From Acidovorax sp. 1608163 (GTDB taxonomy: Bacteria > Pseudomonadota > Gammaproteobacteria > Burkholderiales > Burkholderiaceae_C), in contig NZ_CP033069.1 of the NCBI RefSeq assembly GCF_003669015.1, forward strand, positions 4,226,501 to 4,290,500: a DNA stretch of 64,000 nucleotides, given 5' to 3'. A program made the translations under genes and the position numbers. Below the pieces are notes generated by a model. It saw only the letters and a program-made list of their open reading frames with translations, had not been told where the DNA came from and did not search any database. This document shows positions 1-64,000 of the stretch, one piece after another (position 1 is the first letter of the stretch; every line of letters starts with the position of its first letter).

Positions 1-408
1 GGCACCACCCTGCAGCGCAAGACCCAGACCGTGGCCGAGGAAAAAATCACCGAGGCCACGCAACGCATGGCCAGCGCAGCCAACGAGATGGGCTCGCGCG
101 CCGCAGGCCAGTGGGACAAGCTGGAGACCATTTTTGAAGACCGCGTGGCCAAGGCCCTGGGGCGGCTGGGCATCCCCACCGCACGGGACCTGCAAGCCCT
201 GCACGACCGCATTGACGCCCTGACTGCCGAACTGGCCCAGGCCCGCAAAACCAGCGCACCACGCACCGCCAAAGCACCTGCCAAAACCGCAGGCAGAACG
301 GCAGGCAAGGCCACCAGCACCACTGCCGGAAAAACCGCAGGCAAGGCAGCCCACCCCACCCCCACCAAAAAGGCCGCGCCCCGCGCACGCAAGCCAGCGG
401 CCAAGTAA
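1..408 (+). CDS. Phasin, PHA granule-associated protein (5' end cut by window edge)
   Basis: Phasins coat polyhydroxyalkanoate storage granules in the cytoplasm. The reading frame is open from base 1, so the true start lies upstream; the GTG at 31 is probably internal. The N-terminal part is an amphipathic, helix-rich phasin segment (AAGQWDKLETIFEDRVAKAL, then LGIPTARDLQALHDRI with a short coiled coil). The last 45 residues are a low-complexity Ala/Lys/Thr/Pro tail with repeated AGKA units. That histone-H1-like tail is typical of PhaF/PhaI-type granule proteins, some of which also bind DNA. The family call is firm; the exact subclass is inferred. Confidence 0.8.
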   Translation, partial: GTTLQRKTQTVAEEKITEATQRMASAANEMGSRAAGQWDKLETIFEDRVAKALGRLGIPTARDLQALHDRIDALTAELAQARKTSAPRTAKAPAKTAGRTAGKATSTTAGKTAGKAAHPTPTKKAAPRARKPAAK

Positions 409-693
409 CCGCCTGCACGGCGTAACCTGGCCAGCGGCCAGCACGGGTCGCCCCAGGCCGCTGGTGGCAGGGCATGGTGCCCCCAGCCTGCGGTGCTGCC
501 GTACCGCGGCATGGGAAATCCCTAGGAAATTCACGGGGGTATGCCGCACTGCAGCATTTTTGGCTGGGTTAGAGTAAGCGCCAGGGAGCTTCTAAGCGAG
601 TCGCGGCGCCGTGTATCTCGGTGGCCTTTGGCAACGCGATGTGACAGCAGCGCCCCGGAGACACCTACAACACCGCAAAAGGGGGCGACACCC

Positions 694-1371
694 ATGGCCA
701 AGAAAGCGCCGCGCCGCACGGCACAACGCATTCTGGAAGTGACGCTGGACCTGTTCAACCGGTTCGGCGAGCCCAATGTCTCCACCACCCTGATCTCTGC
801 CGAGCTGCGCATCAGCCCCGGCAACCTTTACTACCACTACCCCGCCAAAGACGCGCTGATCAACACGCTGTTCGATCAGTACGAAGCCGCGCTGAACGAG
901 CTGCTGCAGGCCAGCGACAGCGTGCACAACGTGGAAGACGCATGGTTCTTTCTGCACACCCTGTTTGAGCTGATCTGGCAGTACCGGTTTTTGTACCGCG
1001 ACCTGAACGACCTGCTGTCCAAAAACCGCAGACTCGAAACCCACCTGCAAGCCGTACTGCAGCGCAAGGAGCACGCCGTGCAAACCCTGCTGCAAGGCAT
1101 GTGCGCGGCCCAGGCACTGCACATGGACGCCCCCACCCAGCACACCACCGCCACCAGCATGGTGGTGGTGCTGACCTACTGGCTCAGCTACGAATACGTG
1201 CGCGACCCGCGCCATGCGCTGGAGCCCGCCAATGCCCAGCAGGCCCTGCTGCGGGGCGCCCAGCATGTGCTGAGCCTGCTGCTGCCCTACCTGGACGCTG
1301 CGCAGCGCAGCCACCTGCAAGCGCTGACGGGGGCCTATGCCCCGCCCCAGGCCGAAGGCACAGCCCCCTGA
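694..1371 (+). CDS. TetR/AcrR-family transcriptional regulator
   Basis: DNA-binding repressor-type protein of 225 residues. The N-terminal helix-turn-helix is clear: RTAQRILEVTLDLFNRFGEP, then ISAELRISPGNLYYHYPAKD, the classic TetR recognition-helix motif (GNLYYHYP). The C-terminal ligand domain has no recognisable specificity. The reading frame is open further upstream (to 541), but ATG 694 begins the standard TetR N-terminus (MAKKAPRRTAQ) after a purine-rich stretch. It lies between the phasin gene and a TPR protein on the same strand, 75 bases before the latter, so the two may be co-transcribed. A role in PHA or fatty-acid control is possible from position only. Confidence 0.85.
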   Translation: MAKKAPRRTAQRILEVTLDLFNRFGEPNVSTTLISAELRISPGNLYYHYPAKDALINTLFDQYEAALNELLQASDSVHNVEDAWFFLHTLFELIWQYRFLYRDLNDLLSKNRRLETHLQAVLQRKEHAVQTLLQGMCAAQALHMDAPTQHTTATSMVVVLTYWLSYEYVRDPRHALEPANAQQALLRGAQHVLSLLLPYLDAAQRSHLQALTGAYAPPQAEGTAP

Positions 1372-1446
1372 CCGCCCAAGGCCGCCAGCACGCTACTCCA
1401 CCCATCACCAGCCACCCAGCCCACAACAACACCAAGGAGACACACC

Positions 1447-2226
1447 ATGGCCCACTGGACCCCCTTCCCCCACACCAGCGACTACGCCTGGGACGCCATC
1501 CGTGTGCAACAACAATGGGCCCGGCTGCACCTGGGCGATGCCGAACCTTGCCCGCAAGACCCCGCTGCGCTGCAGGCCTGGGTGCTGTTCCATAACGGCG
1601 AGTTCGAGCAGGCCGTGGCCGCCGGGCTGGCGGCGGGCGGCGCAGGCATCACGGCGGCCAACAAAGCCACGGCGGTGTACGCCACCTACCTGGAGCCGCG
1701 CGAAAAGACCCGGCTCGACCTGTTCATGCAGATGGCAGAACGTGCCCAGACTCAGGCTGCTGCAGACCCACAGCAAGCCAACGCCTGGTACTGGAACGCC
1801 TATGCCCTGGGCCGGTATTGCCAGGGCATCAGCGTGGCCAAGGCTCTGGCACAAGGGCTGGGGCAGCAAATCAAGGAGTCACTGGAAAAAGCCATCGCCT
1901 TGTCGCCCCGGCATGTCGAGGCGCGCATCGCCTTGGGCACCTTTCACGCCGAGGTGATCGACAAGGTGGGCGCCTTGATTGGCGGCATGACCTACGGCGC
2001 CAAGAAAGAGGCGGGGTTGCAGCTGTTTGAAGAAGCGCTGGCACTGCACCCCGGCTCGGCCATTGGCCTGGTGGACTACGCCAACGCCCTGGTCATGCTC
2101 GAAGGCGAGGCCCGCATGGACGAAGCAACGGCGCTGTACGAGCGGGCCGCCGCCTGCGAGCCGCTGGATGCGATGGAAGAACTGCACGTGGCCATGGCCC
2201 GCACCGAGCTGCACGAAGAGGGTTGA
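1447..2226 (+). CDS. TPR-like repeat protein of unknown function
   Basis: A 259-residue soluble protein without signal peptide. The C-terminal half contains helical repeats that read like TPR units (ANAWYWNAYALGRY; SLEKAIALSPRHVEARIALG; LQLFEEALALHPGSAIGLVDYAN). A GGMTYGAKK segment between the repeats resembles the tetratricopeptide fold seen in TatT/RMD-type proteins. A purine-rich ribosome site (AAGGAGACACACC) precedes the ATG. It follows the TetR gene on the same strand. Function unknown; protein-protein scaffolding is the usual role of such repeats. Confidence 0.7.
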   Translation: MAHWTPFPHTSDYAWDAIRVQQQWARLHLGDAEPCPQDPAALQAWVLFHNGEFEQAVAAGLAAGGAGITAANKATAVYATYLEPREKTRLDLFMQMAERAQTQAAADPQQANAWYWNAYALGRYCQGISVAKALAQGLGQQIKESLEKAIALSPRHVEARIALGTFHAEVIDKVGALIGGMTYGAKKEAGLQLFEEALALHPGSAIGLVDYANALVMLEGEARMDEATALYERAAACEPLDAMEELHVAMARTELHEEG

Positions 2227-2264
2227 TGGGCTGATGCGGCTGGTAAAAATACTGTGCGACTGAG

Positions 2265-2337
2265 CCCGTTCACCCTGGGCCCGTTGAAGGGCTGGCGCGG
2301 CCTGTGCCCCGGCTTCGACAAGCTCAGCCCGAACGGT
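2265..2337. repeat. REP-like palindromic repeat, copy 1
   Basis: A 73-bp imperfect palindrome. The left arm is CCGTTCACCCTGGGCCCGTT and the right arm ends GACAAGCTCAGCCCGAACGG, which pair as a long hairpin. It is followed 68 bases later by a near-identical copy in the same orientation. Its arms match the widespread CCGTTCGGGCTGAGC...TCGAAG type of bacterial extragenic palindrome. No transposase is nearby. Confidence 0.75.
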
Positions 2338-2405
2338 TTGGGCGCGTTGAGTTGGGTTGGGTTGTGCTGAGGAGACGGATAGGCGTCTAAATAGCACACC
2401 CCCGA

Positions 2406-2478
2406 CCCGTTCACCCTGAGCCTGTCGAAGGGCTGGCGCGGCCTGCGCCCAGGCTTCGACAAGCTCAGCCCGAACGGT
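2406..2478. repeat. REP-like palindromic repeat, copy 2
   Basis: Second 73-bp copy, differing from the first at a handful of positions (for example CACCCTGAGCCTGTCGAAGG where copy 1 has CACCCTGGGCCCGTTGAAGG). It is the better-conserved of the pair: its arms keep the CTGTCGAAG/CTTCGACAAG pairing that has decayed in copy 1. Confidence 0.75.
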
Positions 2479-2576
2479 GAGGGGATCACACCTAGTGGCG
2501 AGGAAGGATAGCGATGCGGCGCAAGAGACGTGGGGCAAATGGGGATGATCCCGCCTACCCCATCAAACCGCCTCCA

Positions 2577-3353
2577 TCAACCTCCAAAGCGGCGTGCCGC
2601 AATCTCCAAGAGGCCGTCAAAAATCAGGTTGTCCACCAGCTCAAACGGCCGGGTCATGCTGGGCGCCATCTTCCAGCCAGCGCCGCCGGTCATGATGCAG
2701 GCGGGCTCTTGCCCACTGTGCTGCAGCAAGTGCTGGTACATGCGCTCCACCGCCCCGGCAATGGCATAGGTGCCGCCGCTGGTCAGGGCATCGCTGGTGT
2801 TGGTCGGAAAGGTCTGCACCTCACCCGTGGGCACATGCAGCCCGGCGGTGCCGGTCTCCAGCGCGCGCAGCATGATGCCGTGGCCCGGCAGGATGAGCCC
2901 GCCCAGAAACTTGCCCTCGGCGTCGATGCACTCCACCGTTACCGCCGTACCCACCATCACCACCACCAGCGGCCGCGCAGGCCCTTGGGCCAGCACGTGG
3001 TGGCGTGCCCCCACCATGGCCACCCAGCGGTCCGATCCCAGGCGCGAGGGGTAGTCGTAGCCGTTGGTGAGTCCCGCCTCTTCGGCCGACGACACCACCC
3101 ACTGCGGCGCCACGTCCCAGCGCACCATTTGCTCCATCTGCTCTTGCACCCGGCGCTTGGCGGCGTCCCCAGCCACCACGCAGCCCAGCATGTGCGCAGG
3201 TGCGGGCAACTGGGCCCAGCTGCTTTCGGCCAAGCGGTCGATGTGGTCGAGAAACTCGGCACCGTGCGCGATGAGCGCTGCGCCGGGGCGGTGAGCGTCG
3301 TACAACGCCCATTTGAGACGGGTGTTGCCGACGTCGATGGCCAGAAATGTCAT
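2577..3353 (-). CDS. coaX: Type III pantothenate kinase
   Basis: First step of coenzyme A synthesis: phosphorylation of pantothenate, cytoplasmic. 258 residues, the usual size. The phosphate-binding motif [10 protein letters not shown] (residues 6-15), the GSDRW motif (106-110), GGLILPG (151-157) and the C-terminal TGGAG (222-226) are all present. The ATG at 3353 starts directly at the conserved [11 protein letters not shown]; a 20-residue upstream extension of the frame is not part of the family. Odd point: the segment usually D-x-GTA-x-T-x-D reads MVGTAVTVE (133-141), so the conserved Asp is Met133 and the second is Glu141. No birA gene lies beside it, unlike many relatives. Confidence 0.9.
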
Positions 3354-3579
3354 GGCGCGGATTATCCCGAGTTTTGCCAAGCCCCCCGAAACGGGGGATA
3401 CACAAAGATACAAGCACTGTCACCTGCCGGACGGACTGGCCGCCACGGCATGCCCAAGCACTCTGCATGCAATCCCGCGCAATTGTCAAAAATTTTCATG
3501 CGCGCTTGGCCTACACCCTTTTGTCGCACATTCGCTCTACAGTGGGCCTCCCAACATTGGCACCACTAGGAGGTATCTC

Positions 3580-4080
3580 ATGGGTCTTTTCAGTTTCATC
3601 AAAGAGGCGGGCGAAAAACTGTTTGGCGGCAAAGAGGTGGAGGCCGCTGCGGCCCAGGCGGGCAGCAACCCCGCTCCCTTGCAAGACCTGAACGACAAGG
3701 CCGCACGCGCCATCGAGGCCTATATCGCCTCACAAAACCTGGGCGTACAAGGCGTGCAGGTGGCGTTTGACGGCACCAGCGGCAAGGTGGTGGTGCAAGG
3801 CCAGGCCCCCACGCAGGAGGCCAAGGAGAAAGTCACCCTGTGCTGCGGCAACGTGGCCAGTGTGAAAGACGTGGACAACCTGATGGCCGTGTCGGCCCCT
3901 GCGCCCGAAGCCCAGTACCACGACGTGGTGCGCGGCGACACCCTGTCGGCCATTGCCAAGAAGTTCTACGGTGATGCCAACAAGTACCCCGTGATTTTCG
4001 AGGCGAACAAGCCCATGCTCAGCCACCCCGACAAGATCTACCCCGGCCAGAAACTGCGCATTCCGCCACTGGCCCAGTGA
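3580..4080 (+). CDS. kbp: Kbp/YgaU-like BON-LysM potassium-binding protein
   Basis: 166-residue homologue of E. coli Kbp (YgaU), a cytoplasmic K+-binding protein linked to osmotic stress. The N-terminus MGLFSFIKEAGEKLFG matches the family start. A BON domain spans about residues 40-104 (...QEAKEKVTLCCGNVASVKDV) and a LysM domain about 112-162 (YHDVVRGDTLSAIAKKFYGD, IFEANKPMLSHPDKIYPGQ). There is no signal peptide, as in E. coli Kbp. The start is fixed by a perfect AGGAGG at 3569-3574, five bases before ATG. A strong terminator follows the stop. Compared with E. coli it has a longer linker before the BON domain. Confidence 0.92.
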   Translation: MGLFSFIKEAGEKLFGGKEVEAAAAQAGSNPAPLQDLNDKAARAIEAYIASQNLGVQGVQVAFDGTSGKVVVQGQAPTQEAKEKVTLCCGNVASVKDVDNLMAVSAPAPEAQYHDVVRGDTLSAIAKKFYGDANKYPVIFEANKPMLSHPDKIYPGQKLRIPPLAQ

Positions 4081-4096
4081 GCTGCAGTCTTTAAGC

Positions 4097-4143
4097 AAAA
4101 AGAGCTGCCAGCGCTTGATAGATAAGCGCTGGCAGCTCTTTTT
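4097..4143. terminator. Strong bidirectional terminator made from a dispersed palindrome (family P, copy A)
   Basis: Perfect 20-bp arms, 4097-4116 (AAAAAGAGCTGCCAGCGCTT) and 4124-4143, around a 7-base loop, with A-tract on one side and T-tract on the other. It lies between the convergent ends of kbp and the rhodanese gene, so it can stop both transcripts. The core AGCGCTT-N7-AAGCGCT is the same palindrome found at several other places in the window, including inside genes. Confidence 0.9.
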
Positions 4144-4217
4144 TTAGGAGCACCCATTTCATCCCTGGCCCGCGCCTGAATGAAAAGCCCCCGCAGAGGC
4201 GGTCTCAGGGTGAGCGC

Positions 4218-4637
4218 TCAGCCCTGCCGCCAGGGCAGGCCGTGAAAGCGCCAGCCGCCCTTGCGCCCGCGCTGGCCGTTGTCGTCGGGGTCGCCTTCAA
4301 AGCCTTCGAGGATGTTGTAGGCCGTGAGCCCCAGCTCGGTCGCTCGCTTGGCGGCGGCGATGGAGCGCACGCCGCTGCGGCACAGCAGCACCACGCTCTG
4401 GCCTTGGGGCACAGCGGCGCGCAGCTGGGCATCAAAGTCAGGGTTCATGGCCATCCCGGGCCATTGCTTCCACGGCACAGCGGCGGCGTTGGGCACGCGG
4501 CCCACCCATTCCAGCTCGGCGCTGCTGCGCACGTCCACCAGCACGGCGGTGCCGTCTTGCACCCACTGCCAGGCTTGCTGGGGGGTGATGTCACCGGCGT
4601 AGCCTGCGGCCGGAGCGATGGCTTGGGGGGAGATCAT
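4218..4637 (-). CDS. Single-domain rhodanese-like sulfurtransferase
   Basis: 139-residue cytoplasmic rhodanese-fold protein. The active-site loop is CRSGVRS with Cys86, preceded by the CH2A-like VLVDVRSSAELEWVGRVPNA (33-52) and the substrate-side WKQWPG. Such proteins carry a persulfide and hand sulfur to acceptors; the acceptor is unknown here. It is the last gene of the leftward chain that begins with glyQ, 60 bases after the metallopeptidase gene. Single-domain size and an intact catalytic Cys suggest an active enzyme. Confidence 0.85.
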   Translation of the reverse strand: MISPQAIAPAAGYAGDITPQQAWQWVQDGTAVLVDVRSSAELEWVGRVPNAAAVPWKQWPGMAMNPDFDAQLRAAVPQGQSVVLLCRSGVRSIAAAKRATELGLTAYNILEGFEGDPDDNGQRGRKGGWRFHGLPWRQG

Positions 4638-4697
4638 GGGCGGTTTCCTTGTGACTCTGGGAGGTTGGGCAGATGGGGCAGCGGGTGCCGGTCGTGG

Positions 4698-5777
4698 CTA
4701 ATCCAGCAGCGGCGCAGGCTCTTCGCGCAGATGGTTGCGCAATTCGGCGTAGTCAGGCACCACGGTGGCCACGGTGTTCCAAAAGCGGGGGCTGTGGTCC
4801 ATCACCTGCAGGTGGGCCAGTTCGTGGGCCACCACGTAGTCGATGACGGCCGGGCGGTAGTGCACCAGCCGCCAGTTCAGGCGGATCGAGCCATCGGCCT
4901 TGGCGCTGCCCCAGCGGGTTTCGGCGCTGGACAGGCGCAGGCTCGTCCACTGCACGCCCAGCAGCGGGGCAAAGTGGTCCAGCCGCTCGATGAAGTAGCG
5001 GCGCGCATCGCGCATCAGCCAGGCCAGCACGGCGTCGCGGATTTGGGCGGCGCTGGCGTCGGCGGGCAAGCCAACGAAGAGTTGTGCAGGGGTGCTTGTG
5101 GTCTGTGCGTCGGCAGCCTGGGCAGGCTCTGCAGCCACCAGCGCCCCGCCCCGCCCGCTGCGGCTTTGGGTCGGGTCCAACACCACTTGCAGGGGGTGGC
5201 CCATGTAGGGCAGCACCACGCCATCGGCCCAGCAAATGCGCCCGCCCTCCAGCCGCTGCTGGCGCTCGCGCGCCTGCACCAGCTTGGTCATCACCCAGGC
5301 GCTGCGCTCGCGCAGCACGCCATCCACGGCCGACAAGGCCACCCAGGTCGGGGCGCGCACGGCCAGGCCATCGGCTCCCACGGTGAAGCCAATGGTGCTG
5401 CGCCGCGAGCGGTGCAGCGAGTAAGCCACCAACGCATCGCCCAGCAGCACCTCGCGGTTGGCCTGGGGGTGGCGGAATTCGGTGGGGGGCAGCAAGGATG
5501 CGATGGGCGCAGGCGGAGCGCTGCGCAAAGGCTGCATTGCTATGACTTCAGGAGCTGTCAGCGCTTTATTAATGGGCGCTAGCGGCCTTTTTTGCTTCAA
5601 ACCCTGCGGCACCTGTGCCGCCCGCTGGCGCCCAGGCGGCGCGGGTGGGGTGCGGCCCCTCGGTGCCTTGGCCTGGTTGGGCGAGGGCACGGGCGCAGCC
5701 CCCGGGGCGGGCGCCACGCTGCGCTGCACGCCCTGCGGGTCAAACAGGTCCAGCGCCAGTTGCACCAGTCGCTCCAT
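4698..5777 (-). CDS. YgjP-like (DUF45) M48-type zinc metallopeptidase
   Basis: 359-residue protein with a C-terminal YgjP/DUF45 domain: HELAH at 318-322 and a third ligand H328 in DHSPRFW. ATG 5777 shares its A with the TGA of plsC (TGATG), so translation is probably coupled; a GTG sits one codon earlier. The first 110 residues are a Pro/Ala-rich extension lacking in shorter family members. Residues 60-80 of that extension are encoded by a dispersed palindromic element (copy B), giving the peptide PLAPINKAL, which has a near twin in Lnt (TLAPANKAL). Substrate unknown. Confidence 0.82.
   Translation of the reverse strand: MERLVQLALDLFDPQGVQRSVAPAPGAAPVPSPNQAKAPRGRTPPAPPGRQRAAQVPQGLKQKRPLAPINKALTAPEVIAMQPLRSAPPAPIASLLPPTEFRHPQANREVLLGDALVAYSLHRSRRSTIGFTVGADGLAVRAPTWVALSAVDGVLRERSAWVMTKLVQARERQQRLEGGRICWADGVVLPYMGHPLQVVLDPTQSRSGRGGALVAAEPAQAADAQTTSTPAQLFVGLPADASAAQIRDAVLAWLMRDARRYFIERLDHFAPLLGVQWTSLRLSSAETRWGSAKADGSIRLNWRLVHYRPAVIDYVVAHELAHLQVMDHSPRFWNTVATVVPDYAELRNHLREEPAPLLD
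5538..5600 (-). repeat. Family P palindromic element, copy B, in frame inside metallopeptidase gene
   Basis: Read on the minus strand it carries GGCCGCTAGCGCCC, a short loop, then AAAGCGCTGACAGCT, flanked by AAAAAA and a CATAGCAA tail. This is the same palindrome as the terminator at 4097-4143, with decayed arms. It lies inside an uninterrupted reading frame and encodes residues 60-80 of the protein, in a linker region before the catalytic domain. Confidence 0.75.
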
Positions 5778-6589
5778 CACAGGCCGTCGCTGAGGTCGGT
5801 GGGCGCTGGCGGCTGCGCCGCTGCGTCTGGGGTGGATGCCAGCGCGGGGGCATCGCGGTAAGCCTCGGGGTCCAGGCGGCGCATTTCGGCTTCGATCCAG
5901 GCCTCCACCTCGCGCATCAGCTCATCGGCCTGGCGGCCCGCCGTGGGGATGGGCTGGCCAATGGACACGTCCACCACGCCCGGGCGCTTGATGAAGGCCT
6001 TGCGCGGCCACACCTTGGCCGAGGTCACGGCGACCGGGATCACTGGCGCGCCCGCATCGATGGCCAGGCGCGTGCCGCCGTTTTTGTACTGACCCTTCTC
6101 GCCCCGCTCCACCCGCGTGCCTTCAGGGAACATGATGACCCAGGTGCCTTTGGCTAGCAGCGCCTTGCCCTGCTGCACCACTTTGTGAAAAGCCCGGGCG
6201 CGGGCGCTGCGGTCGATGTGGATCATGTCCAGCCGCCCAATGGACCAGCCGAAGAACGGCACGTACAGCAGCTCTTTCTTGAACACGTAGGCCAGCGGGC
6301 GCGGCATGATGGCGGGCATCAAAAACGTCTCATAGGTGGACTGGTGCTTGACCAGCAGCACCGCACCGCCCTGCGCATCCTTGGGCAAATGCTCCGCACC
6401 AGTGATGCGGTAGTGAATGCCCAGCAGCGGGCGTGCGCTGTTCACGCTCAGCGCCAACCAGGCGCGCGCAATGCGGTAAACCGGCGCACCGCGCAGGCCC
6501 AGCAGCGACGCCAGCAAAATGGCGAGCGTGTAGGGCACCACGGTGATGGCCATCCACAGCATGTGGATGATGGATCGGATCAACGCCAT
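5777..6589 (-). CDS. plsC: 1-acyl-sn-glycerol-3-phosphate acyltransferase
   Basis: Makes phosphatidic acid from lysophosphatidic acid at the inner membrane. 270 residues with a hydrophobic N-terminal segment (about 8-32). The acyltransferase boxes are visible: HQSTYE (82-87, an H-x4-E variant of the usual H-x4-D), the GWSIGRLDMIHIDR block (115-127) and FPEGTR (154-159). The C-terminal 30 residues are a Pro/Ala-rich tail. It is the fifth gene of the glyQ chain, 66 bases after gmhB, and overlaps the start of the metallopeptidase gene by one base. Confidence 0.9.
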   Translation of the reverse strand: MALIRSIIHMLWMAITVVPYTLAILLASLLGLRGAPVYRIARAWLALSVNSARPLLGIHYRITGAEHLPKDAQGGAVLLVKHQSTYETFLMPAIMPRPLAYVFKKELLYVPFFGWSIGRLDMIHIDRSARARAFHKVVQQGKALLAKGTWVIMFPEGTRVERGEKGQYKNGGTRLAIDAGAPVIPVAVTSAKVWPRKAFIKRPGVVDVSIGQPIPTAGRQADELMREVEAWIEAEMRRLDPEAYRDAPALASTPDAAAQPPAPTDLSDGL

Positions 6590-6600
6590 AGTTATGAGTC

Positions 6601-6658
6601 TTTCAGGCCGCTAGCGCTTGATAAATAAGCGCTGGCAGCTATTGTTTTTATAGTATCA
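6601..6658. repeat. Family P palindromic element, copy C (intergenic)
   Basis: GCCGCTAGCGCTT (6607-6619) pairs with AAGCGCTGGCAGC (6627-6639) around a 7-base loop, followed by TATTGTTTTTATAG. It almost fills the 66-bp gap between gmhB and plsC. On the minus strand, the direction of transcription, no T-tract follows, so it is not an obvious terminator for gmhB. Confidence 0.8.
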
Positions 6659-7270
6659 AGCCGCCACGCCAGGCACTGCAGGGGGCGTCGAGGGTGGCGC
6701 AGGTGGGGGCGATGCCTGAACCGTGGCAGGCAGCAATTGCTCCACCCACTGCGCCAGGCTGGCATGCACCTGCGTGCCTTGCGGCCACACAGCGGGCAAG
6801 GGCTGCCCGGGCACCAGCGCGGCGGCGTGCCCGGTGCACACCACATGCAGCTGCGCGCCCAGGGCGGCCCCGGCCTGCAGGTGCGCCAAGCAATTGCCCA
6901 CCACCAGCACATCGTGCGACTCCACGCCATAGCGGTCGCAAATCTGCTCCAGCAGGCCCGGTGCGGGCTTGCGGCAAGTGCACTCTTCGTCGGCCGCATG
7001 GGGGCAGTAGAAGACTGCGTCAATGCGCCCGCCCACAGCGGCCACCTGGCGGTGCAGCTTGGCGTGGATGGCATTGAGCGCCACCACGTCCAGCAACCCC
7101 CGCCCCAGCCCAGGCTGGTTGGTGGCCACCACCACATGCCAGCCTGCATGGTTCAGCCGGGCAATGGCCTCCAGCGCGCCAGGCACGGGCACCCAGTCGT
7201 CTGCCGAGGTGATGTAGTCATCGCCCAAGGCATTGAGCAGGCCGTCACGGTCCAGGATGGCGAGTTTCAT
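6656..7270 (-). CDS. gmhB: D-glycero-D-manno-heptose-1,7-bisphosphate 7-phosphatase (HAD family), altered motif IV
   Basis: Removes the 7-phosphate of heptose bisphosphate in ADP-heptose synthesis for LPS. 204 residues. HAD motif I is LDRDG with D7 and D9; motif II is VVVATNQPG (46-54); the family's zinc loop is complete (C89, H91, C97, C99) and followed by RKP. Motif IV, normally GDs-x-x-D, reads GNCLAH (125-130): the Mg-binding Asp is Asn126. The C-terminus has a Pro-rich tail of about 25 residues. Located between glyS and plsC, the order I expect in this group. Function is likely, activity is uncertain. Confidence 0.85.
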   Translation of the reverse strand: MKLAILDRDGLLNALGDDYITSADDWVPVPGALEAIARLNHAGWHVVVATNQPGLGRGLLDVVALNAIHAKLHRQVAAVGGRIDAVFYCPHAADEECTCRKPAPGLLEQICDRYGVESHDVLVVGNCLAHLQAGAALGAQLHVVCTGHAAALVPGQPLPAVWPQGTQVHASLAQWVEQLLPATVQASPPPAPPSTPPAVPGVAA

Positions 7271-7344
7271 GGGTTGCTTCCGTTGAAGGGGGTCACCAGC
7301 ACCAGCCTACCAGAGGCGCCAAGCGCACATTCGCCCGCAGCGCC

Positions 7345-9498
7345 TCAAGCGGCGAGGCGCGACAAGTCGGCCACGCGGTTCATCGCCTCGTGCAGGCTTT
7401 TGAGCAGGCCCTGGCGGTTCAGGCGCAGGTCCAGTTGCTCGGCGTTCACCATCACGTCGTCAAAGAACGCATCCACCGGCGCGCGCAGCACGGCCAGGGT
7501 TTGCAAGCTGGCGGTGTAGTCGCCCGCGTCAAACTGCGCGTTGGCCTCGGGCACAAAGCGCTGCAGGGCGGCAAACAGGTCTTTCTCGGCCTGCTCTTGC
7601 AGCAAGGCGGGGTTCACATGCGCATCCACCGGGCCTTCGACCTCGGCCTTTTTCAGGATGTTGCCCACGCGCTTGTTGGCGGCTGCGAGCGCTGGGGCTT
7701 CGGGCAAGGCCGCAAAGGCGCGCACGGCGGCGAGTTGCTTTTCGACCAGGGCCAGTCGCTGTGGGCGCAGGGCCATGACGGCGTCGACTTCCTGCGCCCG
7801 GTAGCCCTGCTCGCGCAGGCTGCCTGCGAGGCGGTCGTAGATGAAGTCGGCGAGCTGTGCCGATGCGTCGGTGATCTTGTCGCCAAAGGCGGGCACAGCA
7901 CCGGCCAGCAGGGCGCTCAAGTCCAGTGGCAGGTCCTTCTCGACCAGCATGCGGATCACACCCAGTGCGTGGCGGCGCAGTGCGAACGGGTCCCGGTCGC
8001 CCGTGGGCAGGTTGCCAATGCCGAACATGCCGACCAGGGTTTCGAGCTTGTCGGCCAGGGCCACCACCACGCCCGCCGTGTTGCGGGGCAGTGCATCGCC
8101 CGCAAAGCGGGGCTTGTAGTGGTCTTCAATGGCGTGGGCCACGGTCTCGCCCAGGCCGTCGTTCAGGGCGTAGTAGCCGCCCATGATGCCTTGCAACTCA
8201 GGGAATTCGCCCACCATGTCGGTCACGAGGTCGGTCTTGGCCAGTTGCGCGGCCAAATCGGCGTCTTGCACCAGTTGCGCATCGCCCAGCTGGGATGCAA
8301 TCGCCTTGGCCAACTCTTTGGAGATGGCGCGCACGCGCTCCACGCGTTCACCCTGCGTGCCCAGCTTGTTGTGATAGACCACCTTGCCCAGGCCGTCAAC
8401 GCGCGAGGCCAGCGTCTTCTTGCGGTCTTGGTCAAAGAAGAACTTCGCATCGGCCAGGCGCGGGCGCACCACGCGCTCGTTGCCGCCAGTCACAAAGCTG
8501 GTGTCTTCGGGGCTGATGTTGCTGACCACCAGGAACTTGTTGGTCAGCTTGCCTGCGGCGTCCAGCAGCGGGAAGTACTTCTGGTTGGCCTTCATCGTGA
8601 GGATGAGGCACTCTTGCGGCACGCCCAGGAACTGCTCTTCAAACTGGCAGATGACTACATTGGGCCGCTCGACCAGCGCGGTCACTTCGTCCAGCAGGGC
8701 TTCGTCTTCAATGGGGCGGGCACCGTTGCCCACTTTGGCAGCGGCAGCAGCGAGCTGGCGGGCGATCTCGGCCTTGCGCTCGGCAAACGATGCGATCACG
8801 GCGCCGTCTTTTTTCAGCGTGGCGGCGTAGCTGTCGGCGTCTGCAAGCACCACGGGCGACACGGCCGCTTCAAAGCGGTGGCCTTGGGTGCTGTTGCCTG
8901 CTGTCAGGCCCAGCGCCTTCACCGGCACCACGGCGCTGCCATGCAGCGCCACCAGGCCATGTGCAGGGCGCACAAAGTTCACACTGCTCCAGCCGGGCAG
9001 CTCGCAGTCGGTTTCGAGCTGGTAGCTCATCACCTTGGGGATGGGCAGCTTGGCGATGGCTTCATCGATGGCCTTTTGCAAGCCAGCAGTCAGCGTTGCA
9101 CCGGGCACCACGCTGTCATAGAACAGGGCCTCGGCCTTGCCATCCTGTGCGCGCTTCAAGGCCGCCACGGCGGCTGCGGGGTCGGACACATCAGCGCCCA
9201 GCGCCTGCAGCTTTTTGAGCAGCGCAGGCGTGGCGTTGCCGTCCGCTTGAAGGCCCACGGTCACAGGCATCAGCTTTTGCTGCACGGCCTTGTCAGCGGC
9301 CTTGTCAGCCACGGCGGTCACATGCGCGGCCAGGCGGCGAGGTGAGGCGAATGGCGTGACGGCAGATGCCGCTGTGGCCAAACCTTGCGCTTTGAGCTGG
9401 TCTGCCAGCACGCTGGCGAAGGCATCGCCCAGCTTCTGCAGCGCCTTGGGGGGCAGCTCTTCCACAAACAGTTCGACGAGGAGATTTTGGGTGGTCAT
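7345..9498 (-). CDS. glyS: Glycine--tRNA ligase beta subunit
   Basis: 717-residue beta subunit of the alpha2beta2 bacterial glycyl-tRNA synthetase; it binds the tRNA while GlyQ holds the catalytic site. The N-terminus NLLVELFVEELPPKALQKLG is diagnostic. The HD-like core (VAHAIEDHYKPRFAGDALP) and the C-terminal anticodon-binding helices (YTASLQTLAVLRAPVDAFFD) are present. ATG 9498 matches the family start; the frame's 49-residue upstream extension does not. Its start is 8 bases after the stop of the ABM gene and it is co-directional with glyQ. Confidence 0.96.
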   Translation of the reverse strand: MTTQNLLVELFVEELPPKALQKLGDAFASVLADQLKAQGLATAASAVTPFASPRRLAAHVTAVADKAADKAVQQKLMPVTVGLQADGNATPALLKKLQALGADVSDPAAAVAALKRAQDGKAEALFYDSVVPGATLTAGLQKAIDEAIAKLPIPKVMSYQLETDCELPGWSSVNFVRPAHGLVALHGSAVVPVKALGLTAGNSTQGHRFEAAVSPVVLADADSYAATLKKDGAVIASFAERKAEIARQLAAAAAKVGNGARPIEDEALLDEVTALVERPNVVICQFEEQFLGVPQECLILTMKANQKYFPLLDAAGKLTNKFLVVSNISPEDTSFVTGGNERVVRPRLADAKFFFDQDRKKTLASRVDGLGKVVYHNKLGTQGERVERVRAISKELAKAIASQLGDAQLVQDADLAAQLAKTDLVTDMVGEFPELQGIMGGYYALNDGLGETVAHAIEDHYKPRFAGDALPRNTAGVVVALADKLETLVGMFGIGNLPTGDRDPFALRRHALGVIRMLVEKDLPLDLSALLAGAVPAFGDKITDASAQLADFIYDRLAGSLREQGYRAQEVDAVMALRPQRLALVEKQLAAVRAFAALPEAPALAAANKRVGNILKKAEVEGPVDAHVNPALLQEQAEKDLFAALQRFVPEANAQFDAGDYTASLQTLAVLRAPVDAFFDDVMVNAEQLDLRLNRQGLLKSLHEAMNRVADLSRLAA

Positions 9499-9506
9499 GG
9501 GATCAA

Positions 9507-9809
9507 TCAGCTCAAAGACGGCGTGACCGCGTTGTAGTGCAGCACGGTAGGAAAGGGGTCGTAGAAATGGTGCAGCAGCGTGCGCCATTCCTGGTATTGG
9601 AGAGAGCCACGAAAGCCCTCGGTGTGGTCTTGCAGCGTAGCCCAACGCACCAGCAGCACGTACTGGTGGTCATCTTCCACGCAGTGCTGCAGCTCATGCC
9701 CTTGGTACCCGGGCATGGACGCAATGATGCGCTGCGCCTGGGCAAAGGCCTGCTCAAACGCGGCCGTCTGGCCGGGCTTGATCTGCAGGGTGGCAATCTC
9801 CAGAACCAT
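9507..9809 (-). CDS. ABM-domain (antibiotic biosynthesis monooxygenase-like) small protein
   Basis: 100-residue single-domain protein with the dimeric alpha+beta-barrel ABM pattern: [19 protein letters not shown], then SMPGYQGHELQHCVEDDHQY and LLVRWATLQDHTEGFRGS. Relatives include heme-degrading and quinone-oxidising monooxygenases, but many members have no known reaction. The ATG shares one base with the stop of glyQ (TGATG) and the stop lies 8 bases before glyS, so it is translated from the same mRNA as both synthetase subunits. Why it sits there is unknown. Confidence 0.85.
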   Translation of the reverse strand: MVLEIATLQIKPGQTAAFEQAFAQAQRIIASMPGYQGHELQHCVEDDHQYVLLVRWATLQDHTEGFRGSLQYQEWRTLLHHFYDPFPTVLHYNAVTPSLS

Positions 9810-10723
9810 CAGGCGGCCTTCTTGGCCGTGGGTGCCATCTGCTCCACCCACTCGCGCGGCGCCATGGGGAAGCCCAGGCGTTCGCGGCTCTCGTAGTAGC
9901 TTTGCGCCACAGCGCGGGCCAGGTTGCGGATGCGGCCGATGTATGCAGCGCGCTCGGTCACGCTGATGGCGCCACGGGCGTCCAGCAGGTTGAAGCTGTG
10001 CGCGGCCTTGAGCACTTGCTCGTACGCGGGCAGCGCCAGCTGCTGCTCCATCAGGTACTTGGCCTGCTTTTCGTGCGCGTTGAAGGCGGTGAACAAAAAG
10101 TCGGCGTCGCTGTGCTCGAAGTTGTAGGTGGACTGCTCCACCTCGTTTTGCTTGTACACGTCGCCGTAACTCAGGGTGTCGGTCCACTTCAGGTTGTAGA
10201 CGTTGTCCACGCCCTGCAGGTACATGGCCAGGCGCTCCAGGCCGTAGGTGATTTCGCCAGTGGCAGGCTTGCAGTCGATGCCGCCCACTTGCTGGAAGTA
10301 GGTGAACTGCGTGACTTCCATGCCGTTGAGCCACACCTCCCAACCCAGGCCCCAGGCGCCCAGGGTGGGGTTCTCCCAGTCGTCTTCGACGAAGCGGATG
10401 TCGTTCTTCTTCAGGTCAAAGCCCAGAGCTTCGAGCGAGCCCAGGTACAGCTCCAGGATGTTGGCCGGTGCGGGCTTGAGCACCACCTGGTACTGGTAGT
10501 AGTGCTGCAGGCGGTTGGGGTTCTCGCCGTAGCGGCCGTCCTTGGGGCGGCGGCTGGGCTGCACGTAGGCGGCCTTCCACGGCTCGGGGCCAATGGCTCG
10601 CAGGAAGGTGGCGGTGTGCGAGGTGCCAGCGCCCACTTCCATGTCATAGGGTTGCAAAAGGGCGCAACCCTGCGCGTCCCAATAGGACTGCAGCTTCAGA
10701 ATGATTTGCTGGAAGGTCAACAT
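9809..10723 (-). CDS. glyQ: Glycine--tRNA ligase alpha subunit
   Basis: 304-residue catalytic subunit of the class II glycyl-tRNA synthetase. Conserved stretches are all present: [78 protein letters not shown] and [23 protein letters not shown] 10723 is followed at once by the family start [14 protein letters not shown]. It is the first gene of a seven-gene leftward chain ending in the rhodanese gene. Confidence 0.97.
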
Positions 10724-11062
10724 GAGGTGTGGGGCCCTGACAGAGCCAGGGCCGGGCAATAAGAAAGAATGAAAAGGCGGGTCGGCCAGCGCACTGCACA
10801 CAAGCAGAGCACCCAGGCCGCCGGTGCAACCCCTGATTTTACGGCGCAGCCAGCACAGCCGCCGAGGGACGTGCCCCCATGAAAAAAGGCCAGAGCCCTT
10901 TTGGAGCCCCAGCCTTCCCAACCAGTCACGCAAGCAGTAAGCCGTTGCGCACCAGTGACTACCGTTTCAGGCAGCCCGTCGGCGCACCTGTTGTGCGCCA
11001 AGTCTCATATGAAATACCCACCGCTGCACAGTTCACCACCCGTCAAAACTGGCGCGAACCAA
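10724..11062. other. Upstream region of glyQ, no gene seen
   Basis: About 340 bases between the glyQ start and the repeat that follows ansB. I find no credible reading frame. The promoter of glyQ must lie here or close by, but no convincing -35/-10 pair could be picked by eye. Confidence 0.4.
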
Positions 11063-11146
11063 GCGAGCGCCCCCGCGCAAGGGCCGCCCCGCCGCGCTGG
11101 GGGCGTCCCCCTCCGGGGGGAAGGCGCCGAAGGCGACTCAGGGGGA
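11063..11146 (-). repeat. Gene-3'-end repeat (family T), copy 1, directly after ansB
   Basis: Read on the minus strand: CCCCCTGAGTCGCCTTCGGC, a CCCCCCGGAGGGGG hairpin, then GGGGCGGCCCTTGCGCGG. It starts at the base after the ansB stop codon. Two further copies share the CCCCCTGAG start and the GGGGCGGCCCTTGC end and lie in the same orientation at the ends of fabB and fadD. Confidence 0.8.
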
Positions 11147-12343
<1,197 letters not shown>

Positions 12344-12355
12344 TTAACCCAACCC

Positions 12356-12372
12356 TGTGAGTTGAATTCACA
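12356..12372. promoter_or_regulatory. 17-bp dyad between ansB and the LysR gene, possible LysR operator
   Basis: TGTGA-N7-TCACA with perfect 5-base arms lies in the divergent promoter region. LysR regulators bind T-N11-A dyads in such positions, and this one contains that pattern (T at 12358, A at 12370). The assignment to the neighbouring regulator is inference. Confidence 0.4.
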
Positions 12373-12437
12373 CCCATCAAGACGCCTGCCGCACGCCATA
12401 CCTAAGATGGCGGCAGGCCCACCGCACCAAGCGCGCC

Positions 12438-13352
12438 ATGAACCTGCGACAGCTGGAAGTCTTTCAAGCCGTTTTACAAACCGGCAACATGAGCGCGGCC
12501 GCCCGCCTGCTGTGCATCACCCCGTCGGCTGTCAGCAAGGCCGTGGCGCACACCGAGCTGCAGCTGGGCTACCGGCTGTTTCTGCGCACGCCATCGGGCC
12601 TCACGCCCACCCCTGAAGCGCAGGTGCTGGCGACCGAGTCCACGGGCATCTACCGCCAGTTGGACGCGCTCAAACGCACCGCGCGCAACCTGGCCGCCAG
12701 CGACTCGGGCGATGTGCGGCTGGCCGCAATCCCCTCCATCACGCACGAATTCTTGCCACGCCTGCTGCAACACCACGCCCAGCAGCACCCCCAGGTCGGC
12801 GTGGAGGTGCGCACACTGCACCAGGACCAGATGACGCAGGCTTTGCTCACGCGCAGCGTCGACTTTGGGCTGGGGTTCTACAAACACCCGCACCCACAGG
12901 TGGCCAGCGACCTGCTGGTGAGTGGGCGGCTGTACCTGGCCGTGGCCGCCACGGTGTGGGGGCAGGCCCCGCGCACCGCCAGCCCCGGCGCCCGGCTGGC
13001 CCAGGTGCCGGTGATCCGGCTGGTGGGCGACGACCCCATGCGCCAGTCCATTGACGAGATTGCGCAGCGGCTGGGCTCCCCGGCCGGGCCGGGCATCCAG
13101 GTGCAGACCTCGCGCCTGGCGCTGGAGCTGGTGCGCCGGGGCATGGGCTGGACGGTGGTGGACTTTTTGACCGCCACGGGGCTGGACCCCGCGCAGATGG
13201 TGGCACTGGAGTTGCACGAGCTGGCCCCCATGTCGCTGTACAGCTACCACGCCAGGTCGTCCCCGCCCAGCCTACCAGCCACCCGCATGCTGGCCATGCT
13301 GCCGGTGCTGCTGCATCAAACGCTCTCAGGACAGCAGGGGCCGCGTGCATGA
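12438..13352 (+). CDS. LysR-family transcriptional regulator, divergent from ansB
   Basis: 304 residues. The N-terminal winged helix-turn-helix is standard (MNLRQLEVFQAVLQTGNMSAA, then SAVSKAVAHTELQLGYRLF), followed by the linker helix and a periplasmic-binding-protein-like ligand domain from about residue 92. LysR genes usually control the divergent neighbour, so ansB is the likely target, perhaps with asparagine or aspartate as effector. ATG 12438 fits the family start exactly. Confidence 0.9.
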   Translation: MNLRQLEVFQAVLQTGNMSAAARLLCITPSAVSKAVAHTELQLGYRLFLRTPSGLTPTPEAQVLATESTGIYRQLDALKRTARNLAASDSGDVRLAAIPSITHEFLPRLLQHHAQQHPQVGVEVRTLHQDQMTQALLTRSVDFGLGFYKHPHPQVASDLLVSGRLYLAVAATVWGQAPRTASPGARLAQVPVIRLVGDDPMRQSIDEIAQRLGSPAGPGIQVQTSRLALELVRRGMGWTVVDFLTATGLDPAQMVALELHELAPMSLYSYHARSSPPSLPATRMLAMLPVLLHQTLSGQQGPRA

Positions 13353-13460
13353 ATTAACCCAGCACCCGCTCGCCGAGAAGACGGCTTGTTTCGAGAGCCT
13401 CTTGCGCGCTCGTCAGTTATCGTTTGCAGCCTGTGCAATCGCAGGACCCAGACGAGGGCA

Positions 13461-13561
13461 GCCGTGCAAGGGCCGCCCCGCAGCACTGGCTGCGTCCCCC
13501 TTCCCGAATTGCACAGCAATTCGAGAGAAGGGGGAAGGCGCGAAGCGCCTCAGGGGGATCG
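13461..13561 (-). repeat. Gene-3'-end repeat (family T), copy 2, directly after fabB
   Basis: Minus-strand reading begins CCCCCTGAGGCGCTTCGCGC just after the fabB stop, continues through a long hairpin (CCCCCTTCTCTCGAATTG...GAAGGGGG) and ends GGGGCGGCCCTTGCACGG. Same ends and orientation as the copies after ansB and fadD; the central hairpin differs. Confidence 0.8.
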
Positions 13562-13562
13562 C

Positions 13563-14783
13563 TCAATCTCCCCAGCGGCGCAGCACCAGGCTGGCGTTGG
13601 TGCCGCCAAAGCCGAAGCTGTTGGACAGCACAGTGGTCAGCTGCGCATCGCGCGTTTGCGTCACCAGGGGCATGTCGCCCAGGGCGGGGTCGGGCGTTTC
13701 CACATTGGCCGAACCGGCGATGAAACCCTGGTTCAGCATGATCACGCAGTAAATCGCCTCTTGCACGCCCGTGGCGCCCAGCGAGTGGCCGGTGAGCGAC
13801 TTGGTGGACGAGAACGGGGGCACCTTGTCGCCAAACAGGGCACGCATGGCGCGCACTTCCTGCATGTCACCCACCGGGGTGGAGGTACCGTGGGTGTTGA
13901 TGTAGTCGATGGGGGCGTTCAGCCCTTCCATGGCTTGCTGCATGCAGGCAATGGCACCGTCGCCCGAGGGGGCCACCATGTCTTCGCCGTCGCTGGTGGC
14001 ACCAAAGCCCACCACTTCGGCCAGGATGTTGGCGCCGCGGGCCAGAGCGTGCTCCAGGCTTTCCAGCACCACGGCGCCGCCGCCGCCTGCGATCACAAAA
14101 CCATCGCGGTTCGCGTCGTAGGCGCGCGAGGCTTGCTCGGGCGTCTCGTTGTACTTGCTGGACATGGCGCCCATGCCGTCAAACAGCAGCGACATGCCCC
14201 AGGACAGTTCTTCACCACCACCGGCAAACATCACGTCCTGCACGCCCCAGGCGATCTGCTGCGCCGCAGCGCCGATGCAGTGCGCCGATGTGGAACACGC
14301 CGAGGTGATGGAGTAGTTGATGCCCTTGACCTTGAAGTTGGTGGCCAGGCAGGCGGACACGGTGGAGCTCATGCAGCGCGTGACCTGGTACGGCCCCACG
14401 CGGCGGATGCCTTTTTCGCGCAGCGTGTCGGCCGCTTCGATCTGGTTGGCAGGCGAGCCGCCGCCCGAGCCCATGATGAGGCCGGTGCGAGGGTGGCTGA
14501 CCTGCTCGGGCGTCAGGCCCGCTTGTTGGATCGCGTCTTCCAGGGCGATCTGAGCGTAGGCCGCCGCATCGCCCATGAAGCGCAGTTGCTTGCGGTCAAT
14601 GCGCGCTTCGATGTCGATCTCCGGCGCGCCGCCCACCTGGCTGCGCAGGCCCAGTTCCTTGAACTTTTCCACGGCCTTGATGCCGCTCTTGCCCGCACGC
14701 AGCGAAGCTTCTACCGTGGCCAGGTCGTTACCAATGCACGAGACGATGCCCGCGCCGGTGATGACTACGCGCTTTTTGGTCAT
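13563..14783 (-). CDS. fabB: 3-oxoacyl-[acyl-carrier-protein] synthase I
   Basis: Elongating condensing enzyme needed for unsaturated fatty-acid synthesis. 406 residues. The Cys-His-His triad is seen in SACSTSAHC (C163), [12 protein letters not shown] (H298) and [10 protein letters not shown] (K328, H333). Glycine-rich [11 protein letters not shown] lies near the end. ATG 14783 overlaps the fabA stop by four bases (ATGA), so FabA and FabB are translationally coupled. Pairing with fabA marks it as FabB rather than FabF. Confidence 0.96.
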
Positions 14784-15301
14784 GCTGCGTCCTTGCCTTC
14801 TTCCTCGCGCTTGAACAAGCCCACACGCAGGTCGTTGGCTACATAAATTTCCTTGCCATCGGCCAGCAAACGGGCATCGCCAATGGCCATGACCAGCTTG
14901 CGCTTGATGACGCGCTTGATGTCGATTTCGTAGGTGACCAGCTTCACGTCTGGGCCCACTTCGCCGGTGAACTTGACCTCGCCCGCACCCAATGCGCGGC
15001 CACGGCCGGGCAGTTGCAGCCAGGTCAGGTAAAAACCGATGAGTTGCCACATGGCATCCAGGCCCAGGCAGCCGGGCATGACAGGGTCACCCTGAAAGTG
15101 GCAGGCGAAAAACCACAGGTCGGGCTTGACGTCCAGTTCCGCGCGGATCTTTCCCAAACCGTGCGCGCCCCCATCGCTGTCGATGTGCGTGATGCGATCA
15201 AACATCAGCATGGGTGGCAGCGGCAGGCGCCCGCTGTCAGCGCCGAACAGCCGGCCCTCGCCCGAGGCGATCAGTTGTTCGTAGGAAAAGGAATCTGCCA
15301 T
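14780..15301 (-). CDS. fabA: 3-hydroxydecanoyl-ACP dehydratase/isomerase
   Basis: Introduces the cis double bond at the C10 stage of fatty-acid synthesis. 173 residues, the normal length. Catalytic His68 in [20 protein letters not shown] and Asp82 in the same block identify FabA rather than FabZ. It is first in the fabA-fabB operon. The 238-bp gap upstream, shared with the 3' end of lnt, holds an FNR-like box. Confidence 0.96.
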
Positions 15302-15450
15302 GTTCAGTCGTGCTCCAGAACGGCGGCTTGGCCGCCTCAAATCATCGTTCGTGCAACCTTCACCCCTGGTTGCGGGCCTCTATTATCAAGGCTTGGCATG
15401 TCCGCCGGACGGGATACACCCTGATTGCGCTCGGGGCTCCCTTTCGCAAC

Positions 15451-15464
15451 ATGACCTGGATCAA
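15451..15464 (-). promoter_or_regulatory. FNR/ANR-like box upstream of fabAB
   Basis: On the minus strand the sequence is TTGATCCAGGTCAT, close to the TTGAT-N4-ATCAA consensus and very like FNR-type sites of other betaproteobacteria. It lies about 150 bases before the fabA start. No good -10 hexamer is found at the usual class II distance, so this is tentative. Confidence 0.35.
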
Positions 15465-15539
15465 GCCAGCGCACGCCCAAGGCACGGCCCGTGGGGAGGT
15501 TTCAGCACCGCCCGCTTCAGGCCAAAGTCGGTCGGCGGC

Positions 15540-17210
15540 TCACTCCATACCAAACGGCAGGTGCCTGGAATACGCCCCAGGCGCCGGGCCGCGCCGACGT
15601 GCCACCCACGCCACACACACCACCAGCAGGCCCGCGCACCACAGGGGCCACAGCCCCCAGCGCGACGCCCACCATGCAAAGGGGGTGACGCCGCCATCGG
15701 CCGACACGCCCTGCCCACGTCCCTGTACCTCGGCGCGCAGCACCCCACGGGTGTGACGCTCCAGCTGGTGGGTGACCACGCCCCGGTGGTCAATGATGGC
15801 CGTGGCGCCGGTGTTGGTGGCGCGCACCATGGGGCGCTCCAGTTCCAGGGTGCGCATGCGGCTGATCTGCAGGTGCTGGTCAATGGCCAGCGTGTTGCCA
15901 AACCAGCCAATGTTGCTGAAGTTGACCATCACCGTGGGTGCCTGGGCTGGGTCGGCAAAGCGCGCGGCCAGCTCTTCGCCAAACAAGTCTTCGTAGCAAA
16001 TGTTGGGGGCAATGCGCTGCCCCACCCACTCGAATGACGCCTGGCCCACCGTGCCCCGGTTGAAATCCCCCAGGGGTATGTTGAGCATGGCCGTGAACCA
16101 CTTGAACAGCGGCGGAATGAATTCACCAAAGGGCACCAGGTGGTGCTTGCTGTAGGTGTAGACGGGCTCGGCCGCGCCGCCACTGGGCATGCCGGGCGTG
16201 CTGGACGGGCGCCAGCCCAGCACCGAGTTGGTGTAGCCCGCACGGGCATTGCCCAGGGGTATGCCCACCAAAGCGGCCTGCGCGCCCTCGGTGTACCGGG
16301 CCTGCAACCCTTCCAGATAGCCCGGAATCAGCTGCTGCGGCAGCAGCGGTATCGCCGTCTCAGGGGCCACGACCAGCGTGGCCGTCTCGCTGCGCAACTG
16401 CTGCGCGTACCACTGCAGCGCCAGCGGCACACCGCTGCCTTCCTCAAATTTTTCATCTTGCGGGATATTGCCCTGCAGCAGGGCCAGTGACAGCGGTGGG
16501 GCCGGGGCCCGCGACGGGGTGTAGCACAGCTCTACCGCACAGTGGCGCTGCAAGGCCGCCCAGCCGCCAACCGCCACCACAGCCAAGACGGCCACCCAGG
16601 TGGACCAACGGCGCAGATCCGACCCGCGGCACTGCACGCACGCCATGGCCAGCCCTGCGGACACCGCCCCCACCCCATACACCCCCACCCAGCGGGGCAG
16701 CGACGCCAGCGGCCCCTGCACATGGGCATAGCCCCCTGCGCCCCACGGAAAGCCCGTGAACCAGGTGCCACGCACCAGCTCCGCCAGCAGCCAAAGCGCT
16801 GCAAAAAGCATAGCTGCCAGCGCTTTATTGGCGGGCGCTAGCGTGCAAAAAGACCATAAAGCCGCCGCATAGTACAGCGCCAGGAACGCCGCCAAGGCCA
16901 GCACAGCGGCCACGGCCAGCGGCGCAGCCAGCCCGCCATAGGTGTGCAAGGAAATGAACAGCCACCAGAAGGTGCCGCACAACCAGGCCAGGGCAAACGA
17001 AAAACCCAGCCAGGCCCCCTGCCGCCCGCTGGGGCGCAGGTGGTGCAGCAACCCTGCCAACACCAGCATCGACAGCCACTGCAGCCACCACACAGGCTGG
17101 CCCGTGCCGGGCCAGGCGAGCGATGCTGCCTGGGCCAGACCGGCCAAGGCAGACAGCCCCGTGGCAGCCACCATCGCAGGGCGGCTGCGCGACATCAACG
17201 CCCGGGCCAT
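15540..17210 (-). CDS. lnt: Apolipoprotein N-acyltransferase
   Basis: Adds the third acyl chain to lipoproteins in the inner membrane. 556 residues, with N-terminal membrane helices, a periplasmic nitrilase domain and one C-terminal helix. The catalytic triad is Glu284 (VAPETAIPLL), Lys355 (YSKHHLVPFGEFIP) and Cys405 (NICYEDLFGEE). ATG 17210 shares a base with the corC stop (TGATG). Residues 118-137, in the transmembrane region, are encoded by a family P palindromic element (copy D), giving TLAPANKALAAM. The enzyme should still be functional. Confidence 0.95.
   Translation of the reverse strand: MARALMSRSRPAMVAATGLSALAGLAQAASLAWPGTGQPVWWLQWLSMLVLAGLLHHLRPSGRQGAWLGFSFALAWLCGTFWWLFISLHTYGGLAAPLAVAAVLALAAFLALYYAAALWSFCTLAPANKALAAMLFAALWLLAELVRGTWFTGFPWGAGGYAHVQGPLASLPRWVGVYGVGAVSAGLAMACVQCRGSDLRRWSTWVAVLAVVAVGGWAALQRHCAVELCYTPSRAPAPPLSLALLQGNIPQDEKFEEGSGVPLALQWYAQQLRSETATLVVAPETAIPLLPQQLIPGYLEGLQARYTEGAQAALVGIPLGNARAGYTNSVLGWRPSSTPGMPSGGAAEPVYTYSKHHLVPFGEFIPPLFKWFTAMLNIPLGDFNRGTVGQASFEWVGQRIAPNICYEDLFGEELAARFADPAQAPTVMVNFSNIGWFGNTLAIDQHLQISRMRTLELERPMVRATNTGATAIIDHRGVVTHQLERHTRGVLRAEVQGRGQGVSADGGVTPFAWWASRWGLWPLWCAGLLVVCVAWVARRRGPAPGAYSRHLPFGME
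16801..16857 (-). repeat. Family P palindromic element, copy D, in frame inside lnt
   Basis: On the minus strand: CACGCTAGCGCCC, six bases, AAAGCGCTGGCAGCTATG. It encodes residues 118-137 of Lnt, within a hydrophobic helix region. It aligns closely with copy B, in the same orientation and reading frame relative to its host gene. Confidence 0.75.
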
Positions 17211-18088
17211 CAATGTTCGGCAGCGCCAGGCGCTTCCACCCGCGACACCTTGAACCAGCGCACCGCGCCGCCCTTGGTGTGCAGCACCACAAAATGCAGC
17301 CCGCACAGCTGCAGGTGTTCGCCGCGCTTGGGCACGCGGCCCATTTCGTGGGCGATCAGGCCGCCAATGGTGTCAAACGCGTCCACGGGCTCGCTGCCCT
17401 GGATGTGAACGCCAAAGGCTTCAGACACCCGCTCGATGGGGGTGTCGCCGCTGACGCGGTAGGTCTTGTCGGCCAGGCCAAAGATGTCGCCCGAGTCTTC
17501 GGCAATGTCGAATTCATCCTCAATCTCGCCCACAATCTGTTCAAGCACATCTTCAATGGTGACCAGCCCGGCCACGCGACCAAACTCGTCGATCACGATG
17601 GCCAAGTGGTTGCGGTTGCCGCGAAACTCGCGCAGCAGGTCGTTCAGGCCCTTGCTCTCGGGCACAAACACGGCGGGCCGCAGCAAGGCGCGGATATTGA
17701 GTTCTGGCGCCCGCTGCAGCTTCAGCAGGTCTTTGGCCATGAGGATGCCAATGATGTTCTCCCGCCCACCCTGGAACACCGGAAAGCGCGAGTGGGCCGT
17801 GTCGATCACCGAGCGCAGCAGCACATCGGGCGGCTCATCGATATCGACCATGTCCATGCGGGGTGAGGCCACCATGACATCGCTGGCGGTCATGTCGGCC
17901 ATGCGAATCACTCGCTCAATCATCACACGCGAGTCGGCGCCGATGACCTGGTTGTCCTCGGCCTCCGCCAGGGTCTCGATGAGTTCTTCTGCAGAGTCGG
18001 GGCCGGGGTGTATGAACTCGGCCACCTTTTGCAGAAAAGTGCGCTTGTCTTCCTTTTCGGGCAAACGCCCAGGGTGCGGGTCAGACAC
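17210..18088 (-). CDS. corC: CorC/HlyC-type CBS-domain protein (YbeX), magnesium/cobalt efflux family
   Basis: About 292 residues. Two CBS domains lie in the middle (MTASDVMVASPRMDMVDIDE...; LLRPAVFVPESKGLNDLLRE...VIDEFGRVAGLVTIEDVLEQ), followed by the CorC_HlyC domain (EIEDEFDIAEDSGDIFGLAD). No membrane domain, as in YbeX/CorC. The gene is usually coupled to lnt, as here. Start: the frame opens with TTG at 18154, but GTG 18088 gives the family-like MSDPHPGRLPEKEDKRTFLQ, so I prefer it; both lack a strong ribosome site. The role in metal efflux or ribosome maturation is known for relatives only. Confidence 0.88.
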   Translation of the reverse strand: MSDPHPGRLPEKEDKRTFLQKVAEFIHPGPDSAEELIETLAEAEDNQVIGADSRVMIERVIRMADMTASDVMVASPRMDMVDIDEPPDVLLRSVIDTAHSRFPVFQGGRENIIGILMAKDLLKLQRAPELNIRALLRPAVFVPESKGLNDLLREFRGNRNHLAIVIDEFGRVAGLVTIEDVLEQIVGEIEDEFDIAEDSGDIFGLADKTYRVSGDTPIERVSEAFGVHIQGSEPVDAFDTIGGLIAHEMGRVPKRGEHLQLCGLHFVVLHTKGGAVRWFKVSRVEAPGAAEH

Positions 18089-18297
18089 TGTCGTGGATTG
18101 CAGGACTTGCAGTAGTGGTGAACAGAGCCCAAGGATAGCGGATTGCGTTGACAAGGCAACGACGCAGCGCAGGGCGGCTGCTCATACAAGACTCAGGGGC
18201 GCTGGGTGGGCGCGCTATTGCGCAGCAGGTGCGCGGCGCCCAGGAAATCGCAGGGCAGTGCGGCCCATTTGGCCGAAAGCCCTGCCCGTGTCAGTGC

Positions 18298-18936
18298 TTA
18301 CTCAGCCGACTGGTGGCGTGCGTGCTGCACACCCCGGCGCACTTCCTGCACGCCGGACAGAAAATCCCAGAACTGCTTGGCTTGCTTTTTGAACTGATAG
18401 TCCACCTCGGCAAACTGCTGCTCCACCATCTCGGCCACGCGGGTGTCAAAGCTGGCAGGCTGGATGTGCAGGTAGGCCTCGGATTCAGAGCCATCGCGCT
18501 GCACGGTGGCACCGGCTTTGCGGGCGATCTTGAGCATGGCCGTGTTTTCAGACAGGGCGTGGATGAACACCATGTTCACGCCTTCGTTGCGGGCGTGCAT
18601 GACGGCACGCTCGAACAGGCGGGCACCAAAGCCCCGGCCACGGGCCTGCTTGAGTACGGAAACACCGAACTCTGCGCAGTGCTTGTGCTGGGGATGCTCG
18701 GAGAAAGCCAAGTGGGCCATGGCCACCAGCTCCAGGCGGCGGTTGTAGATGCCAAAAATTTCGTCGCGGCTGAAGTCGAGTTGCTCGGCGTAGCGGCGGA
18801 TTTGCTCGTCATTGGCGGCGTAGCCAAAACGCAGGTAACGGTCTGCGGGCTCCAGCTTGAGCAAGTGGGCGGTAATGCGCTCGCGGTACGAAGGGCCCAG
18901 CGAGCGGATAGGAACCATCAAGGGCGTGGAAGGCAT
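18298..18936 (-). CDS. GNAT-family N-acetyltransferase
   Basis: 212-residue protein with a GNAT fold: the acetyl-CoA loop is VLKQARGRGFGARLFERAV, preceded by AEFGVSV, and ALSENTAMLKIARKAGATVQ follows. The frame is open to ATG 19029, but ATG 18936 has a near-perfect Shine-Dalgarno (AAGGAGG, five bases upstream) and begins MPSTPLMVPIRSLGPSYRER, so I chose it. Substrate unknown. Confidence 0.82.
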   Translation of the reverse strand: MPSTPLMVPIRSLGPSYRERITAHLLKLEPADRYLRFGYAANDEQIRRYAEQLDFSRDEIFGIYNRRLELVAMAHLAFSEHPQHKHCAEFGVSVLKQARGRGFGARLFERAVMHARNEGVNMVFIHALSENTAMLKIARKAGATVQRDGSESEAYLHIQPASFDTRVAEMVEQQFAEVDYQFKKQAKQFWDFLSGVQEVRRGVQHARHQSAE

Positions 18937-19069
18937 GCCTGCCTCCTTGGAAGAATGACTGTTTCGGGTGCGCAGCATGCCGGTGCTGGCGTGCCAGGAT
19001 GCCTTGAGCAGGGCTTTGGTTGCGATCATGGGGTGAACTTTAAGGGTTTTCCCTGATTTTTTCCAGCAG

Positions 19070-19090
19070 TTTTGCTGCAACGCAGCAAAA
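19070..19090. other. Perfect short inverted repeat
   Basis: TTTTGCTGC-AAC-GCAGCAAAA, nine-base arms around three bases, lies between the end of the 19195 gene and the GNAT gene. It could be a hairpin terminator for the leftward ABC operon (without a clean T-run) or an operator for the GNAT gene. No further support. Confidence 0.35.
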
Positions 19091-19194
19091 TAGAGCCACC
19101 ACCCCAGACCTCCGGCACCTGCCAAGTGCACCCAAACTGCCTCATGGTCGCTGCCAACGCAGCCAAATCACCTTACCCGGGGGCATCCAGGCTT

Positions 19195-20136
19195 TCAAGA
19201 CAGGGGTTTCCAGTACAGCGCCTGCCGAGCTGGTGGCTTGGACTGCTCCAATGCGCCCGACAGGGGCGAAACGCATGCGGAGTCCCCCAGCAAGGGCCGA
19301 GCCCCGGCCTCCAGCACCGGCTTGGCACCGGGCAGCAAGACGTGGGCACGGTCCACAGACACCCCCACCTCATGCCCTATGAGCAGGCTCAGGCGTTGCA
19401 GCCCCGCCGAATGGGTCAGCGCCACGCTGCCCGTGTCGGCGCTCATGACCACCTCCCGCATGGCTGAGGCATCTACACGCAGCGCTACCTTGCTCTCTGA
19501 TGGCCGGGCAGGATCGCAGACTGGCATTTCGGGCCCATTGCGACCACCTTTTGACGTGCTACAGTCGCTGCAGTCCGCCTGGGCCGCACGCAAATCGAGC
19601 GACGCCACATTGCCACTGACCCGCACAGCGACGCCATCCACCCGCAGCTCAGCGACCGGCTCCACGGCATGGATGTCAGCCTCGGTCACCACCAGATGGC
19701 GAAACTGCGCTGGCACCGTGACGGAATGCAGCCGTGACCAGCGCCTGCGGTGCCCAGGAGACTGCGCGGCGGGCTCCTGGGCCGCAATGATCACCAGGGT
19801 GTTGCCCTCACGGAACACTCCCAGCCGATGCGCACCATCGTCCGCGTCAGTGGCCGTTTGCCCCAAGGGATAGGTGCGTGCCTCAATACCTTGCCCCGTC
19901 CCAACCAGGACATCAACCGAACGCCGGTAGCCTCCGGCATCGGCGCCCTGCACAATCTGCAAGCGGGTCAGGCCTGCAATGTCCTGGGCATCCAGCACAA
20001 AGGCGGGGTCTGACCGATAGCGTGGCTTGAGCACCTTGAGGCCCGTCAACCCCAAACCACCCCAAAAGAGCAGCAAGGCGGCCATGAAAATCCAGGGGCC
20101 TCGGCGGCGACGGCCCTGTGCCGTGGTGAAGGCCAT
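19195..20136 (-). CDS. Membrane-anchored protein of unknown function in an ABC operon
   Basis: 313 residues. One N-terminal transmembrane helix (WIFMAALLLFWGGLGLTGL, about 15-33) anchors a large, probably periplasmic domain rich in beta strands (LRVDGVAVRVSGNVASLDLR; LRVDASAMREVVMSADTGSV). The pattern of short repeated strands recalls DUF2807-type beta-helix domains, but this is weak. ATG 20136 shares a base with the stop of the permease gene. It is the third gene of an ATPase-permease-this operon and probably works with that transporter. Confidence 0.65.
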   Translation of the reverse strand: MAFTTAQGRRRRGPWIFMAALLLFWGGLGLTGLKVLKPRYRSDPAFVLDAQDIAGLTRLQIVQGADAGGYRRSVDVLVGTGQGIEARTYPLGQTATDADDGAHRLGVFREGNTLVIIAAQEPAAQSPGHRRRWSRLHSVTVPAQFRHLVVTEADIHAVEPVAELRVDGVAVRVSGNVASLDLRAAQADCSDCSTSKGGRNGPEMPVCDPARPSESKVALRVDASAMREVVMSADTGSVALTHSAGLQRLSLLIGHEVGVSVDRAHVLLPGAKPVLEAGARPLLGDSACVSPLSGALEQSKPPARQALYWKPLS

Positions 20137-20966
20137 CACAGCAGCTCTTTCTCTTGCAGGTTGACATACACCAGGCCCCACAGCAGGCCCGGCACCACGA
20201 TCCACACCAAAGCATTGAGCCCATGCAGCCAGGGCGTGAACACCTCGGCTTCCAAGCTCCACCATACGGACAAGGATTCCGTGCGGGCCCCCGTCACCAC
20301 CGTCCATAGCACCGTCAGCACAAACAGCGCAAACCCCACCACCAGGGCCTTGAGCATGCCCGCCTTGCGAAAGTACAGCGTGCCCGCCAAGACAAACGCC
20401 TGACTCGCCCACAGTGCCATCCACAACCCCATCTGGGCGCGCAGCGAGATCACAGCATGCTCTCCACCGTGCGGCCACCACGGCACAAACAAAAAGTACT
20501 TGTCCAGCGACACCACCCCTTCGCTGAGCAGGGGCCGCACAAACACCACCAGTTGCAGCACGGGCCAGGACATCAGCAAAAACAGGGCGCTGTAGGCCAG
20601 CGGGTAAAACACCGCCACCACCAGCACGCACAAGGCCCACTTCTCCAGCACCGATGCCGGCCGCATCAGGATGAGCAAGGCCGACTCGCGCTGCGCAATG
20701 CCATCAAAGTACCGGCCTGCAAACACATAGCCCGTCAGGAAAAGCCCTGAAAAATAAAACGCGGCCTGGACTTCTGCATCGAAGGCCTTGAAGCTGGACA
20801 CACCCAGCGTCAACAGCAGCAGCACCGCATACAAAATGGCCAGCACCAGCAGATAGCCCAGGTAGTGGCGGCGCTGCTCTGCCCAATGGGCCAGCGCCAG
20901 GCATTCAAAACGCGGCCAGTTCCACGCCTGCGTGGATGGCGGTGTCGACGGTGTGTCTTGGCTCAT
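20136..20966 (-). CDS. ABC transporter permease-like membrane protein
   Basis: 276 residues with about six transmembrane helices (LGYLLVLAILYAVLLLLTLG; AAFYFSGLFLTGYVFAG; WALCVLVVAVFYPLAYSALF; MLKALVVGFALFVLTVLWTV; and others). The layout resembles ABC-2-type permeases for small ATPase partners. Its ATG overlaps the stop of the ATPase gene by four bases, which supports a complex with that ATPase. Substrate unknown. Confidence 0.72.
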   Translation of the reverse strand: MSQDTPSTPPSTQAWNWPRFECLALAHWAEQRRHYLGYLLVLAILYAVLLLLTLGVSSFKAFDAEVQAAFYFSGLFLTGYVFAGRYFDGIAQRESALLILMRPASVLEKWALCVLVVAVFYPLAYSALFLLMSWPVLQLVVFVRPLLSEGVVSLDKYFLFVPWWPHGGEHAVISLRAQMGLWMALWASQAFVLAGTLYFRKAGMLKALVVGFALFVLTVLWTVVTGARTESLSVWWSLEAEVFTPWLHGLNALVWIVVPGLLWGLVYVNLQEKELL

Positions 20967-21844
20967 GCGAGGGCTCCTTCTGCGGTGGGTGCACCGTCCG
21001 CCGTGGCCAGGGCTTGCAGCATGGCATCCCGGTTCAAACTCAAGGCTTTGTACAAAAGCTCCAGTTGCAAGGCACCTTCCTCTGGCACCCCAGCCACGCG
21101 CCGGGCCACATAGGCCACCTGTGCGCCCAAGGCCTCCTGGTACAAAAGGCCGTCCGTCGGCAAGGCCTGCGCAGTGGCCGCCACCCCCATGGTCAGGCGC
21201 TCAGCCAATTCGTCCATGCGGGCGGCCAGGGCCAGCCGCCCCTGGTCGATGAACCAGATATGGCTCAGGATGCTCTCGAGGTCGTGCGCCTGGTGGGTGC
21301 TGATCATGACCACGCGCTGTGCCTGCTCAGGCCGCCGCATCAACTCACGAAACTGCCCCCGGCCCACGATGTCCAGACCGTTGGTCGGTTCGTCCATCAA
21401 CAGCAACGGGGTCTGGGTGGCCAAGGCAAAGGCAATGGCGGCCTTCTTCTTCTGGCCCAGGCTCATGGCCTCAAACCGGCTGTCCACCGGCACCTCCAGC
21501 ACCTGCAAATAATCGCTGAACAGAGCGTGCGAAAACCGGGGGTAAAAGCTGCCGTGGGTGCGCGCCAGCTGGGCGGCAGTCAGGTTGGGCAGATGAAACT
21601 CCTCGGGCACGATGTAGATCGAGGCCAGAAACTCCGCCGCGCGTTGCCGGGGCTGAAAACCCAGCACCCGTACACGCCCCTGCCAGGGCGTGAGCAAGCC
21701 ACACAGCAGCCGCAACAAGGTGGACTTGCCGCTGCCGTTGCGGCCAAACACACCATAAATACCCGGCTGCCCAATCTGGGCTGAAAAATCGGCATACAGC
21801 GCTGCCCGGCCATAGCCGTAGTGCAGGCCTTCTATCTGGATCAT
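20963..21844 (-). CDS. ABC transporter ATP-binding protein
   Basis: 293 residues. Walker A GRNGSGKST (34-42), an ABC signature in the variant form MSLGQKKK, Walker B LLLMDEPTNGLD and the switch His in ISTHQAHDLE are present, so it should be active. The YtrB/CcmA-like layout, with a C-terminal regulatory extension of about 90 residues, fits ABC-2 exporters. First gene of a three-gene operon with a permease and an anchored protein; no GntR regulator is beside it, in contrast to Firmicutes ytr operons. Confidence 0.88.
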   Translation of the reverse strand: MIQIEGLHYGYGRAALYADFSAQIGQPGIYGVFGRNGSGKSTLLRLLCGLLTPWQGRVRVLGFQPRQRAAEFLASIYIVPEEFHLPNLTAAQLARTHGSFYPRFSHALFSDYLQVLEVPVDSRFEAMSLGQKKKAAIAFALATQTPLLLMDEPTNGLDIVGRGQFRELMRRPEQAQRVVMISTHQAHDLESILSHIWFIDQGRLALAARMDELAERLTMGVAATAQALPTDGLLYQEALGAQVAYVARRVAGVPEEGALQLELLYKALSLNRDAMLQALATADGAPTAEGALA

Positions 21845-21982
21845 GTCCGCCTCCCGCCCGTCCTGCGGGCTGGCGGATTATGTCTGCGCACCAGGGGCCC
21901 TCTTGCTCTTGCGCCTCAGCTAACGCGGCTGCCGTGACTTTGGTCACGCTCTGCTCAAAGCATGCAGCGTCAGGACCTGCGT

Positions 21983-22465
21983 CTAGACAGGCACAGCGGT
22001 CGTGGCCTTCACGCTGTCCAGCACAAAACTGGTCTTGCAGTCTTGTACGCTGGGGTGCTTGAGCAGGGTGTCCATGATGAAGCGGCTGTAGTGCGCCATG
22101 TCCTGCACCACCACCCGCAGCAAATAGTCCATCTCCCCGGTCAGCGAAGAGCACTCCACCACCTCGGGCCAGGTCTGCACGCTGGCGCGAAACAGGTCCA
22201 TGGGGTTGCGCTTGTGGCTCTCGGTGTGCTTTTCCAGGCGCACATTCAGGTAGGCGATCAGCCCCAGCCCCACCGCCTCGGGCTTGACCAGGGCTACGTA
22301 GCGGTCAATCACCCCAGCCTCTTCCAGCCGCTTGACGCGGCGCAGCACCGCGCTGGGAGAGAGGCCAATCTGGGCGCCAATGTCGTCGTAAGTGGCGCGC
22401 CCATTGATTTGAAGGATGCGAAGGACAGCACTGTCCAAGCGATCCAGCGTGTGTGCAGCAGTCAT
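21983..22465 (-). CDS. Lrp/AsnC-family transcriptional regulator
   Basis: 160 residues. N-terminal helix-turn-helix (LDRLDSAVLRILQINGRATY, IGLSPSAVLRRVKRLEEAGV) and a C-terminal RAM effector domain (VVECSSLTGEMDYLLRVVVQ). It is divergent from hpd with 229 bases between the starts, which suggests control of tyrosine catabolism; Lrp-type regulators of hpd and phhA are common. The effector may be an aromatic amino acid, by inference. The ATG at 22465 is the family start; the longer open frame is not. Confidence 0.9.
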   Translation of the reverse strand: MTAAHTLDRLDSAVLRILQINGRATYDDIGAQIGLSPSAVLRRVKRLEEAGVIDRYVALVKPEAVGLGLIAYLNVRLEKHTESHKRNPMDLFRASVQTWPEVVECSSLTGEMDYLLRVVVQDMAHYSRFIMDTLLKHPSVQDCKTSFVLDSVKATTAVPV

Positions 22466-22694
22466 GCCCGGGATTATGAAAGCGGTGGATCGACGCCACA
22501 GCGCAAACCAGCACACAAACATCATGGTTAACCCTGAATGCGCACAAAACCTGCGCCCAATGCAAAAACACGGATTTTTCCTGCAACTCACTCGGGGCAC
22601 TTTCTCCAAACGCTGTTTTATTGATCTGGGTGGCTTCTAAAGTGGACTCCACCGTGGCAACTGGCCACAAGTCCCTCACAACGGAGCCCCAACC

Positions 22695-23828
22695 ATGAAC
22701 GCAGCATTGCCCCAACAGGCCGCCCAGGCCACCGCCGCCTGGGAGAACCCCATGGGCACCGACGGCTTTGAATTCATCGAATTCGCCGCCCCCGATCCCC
22801 AAGCCATGGGCAAGGTGTTTGAGGGCATGGGCTTCAAGCCCGTGGCCCGGCACCGCCACAAGGCGGTCACCCTGTACCGCCAGGGCGAGATCAACTTCAT
22901 CATCAATGCCGAGCCCGACAGCTTTGCCCAGCGCTTTGCGCGCCTGCATGGCCCCAGCGTCTGCGCCATTGCGTTCCGCGTGCACGATGCCAAAGCCGCC
23001 TACGAACGCGCACTGGGCCTGGGGGCCTGGGGCTACGCTGGCACCGCAGGTCCGGGCGAGCTAAACATCCCCGCCATCAAAGGCGTAGGTGACAGCCTGA
23101 TCTATCTGGTGGACCGCTGGCGCGGCAAGAACGGCGCCAAGCCGGGCGACATTGGCAACATCGGCTTTTTTGACGTGGACTTCGAGCCCCTGCCTGGCGT
23201 CTCGGCCGACGAGGCACTGAACCCCAAGGGCCACGGCCTGACCTACATCGACCACCTCACGCACAACGTGCACCGGGGCCGCATGACCGAGTGGGCCGAC
23301 TTTTACGAGCGCGTGTTCAACTTCCGCGAGATCAAATACTTCGACATCGAAGGCCAGGTCACCGGCGTCAAGAGCAAGGCCATGACCAGCCCGTGCGGCA
23401 AGATCCGCATCCCGATCAATGAGGAAGGCAAGGAAAAGGCCGGCCAGATCCAGGAATACCTGGACATGTACAAGGGCGAAGGCATCCAGCACATCGCCAT
23501 GGGATCGGACGACCTGTATGGCACCGTGGACGCCCTGCGCACCAGCGGCGTGCGCCTGCTCGACACCATCGACACGTACTACGAGCTGGTGGACAAGCGC
23601 ATCCCCGGCCACGGCGAGCCGCTGCAGGCCCTCAAGGACCGCAAGATCCTGGTGGATGGCGTGGCCGGCAAATTGCTGCTGCAAATCTTCAGTGAGAACC
23701 AGTTGGGCCCGATCTTCTTCGAGTTCATCCAGCGCAAGGGGGACGACGGTTTTGGCAACGGCAATTTCAAGGCGCTGTTCGAGTCCATCGAGCTGGACCA
23801 AATGCGCAGGGGTGTGCTGACCAAATAG
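22695..23828 (+). CDS. hpd: 4-hydroxyphenylpyruvate dioxygenase
   Basis: Converts 4-hydroxyphenylpyruvate to homogentisate with O2, using Fe(II). 377 residues. The iron ligands are visible: His187 ([12 protein letters not shown]), His266 ([11 protein letters not shown]) and Glu343 ([14 protein letters not shown]). The C-terminal [15 protein letters not shown] motif is diagnostic. It is followed by a Bug receptor and phhA on the same strand; together hpd and phhA make a Phe to Tyr to homogentisate route, but no homogentisate dioxygenase is in the window. Confidence 0.96.
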
Positions 23829-23889
23829 CACGCCTGCGGAAACAGACCGTTACCTATACTGAGCAGCATTCGCATCCGGAGAAACCCAC

Positions 23890-24858
23890 ATGCTGCTTCG
23901 TTCCCTCTTCTTTGGCGCACTGCTGTGCGGCGGTGCCACGCTTGCGTTGGCACAAAATCCCGGCGCACCGCTGACCATTGTGGTGCCTTACCCCGCAGGA
24001 GGCCCGCTGGACACCGCTGCCCGCCTGCTGGCAGACGGTGCCAAAGCCCAACTGGGCGCCATTGCGGTGGAGAACAAGCCCGGCGCAGGTGGCAACACCG
24101 GCGCCGAGCTGGTGGCCAAGTCACCCAAGGGCAGCAACCAGCTGCTCATGGGCGCCGTGGCCACCCATGCCGTCAATCCCTGGCTGTACAAAAGCTTTCC
24201 CTACAACCCGATCAAGGACTTCAAGCCGCTGGTGCTCGTGGCGCGCACACCCAATGTGCTGGTGATGAATGCAGAGCAAGCCAAAAAACTCGGCATCAAC
24301 ACCACTGCCGATCTGGTGCAGTACCTCAAGAAGAACCCGGACCAGCTCAAGTACGGCTCGGGTGGCAACGGCAGCATCGGCCACATTGCGGCAGAAATGT
24401 TCAAGTCGCTGACCAACACCAAGATGGGCCACACCCCTTACCAAGGGTCTGCCCCCGCCTTGGCGGCGCTGACTTCGGGGCAGGTGGGCCTGGTGTTTGA
24501 CAACCTGGCATCGGCCCTGCCCCACATCCAATCGGGCAAGTTCAAGGCCCTGGGGGTCACCACCCTCAGCCGCGACAAGGCGCTGCCGGACGTGCCCAGC
24601 ATCAACGACTCGGTGCAAGGCTTCAATGTGTCGACCTGGTTTGGGCTGTTTGCACCCGCCAGTCTGCCTGACGCCGACGCTCGCCGTTATGCCAACGCAT
24701 TCACTGCAGTGATGCAGTCGGCGCCGGGCAAGGCAGGCCTGCAAAAGATGGGGATTTCGCCAGAAGAGCTGAGCCTGGACGGTTTTTCGCAGTTCGTGAA
24801 GTCTGAGTACAACAAGTACGAGTTCTTGATCAAGGCCGCAAAAATCAAAATCAATTAG
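23890..24858 (+). CDS. Bug/TctC-type tripartite tricarboxylate transporter receptor
   Basis: 322-residue periplasmic binding protein. Signal peptide MLLRSLFFGALLCGGATLALAQ in shortened form (about 1-21), then PLTIVVPYPAGGPLDTAARL, the Bug signature, and GNTGAELVAKSPKGSNQLLM. Bug proteins bind carboxylic acids and amino acids. No membrane components (TctA/TctB) are nearby, so it is an orphan receptor. Lying between hpd and phhA it may bind an aromatic or related acid, by inference. Confidence 0.9.
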   Translation: MLLRSLFFGALLCGGATLALAQNPGAPLTIVVPYPAGGPLDTAARLLADGAKAQLGAIAVENKPGAGGNTGAELVAKSPKGSNQLLMGAVATHAVNPWLYKSFPYNPIKDFKPLVLVARTPNVLVMNAEQAKKLGINTTADLVQYLKKNPDQLKYGSGGNGSIGHIAAEMFKSLTNTKMGHTPYQGSAPALAALTSGQVGLVFDNLASALPHIQSGKFKALGVTTLSRDKALPDVPSINDSVQGFNVSTWFGLFAPASLPDADARRYANAFTAVMQSAPGKAGLQKMGISPEELSLDGFSQFVKSEYNKYEFLIKAAKIKIN

Positions 24859-24923
24859 CCGCCAAAGGTCGGGCGCATGCGGCCCGCAGAGTGAACAGGG
24901 CCTGGGCGGCACAGGAGCAAACC

Positions 24924-25766
24924 ATGGGACAACCCCCTGTCGTCTACGGCCAATCCACCCGCCCACCCCGTGGCGACTACTCTCGCGCAGACGAGGGCTA
25001 CACCTGCGCGCAAAACCACGCGGCCTACACCGCTGCCAACCACGACACCTACCGGCGCCTTTACGAGCGCCAATGCGCCCTGTTGCCCAGCCTGGCCAGC
25101 GATGCCTTCATAGAGGCCCTGCCCTCGCTGGGCGTGAAGGACCACATTCCGCGCTTTGAAGAAATCAACGACCGCCTGTACCGCGCCACACGCTGGGAGA
25201 TTGTGGCCGTGCCGGGGTTGATCCCTGAGGTGCCCTTCTTCACGCTGCTGGCCAACCGCAAGTTCCCCGTCACCGACTGGATTCGCAAGCCCGAAGAGTT
25301 TGACTACATCGTCGAGCCCGACATCTTCCACGACCTGTTCGGCCATGTGCCCTTGCTCTTCAACCCCGTGTTTGCCGACTACGTGCAACGCTACGGCCAG
25401 GGCGGGCTCAAGGCCCAGGGGCTGGGGGCGTGCGAGATGCTCAGCCGCCTGTACTGGTACACGATCGAGTTCGGGCTGATCCGTCAGGCCAACGGCCTGC
25501 GGGCCTACGGTGCGGGCATTCTCAGCTCATCGGGCGAGCTGCCCTATGCCGTGCAAAGCCCTGAGCCACAGCGCCTGCCGCTACAGCTGCAGCGCACCAT
25601 GCGCACGCGCTACAAGATCGACACCTACCAGCAGACCTACTTCGTGATCGACAGCTTTGAGCAGCTGTTTGACATGACCGCTGCAGACTTCACCCCCCTG
25701 TACGAGCAATTGCGCGGCTTGCCGGAGTTTGCGGCCGACGAGCGCGAAGCCGCAGTGCCAGCCTGA
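24924..25766 (+). CDS. phhA: Phenylalanine 4-monooxygenase
   Basis: Pterin-dependent hydroxylation of Phe to Tyr. 280 residues, the short bacterial type without regulatory ACT domain. Iron ligands His136 and His141 in FHDLFGHVPLL and Glu182 in YWYTIEFGL; the pterin-side PGLIPEVPFF is at 97-106. The frame allows a GTG at 24891, but ATG 24924 has AGGAG seven bases before it and is preferred. No phhB (pterin carbinolamine dehydratase) lies next to it. Confidence 0.95.
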   Translation: MGQPPVVYGQSTRPPRGDYSRADEGYTCAQNHAAYTAANHDTYRRLYERQCALLPSLASDAFIEALPSLGVKDHIPRFEEINDRLYRATRWEIVAVPGLIPEVPFFTLLANRKFPVTDWIRKPEEFDYIVEPDIFHDLFGHVPLLFNPVFADYVQRYGQGGLKAQGLGACEMLSRLYWYTIEFGLIRQANGLRAYGAGILSSSGELPYAVQSPEPQRLPLQLQRTMRTRYKIDTYQQTYFVIDSFEQLFDMTAADFTPLYEQLRGLPEFAADEREAAVPA

Positions 25767-25785
25767 AACCTGCCTGAAATCGGCG

Positions 25786-26682
25786 TCAGGGCCTGGCGAT
25801 TTCGTCCAGACACGCTTGCACTACCAACGGATGCAATGCCATTTGCAGGTGGGCCACATCGCTGATGAGGCGGTGCTGTGCCCCCGGCAAGGCAGCGGTG
25901 GAGGCGGGAAAGACAATGTTGTCGCAAGGCGAGTACCAACACACGAACAAGCTGCGCCGCTCGGGTGACTCTTGCCCCGCCAAGGCTTGCAGCCAGGGGC
26001 TGTCCAGCCGCATCTGGCGGCCATTTTCAGCATGGCTGAAGCGGCCCAGCCAGGTGCCTGCGTGGGGCGTACCCAAGGTCAACACGCGGTGCACGCGCGC
26101 ATCTCCCTCCGCGGCCCGCAGCCACGCCCGGGCGGCCAGCCCGCCCATGCTGTGGCACAGCAGCACCGGGGGCTGGCCGGTCGCTGCCGTGACACGCTGC
26201 ACGGCCTGCTCAATGGCATCGATATACGCATCGATGGAGCCGATGACGGGCTCCAGATTGACCGCCACATGGGCATGGCCCGCAGCCCGCAAGCGGGGCA
26301 GCCAATGCAGCCACACGCCCCGGTTGCACATGAAGCCATGCACCAGCACCACTCCCCGCGCCCCATTGGGCTGGGCAGGCAGCCAATCGGGTTCGGTATG
26401 GGCAAAAAAAGGCTGGCGCCAGCAAAACACGAGCAAGGCGACCCCCAGCTCGCACCACCAGGCCCGCAGCAATTGGGGCACCGAGGCCACGGGCACGGCA
26501 TCGCGCCGATTGAGGCGCTGCATGGCCATGAACTCCAGGCCCATGACGGCCACAAACACCAGCAGCGGCAACAACACCGCCCCGCAGGCCAGCCACGGCC
26601 GCTCAGGCCACCACCACACCAGACACCCCACGGCGTACAAGAGCAACGACAACAAAAACACCTTCTGAGAACGGGCAAGCAT
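25786..26682 (-). CDS. Membrane-anchored alpha/beta hydrolase (lipase/esterase-like)
   Basis: 298 residues. Two N-terminal transmembrane helices (VFLLSLLLYAVGCLVWWW; WLACGAVLLPLLVFVAVMGL) precede an alpha/beta hydrolase domain: oxyanion region VVLVHGFMCNRGVW, nucleophile motif CHSMGG, and a likely catalytic His late in the sequence (DVAHLQMALHP). TLGTPHAGT is typical of triacylglycerol-lipase-like enzymes. Substrate unknown. It ends 19 bases from the end of phhA, convergent. Confidence 0.82.
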   Translation of the reverse strand: MLARSQKVFLLSLLLYAVGCLVWWWPERPWLACGAVLLPLLVFVAVMGLEFMAMQRLNRRDAVPVASVPQLLRAWWCELGVALLVFCWRQPFFAHTEPDWLPAQPNGARGVVLVHGFMCNRGVWLHWLPRLRAAGHAHVAVNLEPVIGSIDAYIDAIEQAVQRVTAATGQPPVLLCHSMGGLAARAWLRAAEGDARVHRVLTLGTPHAGTWLGRFSHAENGRQMRLDSPWLQALAGQESPERRSLFVCWYSPCDNIVFPASTAALPGAQHRLISDVAHLQMALHPLVVQACLDEIARP

Positions 26683-26981
26683 GGGCGGTGGCGCGGTAGG
26701 GAAATGTGAGGGCCCGGCAAGGCCAGAGCACGTTGGCGGGCAGTGTGCACCAGCCCGGCCAGGGGCGCCCGGCTACGGGCGCCGCCCCGCAATTTCCCGC
26801 GGATTCTGTCGCCTGCGAGACGTAGAACGCATCCACCCTAGGACAAGCCCGATAACCGCGCTGCCCCGCGTGCTCCCAGAATGGGAATGCAAGCCGTTTA
26901 TCCCAGCGGCCACTCGGTTTATCAACCCGCCAAACCCGCCATTGCGCCTCAGGCCCTCATTGGCGAGCACAAGGAATTCGC
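26683..26981. other. Divergent region between hydrolase and fadD, with one GC-rich hairpin
   Basis: About 300 bases with no gene. It holds a perfect 8-bp stem, GGCGCCCG at 26764-26771 and CGGGCGCC at 26776-26783, with a GCTA loop. This could be a structured leader or a protein site; no T-tract follows. An AAGGAA ribosome site lies just before fadD. Confidence 0.45.
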
Positions 26982-28667
26982 ATGGAAAAGATCTGGCTCA
27001 AGAGCTACCCCCCGGGCGTACCGCACGACGTGCAACCCGAGCAATACCGCTCTGTGGCCCACCTGCTGGAAGAGTCGTTTCGCAAGCACGCCAGCAGCCC
27101 GTTCTCCGTCTGCATGGACCGCTGGATGAACTACGGCGACCTCGAGCGCCTGTCGGGCGCCCTGGGCGCCTACCTGCAGGGGCTGGGGCTGCAGCCCGGC
27201 TCGCGCGTGGCCATCATGCTGCCCAACATTCCCCAGTTTGGCGTGACCATGGCGGCCGTGCTGCTCGCGGGCTATACCTGCGTCAACGTCAACCCGCTCT
27301 ACACCGCGCGCGAGCTGGAGCACCAGCTCAAAGACTCCGGCGCCACCACCATCGTCATTCTCGAAAACTTTGCCCATACCCTGGCCGAGGTGGTGGACCA
27401 CACCGGCATCCAGCATGTGGTGATGGCATCGATGGGTGACCTGCTGGGTTTCTGGTTTGGCAAATGGATCACCTTTGCCGTGCGCCACCTGGCCAAGATG
27501 GTGCCCGCGTATGACCTGCCACTGACCAACGGGCGCAAGGTGGTCACCTTCAAAAAGGCACTGGCCCTGGGCGAGCACCGCACCCTGAGCCCCAGCCCCG
27601 CCACGCTCGACTCGATTGCCTTTTTGCAGTACACGGGCGGCACCACGGGCTTGTCCAAGGGCGCCGTGCTCACGCACCGCAACATCGTGGCCGCCACCTT
27701 GCAGGCCGAGGCGTGGTTCACCCCCGCGCTGTCCAAGATTGGCGATGTGACCAAAGCCAACAGCATTGCCGCGCTGCCGCTGTACCACATCTTCGCGCTC
27801 ACGCTGTGCCTGCTGGCCATCCGCCAGGGCTCCAGCCTCACACTCATCCCCAACCCGCGCGACATCCCCAAGTTTGTGGCCGAGCTGAAAAAGCGACCCT
27901 TCCACATGCTGCCCGCCGTCAACACCTTGTTCAACGCGCTACTGCAAAACCCGCAGTTCCGCGCGCTCGATTTTTCACACCTGTGCGTGTCGCAGGCCGG
28001 GGGCATGGCGGCATCGGAGGGCACGGCGAAGCAATGGCAAAAGGTCACGGGCAGCACCATGATCGAAGGCTGGGGCATGAGCGAGACCTGCGCCATCGGC
28101 ACCAACAACCCGGTGACCAATACCGAGTTCTCGGGCTCCATCGGCCTGCCCCTGCCGGGCATCGACATTGCCATCAAGGACGATGCGGGCAACAGCCTGC
28201 CCCAGGGCGCCTCGGGCGAGATCTGCATCCGTGGCCCCAACGTGATGACCGGCTACTACAACCAGCCTGAAGAGAACGCCAAAGCCTTCACCCCCGACGG
28301 CTTCATGCGCACGGGCGACATCGGCATCATGGACGCCCAGGGCTACACCCGCATCATCGACCGAAAAAAGGACATGATTTTGGTGAGCGGCTTCAACGTC
28401 TTCCCCAACGAGCTGGAACAGGTCATCAGCCTGTGCCCCGGCGTGGTGGAGTGCGCGGCCATTGGGGTACCCGACGAGAAGCAGGGCGAGGCCATCAAGG
28501 TGTTCATCATCAAGAACGACCCCGCCCTGACCGAGGACGATGTGGCGGCGTTCTGCCACGAGAACCTCACCGGCTACAAGCGCCCCAAGTACATCGAGTT
28601 CCGCGACGAGCTGCCCAAGAGCAACGTCGGCAAGATCCTGCGGCGGGAATTGAGAACATCCCCCTGA
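26982..28667 (+). CDS. fadD: Long-chain fatty acid--CoA ligase
   Basis: Activates fatty acids to acyl-CoA at the inner membrane for beta-oxidation. 561 residues, the FadD size. AMP-binding P-loop YTGGTTGLSKGA, the EGWGMSETCAIG motif, GFMRTGDIG and DRKKDMILVSGFNVFPNE, and the catalytic Lys region near the end (ELPKSNVGKILRRELR) are all intact. An unusual feature: the last residues and the stop codon (28665-28667) fall inside the conserved CCCCCTGAG of a family T repeat, so the repeat defines the C-terminus. Confidence 0.95.
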   Translation: MEKIWLKSYPPGVPHDVQPEQYRSVAHLLEESFRKHASSPFSVCMDRWMNYGDLERLSGALGAYLQGLGLQPGSRVAIMLPNIPQFGVTMAAVLLAGYTCVNVNPLYTARELEHQLKDSGATTIVILENFAHTLAEVVDHTGIQHVVMASMGDLLGFWFGKWITFAVRHLAKMVPAYDLPLTNGRKVVTFKKALALGEHRTLSPSPATLDSIAFLQYTGGTTGLSKGAVLTHRNIVAATLQAEAWFTPALSKIGDVTKANSIAALPLYHIFALTLCLLAIRQGSSLTLIPNPRDIPKFVAELKKRPFHMLPAVNTLFNALLQNPQFRALDFSHLCVSQAGGMAASEGTAKQWQKVTGSTMIEGWGMSETCAIGTNNPVTNTEFSGSIGLPLPGIDIAIKDDAGNSLPQGASGEICIRGPNVMTGYYNQPEENAKAFTPDGFMRTGDIGIMDAQGYTRIIDRKKDMILVSGFNVFPNELEQVISLCPGVVECAAIGVPDEKQGEAIKVFIIKNDPALTEDDVAAFCHENLTGYKRPKYIEFRDELPKSNVGKILRRELRTSP

Positions 28668-28754
28668 GCGGCTTTGCCGCTTCCCCCTTCTCTCTGCGCG
28701 CTTCGCGCTCGGGAAGGGGGACAACACCAGCGCGGCGGGGCGGCCCTTGCGCGG
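28660..28754 (+). repeat. Gene-3'-end repeat (family T), copy 3, supplying the fadD stop codon
   Basis: CCCCCTGAGCGGCTTTGCCG at the start, a hairpin with CCCCCTTC and GAAGGGGG arms, and GGGGCGGCCCTTGCGCGG at the end. The TGA within CCCCCTGAG is the fadD stop. Orientation relative to the gene is the same as for the copies after ansB and fabB. Confidence 0.8.
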
Positions 28755-28988
28755 TGTTTCTGGCATAAGGCAGCGCGCCTGCTTCCAGCGCTTTTGCATG
28801 CCAATGCATCGCGCCCTCTGCCACGCCTCATGCCCAGGCAATGCCCGGCATCGAGGATCCAGAGTTTGATGCAGGTACGTCCACTGCATGCTCACCTCCT
28901 TAGCCCTACCTGCGCGGCATAGTGGCAAAGCCGTTTTCCAACCTCTCCCGTCCAACTACCTGACACAACCTCAGGGTTTTTCCCAGTA

Positions 28989-29014
28989 AGCAAACGTTTG
29001 CGCAAACGTTTGCT
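28989..29014. promoter_or_regulatory. Perfect 26-bp palindromic operator for the ribose operon
   Basis: The sequence is AGCAAACGTTTGC joined to its exact complement, so two CAAACGTTTG half-palindromes overlap in one perfect dyad. CAAACGTTTG with central CG is the typical LacI-family operator core, and rbsR is in the operon. It overlaps the -35 of the only good promoter, as expected for repression. Confidence 0.8.
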
Positions 29015-29025
29015 TTCGCTATGAT
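28998..29025 (+). promoter_or_regulatory. Predicted promoter of rbsBACRKD
   Basis: TTGCGC at 28998-29003 and TATGAT at 29020-29025 with a 16-base spacer. The -35 lies within the palindromic operator. The leader to rbsB is about 90 bases. Confidence 0.6.
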
Positions 29026-29118
29026 TCGCGCCGCGGCATCGCTTTGGCGGGTCGCCCGAAGCGTTTTTGTGGGCGCCTTTCGGCGCTTTGAAGCCCCCCA
29101 ATCCCAACTGGAGACACC

Positions 29119-30072
29119 ATGCAGTTCACCCGCCGTTCCGTTCAAACCGCTGCCGCCATCGCCGTTTTGGGCGGCTTGCTGGCCAGCCCCGCCTGGGCGC
29201 AAGACAAGCCCAAGATCGCCCTGGTGATGAAGTCGCTGGCCAATGAGTTCTTCCGCACCATGGAAGACGGCGCCAAGGCCCACCAAAAGGCCCACGCCAG
29301 CGAGTACACACTGATCGCCAACGGCATCAAGAACGAGACCGACACCGCCGCGCAGATCAAGATGATCGAGCAGGCCGTGGCGCAAAAGGTCAGCGCCATC
29401 GTGCTGGCCCCGGCCGACTCCAAGGCCCTGGTGCCCGTGGTGAAGAACGCCATCGACAAGGGCATCATCGTGGTGAACATCGACAACCAGCTCGACGCCG
29501 CCGCCCTCAAAGAGAAGAACATCACCGTGCCCTTCGTCGGCCCTGACAACCGGGTGGGCGCCAAGCTGGTGGGCGACCACCTGGCCAAGACGCTGAAGGC
29601 GGGCGACAAGGTCGGCATCATCGAAGGTGTGTCCACCACCTTCAATGCCCAGCAACGCACCCTGGGCTACCAGGACGCCATGAAGGCCGCAGGCATCACC
29701 GTGGTGGGCGTGCAGTCCGGCAACTGGGAAATCGAAAAGGGCAACACCGTGGCCGCCGGCATGATGCGCGAGCACCCTGACCTGGTGGCCCTGCTGGCGG
29801 GCAACGACAGCATGGCGCTGGGCATCGTGGCCGCCGTGAAGGCCGCTGGCAAGACCGGCAAGGTGCAAGTGGTGGGCTACGACAACATCGCCGCCATCAA
29901 GCCCATGCTGGCCGACGGCCGCGTGCTGGCCACGGCCGACCAGTTTGCCGCCAAGCAAGCCGTGTTCGGCATTGAGCTGGCCCAGAAGGCCCTGGCCGCC
30001 AAGACGCCCCAGGCCCAACTGCCTGCCGCCGTGAAGACCGACGTGGTGCTGGTGACCAAAGACAGCAAGTAA
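29119..30072 (+). CDS. rbsB: Ribose ABC transporter substrate-binding protein
   Basis: 317-residue periplasmic binding protein with signal peptide (RRSVQTAAAIAVLGGLLASP, cleavage near AWAQ). The mature part is a type I sugar-binding fold: KIALVMKSLANEFFRTMEDG, APADSKALVPVVKNAIDKGI, VNIDNQ, VVGYDNIAAIKPML. First gene of the rbs operon; a hairpin terminator after it would give more binding protein than transporter. Ribose as substrate is inferred from rbsK and rbsD downstream. Confidence 0.93.
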   Translation: MQFTRRSVQTAAAIAVLGGLLASPAWAQDKPKIALVMKSLANEFFRTMEDGAKAHQKAHASEYTLIANGIKNETDTAAQIKMIEQAVAQKVSAIVLAPADSKALVPVVKNAIDKGIIVVNIDNQLDAAALKEKNITVPFVGPDNRVGAKLVGDHLAKTLKAGDKVGIIEGVSTTFNAQQRTLGYQDAMKAAGITVVGVQSGNWEIEKGNTVAAGMMREHPDLVALLAGNDSMALGIVAAVKAAGKTGKVQVVGYDNIAAIKPMLADGRVLATADQFAAKQAVFGIELAQKALAAKTPQAQLPAAVKTDVVLVTKDSK

Positions 30073-30086
30073 GCCATGCGACCTCA

Positions 30087-30118
30087 GGCGCGTGGCGTAA
30101 CGGCTACGCGCCTTTTTT
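30087..30118 (+). terminator. Intra-operon terminator/attenuator after rbsB
   Basis: GGCGCGTGGC pairs with GCTACGCGCC (one wobble) around a 6-base loop, followed by TTTTTT. It lies between rbsB and rbsA in the same operon. Partial termination here is the usual way to keep binding protein in excess. Confidence 0.8.
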
Positions 30119-30142
30119 GTTTTTGAAGGCATTGCCTCTGCC

Positions 30143-31801
30143 ATGACGCCCCACACATCCGCCACGCCCCCTTCGCCGCTGCTGTCCATTGACGCCGTGG
30201 GCAAGGACTACACCGCCACCGTGCTCGACAACGTGACGCTGGCCCTGAACGCGGGCGAGGTGCTGGCCCTCACGGGCGAGAACGGCGCGGGCAAGAGCAC
30301 GCTGTCCAAGATCATCTGCGGGCTGGAATCGGCCACGCGGGGCGGCATGCGCCTGGGTGGGCAGACCTACACCCCCACCTCGCGCCGCGATGCCGAGCAG
30401 CACGGCGTGCGCATGGTGATGCAAGAGCTGGGGCTGATCCCCACCCTGTCGGTAGCCGAGAACCTGCTGATGGGCCGCCTTCCCCACCGAGCCGGCTGGC
30501 TGCGCCGCGATGCACTGCTCGCCGCAGCCAGCCAGCAGCTGGCCAAGATTGGCCTGACCCACATCGACCCGGCCACGCCCGTGTCGGCCCTGGGCATTGG
30601 CCAGCAGCAGATGGTGGAGATTGCGCGCAACCTGCACGACGACACGCGCATCCTGGTGCTGGACGAGCCCACCGCCATGCTCACCCCGCGTGAGACGAAT
30701 TACCTGTTTGACCAGATTGCCCACCTCACCGCACGCGGCGTGGCCATCATTTACGTGTCGCACCGCCTCGAAGAGCTGCGCCGCATTGCCGACCGCGCCG
30801 CCGTGCTGCGCGACGGCCGCCTGGTGGACGTGTTGCCCATGGCGGGCCTGACGGAAGACGCGCTGGTGCAGCGCATGGTCGGTCGCTCGGTCAACGACCT
30901 GGAAGACCGCCCCCGCCGCACCGCAGGCCCAGTGGTCATGGGCGTGCAAGGCATTGGCCGGGGCACTGCGGTGCAGGACGTGAGCCTGGAGCTGCGCGCG
31001 GGCGAAGTGTTCGGCATTGCCGGGCTGGTGGGCTCGGGCCGCACCGAGCTGCTGCGCCTGCTCTTTGGTGCGGACCGTGCCGACCGGGGCAACGTGACTC
31101 TGTACGAAAATTTTGATCAAAAAGTGCCTCCAGCGCCCGACCATCAAGCGCAAGCAGCTACCAATTCAATAGCAAACCCTAATTCCACTCCGTCCACCCC
31201 CCGCCCCCCCGTGCTGCGCACCCTGGCGCGGGGCTTTGCCACGCCGCTGCAGGCCATTGCCGCCGGGGTGGGCCTGGTGACGGAAGACCGCAAATCGCAA
31301 GGCCTGCTGCTCGCGCAGCCCATCCGCATCAACGCCACGCTGTCCGACCTGGGCGCCGTATCGCGCGGGGGCTGGTTGCAGCGCGGGCTGGAGAACCGGC
31401 TGGTGCAGGGCTTCATCCAGACCCTGCGCATCCGCTGCCGGGGCGGCGAGCAGCCCGTGGGCCAGCTCTCGGGCGGCAACCAGCAAAAGGTGGTGTTTGC
31501 CCGCTGGCTGCACCGCCCCTGCAAGGTGCTGCTGCTGGACGAGCCCACCCGTGGCGTGGACGTGGGCGCACGCGCCGAGATTTACAGCGAGCTGGACCGC
31601 ATGGCCGACCAAGGCCGCGCCCTGCTGATGGTGTCGTCCGACCTGCGCGAGCTGATGGCCATGGCCGACCGCATTGGCGTGATGAGCGGTGGCCGCATGG
31701 TGGCCGTGTTCGAGCGCGGCGAGTGGACGCAGCAATCGCTGCTGGCCGCCGCCTTCTCGGAGCAAAGCCATGCGCCCGCCGAGCAACCAGCGGCTGCATA
31801 G
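30143..31801 (+). CDS. rbsA: Ribose ABC transporter ATP-binding protein (dual ATPase)
   Basis: 552 residues, two ATPase halves. N-half: Walker A GENGAGKST, signature variant LGIGQQQM, Walker B ILVLDEPTAML. C-half: degenerate Walker A GLVGSGRTE, as usual for RbsA, with signature LSGGNQQK and Walker B LLLDEPTRGVD. Residues 322-345 are encoded by a family P palindromic element (copy E) and are followed by a Pro/Ser-rich stretch; compared with E. coli RbsA this inserts roughly 35-40 residues between VTL and the ATEDRK-like GLVTEDRKSQG. The frame is intact, so the loop is apparently tolerated. Confidence 0.93.
   Translation: MTPHTSATPPSPLLSIDAVGKDYTATVLDNVTLALNAGEVLALTGENGAGKSTLSKIICGLESATRGGMRLGGQTYTPTSRRDAEQHGVRMVMQELGLIPTLSVAENLLMGRLPHRAGWLRRDALLAAASQQLAKIGLTHIDPATPVSALGIGQQQMVEIARNLHDDTRILVLDEPTAMLTPRETNYLFDQIAHLTARGVAIIYVSHRLEELRRIADRAAVLRDGRLVDVLPMAGLTEDALVQRMVGRSVNDLEDRPRRTAGPVVMGVQGIGRGTAVQDVSLELRAGEVFGIAGLVGSGRTELLRLLFGADRADRGNVTLYENFDQKVPPAPDHQAQAATNSIANPNSTPSTPRPPVLRTLARGFATPLQAIAAGVGLVTEDRKSQGLLLAQPIRINATLSDLGAVSRGGWLQRGLENRLVQGFIQTLRIRCRGGEQPVGQLSGGNQQKVVFARWLHRPCKVLLLDEPTRGVDVGARAEIYSELDRMADQGRALLMVSSDLRELMAMADRIGVMSGGRMVAVFERGEWTQQSLLAAAFSEQSHAPAEQPAAA
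31106..31177 (+). repeat. Family P palindromic element, copy E, in frame inside rbsA
   Basis: The plus strand reads AAAATTTTGATCAAAAAGTG, then CCTCCAGCGCCC, a short loop, CAAGCGCAAGCAGCTA and a CAATTCAATAGCAA tail. AT-rich ends in a GC-rich gene make it conspicuous. It encodes residues 322-345 of RbsA (ENFDQKVPPAPDHQA...). Confidence 0.8.
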
Positions 31802-31874
31802 CCCCCACGCACCTCCCAACCACCGCCCTGTTCCACCGCCCTGTTTTGACCCTTTTCCTGACCGAGCCCTTCGC

Positions 31875-32873
31875 ATGAACGCCCCCACCTCCACCCCCAC
31901 GGCAGCGGCCCCTGCACCGCGCACCCCCTCCGCCTGGCGCAGCCAGCTGGGCACCTACCTAGGGCTGATCGCCGTGCTGGCGGGCATGGTGGCGCTGTTC
32001 TCGTCGCTGTCCGAGTATTTCTGGAGCGCCGAGACCTTCATCACCATCGCCAACGAAATCCCGGCCCTGGCCGTGATGGCCGTGGGCATGACCTTTGTGC
32101 TCATCATCGCGGGCATCGATTTGTCGGTGGGCTCGGTGATGGCGCTGGCCGCCGCCACCTCGGCCGCCGCCATCCTGCAGTGGGGCTGGACGGTGCCCGC
32201 CGCCGCCGCGCTGGCCCTGGCCACCGGCCTGGTGTGCGGCACCATCACCGGCACCATCTCGGTGGCGTGGCGCCTGCCCTCGTTCATCGTCTCGCTGGGC
32301 ATGCTCGAAGCCGTGCGCGGCAGCGCCTACGTGGTGACCGACTCGCGCACGCAGTACGTGGGCGATGCGATCTCGTGGCTGTCGGCTCCGTTCTTTGGCG
32401 GCATCTCGTTCGCCTTCTTGCTGGCCGTGGTGCTGGTGGTGGTGGCACAACTGGTGCTGTCGCGCACCGTTTTTGGCCGCAGCGTGGTGGGCATTGGCAC
32501 CAACGAGGAAGCCATGCGCCTGGCAGGCGTGGACCCGCGCCCCATCCGCATCATCGTGTTCGCTGTGACCGGGCTGCTGGCCGGGCTGGCGGGCCTGATG
32601 CAATCGGCCCGCCTGGAAGCCGCCGACCCCAACGCAGGCACCGGCATGGAGCTGCAGGTGATTGCCGCTGTGGTGATTGGCGGCACCAGCCTGATGGGCG
32701 GGCGCGGCTCGGTGGTGAACACCGCGTTTGGCGTGCTCATCATTGCCGTGCTGGAAGCAGGCCTGGCCCAGGTGGGCGCCAGCGAGCCCAGCAAGCGCAT
32801 CATCACCGGCATCGTGATCGTGGCCGCCGTGATCGTGGACACGCTGCGCCAGCGCCGCGCGGCCAAGGCCTGA
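31875..32873 (+). CDS. rbsC: Ribose ABC transporter permease
   Basis: 332 residues with about nine to ten transmembrane helices. The signature GIDLSVGSVMALAAATSAAA and the C-terminal VVIGGTSLMGGRGSVVNTAF are characteristic of RbsC-type permeases. ATG 31875 is 73 bases after rbsA. The N-terminus is a Thr/Pro/Ala-rich cytoplasmic tail of about 20 residues. Confidence 0.93.
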   Translation: MNAPTSTPTAAAPAPRTPSAWRSQLGTYLGLIAVLAGMVALFSSLSEYFWSAETFITIANEIPALAVMAVGMTFVLIIAGIDLSVGSVMALAAATSAAAILQWGWTVPAAAALALATGLVCGTITGTISVAWRLPSFIVSLGMLEAVRGSAYVVTDSRTQYVGDAISWLSAPFFGGISFAFLLAVVLVVVAQLVLSRTVFGRSVVGIGTNEEAMRLAGVDPRPIRIIVFAVTGLLAGLAGLMQSARLEAADPNAGTGMELQVIAAVVIGGTSLMGGRGSVVNTAFGVLIIAVLEAGLAQVGASEPSKRIITGIVIVAAVIVDTLRQRRAAKA

Positions 32874-32892
32874 GCCCGCACGGGAGCCGCCC

Positions 32893-33903
32893 ATGGCCAC
32901 CATCAAGGACGTTGCCCGCCACGCCGACGTATCGGTCACCACCGTCTCGCACGTGGTCAATGGCACCCGCCATGTCAGCCCCGAAAGCCGTGCGCGCGTA
33001 GAGACCGCCATCCGCGCCCTGGGCTATGTGCCCAGCGCCATTGCGCGCAGCCTCAAGAGCAACAACACGCGCACGCTGGGCATGCTGATCCCCAACAGCT
33101 CCAACCCCTACTTTGCGGAAATCGTGCACGCGGTGGAAGACCGCTGCTTTGGCGCGGGCTACAACCTCATCCTGTGCAACACCAACGACGAGGCCCACCG
33201 CCAGGGCACCTATTTGCAGGTGCTGGCCGAGCGGCGCATTGACGGACTGATCGTCGTCTCCACCGGGCACGACGCCACCCTACCTAACCAGCTGGCGGGC
33301 CTGGGCATTCCCACCGTGCTGGTGGACCGCGAAATCGAAATTGCCGAGCAGCCTTGCGACCTGGTGGAAACCGCCCACATGCAAGGCGGCCTGCTGGCCA
33401 CGCAGCACCTGCTGCAACTGGGCCACCAGCGCATTGCCTGCATTGGCGGCCCCACGGGCCTGGCCCCCAGCGAGCAGCGCATTGCCGGCTGGCGCAGCGC
33501 CCTGGCCGCTGCAGGCCTGGGCCAGGGCGATGGCCTGCTGTGGCACGGCAACTTCACCAGCCAGGGCGGCTACGAGGCCATGCACGCACTGCTGCGCGCG
33601 GCCACGCCGCCCACTGCCGTGTTCGTTTGCAACGACCTGATGGCCATGGGCGCCCTGTGCGCTGCGCACGAGCGCGGCCTGCGCCTGCCCGAGGCCTTGT
33701 CGATGGTGGGCTTTGACGACATTGAACTCACCGCCTTCACCAGCCCGCCGCTGACCACCGTGGCCCAGCCCAAGCAGCGCATCGGCGCGCTGGCCGTGGA
33801 CATGCTGCTCGAACGCATCGACGGCAAGCGCCAGGACGCCCGCAAGGTGATGCTGCAGCCCGAGCTACGCGTGCGCGCATCGACCGCGCCCCGCCCCCAA
33901 TAA
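32893..33903 (+). CDS. rbsR: LacI-family regulator of the ribose operon
   Basis: 336 residues. N-terminal LacI headpiece ATIKDVARHADVSVTTVSHV plus hinge helix (IARSLKSNNTRTLGMLIPN), then a sugar-binding core (VFVCNDLMAMGALCAA; SMVGFDDIELTAFTSPPLTT). Located between rbsC and rbsK, so the regulator is transcribed with its targets. The CAAACGTTTG-type palindrome before rbsB is the likely operator, with ribose the inferred inducer. Confidence 0.92.
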   Translation: MATIKDVARHADVSVTTVSHVVNGTRHVSPESRARVETAIRALGYVPSAIARSLKSNNTRTLGMLIPNSSNPYFAEIVHAVEDRCFGAGYNLILCNTNDEAHRQGTYLQVLAERRIDGLIVVSTGHDATLPNQLAGLGIPTVLVDREIEIAEQPCDLVETAHMQGGLLATQHLLQLGHQRIACIGGPTGLAPSEQRIAGWRSALAAAGLGQGDGLLWHGNFTSQGGYEAMHALLRAATPPTAVFVCNDLMAMGALCAAHERGLRLPEALSMVGFDDIELTAFTSPPLTTVAQPKQRIGALAVDMLLERIDGKRQDARKVMLQPELRVRASTAPRPQ

Positions 33904-33923
33904 AACTCCAAAAAAACCAAAGC

Positions 33924-34910
33924 ATGACGACGCCCCCTTCAACCCCTGCCCCCTCAACGCCTTCATCGACGCACTCATCGGCGCCCTGCATCGCCGTGCT
34001 GGGCAGCCTGAACATGGACCTGGTGCTGCAGGTGCAGCACGCCCCCGGCGCAGGTGAGACCGTGTTGGCCCAGGGCCTGCACTATGTGCCCGGTGGCAAA
34101 GGCGGCAACCAAGCCGTGGCCTGCGCCCGCCAGGGCGCGCAGGTGCACCTGCTGGGCCGTGTGGGCAACGACGCCAACGGCGCCACGCTGCGCGCTGAAC
34201 TGGAACGTGACGGCATCGACCACAGCGCCGTGCTCACCGACGCCGAAGCCCCCACAGGGCTGGCCGCCATCACGGTGGAGGCCTCGGGCCAGAACCGCAT
34301 CGTGGTCGTGCCCGGCGCCAATGCCCGCTTCACGCTCGATACACCGGCCCTGCAATCCCTGCTGACCCGCGCCAGCGCACTGGTCATGCAGCTGGAAAGC
34401 CCCATGCCCGAAGTGCTGGCGGCCGCGCAGTGCGCCCACAAAGCCGGGCGGCGTGTGGTGTTCAACCCCTCCCCCATCCAACCCTTGCCCGAAGCGCTGC
34501 TGCCGCTGGTCGATGTGCTGGTGGTCAATGAGGTGGAAGCCGCCGCGCTGGCAGGCACGGCTGTGGAAACCCCTGCCCAGGCGGCCCAGGCAGCGCAAGC
34601 CTTGCGCACCATGGGGCCATCGCAAGTCGTGGTCACGCTGGGCGCCGCCGGTGCGGTGGCGGCCGATGCTGCAGGCAGCCGCTACCACCCCGGCCGCAAG
34701 GTACAGGCGGTGGACACCACCGCGGCAGGCGACACCTTTTTGGGTGCCCTCACCGTGGCGCTGGCCGAGGGCCAATCGCTCGGCCTGGCGGTGCGCGAAG
34801 GCATCCGCGCCTCGGCCCTGTGCGTGACGCAGGCGGGCGCCCAACCCTCCATCCCCACCCGCGCCGCCGTGGCGCAAAGCCCCCTGCCCCCTGACTGGAG
34901 CCCCCTGTGA
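33924..34910 (+). CDS. rbsK: Ribokinase
   Basis: 328 residues, PfkB family. GSLNMDLVLQVQHAPGAGET and the substrate motif GGKGGNQAVACARQGAQVHL near the N-terminus; the catalytic DTTAAGDTFLGAL near the C-terminus (Asp in AAGD is the base). VVNPS-type VFNPSPIQPLP is also present. Converts ribose to ribose 5-phosphate. Starts 20 bases after rbsR; its stop overlaps the rbsD start. Confidence 0.94.
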   Translation: MTTPPSTPAPSTPSSTHSSAPCIAVLGSLNMDLVLQVQHAPGAGETVLAQGLHYVPGGKGGNQAVACARQGAQVHLLGRVGNDANGATLRAELERDGIDHSAVLTDAEAPTGLAAITVEASGQNRIVVVPGANARFTLDTPALQSLLTRASALVMQLESPMPEVLAAAQCAHKAGRRVVFNPSPIQPLPEALLPLVDVLVVNEVEAAALAGTAVETPAQAAQAAQALRTMGPSQVVVTLGAAGAVAADAAGSRYHPGRKVQAVDTTAAGDTFLGALTVALAEGQSLGLAVREGIRASALCVTQAGAQPSIPTRAAVAQSPLPPDWSPL

Positions 34911-35296
34911 AACGCACCGCCTTGATGCATGCCGAACTCTCCCACGCCATTGCCTCCATGGGCCACGGCGACATGCTGGTGATTGGCGACGTGGGCCTGC
35001 CCATCCCGAACGGCCCACGCCGCATCGACCTGGCGCTGACGCCCGGCATCCCCGCCGTGGCCGACGTGCTGCGCGTGGTGCTGACCGAGCTGCAGGTGGA
35101 AAAAGCCGTGATCGCCACCGAAGCCGTGGAGCGCGCCCAGGGCCTGCTGCCCAGCTGGTGCCAGCTGCCCGTCACACCGCAAACCGTCAGCCACGATGAA
35201 TTCAAGCGCCTGACCGAGCGCGCCCGCGTGGTGGTGCGCACGGGTGAGTGCACGCCGTATGCCAACGTGATCCTGGTGGCTGGCGTCACGTTCTGA
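34907..35296 (+). CDS. rbsD: D-ribose pyranase
   Basis: 129 residues. Interconverts pyranose and furanose forms of ribose so that RbsK can use it. The family N-terminus KRTALMHAELSHAIASMGHG with the catalytic His, IGDVGLPIPNG and the C-terminal TGECTPYANVILVAGV are present. Starts with GTG overlapping the rbsK TGA (GTGA), so translation is coupled. Last gene of the operon. E. coli has rbsD first; here it is last. Confidence 0.94.
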   Translation: MKRTALMHAELSHAIASMGHGDMLVIGDVGLPIPNGPRRIDLALTPGIPAVADVLRVVLTELQVEKAVIATEAVERAQGLLPSWCQLPVTPQTVSHDEFKRLTERARVVVRTGECTPYANVILVAGVTF

Positions 35297-35347
35297 TCGG
35301 GCGCACCACCGTTTGGGCGGAAGATCTCGAAGCCAGCCCCCGCCCCC

Positions 35348-35437
35348 GTAGGTCGGGTTAGCCCGCAAGGGCATCACCCGACACCCTGGGGCTAGCGCGG
35401 CACTATCGTCGGGTTACGCTGCGCTAACCCGACCTAC
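35348..35437. repeat. 90-bp REP-like palindrome (family R), copy 1
   Basis: Perfect 15-bp terminal arms, GTAGGTCGGGTTAGC and its complement GCTAACCCGACCTAC, with an internal CATCACCCGACA...CGTCGGGTTACG pairing. It lies between rbsD and the frameshifted hydrolase gene. A second copy lies on the far side of that gene, 1.2 kb away, in the same orientation. Confidence 0.85.
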
Positions 35438-35606
35438 ACGACTGCCAGCACCAGAGCGACACCTCCACCGCTCGGGCTAAGCCCCAAACGGGCAGCGGCA
35501 GTGCCCGCTCCCTCCCTGCGCAGGCCCTCTCGGGGTTTTGGAGAGGCTGTGCGCCCGTGCGGTGCGCTACGCTGCAGGCTCTGCCGCAGCCACTGCCCCT
35601 CACGCC

Positions 35607-36547
35607 ATGCCCGCACCCTCGACCGCCCCGTTGACCGCATCCCTGCCGCCCGGCATCACCGTGCTGGAGCGCGGCTGGCTCTCGGCCAATAACGTGGTGT
35701 GCATCGGGCCCGAAGGCGCGGCCGTGGTGGACACCGGCTACTGCACCCACAGCGACCAGACCGTGGCCTTGGTGCAAAGCGCGCTGGGCGCGCAGCCGCT
35801 GCAGCGCATCCTCAACACCCACCTGCACAGCGACCACTGCGGCGGCAATGCCGCGCTGCAGGCGGCCTGGCCCGGTGCCGCCACCCACATCCCCCCGGCC
35901 AAATGGCACAGGTCACTCAATGGGACGCCTACGCCCTGAGCTACACCCCCACGGGCCAGGACTGCCCGCGCTTCAAGGCCGACGCCGCCTTGCAGCCCGG
36001 CACCACCGCGCGCCTGGCCGGGCGCGACTGGCAGGTGCACGCCGCACCGGGGCACGACCCGCATTCGGTGGTGCTGTTTGAGCCGCAAAGCGCCACGCTC
36101 ATCTCGGCCGACGCGCTGTGGGAGAACGGCTTTGGCGTCGTCTTTCCAGAGCTGGAAGGCACCGCCGCTTTCGACGAAGTGGCCGCCACGCTGGATGTGA
36201 TCGAGCGCCTGGCCCCGCGCACCGTCATCCCCGGCCACGGCCCCGTTTTTACCGATGCGCCGCGCGCCATTGCCGCCGCACGCCAGCGGCTGCAGGGCTT
36301 TGTGGCCGCCCCGCGCAAGCACGCGCTGTATGCCGCCAAAGTGCTCCTCAAGTACAAACTGCTGGAGCTGCAGCACACCACCGTGCCCGCCCTGCAGCAG
36401 TGGGCCGAGGGCACGCCCTACTTTGGCATGCTGCACCGCGCCCACTTTGCCGACCAGCCGCAGGCCGCCTGGCTGCACAGCCTGGTGGCCGACCTGGAAC
36501 GCTCGGGCGCAGCGGTGCGCCAGGGCGAGGCGCTGTTCAATGGCTGA
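35607..36547 (+). pseudogene. Metallo-beta-lactamase-fold hydrolase, broken by a frameshift
   Basis: The N-terminal part (from ATG 35607) reads LPPGITVLERGWLSANNVVC, VVDTGYCTHSDQT and the metal motif NTHLHSDHCGGN, then runs into a stop at 35939. The rest of the protein continues in another frame from about 35905: QMAQVTQWDAYALSYTP, HAAPGHDPHSVV, SADALWENGFGVVFPEL, TVIPGHGPVF. The join needs a shift between about 35885 and 35910, near CCCCCCGGCCAAATGG; one extra base (for example GCC-GAA-ATG) restores a protein of about 313 residues. All metal ligands would then be present. Either a recent pseudogene or a sequencing error. Confidence 0.8.
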
Positions 36548-36574
36548 GCCAACCACTGCCGCCCTCACGCCCCC

Positions 36575-36606
36575 GTAAAAAAGCCCGCGTGTAGCGGGCT
36601 TCTTCT
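36575..36606 (+). terminator. Rho-independent terminator after the hydrolase gene
   Basis: AGCCCGC (36582-36588), loop GTGTA, GCGGGCT (36594-36600), then TTCTTCT, with an AAAAAA run before the stem. It lies 28 bases after the stop of the frameshifted gene. Confidence 0.75.
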
Positions 36607-36621
36607 GCATCCGCAGACCTC

Positions 36622-36710
36622 GTAGGTCGGGTTAGCCCGCAAGGGCATCACCCGACGCCCGCAGGGCACGCAGTGTTGATGTCGGGTTACGCTGCGCTAA
36701 CCCGACCTAC
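36622..36710. repeat. 89-bp REP-like palindrome (family R), copy 2
   Basis: Same 15-bp arms and same GTTAGCCCGCAAGGGCATCA start as copy 1; the middle differs. The two copies flank the frameshifted hydrolase gene as direct repeats, each internally palindromic. Confidence 0.85.
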
Positions 36711-36761
36711 ACGGCGGTGCCCACAGGCCTGCAGCCAAGCTGTCAGGTCCCATGCAACCGC

Positions 36762-37361
36762 TCAGTGTTTGAACTGGCTATCGCATCCCGTCACGTGGTT
36801 GTTGCTGCTGGACATGCATTGGTAGAACGATTTCTTGTTGCCGCTGGCAATCTGGCAATCGCCCACGCTGTACTTGCCCTTGGCCTCCTTGATCTTCGGG
36901 GCCGTGGCGTCAAAAGCCGCCTGGGTCATGTAGCCGTCGCGCACGTTCTTCTGGCCCACCTCCAGCATCAGATCGGCCTGGTAGTGGATGTTGCTCACCG
37001 CCACCGCGCAGTTCATCGGCACTTCCTTTTTGTCGACCGTGCCCAGGGCCTTTTTAAGGCCCTCGCCAAACTCCTGCACGTCCTTGGAAACCTTCTTGGT
37101 GCCGTCGGCGTTGTACTCGGTGGCGCCCTTGCCCGAGGCGCTCTTGCGGCCCTCCGCGCCCCCCGATCCTGTGTCGCTGCCGGTGGTCGTGCCATTGGTG
37201 CTCTGCAGCTTCATGGGCTCCACATCGTCCTTGCTGGCCGGGGGCTGCGAGCCGTAGTGCGTCTTGCCGTTCGCATCCACCCACTTGTACACCGGCTGCG
37301 CCTGCACGCCCATTGCCCACACCACCATGGCGGCCATCGCCGCTGCCTTCCATTGCACCAT
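36762..37361 (-). CDS. DUF4124-domain exported protein
   Basis: 199 residues. Signal peptide (MVQWKAAAMAAMVVWAMGVQ, cleavage after VQA) followed at once by the DUF4124 motif PVYKWVDANGKTHYGSQPPA. A Gly/Ser/Thr linker follows, then a C-terminal domain with cysteines (MNCAVAV, VGDCQIA, FYQCMSS, VTGCDSQ). Probably a periplasmic protein of unknown function. Located just downstream of slt on the same strand, with a family P repeat in the gap. Confidence 0.8.
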   Translation of the reverse strand: MVQWKAAAMAAMVVWAMGVQAQPVYKWVDANGKTHYGSQPPASKDDVEPMKLQSTNGTTTGSDTGSGGAEGRKSASGKGATEYNADGTKKVSKDVQEFGEGLKKALGTVDKKEVPMNCAVAVSNIHYQADLMLEVGQKNVRDGYMTQAAFDATAPKIKEAKGKYSVGDCQIASGNKKSFYQCMSSSNNHVTGCDSQFKH

Positions 37362-37380
37362 AGCACCCTCTTTTGAATGA

Positions 37381-37441
37381 AATAGGCCGCTAGCGCTTAC
37401 CTATCAAGCGCTAGCAGCTTCTTTTTTGATAGCGGCCCCTG
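37381..37441. repeat. Family P palindromic element, copy F (intergenic)
   Basis: GCTAGCGCTT (37389-37398), seven bases, AAGCGCTAGC (37406-37415): a perfect 10-bp stem, then AGCTTCTTTTTTGATAG. It lies between slt and the DUF4124 gene. The T-run is on the plus strand, against the direction of the genes, so a terminator role for slt is unclear. Confidence 0.85.
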
Positions 37442-37447
37442 CACCTC

Positions 37448-39433
37448 TCACGGCAGATCGGTATTCACTGCCGGGGCGGCCGCATCGCGCGGGCCCACGG
37501 TGCCCAGGCGGCTGCGCAGCGACTGCGGCTGGCCGGTGAGCATGGCCGCGTAATTGGTGGTGTTGGCCAGCACCTTCTTCACGTAGTCACGCGTTTCTGC
37601 AAAGGGTACGTTTTCGGCCCAGATGGCGGCGTCCAGCACGGGGCCGTTGCGCCAATTGCGCGGACGGCCGGGGCCTGCGTTGTAGGCGGCGGCGGCCATG
37701 GGCATGGAGCCCGCAAAATCGTCCAGCGCCAGCTTGAGGTAGGCCGTGCCGATGGTGATGTTGGTGTCGCGGTCCGAGATCTGGTCCGGGGTGAAGTTGG
37801 TGAGGCCAATCTTCTTGGCCGTCCAGCGGGCCGTCGCAGGCATCACCTGCATCAGGCCCGAGGCCCCAACGTGCGAGCGGGCGTCCATCACAAAGCGGCT
37901 TTCCTGCCGGATCAGGCCGTACACATAGGCCGGGTCCAGGCCAATGCCCTGGGCGCGCTCCACCACGGTGGCGCGAAACGGCGTGGGAAAGCGCTGCGTG
38001 GTGTCGATGACGGTCTTGGTGCGCTCGCTGGTGTTGATGCAGCGGTCCCACACCTCGCGCTGGCAGGCAAAGTCGGCAGCGGCCAGCAAATCGCGCTCGG
38101 CCATGCCGCCGGGGTTGTGCAGGTTGGTGGCGTAGTTCCACTCGCGCACGCCTTCGCTGCGCAGGCCCAGCATGATGGCGTAGAGCGCGCGGTTGAGCGC
38201 CGGGTTGGCGCGGGCCGCAGCCTTTTCTTCGGCCGTGAGGGGCGCTGGCGCGGGCGGCACGGCCACGCGCTGGCCCAGCTCTTCCAGCGCCAGTTGCTCG
38301 TAAAAGCCCCGGGTGCTGGCAATGCCCTGCAGCCACTGGCGGGCTTCGGTGCGTTCGGCCTCGCTGGGCTTTTCGGCCAGCACAGCCTTGGCACGCCAGT
38401 ACACCCAGGTGCTGTCGCTGCGGGCTTCGTCGCTCATGGCCTCCACGGCCTTGCGCACCACCTTCCACTGGCCTGCGCGCAGGGCGGCGCGCACCTTCCA
38501 GCCCAGCAGGTCGTCGTTCAGGTCGGCATCTTTGGTCACGTTGCCAAAGTAGGTCATGGCGTCGTTCGACAGGCGCTGTGCGGCCTGCTTGCCAATCACG
38601 CCCCACACCCAGTTGCGCTCTTCGGGCGACAAGTGCACGCCCCATTTGCTGTCGAGCTGGGCGGCGGCGTTGTCCACATCGCCCTGCGCCAGCTTGATGA
38701 GGGCCAGCGCCACCAGCTCCTGGCGCGCCTTGCCACGGGCCGTGGCGCGGCTGTGCAGGTACTTGGCAGCCGAGTCCATCAGTTCCTTGACCTGGGCAGA
38801 GGATTCAGGCGAGACGATTTCTACGGCGCTGCGCGCTGCGCGCACGCGGTTGGCCTCCACCGCCAGGCGGGCCTTGCGCCACACGTCCTGGGCCGTGAGC
38901 TTTTTGTAGCCATACAGCTCGCCCGCCGCGTGGGTGCAGCCGTCGTCGTTGTCGCGCTGGGCATACCAGTTGCGGCGCACCTCATCGGCCGCCGTGGCGG
39001 GGGCCGTGCCCTTCAAGGTGTCGATCAGCAGGGCGTAGCAGCGCACTTCCTTGTCGTCCGACATGCGGTAGCTCGGGTGCTGCTCGGCAAACTGTGCCCA
39101 GTCGCGGCGCTGGCCCAGCAGCAGCAGCCAGTCGTTGCGCAGCCGGTCTTCCTGGTAGGTGCCAGCGTATTTCTGCAAAAAGCCCTGGATCTCCTGGGGC
39201 AACGCCTCGCCCAGGCGCAGCTTCAACTCCCAGTAGGCGGCCCAGGGCTCCAGCGCATGGCCACGCACGGTGGGCAGCAGCTGGTCCAGCTTTTTACGGT
39301 CGCCTTTGCGAAAGGCCTGGCCCATCTCCAGCAGGGCATCGTCGCCACGGTTTTGCGCCTGGACAAGGGGCGCAGCGGTGGCCAGCACTGCGGCGGCCAC
39401 AAGGGGTGTCAAAATCGCTCTGAGCAATTGCAT
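37448..39433 (-). CDS. slt: Soluble lytic murein transglycosylase
   Basis: 661-residue periplasmic enzyme that cleaves peptidoglycan with 1,6-anhydro product. Signal peptide LLRAILTPLVAAAVLATAAP (cleavage after VQA). A long helical superhelix domain (about 30-480) precedes the C-terminal catalytic domain: IRQESRFVMDARSHVGASGL with the catalytic Glu, MQVMPATARWTAKKIG, and AYNAGPGRPRNWRN. ATG 39433 is chosen because the signal peptide begins there. It is head to head with the next gene; their start codons are only 14 bases apart. Confidence 0.93.
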   Translation of the reverse strand: MQLLRAILTPLVAAAVLATAAPLVQAQNRGDDALLEMGQAFRKGDRKKLDQLLPTVRGHALEPWAAYWELKLRLGEALPQEIQGFLQKYAGTYQEDRLRNDWLLLLGQRRDWAQFAEQHPSYRMSDDKEVRCYALLIDTLKGTAPATAADEVRRNWYAQRDNDDGCTHAAGELYGYKKLTAQDVWRKARLAVEANRVRAARSAVEIVSPESSAQVKELMDSAAKYLHSRATARGKARQELVALALIKLAQGDVDNAAAQLDSKWGVHLSPEERNWVWGVIGKQAAQRLSNDAMTYFGNVTKDADLNDDLLGWKVRAALRAGQWKVVRKAVEAMSDEARSDSTWVYWRAKAVLAEKPSEAERTEARQWLQGIASTRGFYEQLALEELGQRVAVPPAPAPLTAEEKAAARANPALNRALYAIMLGLRSEGVREWNYATNLHNPGGMAERDLLAAADFACQREVWDRCINTSERTKTVIDTTQRFPTPFRATVVERAQGIGLDPAYVYGLIRQESRFVMDARSHVGASGLMQVMPATARWTAKKIGLTNFTPDQISDRDTNITIGTAYLKLALDDFAGSMPMAAAAYNAGPGRPRNWRNGPVLDAAIWAENVPFAETRDYVKKVLANTTNYAAMLTGQPQSLRSRLGTVGPRDAAAPAVNTDLP

Positions 39434-39447
39434 GGGGGAATTATCTG

Positions 39448-40020
39448 ATGGACAAAGCAGCCCTTCGGCGCGCATTGATTGAAGAACGTCTCAACCTGCC
39501 TGATCGCCTACAACGGGCCGACCTGTTACAGCAGGTCATGCGCATTTGGCTGGTCAACCGGCCCGACACCGTGATTGGCGCCTATTGGCCCATCAAGGGC
39601 GAGTTTGACCCCCTGCCCGCCCTGCACCGCTGGAAGGAAGACGGCGAGCTGCTGGACGAGCCCCTGCGCCGGCGCATCGGCCTGCCGGTGGTCAACAAGC
39701 AGCACAAAACGCTCACCTTCCACGCCTGGTACCCCGGCTGCCCCATGGAAGAGGACGCCTACGGCATCCCCAAGCCCAAGGACACCGAGGTCATCGTGCC
39801 CACGCTGCTGTTTGTGCCCTGTGTGGGCTACGCACCGGGTGGCTACCGGCTGGGCTATGGCGGCGGCTTTTACGACCGCACGCTGGCCACACTGCAGCCC
39901 AAGCCCTTCACCGTGGGCCTGGGTTTCACCAACGGCTACCTGGACGACTTCGAGCCCGAGGAGTTTGACCTGCCGCTCGATGCCATCCTGAACGACAACG
40001 GCGTGGTCTGGCCGGTCTGA
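39448..40020 (+). CDS. ygfA: 5-formyltetrahydrofolate cyclo-ligase
   Basis: 190 residues. Converts 5-formyl-THF to 5,10-methenyl-THF with ATP. The N-terminal MDKAALRRALIEERLNLP, the substrate region IGAYWPIKGEFDP and the diagnostic GYRLGYGGGFYDR (catalytic/ATP-binding) are present. A GGGGGA ribosome site lies about eight bases before ATG. No 6S RNA gene was seen beside it, unlike the E. coli ssrS-ygfA arrangement. Confidence 0.92.
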   Translation: MDKAALRRALIEERLNLPDRLQRADLLQQVMRIWLVNRPDTVIGAYWPIKGEFDPLPALHRWKEDGELLDEPLRRRIGLPVVNKQHKTLTFHAWYPGCPMEEDAYGIPKPKDTEVIVPTLLFVPCVGYAPGGYRLGYGGGFYDRTLATLQPKPFTVGLGFTNGYLDDFEPEEFDLPLDAILNDNGVVWPV

Positions 40021-40172
40021 CCCCCTCGCCCAGGCCTGCCCAGAACAGCACGATGGCCTGTGATGCGCGCTGCGCATCATTCAGGCCGCTTTTTCGCATC
40101 GCTGGCGCGCGCCACTGCCGCTAGCATGGCGGTCCGACTTTCTTTTCCCTGATTTCCATCGGCAGGTGCCCC

Positions 40173-40865
40173 ATGCTCAAGCTCTACATCGGCAACAAGA
40201 ACTACTCGTCCTGGTCCATGCGCCCCTGGGTGCTGCTCAAGCAGGCGGGCATTGCGTTTGACGAAGTGCACGTGCGCTTTGACAGCTTCGAGGCCGACTC
40301 AGAGTTCAAGCGCACCATGGGCCCCGTGAGCCCCACCGGCAAGGTGCCCGTGCTGGTCGATGGTGACCTGGTGGTGTGGGACACCCTGGCCATTGCCGAA
40401 TACGTGGCCGAGACCTGGGCCGACAAGCAACTCTGGCCCGCCCAACCCAAGGCCCGCGCACGTGCCCGCAGCATCTGCGCCGAGATGCACAGCGGCTTCA
40501 CCGCCCTGCGCAGCCACTGCCCCATGAACATCGAGGCCGACCTGGCCGACACCGGCGCCCTGATCTGGCGCGACCAGCCCGCCGTGCGCGCCGATGTGGC
40601 CCGCCTGGTGGGCATGTGGGGCGCGCTGCTGGAAGAACACGGCGGCCCCATGCTGTTTGGAGCGTTCTCGGTGGCCGATGCCTACTTTGCCCCTGTGTGC
40701 ATGCGCCTGCACACCTACGCACTGCCCCTGCCCGCCCCCATCGCCGCCTATGTGCAGCGTGTGCGCGAGCTACCCGGCGTGAAAGCCTGGATCGACGAGG
40801 CCCTGGCCGAGAAGGACTTTCTCGACTTCGAGGAACCCTACCGCCTGAACCCTGGCCAGGAGTGA
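40173..40865 (+). CDS. Glutathione S-transferase family protein
   Basis: 230 residues. N-terminal thioredoxin-like domain with the active-site region IGNKNYSSWSMRPWVLLKQA, cis-Pro in GKVPVLVDGDLVVWDTLAIA, then an all-helical C-terminal domain (RARSICAEMHSGFTALRSHC; FSVADAYFAPVCMRLHTYAL). Ser12-Ser13 near the usual catalytic position suggests a zeta/beta-like GST. Substrate unknown. It is four bases from the NIPSNAP gene. Confidence 0.9.
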   Translation: MLKLYIGNKNYSSWSMRPWVLLKQAGIAFDEVHVRFDSFEADSEFKRTMGPVSPTGKVPVLVDGDLVVWDTLAIAEYVAETWADKQLWPAQPKARARARSICAEMHSGFTALRSHCPMNIEADLADTGALIWRDQPAVRADVARLVGMWGALLEEHGGPMLFGAFSVADAYFAPVCMRLHTYALPLPAPIAAYVQRVRELPGVKAWIDEALAEKDFLDFEEPYRLNPGQE

Positions 40866-40869
40866 TCCG

Positions 40870-41178
40870 ATGGCGGTCACCATCTACCTGCGCTACGTGC
40901 TCAATACCACCAAACTGAAAGAGTTTGAGCACTACGGCAAACTGTGGATTCCCCTGGTCGAGAAATTCGGCGGCCAGCACCACGGCTACTTCATGCCCAG
41001 CGAAGGCGCCAACAACATTGCGCTGGCCCTGTTCACGTTTGACAGCCTCGCGGCCTACGAGGTGTACCGCGAGCGGTCCATGCAAGACGCGGACTGCCAG
41101 GCGGCGTTTCGGTACGCCGAGGAAACCGGTTGCATCGTGAGCTACGAACGGAGCTTTTTCAGGCCGGTGTTTGCCTGA
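40870..41178 (+). CDS. NIPSNAP-family protein
   Basis: 102 residues, a dimeric alpha+beta-barrel domain: VTIYLRYVLNTTKLKEFEHY, GGQHHGYFMPSEGANNIALA, FDSLAAYEVYRERSMQD. The family has no firmly established enzyme activity. It follows the GST gene by four bases and is probably co-transcribed with it. Confidence 0.88.
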   Translation: MAVTIYLRYVLNTTKLKEFEHYGKLWIPLVEKFGGQHHGYFMPSEGANNIALALFTFDSLAAYEVYRERSMQDADCQAAFRYAEETGCIVSYERSFFRPVFA

Positions 41179-41192
41179 CAGCGGACGCGCGG

Positions 41193-41654
41193 TCAGCGCT
41201 GGCGAAACTGCTTGCGTAAAAACGCCTTGTGCCGCGCAATGTGCGCGAGCTGCGCCGGGGCCACGCTGCCGCGCAGGTCTTCGTCTTCGACATTGAGCAC
41301 CTGGTTGGCATAGGCCATGGCGCGGGCCACCACCTCTTCTTCGCTCACGCCCTGTGGGGCCGCCAGGTCCATCGCCACGCGGCGCATGGCGCGCTGCGAC
41401 AGCATCCACATCGCGCCAAACGAATCCCACGCGGCCGCCACCTCCTTGAATTTGTCGTGCTCGGCCAGGATGTCGGCCAGCGGCTTCGCCAGGATTTCTT
41501 GCAACCCCTCGACCTTGGCCTGCAGGGCCTCGAACTGCGCCTCGCGCTGCAGGGCCTCGGCGGCGGCATTGGCTGCAGCGTCAGGCGCCGCAGGCACGGG
41601 CACGCTGCCGTCGGGGTTGAGTTGGGCGATGGTGAGGTCGGAGGCTAGGGACAT
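41193..41654 (-). CDS. Conserved protein of unknown function, helical
   Basis: 153 residues. Mostly helical and charged: a possible coiled coil at about 31-70 (AAEALQREAQFEALQAKVEG, LQEILAKPLADILAEHDKFK), then FGAMWMLSQRAMRRVAMDLA and a basic C-terminus (IARHKAFLRKQFRQR). No known motif. ATG 41654 lies 40 bases from the divergent cca start, so the two share a promoter region. I do not recognise the family. Confidence 0.65.
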   Translation of the reverse strand: MSLASDLTIAQLNPDGSVPVPAAPDAAANAAAEALQREAQFEALQAKVEGLQEILAKPLADILAEHDKFKEVAAAWDSFGAMWMLSQRAMRRVAMDLAAPQGVSEEEVVARAMAYANQVLNVEDEDLRGSVAPAQLAHIARHKAFLRKQFRQR

Positions 41655-41693
41655 GGTGGGTTGGAATATACGACCGAGGGCCCACCCTAAACT

Positions 41694-42998
41694 ATGCCCA
41701 TGCAAATCTACATGGTAGGCGGCGCCGTCCGCGACAAGCTGCTGGGCCGCCCGGTGAATGACCACGACTGGGTGGTGGTGGGGGCCACGCCCGAGCAGAT
41801 GCTGGAGCTGGGCTACCTGCCGGTGGGGCGGGATTTTCCGGTGTTTCTGCACCCCCAAACGCGCGAGGAATACGCCCTGGCACGGACCGAGCGCAAGAGC
41901 GGGCGCGGCTACCGGGGCTTTGTGGTGCAAAGCTCGCCCGACGTGACGCTGGCCGAAGACCTGTCACGGCGCGACCTTACTATCAATTCAATAGCTGCCA
42001 GCGCTTATTCATCAAGCGCTAGCGAGCTATTTGATCCATACCACGGCGTGCAAGACCTGCAGGCCAAGGTGCTGCGCCACGTGACCGATGCCTTTCGCGA
42101 AGACCCGGTGCGCATCCTGCGTGTGGCGCGCTTTGCGGCGCGCTACCACGACTTCACCGTGGCGCCTGAGACCCTGCAGCTGATGCGCGAGATGGTGGCC
42201 GAGGGCGAGGTGGACCACCTGGTGCCCGAGCGCGTGTGGCAAGAGCTGGCGCGCGGGCTGATGGAAGACAAGCCCTCGCGCATGTTCGAGGTGCTGCGCG
42301 CATGCGGCGCACTGCAGGTGCTGCTGCCCGAAGTGGCCTGCCTGTGGGGCGTGCCCCAGCCCCCGCTGCACCACCCCGAGGTGGACACGGGCGTGCACCT
42401 GATGATGGTGCTGGACATGGCCGCACGGCTGCAGGCCCCGCTCACGGTGCGGTTTGCCTGCCTGGCGCACGACCTGGGCAAAGGCACCACGCCCGCCGAC
42501 ATCCTGCCGCGCCACATTGGGCACGAAGAGCGCAGTGCCGAGCTGCTGCAAGGCGTGGCCGAGCGCCTGCGCGTGCCCGTGGACTGCCGCGAGACCGCCG
42601 AGGTGGTGGCGCGCGAACACGGCCACATCCACCGCAGCGGCGACCTGGGTGCCGGGCCGCTGGTGCGCCTGCTCGAGCGCTGCGACGCCATCCGCAAGCC
42701 CGGGCGTTTTGCCGAAGTGCTGCTGGCCTGCGAGTGCGATGCCCGGGGCCGCCTGGGCTTTGACGAAGCCGCCTACCCGCAGCGCCCGCGCCTGCTGGCC
42801 GTGCTGGCGGCCGTGCAAAGCGTCATTACCCGCGAGATTGCGGCCAAGGCGGCGGCCAAAGGCGTGACCGGCCCCCAGGTGGGCGATTTGATCCACCAGG
42901 CCCGGGTGGAAGCCGTAGCGCAGTGGCTGCGCGCCACACCAGCCCCGACCCCACCAACCCCGACATCAGAAGCCCCCGAAACACCTGCCCAGCCATGA
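41694..42998 (+). CDS. cca: CCA-adding tRNA nucleotidyltransferase with HD domain
   Basis: 434 residues, bacterial multifunctional type. The nucleotidyltransferase site is MVGGAVRDKLLGRPVNDHDW with the two Asp ligands; SRRDLTINSIA, EDPVRILRVARFAARY and the HD phosphohydrolase motif (HPEVDTGVHLMMVLDMAARL; LAHDLGKGTTP) are present. Residues 96-114 come from a family P element (copy G): where E. coli has TINALAQDDNGEIIDPY this protein has TINSIAASAYSSSASELFDP, three or four residues longer. Two ATGs, 41694 and 41700, are possible starts. Confidence 0.94.
   Translation: MPMQIYMVGGAVRDKLLGRPVNDHDWVVVGATPEQMLELGYLPVGRDFPVFLHPQTREEYALARTERKSGRGYRGFVVQSSPDVTLAEDLSRRDLTINSIAASAYSSSASELFDPYHGVQDLQAKVLRHVTDAFREDPVRILRVARFAARYHDFTVAPETLQLMREMVAEGEVDHLVPERVWQELARGLMEDKPSRMFEVLRACGALQVLLPEVACLWGVPQPPLHHPEVDTGVHLMMVLDMAARLQAPLTVRFACLAHDLGKGTTPADILPRHIGHEERSAELLQGVAERLRVPVDCRETAEVVAREHGHIHRSGDLGAGPLVRLLERCDAIRKPGRFAEVLLACECDARGRLGFDEAAYPQRPRLLAVLAAVQSVITREIAAKAAAKGVTGPQVGDLIHQARVEAVAQWLRATPAPTPPTPTSEAPETPAQP
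41979..42036 (+). repeat. Family P palindromic element, copy G, in frame inside cca
   Basis: ACTATCAATTCAATAGCTGC, then CAGCGCTTATTCATCAAGCG and CTAGCGAGCTATTTGATC. The AT-rich ends and the CAGCGCTT-N6-AAGCGCTAG core match copies A, C and F closely. It replaces a variable loop of the enzyme and keeps frame. Confidence 0.85.
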
Positions 42999-43447
42999 GC
43001 CTGCACATCCGCCCCGCCACGCTGGCCGACGCCCCGGCCATTGCACCGCTGTTTGACGCCTACCGCCAGTTTTACGAACAGCTCGCCGACCTGGCGGCCG
43101 CCCAGCGCTTCGTCCACGAGCGCCTGGAGCGCAACGAATCCGTCATCCTGATCGCGCAGGACGACGCGGGTGCCGCTGTGGGCTTTTGCCAGCTGTACCC
43201 CAGCTTTTGCTCGGTGGAGGCCGCGCCCATCTATGTGCTGTACGACCTGTTTGTGGCGCCTTCGGCCCGGGGCCAGGGCGCCGGGCGCTTCCTGCTGCTG
43301 GCCGCCGAAGACCATGCCCGCAGGCAAGGGCGTGTGCGCATGGACCTGACCACGGCGCACACCAACCACGCCGCGCAGGCGCTGTACGAGGCCATGGGCT
43401 GGGAGCTGGACACGGTGTTTCGGGCCTACACCCGCCGGGTGGGCTGA
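42995..43447 (+). CDS. GNAT-family N-acetyltransferase
   Basis: 150 residues. LHIRPATLADAPAIAPLFDA at the N-terminus, the acetyl-CoA loop VAPSARGQGAGRFLLLAAED, and TTAHTNHAAQALYEAMGWEL near the end are classical GNAT motifs. ATG overlaps the cca stop by four bases (ATGA), so translation is coupled. Substrate unknown. Confidence 0.9.
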   Translation: MSLHIRPATLADAPAIAPLFDAYRQFYEQLADLAAAQRFVHERLERNESVILIAQDDAGAAVGFCQLYPSFCSVEAAPIYVLYDLFVAPSARGQGAGRFLLLAAEDHARRQGRVRMDLTTAHTNHAAQALYEAMGWELDTVFRAYTRRVG

Positions 43448-43571
43448 GAGCGACTCACCAAACTCCCCTGGCGTCGTTGTCTCGCCTTGTCGTGCGCCTG
43501 TAAAGCCTGCGGCGAAACGCTTAGCCAGAGCCTTAGCTAGGGCCGCTTTGCTGAGTTTTGTGAGCCGCTCT
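43446..43571. repeat. Long hairpin repeat (family H), copy 1
   Basis: Roughly 125 bp that fills the convergent gap between a GNAT gene and nrsF. Outer arms GAGCGACTCACCAAACTC and GAGTTTTGTGAGCCGCTC are complementary with few mismatches. Inverted relative to copies 2 and 3: CCCCTGGCGTCGTTGTCTCG here corresponds to the reverse complement of the right half of those copies. Confidence 0.7.
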
Positions 43572-43589
43572 AAACGCCCAGCCCCGTGG

Positions 43590-44231
43590 TTACCAGCGCA
43601 GCAAACGCGGCCCCAACACTGCGCCCAGCGCGGTCGGCATGGCCATACCCGCCACGTACCACACCGCTAAAAACGGCGTGGCCATTTCGGGGCAGTGCAG
43701 CGCATACACCAGCGCCCCCAAGGCCCCCGCCAGCAGGCCCGCCCCCGCGCCAGCCCAGGCCAGCTGCGTGGGCGCGGCCCCGCGCAGGGCCCAAAAGCTG
43801 GCAATGAACGCAGGCACCGACAGCAACGCAATGTTGAACGGGCAGGTGCGCCAAGTGCTGCCCAGCACCAGGGCCCAGCGGTCTGCCGGGGCCTGGTGCA
43901 ACAAGGCCCAGGCGGCCATGGCCCACAGCAGGGCCACGGGCAAGGCCAACGTCCACGCCAGGCCCACCCACCGCGCGCCGGGGCGCGCCAAGCGCTGCAG
44001 CGCCCACACACCGGGCACCGCCAGGGCCGCAGCAAACGCCAGCTTGCCCCAGAACATGGGCAGCGCCGCCGTCTGCGCCAGGTCGGGCCGCAGGCCAAAC
44101 ACCAGCAGCATCAACACCACGGCGCCCCCCAGGCCCGCAACCACGGCGCTGCCAAAGCGTCGCTCCAGCGCGTGCGCTGGCACGGGGGCGGCACCCGCGG
44201 CCAGCATCTCAATCCATTCATCGGTCTTCAT
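43590..44231 (-). CDS. nrsF: NrsF-type (DUF1109) anti-sigma factor
   Basis: 213-residue integral membrane protein with six predicted helices (for example VVAGLGGAVVLMLLVFGL; LAWTLALPVALLWAMAAWAL). NrsF holds sigma-F at the membrane until metal stress. Two cysteines at 130 (TWRTCPFN) and 180 (ALHCPEM) fall at the positions of the two functionally important cysteines described for Caulobacter NrsF. It follows sigF by 60 bases and has its own AGGGGA ribosome site. Confidence 0.9.
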   Translation of the reverse strand: MKTDEWIEMLAAGAAPVPAHALERRFGSAVVAGLGGAVVLMLLVFGLRPDLAQTAALPMFWGKLAFAAALAVPGVWALQRLARPGARWVGLAWTLALPVALLWAMAAWALLHQAPADRWALVLGSTWRTCPFNIALLSVPAFIASFWALRGAAPTQLAWAGAGAGLLAGALGALVYALHCPEMATPFLAVWYVAGMAMPTALGAVLGPRLLRW

Positions 44232-44291
44232 GTCATTCCCCTTGGGACTTGTGCAAATCAGAGTGCCCGTGCTGGCCAGGCGCTGCGACAG

Positions 44292-44876
44292 TCAGTCTGC
44301 GGCACCCAACGATGGGCTGGTGCCCTGGTTGGCGTAAGCCATGTTTCTAATCTTGGCGGCCAGGGCCTTGAGCCCCCGGTGCACGCCGACTTTCACTGCG
44401 GACTCCGACATGCCGGTGAGCTGCGCGGTTTCAACCACCGACAGCCCCTCCAGCTTCACATGCACGATGGGCAGGCGCTGGCGGTCGGGCAGCGTCTGCA
44501 GCAATTGGCCCAGGTCGCGCTTGGCCAGTGCGGCCTCGCTGTCGGTGCTGGCAAACAACTCGCTGGCATCGTCCAGCGGGTCGTTCAGCGCCTCTTTCAC
44601 GCGGTGCGAGCGCAGCCAGTCGATGAGCTTGTAGCGCGCAATCGCGTGCGCCCAGGCCGTCACCGGCATCTCGGGGCGGTAGGTGTGGCGCTGGTTGTGT
44701 ATGGCCAGCAAGGTTTCTTGCACCAGGTCCTCCACCTCGTCAGGGCGCTGGGCCAGGCGGCGGCGCAAAAACGCCCGCAGGTGCGCACTCAGCTGTTTCA
44801 AAAACCGCTGGTACGCCGCCGCATCGGCCGCCAACCCGAGCAGCAGCAGCGTTCGAAGCTGTTCTTCTATCTCCAT
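44292..44876 (-). CDS. sigF: ECF sigma factor, sigma-F type
   Basis: 194 residues. Region 2 is [40 protein letters not shown]; region 4 is [40 protein letters not shown]. Pairing with nrsF and divergent orientation to a DUF2282/DUF692 operon match the Caulobacter sigF locus, which responds to copper, chromate and cadmium. An exact GTAACC-N16-CGAA promoter lies 21 bases before its start, so it is probably autoregulated. Confidence 0.93.
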
Positions 44877-44896
44877 GCGTTCTCCATGACGGGGTA

Positions 44897-44922
44897 TTCG
44901 CAGCCGCAGCCCCGCCGGTTAC
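44897..44922 (-). promoter_or_regulatory. Sigma-F-type promoter for sigF-nrsF
   Basis: On the minus strand GTAACC (44922-44917), 16 bases, then CGAA (44900-44897). This is the exact form of the sigma-F consensus known from Caulobacter. The -10 ends 20 bases before the sigF ATG. Confidence 0.8.
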
Positions 44923-44966
44923 AGCAGGTCGAAAAAATACCTTCCGGTTTTTTATGGCCGCTGGTG

Positions 44967-44992
44967 TAACCCGGCGCCGCCACAGCGCGAAT
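44967..44992 (+). promoter_or_regulatory. Sigma-F-type promoter for the bufferin operon
   Basis: GTAACC (44967-44972), 16 bases, CGAA (44989-44992), followed by a leader of about 80 bases to bufA1. Identical motif and spacing to the divergent promoter for sigF, 45 bases away. Confidence 0.85.
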
Positions 44993-45077
44993 TACAACGC
45001 AGATCGACGCCCACATGCTGTCACGGCATGCGGCAAACGGTCTGGATTTTTTCAACCCACCTTCAGGAGCCATCACC

Positions 45078-45371
45078 ATGACATCTCGCAACATCACCCT
45101 GGGCGCACTGGCCCTCACCGCCCTGGTCTCTGGCGCCGCCTTGGCCCAAAACACCGCAGCCCCCATGGATGGCGCCAAGCCCGCCATGGAGAAGTGCTAC
45201 GGCGTGTCGATGGCTGGCAAGAACGACTGCGCCGCCGGCCCTGGTACCACCTGCGCAGGCACCTCCAAGGTGGACTACCAGGCCAACGCCTGGAAGTTTG
45301 TGCCAGCAGGCACCTGCGCCAGCATCAAGACGCCCAAGGGCATGGGCTCGCTCATGCCCATGAAGTCCTGA
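45078..45371 (+). CDS. bufA1: Bufferin precursor (DUF2282), metal-sequestering RiPP
   Basis: 97 residues. Sec signal peptide ([17 protein letters not shown], cleavage near residue 24) followed by a short core with four cysteines at 40, 51, 59 and 80 in the family pattern [39 protein letters not shown]. In known bufferins such cysteines are modified by the partner MNIO enzyme and the exported peptide binds copper. A CAGGAGCC ribosome site precedes ATG 45078. First gene of a four-gene operon behind a sigma-F-type promoter. Confidence 0.92.
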
Positions 45372-45405
45372 CCAGCCCCCTCGCACCGCCAACCTCACCC
45401 ACGCC

Positions 45406-46278
45406 ATGGCACGCGCACTGACGGCGGGCTTGTCCCTCAAGCCCCAGCACTTTGATGAAGCACTGCAGTGCGCCGCCCCCGGCCTGTGGTGGGAGGTGCA
45501 CCCCGAGAACTACCTGGCCGACGGCGGCCCACGCCTGGCCTGGCTGCAGGCCATCCGGGCCCGCCACCCCATCTCGCTGCACGGCGTGTCGCTGTCGCTG
45601 GCGGCCGATGCACCGCCCGACGCAGCGCACCTGGCGCGGCTGGCCGCCCTGGTGCAGCGCATCGAGCCGGTGCTGGTGTCAGAGCACCTGGCCTGGTCGG
45701 CCTGGCGCGGCACCTACCACCCTGATTTACTTCCGTTTCCGCGCACCCACGAGGCCCTGGCCCGCGTGGCCGACAACATTGGCCGCACGCAGGATGCCCT
45801 GCGGCGCGCCATTGCCATCGAAAACCCCACGCACTACCTGCCCCTGCCTGGCCACGACTGGAGCGAGCCCGACTTTCTGGCCGAGCTGGTGCGCCGCACG
45901 GGCTGCAGCCTGCTGCTGGATGTGAACAACCTGTACCTGGGCGCGCACAACCTGGGCGAACCCTGCGATTTGGACGCCTATCCACTGCACGCCGTGGTCG
46001 AGATCCACCTGGCAGGCCACCATGCTGACCCCGCCTTGGGCGCCAACCTGTTGATTGATGGCCACGACACCCCCGTGGCCGAGCCCGTGTGGGTGCTGTA
46101 CCAGCAGGTGCTGGCGCGCACCGGCCCACGCCCCACCCTCATTGAGCGGGATGAGCATGTGCCCGCCTTGGCCGAACTGCTGGCCGAGCGCGACCGCGCA
46201 CATGGCATGTTGACCGAGGTGGCCCGCAAACCCCAGACGCGGGGCGCGTCCACGGCCGAGGCCATCCCATGCGTTTGA
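45406..46278 (+). CDS. bufB: MNIO-family (DUF692) RiPP-modifying oxidase
   Basis: 290 residues, TIM-barrel multinuclear iron enzyme. Candidate metal ligands: His59 (LHGVSLSL), Glu93/His94 (SEHLAW), Glu139 (IENPTHY), Asp172 (LLDVNNLYL), His201 and His205 (EIHLAGHH), Asp218/His220 (IDGHDTP), Glu247/Asp249 (IERDEHVP). Relatives convert cysteines of bufferins to sulfur heterocycles before export. Directly after bufA1 and overlapping bufC by ten bases. Confidence 0.93.
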
Positions 46279-47033
46279 GCCACTTTCAAGACGCATTCGC
46301 TGCCGCGCTGTGGCACACGCCTTCGCCCAGCGCCCACAGCGGTGCGGCACTGCCTGATGTCGTGCAGCACCCTGCCTTTGCGGTGTACCGCAACACCGTC
46401 ACCAAAGGCTGCATCGATGCACTGCAGGCCAACTACCCCACGGTGTGCGCGCTGGTGGGGGAGGCTTGGTTTCGCGCTGCCGCGCACCACTACGCCCAGG
46501 CCCACCCGCCGCAGGATGCGCGGCTGACCCACTACGGCGAGGGCTTTGCCACTTTTTTGGAGCACTTTGGGCCAGCGGCAGAGTTGCCTTACCTGGCCGA
46601 TGTGGCACAGCTGGACCGCTGCTGGACCGACAGCCACCTGGCTGCCGATGCCGACGCTTTGGATGCCACCTGGCTGGCAGCACAAGACGCATCCACCTTG
46701 GCAACCATGGCGCTGCGGCCGCACCCCGCCGCCCGCTGGCACCACAGCCCCGCCCACCCCGCGTTTGCGCTGTGGCAGGCCCACCGCAATGGGCTGGCGC
46801 TGCCTGCAGACATTGCGTGGCAGGGCGATGGCGGTTTGCTCACGCGCCCGCAGGGCGCTGTGCAATGGACGGCCTTGCCCGCGGCCGGGACGGCATTCCT
46901 GAACGCCTGCGCACGCGGCGACCGGCTGGAGACCGCGGCCCTCGCGGCCCTGGCCGCCGAGCCCGGCGCCGACCTGAGCGTCCTGATGGCCCTGCTGCTG
47001 CACGCAGGCGCGCTGGCCACCCCTTCACATTGA
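46269..47033 (+). CDS. bufC: DUF2063 protein, partner of the MNIO enzyme
   Basis: 254 residues. The N-terminal DUF2063 domain is visible: [74 protein letters not shown]. Family members recruit the RiPP precursor to the DUF692 enzyme; the older annotation as a putative DNA-binding domain is probably misleading. Start overlaps the bufB end, which implies translational coupling. Confidence 0.88.
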
Positions 47034-47044
47034 ATGGAAAAACC

Positions 47045-47521
47045 ATGAGCCCCACCACCACCTCGACAAAGCCCGGCGAGCCACACGGGCTCCACCGCCT
47101 GGCGGCATTGGCGCAGCGCCTGACACCCCACAGCCTGCTGGCGCTGGTGGCCCGTGCGGCGCTGGCGGGCATTTTCTGGGCATCGGCCCGCACCAAGGTC
47201 GATGGCTGGTTCACCATCAGCGACGGGGCCTATGCCCTGTTCCGCGAGGAGTACCGGCTGCCGATACTGCCGCCCGAGCTGGCAGCGCAGCTGGCCACGG
47301 TGTCAGAGCATTTGTTTGCAGCCTTGCTGCTGCTGGGCCTGTGCACGCGCCTGTCGGCCCTGGCGCTGCTGGGCATGACGCTGGTGATTCAGCTCTTTGT
47401 GTACCCCAACGCTTGGCCTACACACCTGTCATGGGCGGGGCTGATGCTCTACCTGGTCGGGCGCGGTGGTGGGTGGCTGGCGCTGGACCATGCGCTGGCC
47501 CGGGTACTGCATCGGCGGTGA
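47045..47521 (+). CDS. DoxX-family membrane protein of the bufferin operon
   Basis: 158 residues with about four transmembrane helices (LLALVARAALAGIFWASA; LFAALLLLGLCTRLSALALL; LGMTLVIQLFVYPNAWPTHL). DoxX proteins are frequent last genes of DUF2282/DUF692 operons, where they are thought to serve a redox role at the membrane; the exact job is unknown. It starts 11 bases after bufC. A long hairpin repeat follows. Confidence 0.88.
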   Translation: MSPTTTSTKPGEPHGLHRLAALAQRLTPHSLLALVARAALAGIFWASARTKVDGWFTISDGAYALFREEYRLPILPPELAAQLATVSEHLFAALLLLGLCTRLSALALLGMTLVIQLFVYPNAWPTHLSWAGLMLYLVGRGGGWLALDHALARVLHRR

Positions 47522-47559
47522 AGGGCGGAAGGTGGCCACCGATGAAGAGCGACGTATTG

Positions 47560-47672
47560 AGAGCGGCTAAAACGACTCAGCGAAACGGCCCTGGGTAGGC
47601 GTTCCGTCGCAGGCAGTACAGGGGTGCGACAAGACGGAACAACGACGCCAGGGGGGTTTTGTTAGCCGCTCT
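47560..47672. repeat. Long hairpin repeat (family H), copy 2
   Basis: AGAGCGGCTAAAAC at the left end and GTTTTGTTAGCCGCTCT at the right are complementary, and the inner parts (CCCTGGGTAGGCGTTCCGTC and GACGGAACAACGACGCCAGG) pair too. It fills the convergent gap after the DoxX gene and ends on the first base of the stop codon of the next gene. Confidence 0.8.
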
Positions 47673-48130
47673 TACTTGCCGCCGTTTTGCCGGTAGTCCG
47701 TCAACAGGTGCAACGGCATCACACGCTCGGCCATCTCTTCGCGCGGGGTGACTTGGTAGGTGCGGCCCGCCAGGTACACCTCGATCTGCTGCCAACGGCC
47801 GTAGGGCGAACGCACGCTCATCAGGTTGCGCCCATCGCGCTTGAGGTTGTAGCCCGTGCCCGCAGGCTCGGCGGAGTAGCGCAAGGTCTTGCCATCAATG
47901 CCTGCCTCGTAAGCGGCCGCGCCGGTGATCTTGACCAGCATGTCGTTCATGCCGTGCTGGTTTTTCTCCAGGTAGGTGGCAATTTCCAGCTTCAGTCCGT
48001 CCCCCGCCAGAAACTGGCCGTAGGGGTTGACGATGGGTTTGTCCGTTTGCGCGTAGGCCGGGGACATGGCCGTGATGACGGCCAGTGCCGCAGCGGCCAG
48101 CCAGGTGAACAAGGTGCGAAAGAGGGTCAT
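47672..48130 (-). CDS. Exported protein of unknown function
   Basis: 152 residues. Clear Sec signal peptide (LFTWLAAAALAVITAMSPAY, cleavage after AYAQ). The mature part (PIVNPYGQFLAGDGLKLEIA, YLEKNQHGMNDMLVKITGAA, KRDGRNLMSVRSPYGRWQQI) contains no motif I recognise. ATG 48130 is the first with a signal peptide. Its stop codon touches a family H repeat. Confidence 0.7.
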   Translation of the reverse strand: MTLFRTLFTWLAAAALAVITAMSPAYAQTDKPIVNPYGQFLAGDGLKLEIATYLEKNQHGMNDMLVKITGAAAYEAGIDGKTLRYSAEPAGTGYNLKRDGRNLMSVRSPYGRWQQIEVYLAGRTYQVTPREEMAERVMPLHLLTDYRQNGGK

Positions 48131-48282
48131 GGTCGATGGGTCCGATAGGGTGACGCAGAGCAGTCCACAGCGCAGTGGCCACTCAAAGCGCGCCATCTTA
48201 CGGGCGGCAGAGGCGCCGCCGGGCTGCAAAGCCACCGCTGCGCCACCCGCCGCCATCAAACCTTCGCCAAACGCGATTTATG

Positions 48283-48717
48283 TCACACCGCTGTGCGCAC
48301 CCAACGGGCAATGTCCGCCGCGCCCAAGGCGCCCGAGATGCGTGCCACCTCGGCCCCGCCCTTGAAAATCACCATGGTGGGAATGCTGCGGATGGCATAG
48401 CGCGCAGCAATGGCCTGCTGGTCTTCGGTGTTGAGCTTGGCCAGGCGCACGCGCGGCTCCAGCTCGCGCGCGGCCTGGGCAAAGGCCGGGGCCATTTGGC
48501 GGCAGGGGCCGCACCAGGGGGCCCAGAAGTCCACCACCACCGGGATGTGGCTGCGCGCCACATGCTTGTCAAAGCTGGTGGCATCCAGCTCCAGCGGGGC
48601 GCCAGCAAACAGGGGGCGATGGCAGCTGCCGCAATCGGGCGCGCTGCCCAGTTGGGCGGCCTGCACGCGGTTGGTGGTGTGGCAGTGGGGGCAGACGATG
48701 TGCAGGGCTTCGGTCAT
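48283..48717 (-). CDS. trxC: Thioredoxin 2 with N-terminal zinc ribbon
   Basis: 144 residues. N-terminal CPHC (9-12) and CGSC form the zinc ribbon characteristic of TrxC; the thioredoxin domain has the active site WAPWCGPCRQ and the cis-Pro in SIPTMVIFKGG. Cytoplasmic disulfide reductase, often induced by oxidative stress. No OxyR gene or obvious site nearby. Confidence 0.94.
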   Translation of the reverse strand: MTEALHIVCPHCHTTNRVQAAQLGSAPDCGSCHRPLFAGAPLELDATSFDKHVARSHIPVVVDFWAPWCGPCRQMAPAFAQAARELEPRVRLAKLNTEDQQAIAARYAIRSIPTMVIFKGGAEVARISGALGAADIARWVRTAV

Positions 48718-48796
48718 GGGGTTCTCGTGGGGCTCAGAGCATTGACTTCGCAGTTGGGGACACACCCTTGCGATTCAACCAACCCCACCCAACAGT

Positions 48797-48991
48797 TCAC
48801 ACCCACTTGGCAATCAGGCTGGCCACAAAACTGAGCAGCAAGGTGCTGGCCAACGGGATGTACCAGTCACGCCCAAAGAGCCGAAACCGCCAGTCGCCCG
48901 GCAAGCGGCCCAGCCCCATGCGCTGCAACCAGGGCGAGAAGCCATTGATCAACACCAGGGCGAGAAAGACAACGATAAGCCAACGGAGCAT
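48797..48991 (-). CDS. DUF2905 small membrane protein
   Basis: 64 residues with two transmembrane helices (LRWLIVVFLALVLINGF and PLASTLLLSFVASLIAKW) separated by GLGRLPGDWRFRLFGRDWYI, the DUF2905 signature. Function unknown. It is widespread as a single small gene. Confidence 0.85.
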   Translation of the reverse strand: MLRWLIVVFLALVLINGFSPWLQRMGLGRLPGDWRFRLFGRDWYIPLASTLLLSFVASLIAKWV

Positions 48992-49041
48992 GGTGCGAGT
49001 GTAGGGCTGCGCCGCCTTGCGTCACCACGTCGGACAGACTC

Positions 49042-49941
49042 TCAGCGCTGCACGCCCCAGCGGCGCACCGTCACCCGCTCCAGCGCATGAAAGCCCAGGT
49101 TCTCCACCAGCAGGCCAATGGCAATCACCGTGGCCAGGCCTGCAAACACCTTGTCGGTGTACAGCTCGTTGCGGTTCTGGAAGATGTACCAACCGAGCCC
49201 GCCCTTGCCCGAAGATGCGCCAAACACCAGCTCGGCCGCAATCAGCGTGCGCCAGGCAAATGCCCAGCCAATCTTGAGCCCCGACAGGATGGACGGCAGC
49301 GCGGCAGGCACGAGAATTTGCAGCACATACGGTACACCCCGCAGGCCATAGTTGCGCCCGGCCATGCGCAAAGTCTCAGGCACGGCCTGAAACCCTGCAT
49401 AGGTGTTGAGCGCCAGCGGCCACAGCACCGAATGGACCAGCACAAACACCAGGCTGCCCTGGCCCAGGCCAAACCACAGCAGCGCCAGTGGCAGCAAGGC
49501 AATGGCTGGCAAGGGGTTGAACATGGCCGTGAGCGTGGCCAAAAGGTCGCGCCCGATCTGGGTGGACACGGCCAGCGTCGTGAGCACAAAGGCTGCCACG
49601 ATGCCCGCCAAGTAGCCCTGCAGCAGCACACCCAGCGACAGCGCCGCCTTGCCCAGCAGTTCGCCTGTGGCGATGCCATCGACAAACGCACGGGCCGTGG
49701 CCATGAAGGTGGGCAGCAGCAGGTCGTTGTCCTGCCAGCGCGCGAGCAGCTCCCACACCAGGGCCAACACCAACAAGATGGCCGTCTTGCGCAGCCAGCC
49801 CTGTTGCCACAGGCGCACCGCCCAGGGCAGCGGGCGCTGCGGTGCCACGCCGGTCAGGGGCTCCAGCGGGCGTTCGTATTCAGGCCGCACCGGCGGCTGC
49901 AGGCCGCCGATGAGGGCTGCATTTCCTGGGGCGGCGCTCAT
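49042..49941 (-). CDS. ABC transporter permease, sulfonate/taurine type
   Basis: 299 residues, about six transmembrane helices. The EAA loop is present in the form ALNTYAGFQAVPETLRMAGR, and the C-terminal GGLGWYIFQNRNELYTDKVF matches the SsuC/TauC family. ATG overlaps the ATPase stop by four bases. Last gene of an operon with a TauD dioxygenase and two binding proteins, from which a sulfonate substrate is inferred. Confidence 0.88.
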   Translation of the reverse strand: MSAAPGNAALIGGLQPPVRPEYERPLEPLTGVAPQRPLPWAVRLWQQGWLRKTAILLVLALVWELLARWQDNDLLLPTFMATARAFVDGIATGELLGKAALSLGVLLQGYLAGIVAAFVLTTLAVSTQIGRDLLATLTAMFNPLPAIALLPLALLWFGLGQGSLVFVLVHSVLWPLALNTYAGFQAVPETLRMAGRNYGLRGVPYVLQILVPAALPSILSGLKIGWAFAWRTLIAAELVFGASSGKGGLGWYIFQNRNELYTDKVFAGLATVIAIGLLVENLGFHALERVTVRRWGVQR

Positions 49942-50810
49942 GCAGATTTCCTCCAGGGCTCGGCCGGGGCTGCGGCAGGCGCCACAGCCGGGGTATCCCC
50001 CTCAAACAGCAAATGGTGGATGCGCTGCGCCGCCGCCTGAAACTCGGGGCTGCCCGCGCTGTGCAGGCCAAAGGCGTGGCTGTTGATCTCGGCCCGCACC
50101 CGCCCTGGGTGGGGCGAGAGCAGACCGATGCGGTTGCCCACCACCAGGGCCTCTTCGATGGAGTGGGTGACGAACAGCAGCGTGAAGCGTACCTCCTCCC
50201 ACAGCGCCAGCAATTCCTCTTGCATCTTGCGGCGGGTCAGGGCGTCGAGCGCAGCAAAGGGCTCGTCCATCAGCAGCACCTGGGGCTGCATGGCCAGGGC
50301 GCGGGCAATGGCCACGCGCTGCTTCATGCCACCCGAGAGCTGATGCGGATAGGCATCGGCAAACTTCGCCAGGCCCACCTTGTCCAGGTAGTGCAAGGCA
50401 CGCTCGCGGGCCTCGGCCCGCCCCAGGGTGCGCGAGGCGAGCAGCGGAAACACCACGTTCTGCACCACCGTCTTCCACGGGGGCAACTGATCGAACTCCT
50501 GGAACACCACGATGCGGTCCGGCCCCGGGCCCCGCACCACCTGGCCGCCCAGGCGGATCTCGCCCTCAGCCGGGGCAATGAACCCCGCCACCGACTTGAG
50601 CAGCGTGGACTTGCCGCAGCCCGATGCACCCAGCAACACGAAGCGGTCGGCCTGGTACACATCAAAGCTCACGCGGTGCGTGGCGCGCACCACCGATTGC
50701 GGCGTGCGGTACTCCAGGCTCACGTTGTCCACCTGCAGCAGTGGGTTGGCAGGCCCTGGCGGCGCAGACTGGGCAGTGGTGACACCGGGCAAATGGGTGA
50801 TGGTGGCCAT
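49938..50810 (-). CDS. ABC transporter ATP-binding protein, sulfonate/taurine type
   Basis: 290 residues. Walker A GASGCGKST, signature LSGGMKQR, Walker B LLMDEPFAALD and switch His in VTHSIEEAL are intact. Family resemblance to TauB/SsuB. The start at 50810 is one base after the end of the second binding-protein gene, so the operon is tightly packed. Confidence 0.92.
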   Translation of the reverse strand: MATITHLPGVTTAQSAPPGPANPLLQVDNVSLEYRTPQSVVRATHRVSFDVYQADRFVLLGASGCGKSTLLKSVAGFIAPAEGEIRLGGQVVRGPGPDRIVVFQEFDQLPPWKTVVQNVVFPLLASRTLGRAEARERALHYLDKVGLAKFADAYPHQLSGGMKQRVAIARALAMQPQVLLMDEPFAALDALTRRKMQEELLALWEEVRFTLLFVTHSIEEALVVGNRIGLLSPHPGRVRAEINSHAFGLHSAGSPEFQAAAQRIHHLLFEGDTPAVAPAAAPAEPWRKSA

Positions 50811-50811
50811 G

Positions 50812-51828
50812 TCAGCTCCCTGGCGATGCATGCGCCTCTTCAAAGAAATAGTCTTTCCATGAAGTGGCGCGGTTCTTGATGACGCCCAGCTTCTGCAGCT
50901 CGTCGGCGTAAACGAAAGTGCGCTGTGGAGTCACCGTGAAGTCGTTTTCAGGGTCTTCCACAATGCGGCGCACCAAGTCTGGGGATAGCTTGGACTGTTG
51001 CACACGGATGAACACCTCGGCCGCCTTGGCTTTGTTGGCCTTGACGAACTGCTCGGCCTCGACCAGCGCGTTGTAGAACGCCTTGTAGGTCTTGGGGTTC
51101 TCGTCGTGGAACTTCTGGGTGGTGTAGAGCACATTAAACGTGGCCGGTCCGCCCAGAATGTCGTACGAGCTCAGCACCTTGCGCACCTGCTTGTTCTCCA
51201 GCGCCTGGTAGTAAAACGGCGCGCTCGAGAAATGGGTGTTGACCTCGGAGCCACCCTTGATGAGCGCCGCAGTGGCATCGGGGTGCGGCAAGCTGACCGA
51301 GATGGTGTCAAAGCGCTTGAAGTCGGCAGCGCCAAACTGGCGGGCGGTTTCAATCTGCAGGGTGCGCGACTGAAAACCCACACCCGCTGCGGGCACGGCA
51401 ATGCGGTCCTTGTCGCTCAAGTCCTTGAGGCTGCGCACGTTGGGGTTGTTGGTGAGCAGGTAATTGGGCAACGAACCCAGCGACGCCACCACCTTCACGT
51501 TTTGCTTGCCGCGTGTGCGGTCCCACAGCACCAGGGCCGGGGGGATGCCCGCAGAGACGATGTCGAGCGATCCGGCCAGCAAGGCTTCGTTCATGACCGT
51601 GGCGCCTGAGAGCTGCGCCCATTCGACCTGCACCTCCACCCCCAGTTGCTTGCCTTGCTTTTCGATGAGCTGCTGCTCGCGCACCACATCGAGCAGCAGG
51701 TAGCCAATGCCAAATTGCTGCGCCACGCGGATACGGCCTTCCGCCTGGGCGACGGTCGCTGTCGCGGCCAGGGCCGCCACGCAGGCCCACAGGCCACGGC
51801 GCACCCAACGGTTCAAAGACTGCGCCAT
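50812..51828 (-). CDS. ABC transporter substrate-binding protein (second of a tandem pair)
   Basis: 338 residues, NMT1/SsuA-like. Signal peptide (RGLWACVAALAATATVAQAE) then RIRVAQQFGIGYLLLDVVRE, WDRTRGKQNVKVVASLGSLP, TNNPNVRSLKDLSDKDRIAV. It is clearly paralogous to the gene upstream (gap three bases), with long identical stretches such as NPNV and DKDRIA. The two may bind different sulfonates. Confidence 0.88.
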   Translation of the reverse strand: MAQSLNRWVRRGLWACVAALAATATVAQAEGRIRVAQQFGIGYLLLDVVREQQLIEKQGKQLGVEVQVEWAQLSGATVMNEALLAGSLDIVSAGIPPALVLWDRTRGKQNVKVVASLGSLPNYLLTNNPNVRSLKDLSDKDRIAVPAAGVGFQSRTLQIETARQFGAADFKRFDTISVSLPHPDATAALIKGGSEVNTHFSSAPFYYQALENKQVRKVLSSYDILGGPATFNVLYTTQKFHDENPKTYKAFYNALVEAEQFVKANKAKAAEVFIRVQQSKLSPDLVRRIVEDPENDFTVTPQRTFVYADELQKLGVIKNRATSWKDYFFEEAHASPGS

Positions 51829-51831
51829 GGA

Positions 51832-52878
51832 TCAGCTCCCAGAGGCGACATGCGCATCGTCAAAAAAGTAATCCTTGAACGACGCAGGCTTGTTTTTGAT
51901 GGCCCCTACGCGGTGCATGAAGTCGGCCAATGCAAAAGTGTTTTGCGGGGCGATCTTGAACTGCACTTCGGGGTTCTTGATGATCTTGACGAGGAAGTCC
52001 CGGTCGATCTTGGCGTTGGCCACCTTGATGTAGATGTCGGCCGCCTTCTCGGGGTTGGCGGCGGTGAACTGCGCGGCCTCGGTCAAGGCGCCGATGAAGG
52101 CTTTGTAGGTCTTGGGGTTCTCTTTGCGGAATTTCTCGGTGGCGTAGAGCACGGTGGCCGATGCCGGGCCGCCCAGCACGTCGTAGGACTTGAGCACGAT
52201 GCGCGCGTTGGGGTTGCCTGCCAGCTCCTGCTCCTGGAACGGCGGGTTGCCAAAGTGGCCGGTGATTTCGGTGCCGCCCTTGATGATGGCCGCCGCCGCT
52301 TCGGGGTGCGGCACGGCCACGCTGATCTTGTCCAGGCGCGCAAACTCCTTGTCGCCCCACAGCTTGGCCGATGCGAGCTGCAGCACACGCGACTGCACCG
52401 ACACGCCCACGGCAGGCAGTGCAATGCGGTCTTTGTCGGTGAAGTCAGCGATCGACTTCACGTTGGGGTTGTTGCTGACCAGGTAATACGGAAAGTTGCC
52501 CAGCGAGGCCACGCCGCGCACGTTCTGCTTGCCATGGGTGCGGTCCCACAGCGTGAGCAGCGGCCCCACGCCCGCCCCGGCGATGTCGATGGAGCCGGAC
52601 AGCAGCGCATCGTTGACGGCCGAGCCGCCCGAGAGCTTGACCCAGTCCACCTTCACGTCCACCCCCGCTTCCCGGCCATGCTTTTCGATGAGCTTTTGTT
52701 CTTGGGCCACGTTGAGCAGCAGGTACACGATGCCGAACTGCTCGGCAATGCGCAGCTGCCCCTCGGCCCGTGCGGCGGCAGAGAAGGACAGGCCCGCAGC
52801 CAGCAGACTGGCCCCGGCCAGCAAAGCGGTGGTGCGACGCGCCCAGCGGCGGCGGGAGGGGAGGAAGGCAAAGGTCAT
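51832..52878 (-). CDS. ABC transporter substrate-binding protein (first of a tandem pair)
   Basis: 348 residues. Signal peptide with twin Arg (SRRRWARRTTALLAGASLLA) and cleavage near ARAEG. Mature part GQLRIAEQFGIVYLLLNVAQ, WDRTHGKQNVRGVASLGNFP, SNNPNVKSIADFTDKDRIAL closely parallels the next gene. Located directly after the TauD gene in the direction of transcription. The frame extends to 53181 but ATG 52878 begins the export signal. Confidence 0.88.
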   Translation of the reverse strand: MTFAFLPSRRRWARRTTALLAGASLLAAGLSFSAAARAEGQLRIAEQFGIVYLLLNVAQEQKLIEKHGREAGVDVKVDWVKLSGGSAVNDALLSGSIDIAGAGVGPLLTLWDRTHGKQNVRGVASLGNFPYYLVSNNPNVKSIADFTDKDRIALPAVGVSVQSRVLQLASAKLWGDKEFARLDKISVAVPHPEAAAAIIKGGTEITGHFGNPPFQEQELAGNPNARIVLKSYDVLGGPASATVLYATEKFRKENPKTYKAFIGALTEAAQFTAANPEKAADIYIKVANAKIDRDFLVKIIKNPEVQFKIAPQNTFALADFMHRVGAIKNKPASFKDYFFDDAHVASGS

Positions 52879-52996
52879 GGTGGGTTTCTCCAAAAAATGC
52901 AGCGGCTCGCCTGGGCTCTGCCAGGCACAACGGCGGGGTTGATCACATGGGGGCGCCTGCCACATCGGCGGGCGCGTCAACGGGCAACTGTGTGGG

Positions 52997-53893
52997 TCAA
53001 TAAGGCACAGAGCCTTCGATGGTGGTGCGGTAGAGCTTGCGGCGCAGGTGCTCGGGCGTGCCTGCAGCCAGGTGGGTGACGGAGCGGTTGTCCCAGAACA
53101 CCATGTCCCCCGGCTGCCAGGCATGGCGGTACTGCAGCGCGGGCTGCGTGCTGTGGGCAAACAACTGGCCCAGCAGGTCACGGCTTTCGTCCTCGGGGAT
53201 GCCGACGATGCGGGTGGTGAAATGCTCGCTCACAAACAGCGCCTTGCGGCCGTTTTCAGGGTGGGTGCGCACCACGGGGTGCACCACGGGCCGGACCTTG
53301 TCGATCTGCTCTTGCGTGAGCGCGGGGCGCCACGGGTTGCGGGCACGCAGCTCTTCGTAGCGGGCCAGGTAGGTGTGCTCGGCGCGCAGACCCTGCACAG
53401 CAGTCTTGAGGTGCTCGGGCAGCCTGTCCCAGGCCAGGTGCTGATTGGCAAACAGCGTGTCGCCGCCCTCGGCGGGCAGCTCCTGCGCATGCAGCATGGA
53501 GCCCAGGCTGGGCTTTTCCACGTACGAAAGGTCCGAGTGCCAGAAGTGCCCGGCGTCGCCCAGGCCGATGGGCTGGCCGTGCTCTTTGATGTTGGAGATG
53601 ATGAGGATCTCGGGGTGCCCGGCCAGCGCAAACTGGCTCAGCACATGGATTTGCAGCGGACCAAAGCGGCGGCTGAAATCGACCTGCTGGGCTGGCGTGA
53701 TGTGCTGGTCGCGGAACACCAGCACGTGGTGCTCCAGGTGCGCGCGGTGGATGCGGGCAAAGTCTTCAGCCGCCAGCGGGCGGGACAGGTCCAGCCCAAT
53801 GACTTCGGCGCCCAGCACATCGCCCAGCGGAGCGATGGTGATGGGCGAGGTGGAGCGAGATGGCGCAGCGGTGGGGGTCAGGACAGCGGACAT
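52997..53893 (-). CDS. TauD/TfdA-family Fe(II)/2-oxoglutarate dioxygenase
   Basis: 298 residues. Iron triad His119 and Asp121 (WHSDLSY) and His274 (SVTHLAAG), with the 2-oxoglutarate Arg shortly after in LRRKLYRTT. Such enzymes release sulfite from taurine or other sulfonates. First gene of an operon with two binding proteins, ATPase and permease. The upstream region carries a 22-bp palindrome and an AT-rich block typical of sulfur-regulated promoters. Confidence 0.9.
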   Translation of the reverse strand: MSAVLTPTAAPSRSTSPITIAPLGDVLGAEVIGLDLSRPLAAEDFARIHRAHLEHHVLVFRDQHITPAQQVDFSRRFGPLQIHVLSQFALAGHPEILIISNIKEHGQPIGLGDAGHFWHSDLSYVEKPSLGSMLHAQELPAEGGDTLFANQHLAWDRLPEHLKTAVQGLRAEHTYLARYEELRARNPWRPALTQEQIDKVRPVVHPVVRTHPENGRKALFVSEHFTTRIVGIPEDESRDLLGQLFAHSTQPALQYRHAWQPGDMVFWDNRSVTHLAAGTPEHLRRKLYRTTIEGSVPY

Positions 53894-53963
53894 ACATCAA
53901 AACCTGGAAATCGGCGAACCGGTGGGGCGCCGTGGATGAACCAATGAAACGGGACTGACCTTT

Positions 53964-54023
53964 ACTGTACGGAGCGATCGCCATAACCAAAACGAATAAA
54001 TATTTGGTTGTTTAAAACCAAAT
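53964..54023 (-). promoter_or_regulatory. Probable promoter and operator of the tauD-ABC operon
   Basis: A perfect palindrome ATTTGGTT-N6-AACCAAAT (54002-54023) and a further AACCAAAA (53986-53993) lie in an AT-rich block. On the minus strand TACAGT (53969-53964) can serve as -10 with a poor -35 (TTTTGG), which suggests an activator. A CysB/Cbl-type LysR protein is the likely binder, by analogy with other sulfonate operons. Confidence 0.5.
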
Positions 54024-54055
54024 CATCCGAGCGCCACGCCCGTGCCGCGCTGAAA

Positions 54056-54165
54056 GCGGCTCAAAAAACTCAGCGAAGCGGCCCTGGCTAGGCGTTCCGT
54101 CGCAGGCAGTACAAGCGGTACGACAAGACGGGACAACAACGCCAGGGGAGTTTTTTGAGATGCGC
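54056..54165. repeat. Long hairpin repeat (family H), copy 3
   Basis: Perfect 12-base arms CTCAAAAAACTC (54060-54071) and GAGTTTTTTGAG (54148-54159), with inner CCCTGGCTAGGCGTTCCGTC as in copy 2 (one base different). It begins right after the stop of the DUF3604 gene; the T-run in the stem could support termination in that direction. Confidence 0.8.
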
Positions 54166-56574
54166 TCACTCTTTGAAACGGATGAAATGCGCGGAAGACC
54201 AGGCCTTGCTGTCGTTGCGCTGGCGCCCGTGGAAGTACACAGGCCTGAAGCCAAAGGGCGCGTTCTGCGGCGCCACCGCAACCACGCCCTCCACAGACTG
54301 GGGCAAGGGCGCATCGGTCAGGCGCTCCAGGGCCACGAACAGCTCGGTGCCGCCCAGGTCCAGTTGCAAGCGCCCGGCCTGCAGCAGATCAGCGCCTGAG
54401 ACTTCCCAGTGAAAGTCCGGGCGGTGCACGAATGGGTTGGGCTGCAGCGGATCGCCCACCTTGACGAAGCTGTCGATGGTGCCGCTGACAACGATGCGCA
54501 GGTCTGCCAGGCGGCTGACTTCGATCTCGATGCCATCGGCATCGCCATAGGTGTCGCTGCGAAAGCCCAGCTCGGTGGGGCCGGCGCGCCAGGCAGATTC
54601 TTCGGCATGCTCAAAGCCATGGCTGCGAAAGCCCAGCACCGTGCCGCCCAAAACCTGGATGCGGCCTTGCCAGGCGGCCCAGCGGTAGCGGTCAGGGATG
54701 CGGGCGCCGCCCCAGCGCAGGCGAATGCGCCGCTCGGAGTAGCCCAGTTCGCGGTGCAGATCGCGCTCCCAGATGCGGCCCGTGTGGTCGTAGGCCGCCA
54801 GATACTCCCACCCGCTTTGCCCCAGGAACTGGTAGTGCACGGGCGCCTCGCCCTGCCAGTCAAAGGCGTCGCCCTGGCGGTGTTCGCCCACACGGGTGAT
54901 GGCGGCCGCATGCTCGCCGGTTGTGGCCCAGGTGTGGCGTGCGCGCAGGGCGCGGCCCACGCTGGCGCGGTCCAGCTGATCGGCCAGCACGCCGGTCAGC
55001 CCGCCATGCACGCCAAACACCTGCACACCGGGCGCTCCGCCGCCGGGGCGGCCCCGGTGCTCGTCGCTGCTGGCGGCCACGCCCAGTTGGTAGCCGCGCC
55101 GGATCACGTCCTGGTACAGCCAGCCAAAGTGCCCCCAGGTGGAGGCAATCTCTACCAGCCGCTCCAGCTGCGGGTGGTGCCAGTCAGGGATGTAGCGGCG
55201 CCCACCCACGTGGGGCATGACCAGATGGTTTTCCGCATCGTCCGCGTACGCGGCCCACAGCTCTTGCACGGGCCAGCGGCCCAGGTGCACGCCCGTGCCC
55301 TTCATGTCTTCGTTCCACACAAAGGTGCGGTTGTGCTCGCCCTCGGCGTTGTGCGGAAAGCCGGGGCGCTCCTCGCCCAAAAACACCACGTTGTGGTCCC
55401 CGCCCGCGGTGGAGCTGCCGCACCACTCTTGCACCGCGTAGGCCACAAATTCGCCGGGCTGGTTGGCGGCTTGCACGGCCTGCAGGCCGGTTTGCCAGTT
55501 CGCGTCGGTGATCTGGAAATCGTTGGCGGTGTAGCCAAAGATGTCCACCCCGCCGATCTCGCGGGCATAGGCGGCGTTGTAGGCCGGGCTGTTGGTGCCG
55601 ACGGTGTCGTGGGCGTGCACATGCAGGTCGGCATACAAGGGCCGGGCTGTCGGGAAGGCGGCAGACACATCCACCGTGAACTGCGCCACAGGCACCTGCG
55701 GTGCGCCGGGCAGGTGCGCTTGCAGCTCGTAGCGGCCCTCGGGCAGGCGCAATGCCTGGTCGCCCGCCAGGCCGGTGCTGGCCCAACGGTCAGCGTCAAA
55801 GGCCAACGGCAGCTCTTGCACCAAAGCGCCTTCCTTCAATACCCGCAGCACCAAGGGCTGTGCCCAGTGGCGCACGATGTTGCCCCAGCGGTCCAGCGCC
55901 GAAATGCGCAGCGGCAGGGGCGCACCGGGTTGCGCATAGCGCGGCGCATTCACAAAGAGCTGTGACGCCGGGCCGTGCGAGACGCGGATCACCACGTCCT
56001 CCGGCACCGCCACAAAGCGCGACGTGCCCAGCGGGTCCACATAGAACCGCACGTGGAAGGCGTCTTCCACAAAGGTCTGCACCCGCGTGCCCGGCCCGCC
56101 CCGGCGGCGGTCCCCCAGGCGGATGATGATGTGGTCACCCGCGTTCAGGTAGCCATCCACCACGTCCACGATGACGGCCTTCTGGTAGGGCCGCTCGTGC
56201 CCTTTCTGGTCAAACCGCACGGCCAGGGACTGCACCGATGCCGGGCTTTGCCCCGGCAACAGCGGCCCCGCCTGGTATTCGGCGCTGATGAAGTTTGCGC
56301 CCGTGGGGTCGGAGGTCTGGAACAGGGCCCAGTCCGAGTAGAACTTGAAGGTGGCCTTGATCCAGGCGCCGTCCGCAACCCCCGAGGCGCCCACCTCGTA
56401 GTCCAGGACGATTTCCTGCCAGCTACCCGCTTCGATCTCGGTCACGTTGCAGGTGACGCGGCCAATGAACGGCAGGGATTTGCTGTATGCGTACAGCCCG
56501 GCGGGGGCGTAGTGCGCGCCTGCGGCGGCAATGGCAGGGTCGTGTTGCAGCGGGGGAAAGACGGGGGTAGTCAT
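54166..56574 (-). CDS. Large DUF3604 protein with PHP-like metal motif
   Basis: 802 residues without signal peptide. The centre carries YADLHVHAHDTVGTNSPAYN (about 314-333), the His-x-His motif of the DUF3604 family, which resembles PHP phosphoesterases; further candidate ligands are GDHNVVFLGEE, MPHVGGRRY, EIASTWGHFGW and AASSDEHRGRPGG. The N-terminal 300 residues look like beta-sandwich domains (LYVDPLGTSRF-like; APLPLRISALDRWGNIVRHW). Reaction unknown. Starts 13 bases after a Bug receptor gene, so the two form an operon. Confidence 0.82.
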   Translation of the reverse strand: MTTPVFPPLQHDPAIAAAGAHYAPAGLYAYSKSLPFIGRVTCNVTEIEAGSWQEIVLDYEVGASGVADGAWIKATFKFYSDWALFQTSDPTGANFISAEYQAGPLLPGQSPASVQSLAVRFDQKGHERPYQKAVIVDVVDGYLNAGDHIIIRLGDRRRGGPGTRVQTFVEDAFHVRFYVDPLGTSRFVAVPEDVVIRVSHGPASQLFVNAPRYAQPGAPLPLRISALDRWGNIVRHWAQPLVLRVLKEGALVQELPLAFDADRWASTGLAGDQALRLPEGRYELQAHLPGAPQVPVAQFTVDVSAAFPTARPLYADLHVHAHDTVGTNSPAYNAAYAREIGGVDIFGYTANDFQITDANWQTGLQAVQAANQPGEFVAYAVQEWCGSSTAGGDHNVVFLGEERPGFPHNAEGEHNRTFVWNEDMKGTGVHLGRWPVQELWAAYADDAENHLVMPHVGGRRYIPDWHHPQLERLVEIASTWGHFGWLYQDVIRRGYQLGVAASSDEHRGRPGGGAPGVQVFGVHGGLTGVLADQLDRASVGRALRARHTWATTGEHAAAITRVGEHRQGDAFDWQGEAPVHYQFLGQSGWEYLAAYDHTGRIWERDLHRELGYSERRIRLRWGGARIPDRYRWAAWQGRIQVLGGTVLGFRSHGFEHAEESAWRAGPTELGFRSDTYGDADGIEIEVSRLADLRIVVSGTIDSFVKVGDPLQPNPFVHRPDFHWEVSGADLLQAGRLQLDLGGTELFVALERLTDAPLPQSVEGVVAVAPQNAPFGFRPVYFHGRQRNDSKAWSSAHFIRFKE

Positions 56575-56587
56575 TGCGCAGCCCTGC

Positions 56588-57562
56588 TCACTCGGCCCGG
56601 ATACCGGCGGACTTGACCAGGGTGGCGTACTTGCCCGATTCCTGGCTCACAAACGCTGTGAAGCGGCCTTGCGGGTAGCCGGTGGCCCGGATGCCTTGCG
56701 CGGCCAGGTCGCTGCGCACGCGGGGATCGGCCAGCACCTTGGCGACCTCGGCACCCAAGGCCTCCAGCACGCCGGGCGGGGTGGCGGCCGGGGCAAACAG
56801 GCCAAACCAGGTGCCTGCGCGCAGGCCAGGATAGGTCTCGGACAGGGTCGGCACATGGGGCAGCAACGGGTGGCGCGCCTCGCCACCGCTGGCCAGGGCC
56901 ACCAGGCGCCCGGCCTGCACATGGGCCAAAGCGGGGCCCACGGCAATGAACATCACATCCACCTGCCCCGCCACCACATCGGCCAGGCCCACCGGGCCGC
57001 CCCGGTACGGAATGTGGGTGACGTAGATGCCCGCCTGCTGCTTGAGCAGCTCTGCCGCAAAGTGCTGGGGGCTGCCGTTGCCAGCCGAGGCGTAGTTGTA
57101 TTGCCCCGGGCGGGTCTTGGCCGCGCGCACAAAGTCGGCCACCGTCTTGAAGCCGGTCTTGGGGTGGGCCACGAGCAGGAAGTCTGTCTCACCCAAGGAC
57201 ACCACCGGCACCAGATCACGGCGGGGGTCATAGGGCAGGCTGGCGGCCAGCGTGGGCAGGATCGTGATGGGGCCGTCGGCCCCGGCCAGCAGCGTGTAGC
57301 CATCGGGTGCTGCCTTGGCCACGGCGTCAGTGGCAATCACGCCGCCCGCCCCTGCGCGGTTGTCCACCACCACGGGCTGGCCCCACTGGTCGGCCAGGCG
57401 GGCACCCACGCGCCGCGCCACGATGTCGAGCGCGCTGCCGGGGGTGTTGTGCACCACCACGCGGACGGGCTTGTTCGGATAGCTTTCGGCGTGGGCCAAA
57501 GGCGCCAGGGCCGCACTGGCCAGCAGGCACAGCGAAAGAAAGGGGTGGAGCAAAACGCGCAT
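56588..57562 (-). CDS. Bug/TctC-type receptor protein
   Basis: 324 residues. Signal peptide (FLSLCLLASAALAPLAHAE) followed by SYPNKPVRVVVHNTPGSALD, GGVIATDAVAKAAPDGYTLL and YNYASAGNGSPQHFAAELLK, typical Bug motifs. Orphan receptor without TctAB. Co-transcribed with the DUF3604 gene, suggesting that it binds the substrate or product of that enzyme. ATG 57562 begins the signal peptide. Confidence 0.9.
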   Translation of the reverse strand: MRVLLHPFLSLCLLASAALAPLAHAESYPNKPVRVVVHNTPGSALDIVARRVGARLADQWGQPVVVDNRAGAGGVIATDAVAKAAPDGYTLLAGADGPITILPTLAASLPYDPRRDLVPVVSLGETDFLLVAHPKTGFKTVADFVRAAKTRPGQYNYASAGNGSPQHFAAELLKQQAGIYVTHIPYRGGPVGLADVVAGQVDVMFIAVGPALAHVQAGRLVALASGGEARHPLLPHVPTLSETYPGLRAGTWFGLFAPAATPPGVLEALGAEVAKVLADPRVRSDLAAQGIRATGYPQGRFTAFVSQESGKYATLVKSAGIRAE

Positions 57563-57715
57563 GGCAACACCGAGGAGAGCACCCCGGCCGTGAGAGCAAG
57601 AAGCCCTCAAGGCTAGGCACCACCCGATGGCCCGGCAACGAAGCTTCTCGCAGAACCTTATGCGCTGGGCAGATATGAACGGCGCCCCAGTCCAGCGCCC
57701 CAGCGGGCGCTTTGC

Positions 57716-58834
57716 CTACAATCGGTGTGACCGATCCCCGTGCACAAACCCCACGGGCTCCCATGCGTCGCCCGCGCCCAGGGCGAGCACCTTGAACAGC
57801 TCGCCCATCTCATGTTCCATGATCAATTTGGCCGCTGTGGCACGTTCCGCTTGCGCAAGCAGCTCCATTTTTGATAGCAATCCGCAGTTGATGAGGAAGT
57901 GCGCCTGCGTGGTGTAGCCCAGCACGTGCAGCCCTGCCTCTTGTGCGGCCAGCGCCATGGCGGTGAAGTTGACGTGGGCGGTGATGTCCTTGCGGCCCAC
58001 TTCCACCAGCGGGTCGCCGTCGGCCAGATGGCCCTGGTGGCACATCACCGTGCCCATGTGGCGCTGGGGGTGGTAGTACTCGTCTTCGCCAAAGCCGTAG
58101 TCCAGCAAGAACGCGGCGCCGCGCGTGAGCCGATCGGCCAGCATGCGGATGAAGCCTTCGCCCTGGGCGTGGATTTCGGTCAGGTAGTCTTGCGGACCTT
58201 CGATGGCTATGGGCGGGCGCAGGTCGGTGGGGCGGTCGGCCCAGGCGAAGCGGCCGTCCTCGGCCACCGCCACGCCGCGCTCGTGCCACACCCCACTTTG
58301 CTGACCGCCGTGTCGCGCCAGCAGTTGCACGGGCATGGCGTCCAGCACTTCGTTGCCCACCACCACGCCGCTGAATTGGTCGGGCAAGGCATCCACCCAG
58401 CGCAGCTTGTGGGCATGCGCCACCAGCTTGGCCTGCTGGCGCGCGCGCAGGCTGCCTGACAGATCGACGATGGTGTAGCGCTGCACCTGGTCGCCCAGCG
58501 CATCCAGCAACTGCAGCGCCAGGGCGCCAGAGCCTGCGCCAAACTCCCAGACTTCGTCGGTGCCGGTTTGCGCGAGGGCCTCGCCCACCTGCATGGCCAG
58601 CGTCTGGCCGAACAGGGGCGTGAGCTCAGGGGCGGTCACAAAGTCGCTGCCCGACTCGGGCATGGCGCCGAATTTGGTGGAATCGTTGGCGTAGTAGCCC
58701 AGGCCGGGCGTGTACAAGGCGAGCTGCATGAAGCGGTCAAAACCCAGCCACCCACCCTCGGCGGCAATGGCCTGGGTGATGTGCTGGTGCAGGGCGGTCG
58801 TTAAACTGTCGGGTCTTTGGGTCACGGCCCGCAT
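57716..58834 (-). CDS. MidA/NDUFAF7-family SAM-dependent methyltransferase
   Basis: 372 residues. Family motifs: GWLGFDRFMQLALYTPGLGY, FVTAPELTPLFGQTLAMQVG, the SAM-binding WEFGAGSGALALQLLD, and VVVGNEVLDAMPVQLL. The eukaryotic relative methylates an arginine in complex I; bacterial members are less understood. Start: ATG 58834; an ATG at 58846 would overlap the divergent gene. A fragment of the family P repeat (copy I) may encode part of the C-terminus (LLSKMELLAQAER). Confidence 0.85.
   Translation of the reverse strand: MRAVTQRPDSLTTALHQHITQAIAAEGGWLGFDRFMQLALYTPGLGYYANDSTKFGAMPESGSDFVTAPELTPLFGQTLAMQVGEALAQTGTDEVWEFGAGSGALALQLLDALGDQVQRYTIVDLSGSLRARQQAKLVAHAHKLRWVDALPDQFSGVVVGNEVLDAMPVQLLARHGGQQSGVWHERGVAVAEDGRFAWADRPTDLRPPIAIEGPQDYLTEIHAQGEGFIRMLADRLTRGAAFLLDYGFGEDEYYHPQRHMGTVMCHQGHLADGDPLVEVGRKDITAHVNFTAMALAAQEAGLHVLGYTTQAHFLINCGLLSKMELLAQAERATAAKLIMEHEMGELFKVLALGAGDAWEPVGFVHGDRSHRL
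57848..57881 (-). repeat. Possible truncated family P element, copy I
   Basis: On the minus strand ATTGCTATCAAAAATGGAGC, then TGCTTGCGCAAGC. It matches one end of the copies in rbsA and the FolM-like gene (GCTAT...AGCTGCTTGCGC) but lacks the second arm. In frame within the MidA gene. Weak call. Confidence 0.4.
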
Positions 58835-58844
58835 TGTCCACCAC

Positions 58845-59630
58845 ATGTCCCCCACCTCCCGTCCACGCACCGTTCTGGTCACCGGCGCTGCCAAGCGTCT
58901 GGGCCGCAGCATTGCCCTGGCGCTGGCGGCGGGCGGCTGGCAGGTGGCGGTGCACTACCGCACCTCGGCGCAGGACGCTATCGATACCGTAGCTGCTTGC
59001 GCTGATTTGACGGGCGCCAGCGCCCATTTTGATGCAAATTTTGAAGACGAGGCTGCCGTGCGCGGCCTGGTGCCCCGGGTGATCGCCCACTTTGGCCAAC
59101 TGGACGCCGTGGTCAACAGCGCATCGCTGTTCGAGCACGACACCGTCCACACCCTGGGCTTTGCCACGCTGGAAAAGCACCTGCGCAGCAACACCGCCAC
59201 GCCCGTGCTGCTGGCCCAGGCCCTGCACCAGCATGTGGCCGACCGCGCCGCGGCAGGAGACGCCGACGCGCAAGGCGCCGTGGTCAACCTGCTGGACCAA
59301 AAGCTGTGGAACCAGAACCCCGACTTCATGAGCTACACGCTCTCGAAAGCGGCGCTGGAGGCGGCGGGCACCATGCTGGCGATGGCGCTGGCCCCGCGCG
59401 TGCGCGTGGTGGGCGTGGCCCCGGGCCTCACGCTGACCAGCCACATGCTCAGCGACGATAAGTTTGCCCAGTTGCATGCCTTGAGCCCGCTGGGCCGCTC
59501 GTCCACCCCCGAAGACGTCGCCGCCACGGTGAAGTTTGCGCTGGAGAACCGCTCCATCACCGGCACCACGCTGCTGGTGGACGGTGGCCAGCACCTGATG
59601 AAATTTGAACGCGACTTCTCCCTGATGTGA
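58845..59630 (+). CDS. SDR-family FolM/pteridine-reductase-like enzyme
   Basis: 261 residues. N-terminal dinucleotide motif VLVTGAAKRLGRSIALALAA with the Arg-Leu-Gly of pteridine reductases, active-site YTLSKAALE (YxxxK) and the NSASLFEHDTV loop typical of FolM/PTR1-like enzymes, which reduce dihydropterins with NADPH. It is next to folB, consistent with a pterin role. Residues 45-66 are encoded by a family P element (copy H). The start is only 10 bases from the divergent methyltransferase start. Confidence 0.88.
   Translation: MSPTSRPRTVLVTGAAKRLGRSIALALAAGGWQVAVHYRTSAQDAIDTVAACADLTGASAHFDANFEDEAAVRGLVPRVIAHFGQLDAVVNSASLFEHDTVHTLGFATLEKHLRSNTATPVLLAQALHQHVADRAAAGDADAQGAVVNLLDQKLWNQNPDFMSYTLSKAALEAAGTMLAMALAPRVRVVGVAPGLTLTSHMLSDDKFAQLHALSPLGRSSTPEDVAATVKFALENRSITGTTLLVDGGQHLMKFERDFSLM
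58977..59044 (+). repeat. Family P palindromic element, copy H, in frame inside the FolM-like gene
   Basis: GCTATCGATACCGTAGCTGC, TTGCGCTGATTTGACGGGCG and CCAGCGCCCATTTTGATGCA, AATTTTGA. Both ends and the two arms match the rbsA copy read in reverse. It encodes residues 45-66 between the second strand and the helix that follows in the Rossmann fold. Confidence 0.75.
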
Positions 59631-59666
59631 GCCCCTGCCCGCACACAGAAAGAACGAGCCCCCACC

Positions 59667-60050
59667 ATGACACAAGCCCCCTCCCAGATGACAGGCACGC
59701 AAATCCTGACGCTCACCGGTTTGCGCTTTGATGCCAACCTGGGCATCCTCGACCACGAGAAAACCGACCCGCAACCCATCCAGGTCGACGCCGAACTCAG
59801 CCTGGGCGTGCAGCCCCTGGCCCCGCGCGACGATGACATTGGCCATGTGCTGGACTACCGGCGTGTGCGCCAGATCATCATTGACGAGTGCACCGCTGAG
59901 CACGTGAACCTGCTCGAGAGCCTGATCGGCAAGCTGGCCAACCGCCTGATGCAACTGCCCGGCGTGCTGGGCGTGCGCGTGAAGATCGCCAAGCTGGAAA
60001 TTTTTGACGACTGCGAAGTGGCGATTCGCATGGAAACGGGGCAGTGGTAA
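59667..60050 (+). CDS. folB: Dihydroneopterin aldolase
   Basis: 127 residues. Folate pathway: dihydroneopterin to 6-hydroxymethyl-dihydropterin. [20 protein letters not shown] is the family start (second strand with the substrate loop), and [20 protein letters not shown] and [14 protein letters not shown] contain the catalytic and substrate-binding residues (Glu in LLES). Lies between the FolM-like gene and ttcA. Confidence 0.93.
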
Positions 60051-60054
60051 ACCT

Positions 60055-61029
60055 ATGAACGCAGTGATCAACAACCCCAACCCCTCCTCTACCCACAGCG
60101 GCTGGACCGACGAGGTCGAAGCCCCCCAAGAGCCCACGGCCAACGCGGCCCGGCTGAAAATCGAACGCGAAACCCACAAGCTCGAAAAGCGCCTGTGCCG
60201 CGAGGTCGGCAAGGCCATCGTCGACTTCAACATGATTGAAGAAGGCGACAAGGTCATGGTGTGCATGTCGGGCGGCAAGGACAGCTACGCGCTGCTGGAC
60301 ATCCTGCTCAAGCTCAAGGCCCGCGCGCCCATCCACTTTGACTTGGTGGCGGTGAACCTGGACCAGAAGCAGCCCGGCTTCCCCGAGCATGTGCTGCCCG
60401 AGTACCTGGCCAGCACCGGTGTGCCGTTCCACATCGAGAACGAAGACACCTACAGCATCGTCAAGAAGCTGATCCCCGAGGGCAAGACCACCTGCAGCCT
60501 GTGCAGCCGCTTGCGCCGAGGCATTCTGTACCGTGTGGCCGACGAGCTGGGTGCCACCAAGATCGCCCTGGGCCACCACCGCGATGACATCCTGCAGACG
60601 CTGCTGCTCAACATGTTCTTTGGCGGCAAGATGAAGAGCATGCCGCCCAAGCTGGTCAGCGACGACGGCAAGCATGTGGTGATCCGCCCGCTGGCCTACG
60701 TGGCCGAAAAGGACACCACCCGCTGGGCCGCGCACCGCAACTTCCCCATCATCCCGTGCAACCTGTGCGGCAGCCAGGAAAACCTGCAGCGCAAGCAGGT
60801 GGGCGAGATGCTGCGCGAGTGGGAAAAACGCTTCCCTGGCCGGGTCGAGAACATGTTCAATGCCCTGCAGAATGTGGTGCCCTCGCACCTGCTGGACGGC
60901 AGCCTCTACGACTTCAAGAACGCCAAGGCCACGGGCATTGCCAACGAAGACGGCGACAAGGCGTTTGACAAGGAAGAGTTTTCTGCACCCCCAGCGCTGC
61001 CGGGGTTGCAGGTGGTGCACATCGGCTGA
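60055..61029 (+). CDS. ttcA: tRNA 2-thiocytidine(32) synthetase
   Basis: 324 residues. PP-loop [15 protein letters not shown] binds ATP; the two CxxC motifs for the iron-sulfur cluster are CSLCSR and [26 protein letters not shown] is diagnostic. Thiolates C32 of certain tRNAs. The start follows folB after four bases, so they are likely co-transcribed. Confidence 0.95.
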
Positions 61030-61171
61030 GTCCTCCCGGACGATCCGCCTGCAACGCGCCCCGCCCCACCCCTTTTGAACCCCAGCCAGGCAGCCCACTC
61101 CAACCTGAAGGCCACCCCAGCCAACGCGCTGCACTGCAGCCGTCCACTGCCAACGTTTCAGGAGACTTCAC

Positions 61172-61786
61172 ATGACCGCTTCGTCTTGGAAAAAATACGC
61201 CGTGCTGCTGGGCATGGCGACCTTGCTGGGAGGGTGCGCCACCCACCGCGTGGTGGAGGGCGATGTGCGCAGCTTCTCGCAGCTGCCCGCCACCGCCAGC
61301 GCACAGCAACCCATGACGTACCGGCTGGAGCGCCTGCCATCACAGCAAGATGCGTCATTTGACCCCATTCTTGCGCTGGCCGAGCAGGCCCTGGCGCGCG
61401 CGGGCTTGGCGCGTGACGACGCCGGTGGGCAGTGGGTGGTGCAGCTGGGCGCACAGGCCGGCTTCACCCCCCGCCGTGATCCTTTTTATGACGGCCCCGG
61501 CTGGGCGTTTGGCGGCTGGGGCTGGTACGGCGGCCGTGGCGGCTGGGGCATGCGCGGCATGTGGAACCTGGGCGAGCCCTCTCCCCTGCACCGCCGCGCC
61601 GTGAGCATTGTGATGCGCGACGCCAGCACCCAGGCCGTGGTGTATGAAACCTCTGCCGTGCACGAAGATGTGTGGGTGTCTGACCCGGCCGTGTACGGCG
61701 TGCTGTTTGACGCAGCGCTCAATGGGTTTCCGCAGCCCCCCCAAGGCCCGCGCCAAGTGCGCATTCCCCTCCCGACCCAACCCTGA
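61172..61786 (+). CDS. DUF4136-like outer-membrane lipoprotein
   Basis: 204 residues. Lipoprotein signal with lipobox LLGGC (Cys22). The mature part has YRLERLPSQQDASFDPILAL, AEQALARAGLARDD and a Gly/Trp-rich patch (GWAFGGWGWYGGRGGWGMRG) before SIVMRDASTQAVVYETSAVH. The pattern of a short-chain DUF4136 lipoprotein is clear; function is unknown. A CAGGAGACTTCAC ribosome site lies before ATG. Confidence 0.85.
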   Translation: MTASSWKKYAVLLGMATLLGGCATHRVVEGDVRSFSQLPATASAQQPMTYRLERLPSQQDASFDPILALAEQALARAGLARDDAGGQWVVQLGAQAGFTPRRDPFYDGPGWAFGGWGWYGGRGGWGMRGMWNLGEPSPLHRRAVSIVMRDASTQAVVYETSAVHEDVWVSDPAVYGVLFDAALNGFPQPPQGPRQVRIPLPTQP

Positions 61787-61793
61787 CCTTTGC

Positions 61794-62432
61794 ATGGAAG
61801 CCACCCGCATCATCGCCATCCGCCACGGGGAAACCGCCTGGAACGTGGACACCCGCTTGCAAGGGCACCTGGACATCCCGCTCAACGACACCGGCCTGTG
61901 GCAGGCGCGCCAGGCCGCCCTGGCGCTGGCCGATGAGCCCATCGACGCCATCTACAGCAGCGACCTGCAGCGCGCCTGGGTCACCGCCAGCGCCATTGCA
62001 GAGACCACCCGGGCCCCCCTCACCGCCCACCAGGGGCTGCGCGAGCGCAGCTTTGGCGTGCTGCAAGGCCACACGTTTGCAGAGCTGGAGGCCAAGGCCC
62101 CAGAGCAAGCCCACCGCTGGCGCAAGCGCGACCCAGACTTTGCCCCGCAGGATGGCGAATCGCTGATCGCCCTGCGCGAACGCATCACAGCCACCACGCA
62201 CGAGATCGCCGCCCAGCACCTGGGCGGGCAGATCGTGCTGGTAGCGCACGGCGGTGTGCTGGACGTGCTGTACCGCGCCGCCACCCGCCAAGACATCCAA
62301 GCCCCACGCACCTGGCTGCTGGGCAACGCCGCCATCAACCGCCTGCTGTGGACGCCCGACGGCCTCAGCCTGGTGGGCTGGGCCGACACACAGCACCTGG
62401 ACCAAGCTGCACGCGATGAAAGCCACACCTGA
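61794..62432 (+). CDS. Histidine phosphatase (phosphoglycerate-mutase-like)
   Basis: 212 residues. Catalytic RHGETAWNVDTRLQGHLDIP with the phospho-His, LRERSFGVLQG with the catalytic Glu nearby, and VAHGGVLDVLYRAA with the second His. Such enzymes range from cofactor-dependent mutase to phosphatases such as CobC; substrate cannot be decided. The start is seven bases after the lipoprotein stop; the end overlaps the next gene by 17 bases. Confidence 0.9.
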   Translation: MEATRIIAIRHGETAWNVDTRLQGHLDIPLNDTGLWQARQAALALADEPIDAIYSSDLQRAWVTASAIAETTRAPLTAHQGLRERSFGVLQGHTFAELEAKAPEQAHRWRKRDPDFAPQDGESLIALRERITATTHEIAAQHLGGQIVLVAHGGVLDVLYRAATRQDIQAPRTWLLGNAAINRLLWTPDGLSLVGWADTQHLDQAARDESHT

Positions 62433-63585
62433 AGCCCTGACCTCTCTCATCGGCCAGCGTGTCGACCAGATCGACACCCCAGCACTCGTCATTGACCTGG
62501 ACGCGATGGACCGCAACATCCAGCGCATGGCCGAGTTTGCCCGCAAGCACCAGGTGCGCTGGCGGCCCCACGCCAAGATGCACAAAAGCGCCGAGCTGGC
62601 CTTGTTGATGCAACAGGCCGGTGCGCAGGGCGTGTGTGTGCAAAAGGTGTCGGAGGCCGAAGCCATGGCGGCCGGAGGCGTGCTGGACATCACCATCACC
62701 AACGAAGTGATTGCCATGCCCAAGCTGCACCGCGCAGCGCGGCTGGCCGCAGCACTGGCCAGCCGTGGTGGGCGCCTGGCCGTGTGTGTGGACAGCACCG
62801 AAGGCATTGAGCGTCTGGCAGAGGCCATCGCCCTTTCGGGCAGCGAGGCAGGCATGGACGTGCTGGTTGAAATCGATGTGGGCCAGGGCCGCTGCGGCGT
62901 ACCCCCCGGTGAAAGCGCCGTGGCCCTGGCTTTGGCCGTGGCCCGGCACCCAAGGCTGCGCTTCGCTGGCCTGCAGGCCTACCACGGCCGCGCCCAACAC
63001 CTGGCCACCGCCGCAGAGCGGCGCGAAGCCATCGCCCAGGTGGTGCAACAGGCAGCCCACACGCGCGACCTGATCGTCGCAGCGGGGCTGCCCGTTCCGC
63101 TGGTCACGGGCTCTGGCACCGGCACCCTGGTACACGAAGCGGCCAGCGGCGTGTATGGCGAACTGCAGGCGGGGTCGTTCCTCTTCATGGACGCCGACTA
63201 CGCCCGCAACGAACGCGAGCCCGCCCAACCCGCGTTTGAGCACGCCCTGTTCGTCAAGACCCAGGTGATTTCGGCGCGAGACAGCCACGCCGTGTGCGAC
63301 GCAGGCCACAAGAGCCACGCCATCGACTCAGGCCTGCCCACCGTGGGCCAACTATCGACCGGCCGTGCGCTGCGCTACGCCAATGGCGGTGACGAGCACG
63401 GCCTGCTGTATGCAGAAGGTGACAAAGCCCGCCTACCCGCCCTGGGCCGCATGCTGTGGCTGATCCCCGGACACTGCGACCCCACGGTGAATCTGTACGA
63501 TTTCATGATCGGGGTGCGGGGTGGGTTGGGGCTGGGAACGGTGGAGCGCATCATCCGTGTGGATGCGCGGGGTGCGCTGACCTGA
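62416..63585 (+). CDS. PLP-dependent D-threonine aldolase / DSD1-like enzyme
   Basis: 389 residues. Alanine-racemase-type N-terminal barrel: IDTPALVIDLDAMDRNIQRM, RWRPHAKMHKSAELALLMQQ with the PLP lysine in the RPHxKxHK motif, and the C-terminal zinc region LIPGHCDPTVNLYD (His and Cys ligands). This is the pattern of D-threonine aldolase and D-serine dehydratase DSD1. Starts inside the end of the phosphatase gene. Which D-amino acid it uses is unknown. Confidence 0.9.
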   Translation: MKATPEALTSLIGQRVDQIDTPALVIDLDAMDRNIQRMAEFARKHQVRWRPHAKMHKSAELALLMQQAGAQGVCVQKVSEAEAMAAGGVLDITITNEVIAMPKLHRAARLAAALASRGGRLAVCVDSTEGIERLAEAIALSGSEAGMDVLVEIDVGQGRCGVPPGESAVALALAVARHPRLRFAGLQAYHGRAQHLATAAERREAIAQVVQQAAHTRDLIVAAGLPVPLVTGSGTGTLVHEAASGVYGELQAGSFLFMDADYARNEREPAQPAFEHALFVKTQVISARDSHAVCDAGHKSHAIDSGLPTVGQLSTGRALRYANGGDEHGLLYAEGDKARLPALGRMLWLIPGHCDPTVNLYDFMIGVRGGLGLGTVERIIRVDARGALT

Positions 63586-63661
63586 AAGGCGCTTGGCCTT
63601 GCCCGTTCAGAATGGAAGGCTCCGCGCGGCCTCCTGGGCGACTGCCTCAGGCCCAACGTTG

Positions 63662-64000
63662 TCAGGCAGCGCCCGGTGCCCCATCAAACAGCCCATAACC
63701 CCCTGACGCTGGAGGCGAAACCCCCAGATGCCGAAAAGCCGCCAGTGTGGCAATGCGCCCGCGGGGCGTGCGCTGCAAATAGCCTTGTTGGATGAGGTAA
63801 GGTTCAATCACGTCTTCGATGGTGCCAGCCTCTTCGCCAATGCTCGCCGCGATGTTGTCGAGCCCCACAGGCCCGCCATCGAAGCGGTGAATCACCGCCT
63901 CCAGCAGCTTGCGGTCCATCACATCGAAGCCCTGTGGGTCCACGTCCAGCATGGCCAGGGCACGGTTGGCAATATCGACGGTGATGCGGCCATCGCCCTT
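63662..64000 (-). CDS. ruvB: Holliday junction DNA helicase RuvB, C-terminal part (cut by window edge)
   Basis: The frame is open to the last base. The visible 112 residues cover the end of the lid domain and the winged-helix domain: [80 protein letters not shown]. This matches RuvB closely. The methionine at 63952 is internal. Confidence 0.95.

Follow-up and report, generated by a model that had tools for sequence, protein, structure and literature searches.

A dispersed palindrome-bearing DNA motif held at fixed places in Acidovorax, within and between genes, as a candidate recognition site

Known DUS and USS are about 10-34 bp long, and we know of none with a signal as long as that of the element described here. 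As far as the consulted part of the source goes, DUS in Neisseriaceae and USS in Pasteurellaceae are numerous, conserved in place, split into dialects and also present in genes (PMC2397512). HIP1 of cyanobacteria, a highly iterated palindrome, is described in the corresponding part of its source as 8 bp long and low in some relatives (PMC4390886). BRE of Bordetella and other Betaproteobacteria, according to the section consulted, measure 75-91 bp in Bordetella, have a mean GC content of 69%, often stand in tandem and number at most 29 copies (PMC3110155). For Acidovorax ebreus TPSY, the relevant part of a 2017 source lists GCTTAT(N)5AAGCG as a statistical motif pair with 114 copies, of which five are in genes and the intergenic ones fall into 44 convergent, 59 co-oriented and 4 divergent; for Polaromonas naphthalenivorans CJ2 it gives ATAGCT(N)22CAAAAG with 125 copies, 18 of them in genes (PMC5217627).

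The window analysed here is a stretch of 64,000 nucleotides from the chromosome of Acidovorax sp. 1608163, for which the original prediction proposed a nine-copy palindromic family invading coding sequences in frame. The family is real: a 67-column weight matrix (PWM, threshold of at least 12 bits), run on 403.5 kb around the window, recovers all nine copies at the predicted places and 52 copies altogether, compared with none in the reversed sequence. Asymmetric and AT-rich (mean GC of copies 42%), the element spans about 67 bp and combines a left box (GCTAT-N7-ATAGCTGC) with the palindrome AGCGCTT-N7-AAGCGCT and an end of GGCCAATTT. The AT-rich ends and both orientations noted originally are real, although the element itself is not symmetric; what was taken for a "possible fragment" at 57848-57881 proves to be a copy's left half. 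Gene and intergenic placement was derived with our own simple gene caller, which puts three of the nine copies between genes and six inside genes (Table 1). Both lnt and cca, confirmed as hosts by NCBIfam and Pfam, are probably essential. In a sequence search of Cca against solved structures, the loop behind the conserved motif was aligned and no mechanism was gained.

Table 1. Copies of the element in the window and the genes that host them
Feature	Coordinates	Strand	PWM score	Remarks
Copy	4088..4154	-	74.9	Intergenic, convergent gap, 7 bp behind stop codon
Copy	5536..5602	+	66.2	Antisense in YgjP-like metallopeptidase gene, ahead of the Pfam domain; +24 aa vs A. soli
Copy	6591..6657	-	80.6	Intergenic; same gene junction bears a copy in another genus
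Copy	16795..16861	+	41.6	In lnt, antisense; zero length change vs A. soli
Copy	31110..31176	-	71.3	In sugar ABC transporter ATPase-like gene, antisense; +27 aa vs A. soli
Copy	37370..37436	-	77.1	Intergenic
Copy	41976..42042	+	79.7	In cca, sense, covering the conserved TIN(S/A)IA codons plus the loop that follows
Copy, left half only	57815..57881	-	29.1	In SAM-dependent methyltransferase gene, sense
Copy	58974..59040	+	52.3	In short-chain dehydrogenase gene, sense; -1 aa vs A. soli
YgjP-like metallopeptidase gene	4698..5777	-		PF01863
lnt	15540..17174	-		TIGR00546 above cut-off, scanned as 15540-17306
ABC transporter ATP-binding protein gene, sugar type	30143..31801	+		PF00005; top NCBIfam matches, all below cut-off, are to sugar transporter models
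cca	41694..42998	+		NF008137 above cut-off
Putative SAM-dependent methyltransferase gene	57716..58834	-		PF02636, scanned as 57716-58912
SDR family oxidoreductase gene	58845..59630	+		NF006597 above cut-off, scanned as 58710-59630

Allowing up to two mismatches, the core matches seven times in the window (0.39 expected), six of them within the copies listed originally, and none of 100 shuffled windows reached seven matches; the seventh match, at 43104, is absent from the matrix copies. In the whole genome the core has 550 matches versus 9 for the reversed pattern, and from 157 copies in a sampled 1.16 Mb we estimate about 680 copies per genome. An Rfam scan of the window returned no match at the gathering threshold. 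The TPSY motif is the core of this element, and all 24 of its occurrences in the 403.5 kb lie within matrix copies; the part of the 2017 source consulted describes the strict core only, in one genome, and makes no mention of a left box, of fixed positions, of constraint or of loss (PMC5217627). The CJ2 motif given there shares ATAGCT with the left box (PMC5217627) and is probably another dialect; in full it has no match in the 403.5 kb. Like HIP1, as described in the part cited above, the element is highly iterated and scarce in some relatives, but it is 67 rather than 8 bp long. With BRE it shares a betaproteobacterial distribution and some in-gene copies, yet at 42% versus 69% GC the two are set apart, by the description consulted and not by sequence (PMC3110155). 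The likeness to DUS and USS is that the motif is numerous, fixed in place, found in genes and more conserved than its flanks.

The sites are static, without turnover among the relatives compared. The genome under study (G000) shares all 47 placeable copies with its closest relative, G452 (none unique, five unplaced), and 43 of 44 with the more distant G454 (one unique, eight unplaced); in the reverse directions no unique copy was found, and neither relative showed a clean empty site. Even in another genus, 8 of the 11 sites examinable in an 80-kb stretch carry a copy. The family is dispersed, palindromic and in frame within genes, as predicted, and present in hundreds of copies, but invasion is not borne out, there being no turnover between relatives. 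Rickettsia palindromic elements, which are net insertions, resemble this one in being palindromic repeats translated in frame within genes; here, however, sites do not differ between relatives and several are not net insertions. Relative to Acidovorax soli, the length difference at ten in-gene sites is zero at four and -1, +2, +4, +10, +24 and +27 aa at the others, so that the suggested Rickettsia-type insertion fails at the four, and some of the other sites did lengthen their genes, by +10 to +27 aa. In our trees, some of whose rich and poor labels rest on the palindrome only, A. soli falls inside the motif-bearing clade, and erosion can therefore explain the zero length change. The same placement weakens overwriting by single-step patch replacement (the SPDIR model), which that zero change had suggested, lnt and the methyltransferase gene excepted. 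At these two, where most motif-free genomes are of equal length, overwriting or gradual accretion of point mutations may have been at work. The methyltransferase site has equal length in 30 of 31 genomes; for lnt this holds for most aligned loci, the orthologues form a graded series, and scores above 0 occur at no more than 4 of 74 loci. Genomes with more of the element in cca (G015, G121, G117, G128 and G146) also have a longer cca gene. Intergenic length differences from A. soli were +82, +38, +51, +89, +98, -50, +92 and -97, compared with a median of 45 in the controls (IQR -6.5 to 80.5, n=42).

In-gene copies are conserved as DNA beyond the needs of the protein. Between G000 and G454, AT-ending codons of unchanged residues are kept in 98 of 119 cases in the left half, compared with 6378 of 14003 elsewhere (p=3e-16; the baseline is an average over genes), and in 44 of 76 in the right half; for G452 the corresponding values are 129/139 and 97/109 versus 10505/15932. 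A first test on all codons was weaker (G454 left half, 114/143 versus 1351/2009, p=0.0016; G452 left half, p=0.09) and gave no excess for the right half in G454 (77/120). Intergenic copies of G000 and G454 have an identity of 0.86 in columns 15-31, which falls to 0.31-0.45 immediately outside and to 0.24-0.36 at greater distance, with the same orientation in 22 of 23. Motif-free G421 encodes similar residues with GC-rich codons, which, together with the maintenance at the DNA level, argues against mere protein constraint. The original prediction held that the same segments at the same places in distant families, with conserved protein sequence, would point to such constraint; this is partly so, the segments having been found at equivalent positions in other genera, but it is their DNA and not only the protein that is kept. 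At lnt, part of the match pre-exists, for in several genera the protein as such is similar to the translated element. For the entire family, chance or protein constraint is nevertheless refuted by 52 copies versus none in the reversed sequence, near-random flanks and synonymous constraint, and we give it virtually no credence.

The motif is overrepresented both within and between genes. Of the 52 copies in the 403.5 kb, 21 have their midpoints inside genes and 18 lie wholly inside, nine in sense (five in phase 0, four in phase 2) and nine in antisense, all in one phase. Intergenic copies occupy 10 convergent, 20 codirectional and 1 divergent gaps, and 20 of these 31 are at most 20 bp from a gene 3' end, i.e. 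behind the stop codon. Such an arrangement is what transcription terminators or stabilisers of mRNA 3' ends would show; however, with over a third of the copies wholly in genes, the strongest constraint on the left half and a core stem almost devoid of compensatory pairing, this function is very improbable. Over 136 copies, each of the seven core pairs has 0-2 compensated cells of 136 and the left box pairs have 0-3; the pair just outside the core (columns 23/45) has 11 (p=0.06), and there is a weak pairing excess at columns 16/52 and 21/47 (p=0.01 and 0.02). The near-zero compensation in the core argues for a DNA motif rather than a hairpin, and a hairpin or RNA element was rejected on this ground.

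Each site carries 73 bits of information, whereas 13.9 would locate about 680 sites, which suggests descent by copying and not recognition alone. This excess, the copies at gene 3' ends, as in REPs, and the longer cca genes would fit a mobile palindromic element of REP, MITE or RPE type that is now dead, having spread in a single ancestral episode and then frozen, with gene conversion keeping its copies alike. REP/REPIN sequences with their RAYT are likewise palindrome-bearing and number in the hundreds, with many copies located at the 3' ends of genes, but the present element is not extragenic only, shows no link to a Y1 transposase and hardly any compensatory pairing. For the Y1 family, RAYT was rejected as a driver for want of correlation with the motif: a Y1 gene occurs in 33 of 36 genomes, but not in G141 or G095, which bear the motif. 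Of the two Y1 genes in this genome, neither is closely flanked by copies (one has none in 3.3 kb, the other a single copy more than 1 kb away). As relatives offer no clean empty site, and inert remains would not be expected to vanish genome-wide with codons recoded, we regard a dead element as rather improbable.

Spacing is more even than random (CV 0.72 versus 0.97 +/- 0.13; 1.1% of 2000 simulations). With one consensus query, the motif was found in 2 of 72,556 plasmid records and 0 of 50,697 phage records, the share of Comamonadaceae among these not being established. The even spacing, the occurrence of both orientations throughout the chromosome sampled, the scarcity in plasmids and the DNA-level constraint are all compatible with chromosome organisation, in which a nucleoid or segregation protein would bind the motif every several kb and hold or mark the chromosome. 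However, no strand or ori-ter pattern stood out clearly when 20-kb samples were inspected by eye, which speaks against a use like that of KOPS or matS, and there is no candidate protein; we consider this role unlikely, if still worth keeping in mind.

Absence of the motif is nearly all-or-none. Among 47 Acidovorax genomes, six have 0-5 hits, one has 21 and 40 have 61-549. The best sense-strand score in cca is above 0 in all 41 motif-bearing genomes (at least 12 bits in 37) and below 0 in all six without the motif. Across the family, 46 of 150 genomes are rich in the left box, and 27 of these have at most nine palindromes. G071 has 6 palindromes but 369 left-box matches, so "motif-poor" judged by the palindrome alone is misleading. 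G117 has 17 palindromes and a cca copy yet only 6 left boxes, which weighs against the idea that the left box is the invariant part. No clear pattern links ComEC to the motif as a partner: it is present in motif-free A. soli just as in motif-rich genomes, and among motif-poor genomes it was not found in G424 and G016 but is present in A. soli, G018 and G122.

Taken together, the copies are probably old, vertically inherited, chromosome-wide DNA recognition sites and not an active mobile element. Counted against this explanation are the excess of information over that needed for location, the lengthening of some genes (+10 to +27 aa), the weaker outcome of the test on all codons, the few lnt loci with scores above 0 and the failure to find a partner. 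The version we tentatively favour, by analogy with DUS and USS, is a site of self-recognition for DNA uptake or recombination. The left half (GCTAT-N7-ATAGCTGCTAGCGCTT) would most likely be the working part, which a putative sequence-specific protein would recognise in double-stranded form, and the sites would be maintained by selection or by recombination favouring DNA that carries them. If the system were lost, codons would drift back to being GC-rich and the whole set would vanish; for the motif-free genomes we infer such a loss rather than a history without the motif. It is tempting to speculate, with slightly more reserve still, that Comamonadaceae possess a self-recognition system with a two-part signal, in which the left box occurs in about one-third of the sampled family genomes, lineage-specific palindromes are dialects, and sites long fixed even over conserved cca codons have disappeared as a set within Acidovorax, on two occasions according to the best tree.

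That a motif this long is fixed over genera, within probably essential genes and at the cost of AT-rich codons suggests a reader. The absence in 6 of 47 Acidovorax genomes amounts to a natural gene-finding experiment, in which the missing partner should vanish alongside the motif. More generally, in-frame repeats need not be insertions, as similar length and protein can mask constraint at the DNA level. If true, the uptake or recombination reading would make this the first DUS-like system known to us for Comamonadaceae.

The element is asymmetric, as seen in an alignment of 88 copies, and its consensus, derived from 136 copies, is ATTGCTATTAAATTGATAGCTGCTAGCGCTTATTTAATAAGCGCTAGAGGCCAATTTGACTTAAAAT. 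In these 136 copies the left 31 columns hold 42.5 bits of information, the loop 4.4 and the right part 26.2. Element copies average 42% GC versus 66% for the window (see table). A scan of 1,163,500 bases gave 157 copies at ≥15 bits, which corresponds to about 680 per genome; the 403.5 kb around the window contain 52 copies at ≥12 bits and the reversed control none. Along the chromosome the copies are spaced more evenly than random.

Placement of the window in the source genome (G000)
Feature	Coordinates	Remark
The window	G000:C1:4226501-4290500	on 5.05-Mb chromosome

The original prediction was that of a repeat family invading coding sequences, and this was borne out only in part: the sites are static. 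Counting a copy as shared if the matching stretch, taken with 400 bp on either side, contains a copy above 10 bits, we found 47 shared, 0 unique and 5 unplaced copies between the source genome and its closest relative, G452 (48, 0 and 2 in the reverse direction), and 43 shared, 1 unique and 8 unplaced copies relative to the more distant G454 (reverse 46, 0 and 4). Even in 80 kb of G010, a member of another genus, a copy of ≥12 bits is present at 8 of the 11 examinable sites; of the others, one, in a gene, has 8 bits and two have no copy. The G010 match in the gene at 4698 (YgjP-like metallopeptidase) is less certain, because its relative place within the gene differs.

The expected length gain of orthologues having the insert over those without it was only partly observed. 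A. soli has no element copy in 260 kb, and relative to it the ten in-gene sites differ by 0, 0, 0, 0, -1, +2, +4, +10, +24 and +27 residues, so that some sites show gains of +10, +24 and +27 and the length is unchanged at four of the ten. For cca, we compared 30 family genomes picked from 150. The site scores 20 to 80 bits in all 18 genomes with at least 17 palindromes (the source genome included), 23 bits in G146 (13 palindromes), -77 in G016 (14 palindromes) and -3 to -76 in the 11 genomes with at most 7. The compared stretch is 38 residues long in 14 of the 19 genomes with the element and 41-54 in the remaining ones (G015, G121, G117, G128 and G146). Eight of the 12 element-free genomes have 34-35 residues there, but G018 has 39, G016 has 41 and both G071 and G122 have 46, so the element cannot be recognized with certainty from length alone. 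The methyltransferase site has one length in 30 of 31 genomes, while its scores span -67 to 47. In lnt, the score exceeds 0 at only 4 of 74 scored loci, one of them from Rhodoferax and at the same place. Among named lnt loci those nearest to the source genome's are from Acidovorax, which points to Acidovorax, as GTDB defines it, as the probable genus.

Within genes, the element, and its left half in particular, is maintained as DNA. When all codons of agreeing residues are considered between G000 and G454, the left half kept 114/143 versus 1351/2009 in the flanks (p=0.0016), and the right half 77/120; between G000 and G452 the left-half excess has p=0.09. Of the AT-ending G000 codons, G454 keeps 98/119 left-half ones (p=3e-16), 44/76 right-half ones (p=0.04) and 6378/14003 in the background; the corresponding figures for G452 are 129/139, 97/109 and 10505/15932. 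GC-ending codons, split in the same way, show no excess survival in the element. In A. soli, AT-ending codons survive in 1/29 and 2/27 cases in the element halves (background 872/3934), and GC-ending codons are also fewer (8/18 and 12/25 versus 17363/22519). For intergenic copies, an ungapped G000-G454 comparison gave identities of 0.86 in columns 15-31 and 0.49 in the loop; the values are 0.31-0.45 over the five flanking bases and 0.24-0.36 farther away.

Using our own simple gene caller (350 genes), we found 31 intergenic copies: 10 in convergent, 20 in codirectional and one in divergent gaps, with 31, 146 and 37 such gaps of ≥50 bp available. Divergent gaps are short of copies (p=0.02 when the copies, not the gaps, are the units counted), and in 20 of the 31 cases a gene 3' end lies within 20 bp. 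The midpoint is in a gene for 21 copies, and 18 are wholly within one: nine sense (five in phase 0, four in phase 2) and nine antisense, the latter all in one single phase. The right half scores below 0 in 5/18 in-gene versus 1/31 intergenic copies and the left half in none of either, a bias that the matrix search may itself favour.

Across the family, the left box (GCTATN7ATAGCTG, one mismatch, strands summed, so that some sites are counted twice) has ≥40 matches in 46 of 150 genomes, the highest reversed control being 32. By eye from the tables, 19 of these 46 have ≥13 palindromes and 27 have ≤9. In these 27 of the 150 genomes (G035, G064, G031, G019, G009, G071 and others) the left box is strongly overrepresented and AGCGCTT palindromes are few or absent; G035 has 761 left boxes and one palindrome. 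Opposite exceptions are G117 (17 palindromes, 6 left boxes) and G016 (14 and 8). Named loci with other middles include those of Rhodoferax and uncultured relatives. Outside the family, the palindrome has at most 8 matches (274 class genomes). In a tree of cca plus methyltransferase for chosen genomes, palindrome-rich ones fall into one 29-row clade (SH-aLRT 99), which also includes the palindrome-low G018, G071, G122, G450 and G424.

Within the genus, 47 genomes were searched for the 16-base piece ATAGCTGCTAGCGCTT with two mismatches allowed. Forty of them have 61-549 matches, one has 21 and six have 0-5, against 0-3 for the reversed control. All 41 genomes with ≥21 matches have a positive best score on the cca sense strand, ≥12 bits in 37 of them and 1 to 11 in four; in the remaining six genomes it is negative (-4 to -51). 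On a cca tree built by a quick method with element columns removed, two changes suffice, one in G449 and G421 and one in the A. soli group of four. Both groups are well supported and the inner branches separating them are weak; consequently, there may have been two separate losses, and the tree also allows a single one. The G421 cca gene (L356) retains element-like residues in GC-rich codons and is a protein fossil of the lost DNA motif. As to genome size, four of the six motif-free Acidovorax genomes are large (6.8-7.5 Mb), and motif-bearing ones mostly have 4-6 Mb.

The existence of the strict core is not novel, as it is listed among potential novel motifs, for A. ebreus, in PMC5217627. Our search of the open literature turned up no account of the complete element, nor any mention of the left box belonging to it, of fixed places, in-gene constraint, loss or dialects. 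VeiPR1 of Verminephrobacter, described in PMC3975124, may be related.

Relatives agree best in the left half, which is also what partial copies retain most fully, and compensatory change is almost absent where the core arms vary. We therefore read the left half as a putative protein site in double-stranded DNA. In the search for a partner, Y1 transposases do not track the motif, and ComEC does not clearly follow it. ComEC (PF03772) was not found in the motif-poor G424 and G016 and is split over three matches in G003; the motif-rich G015 has 20 Y1 transposase matches, several equal in score, representing an expanded IS200-type element. One consensus query each returned few plasmid and no phage records with the element; the plasmids are NZ_CP049911.1 (242 kb) and NZ_AP029020.1 (365 kb) only. 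The information per site, 73 bits versus 13.9 needed, suggests that the sites were once spread by copying. The main rival to uptake-type recognition is a nucleoid role. Uptake-type recognition would account for the sites within genes and at 3' ends, for the dialects and for the loss of the whole set.
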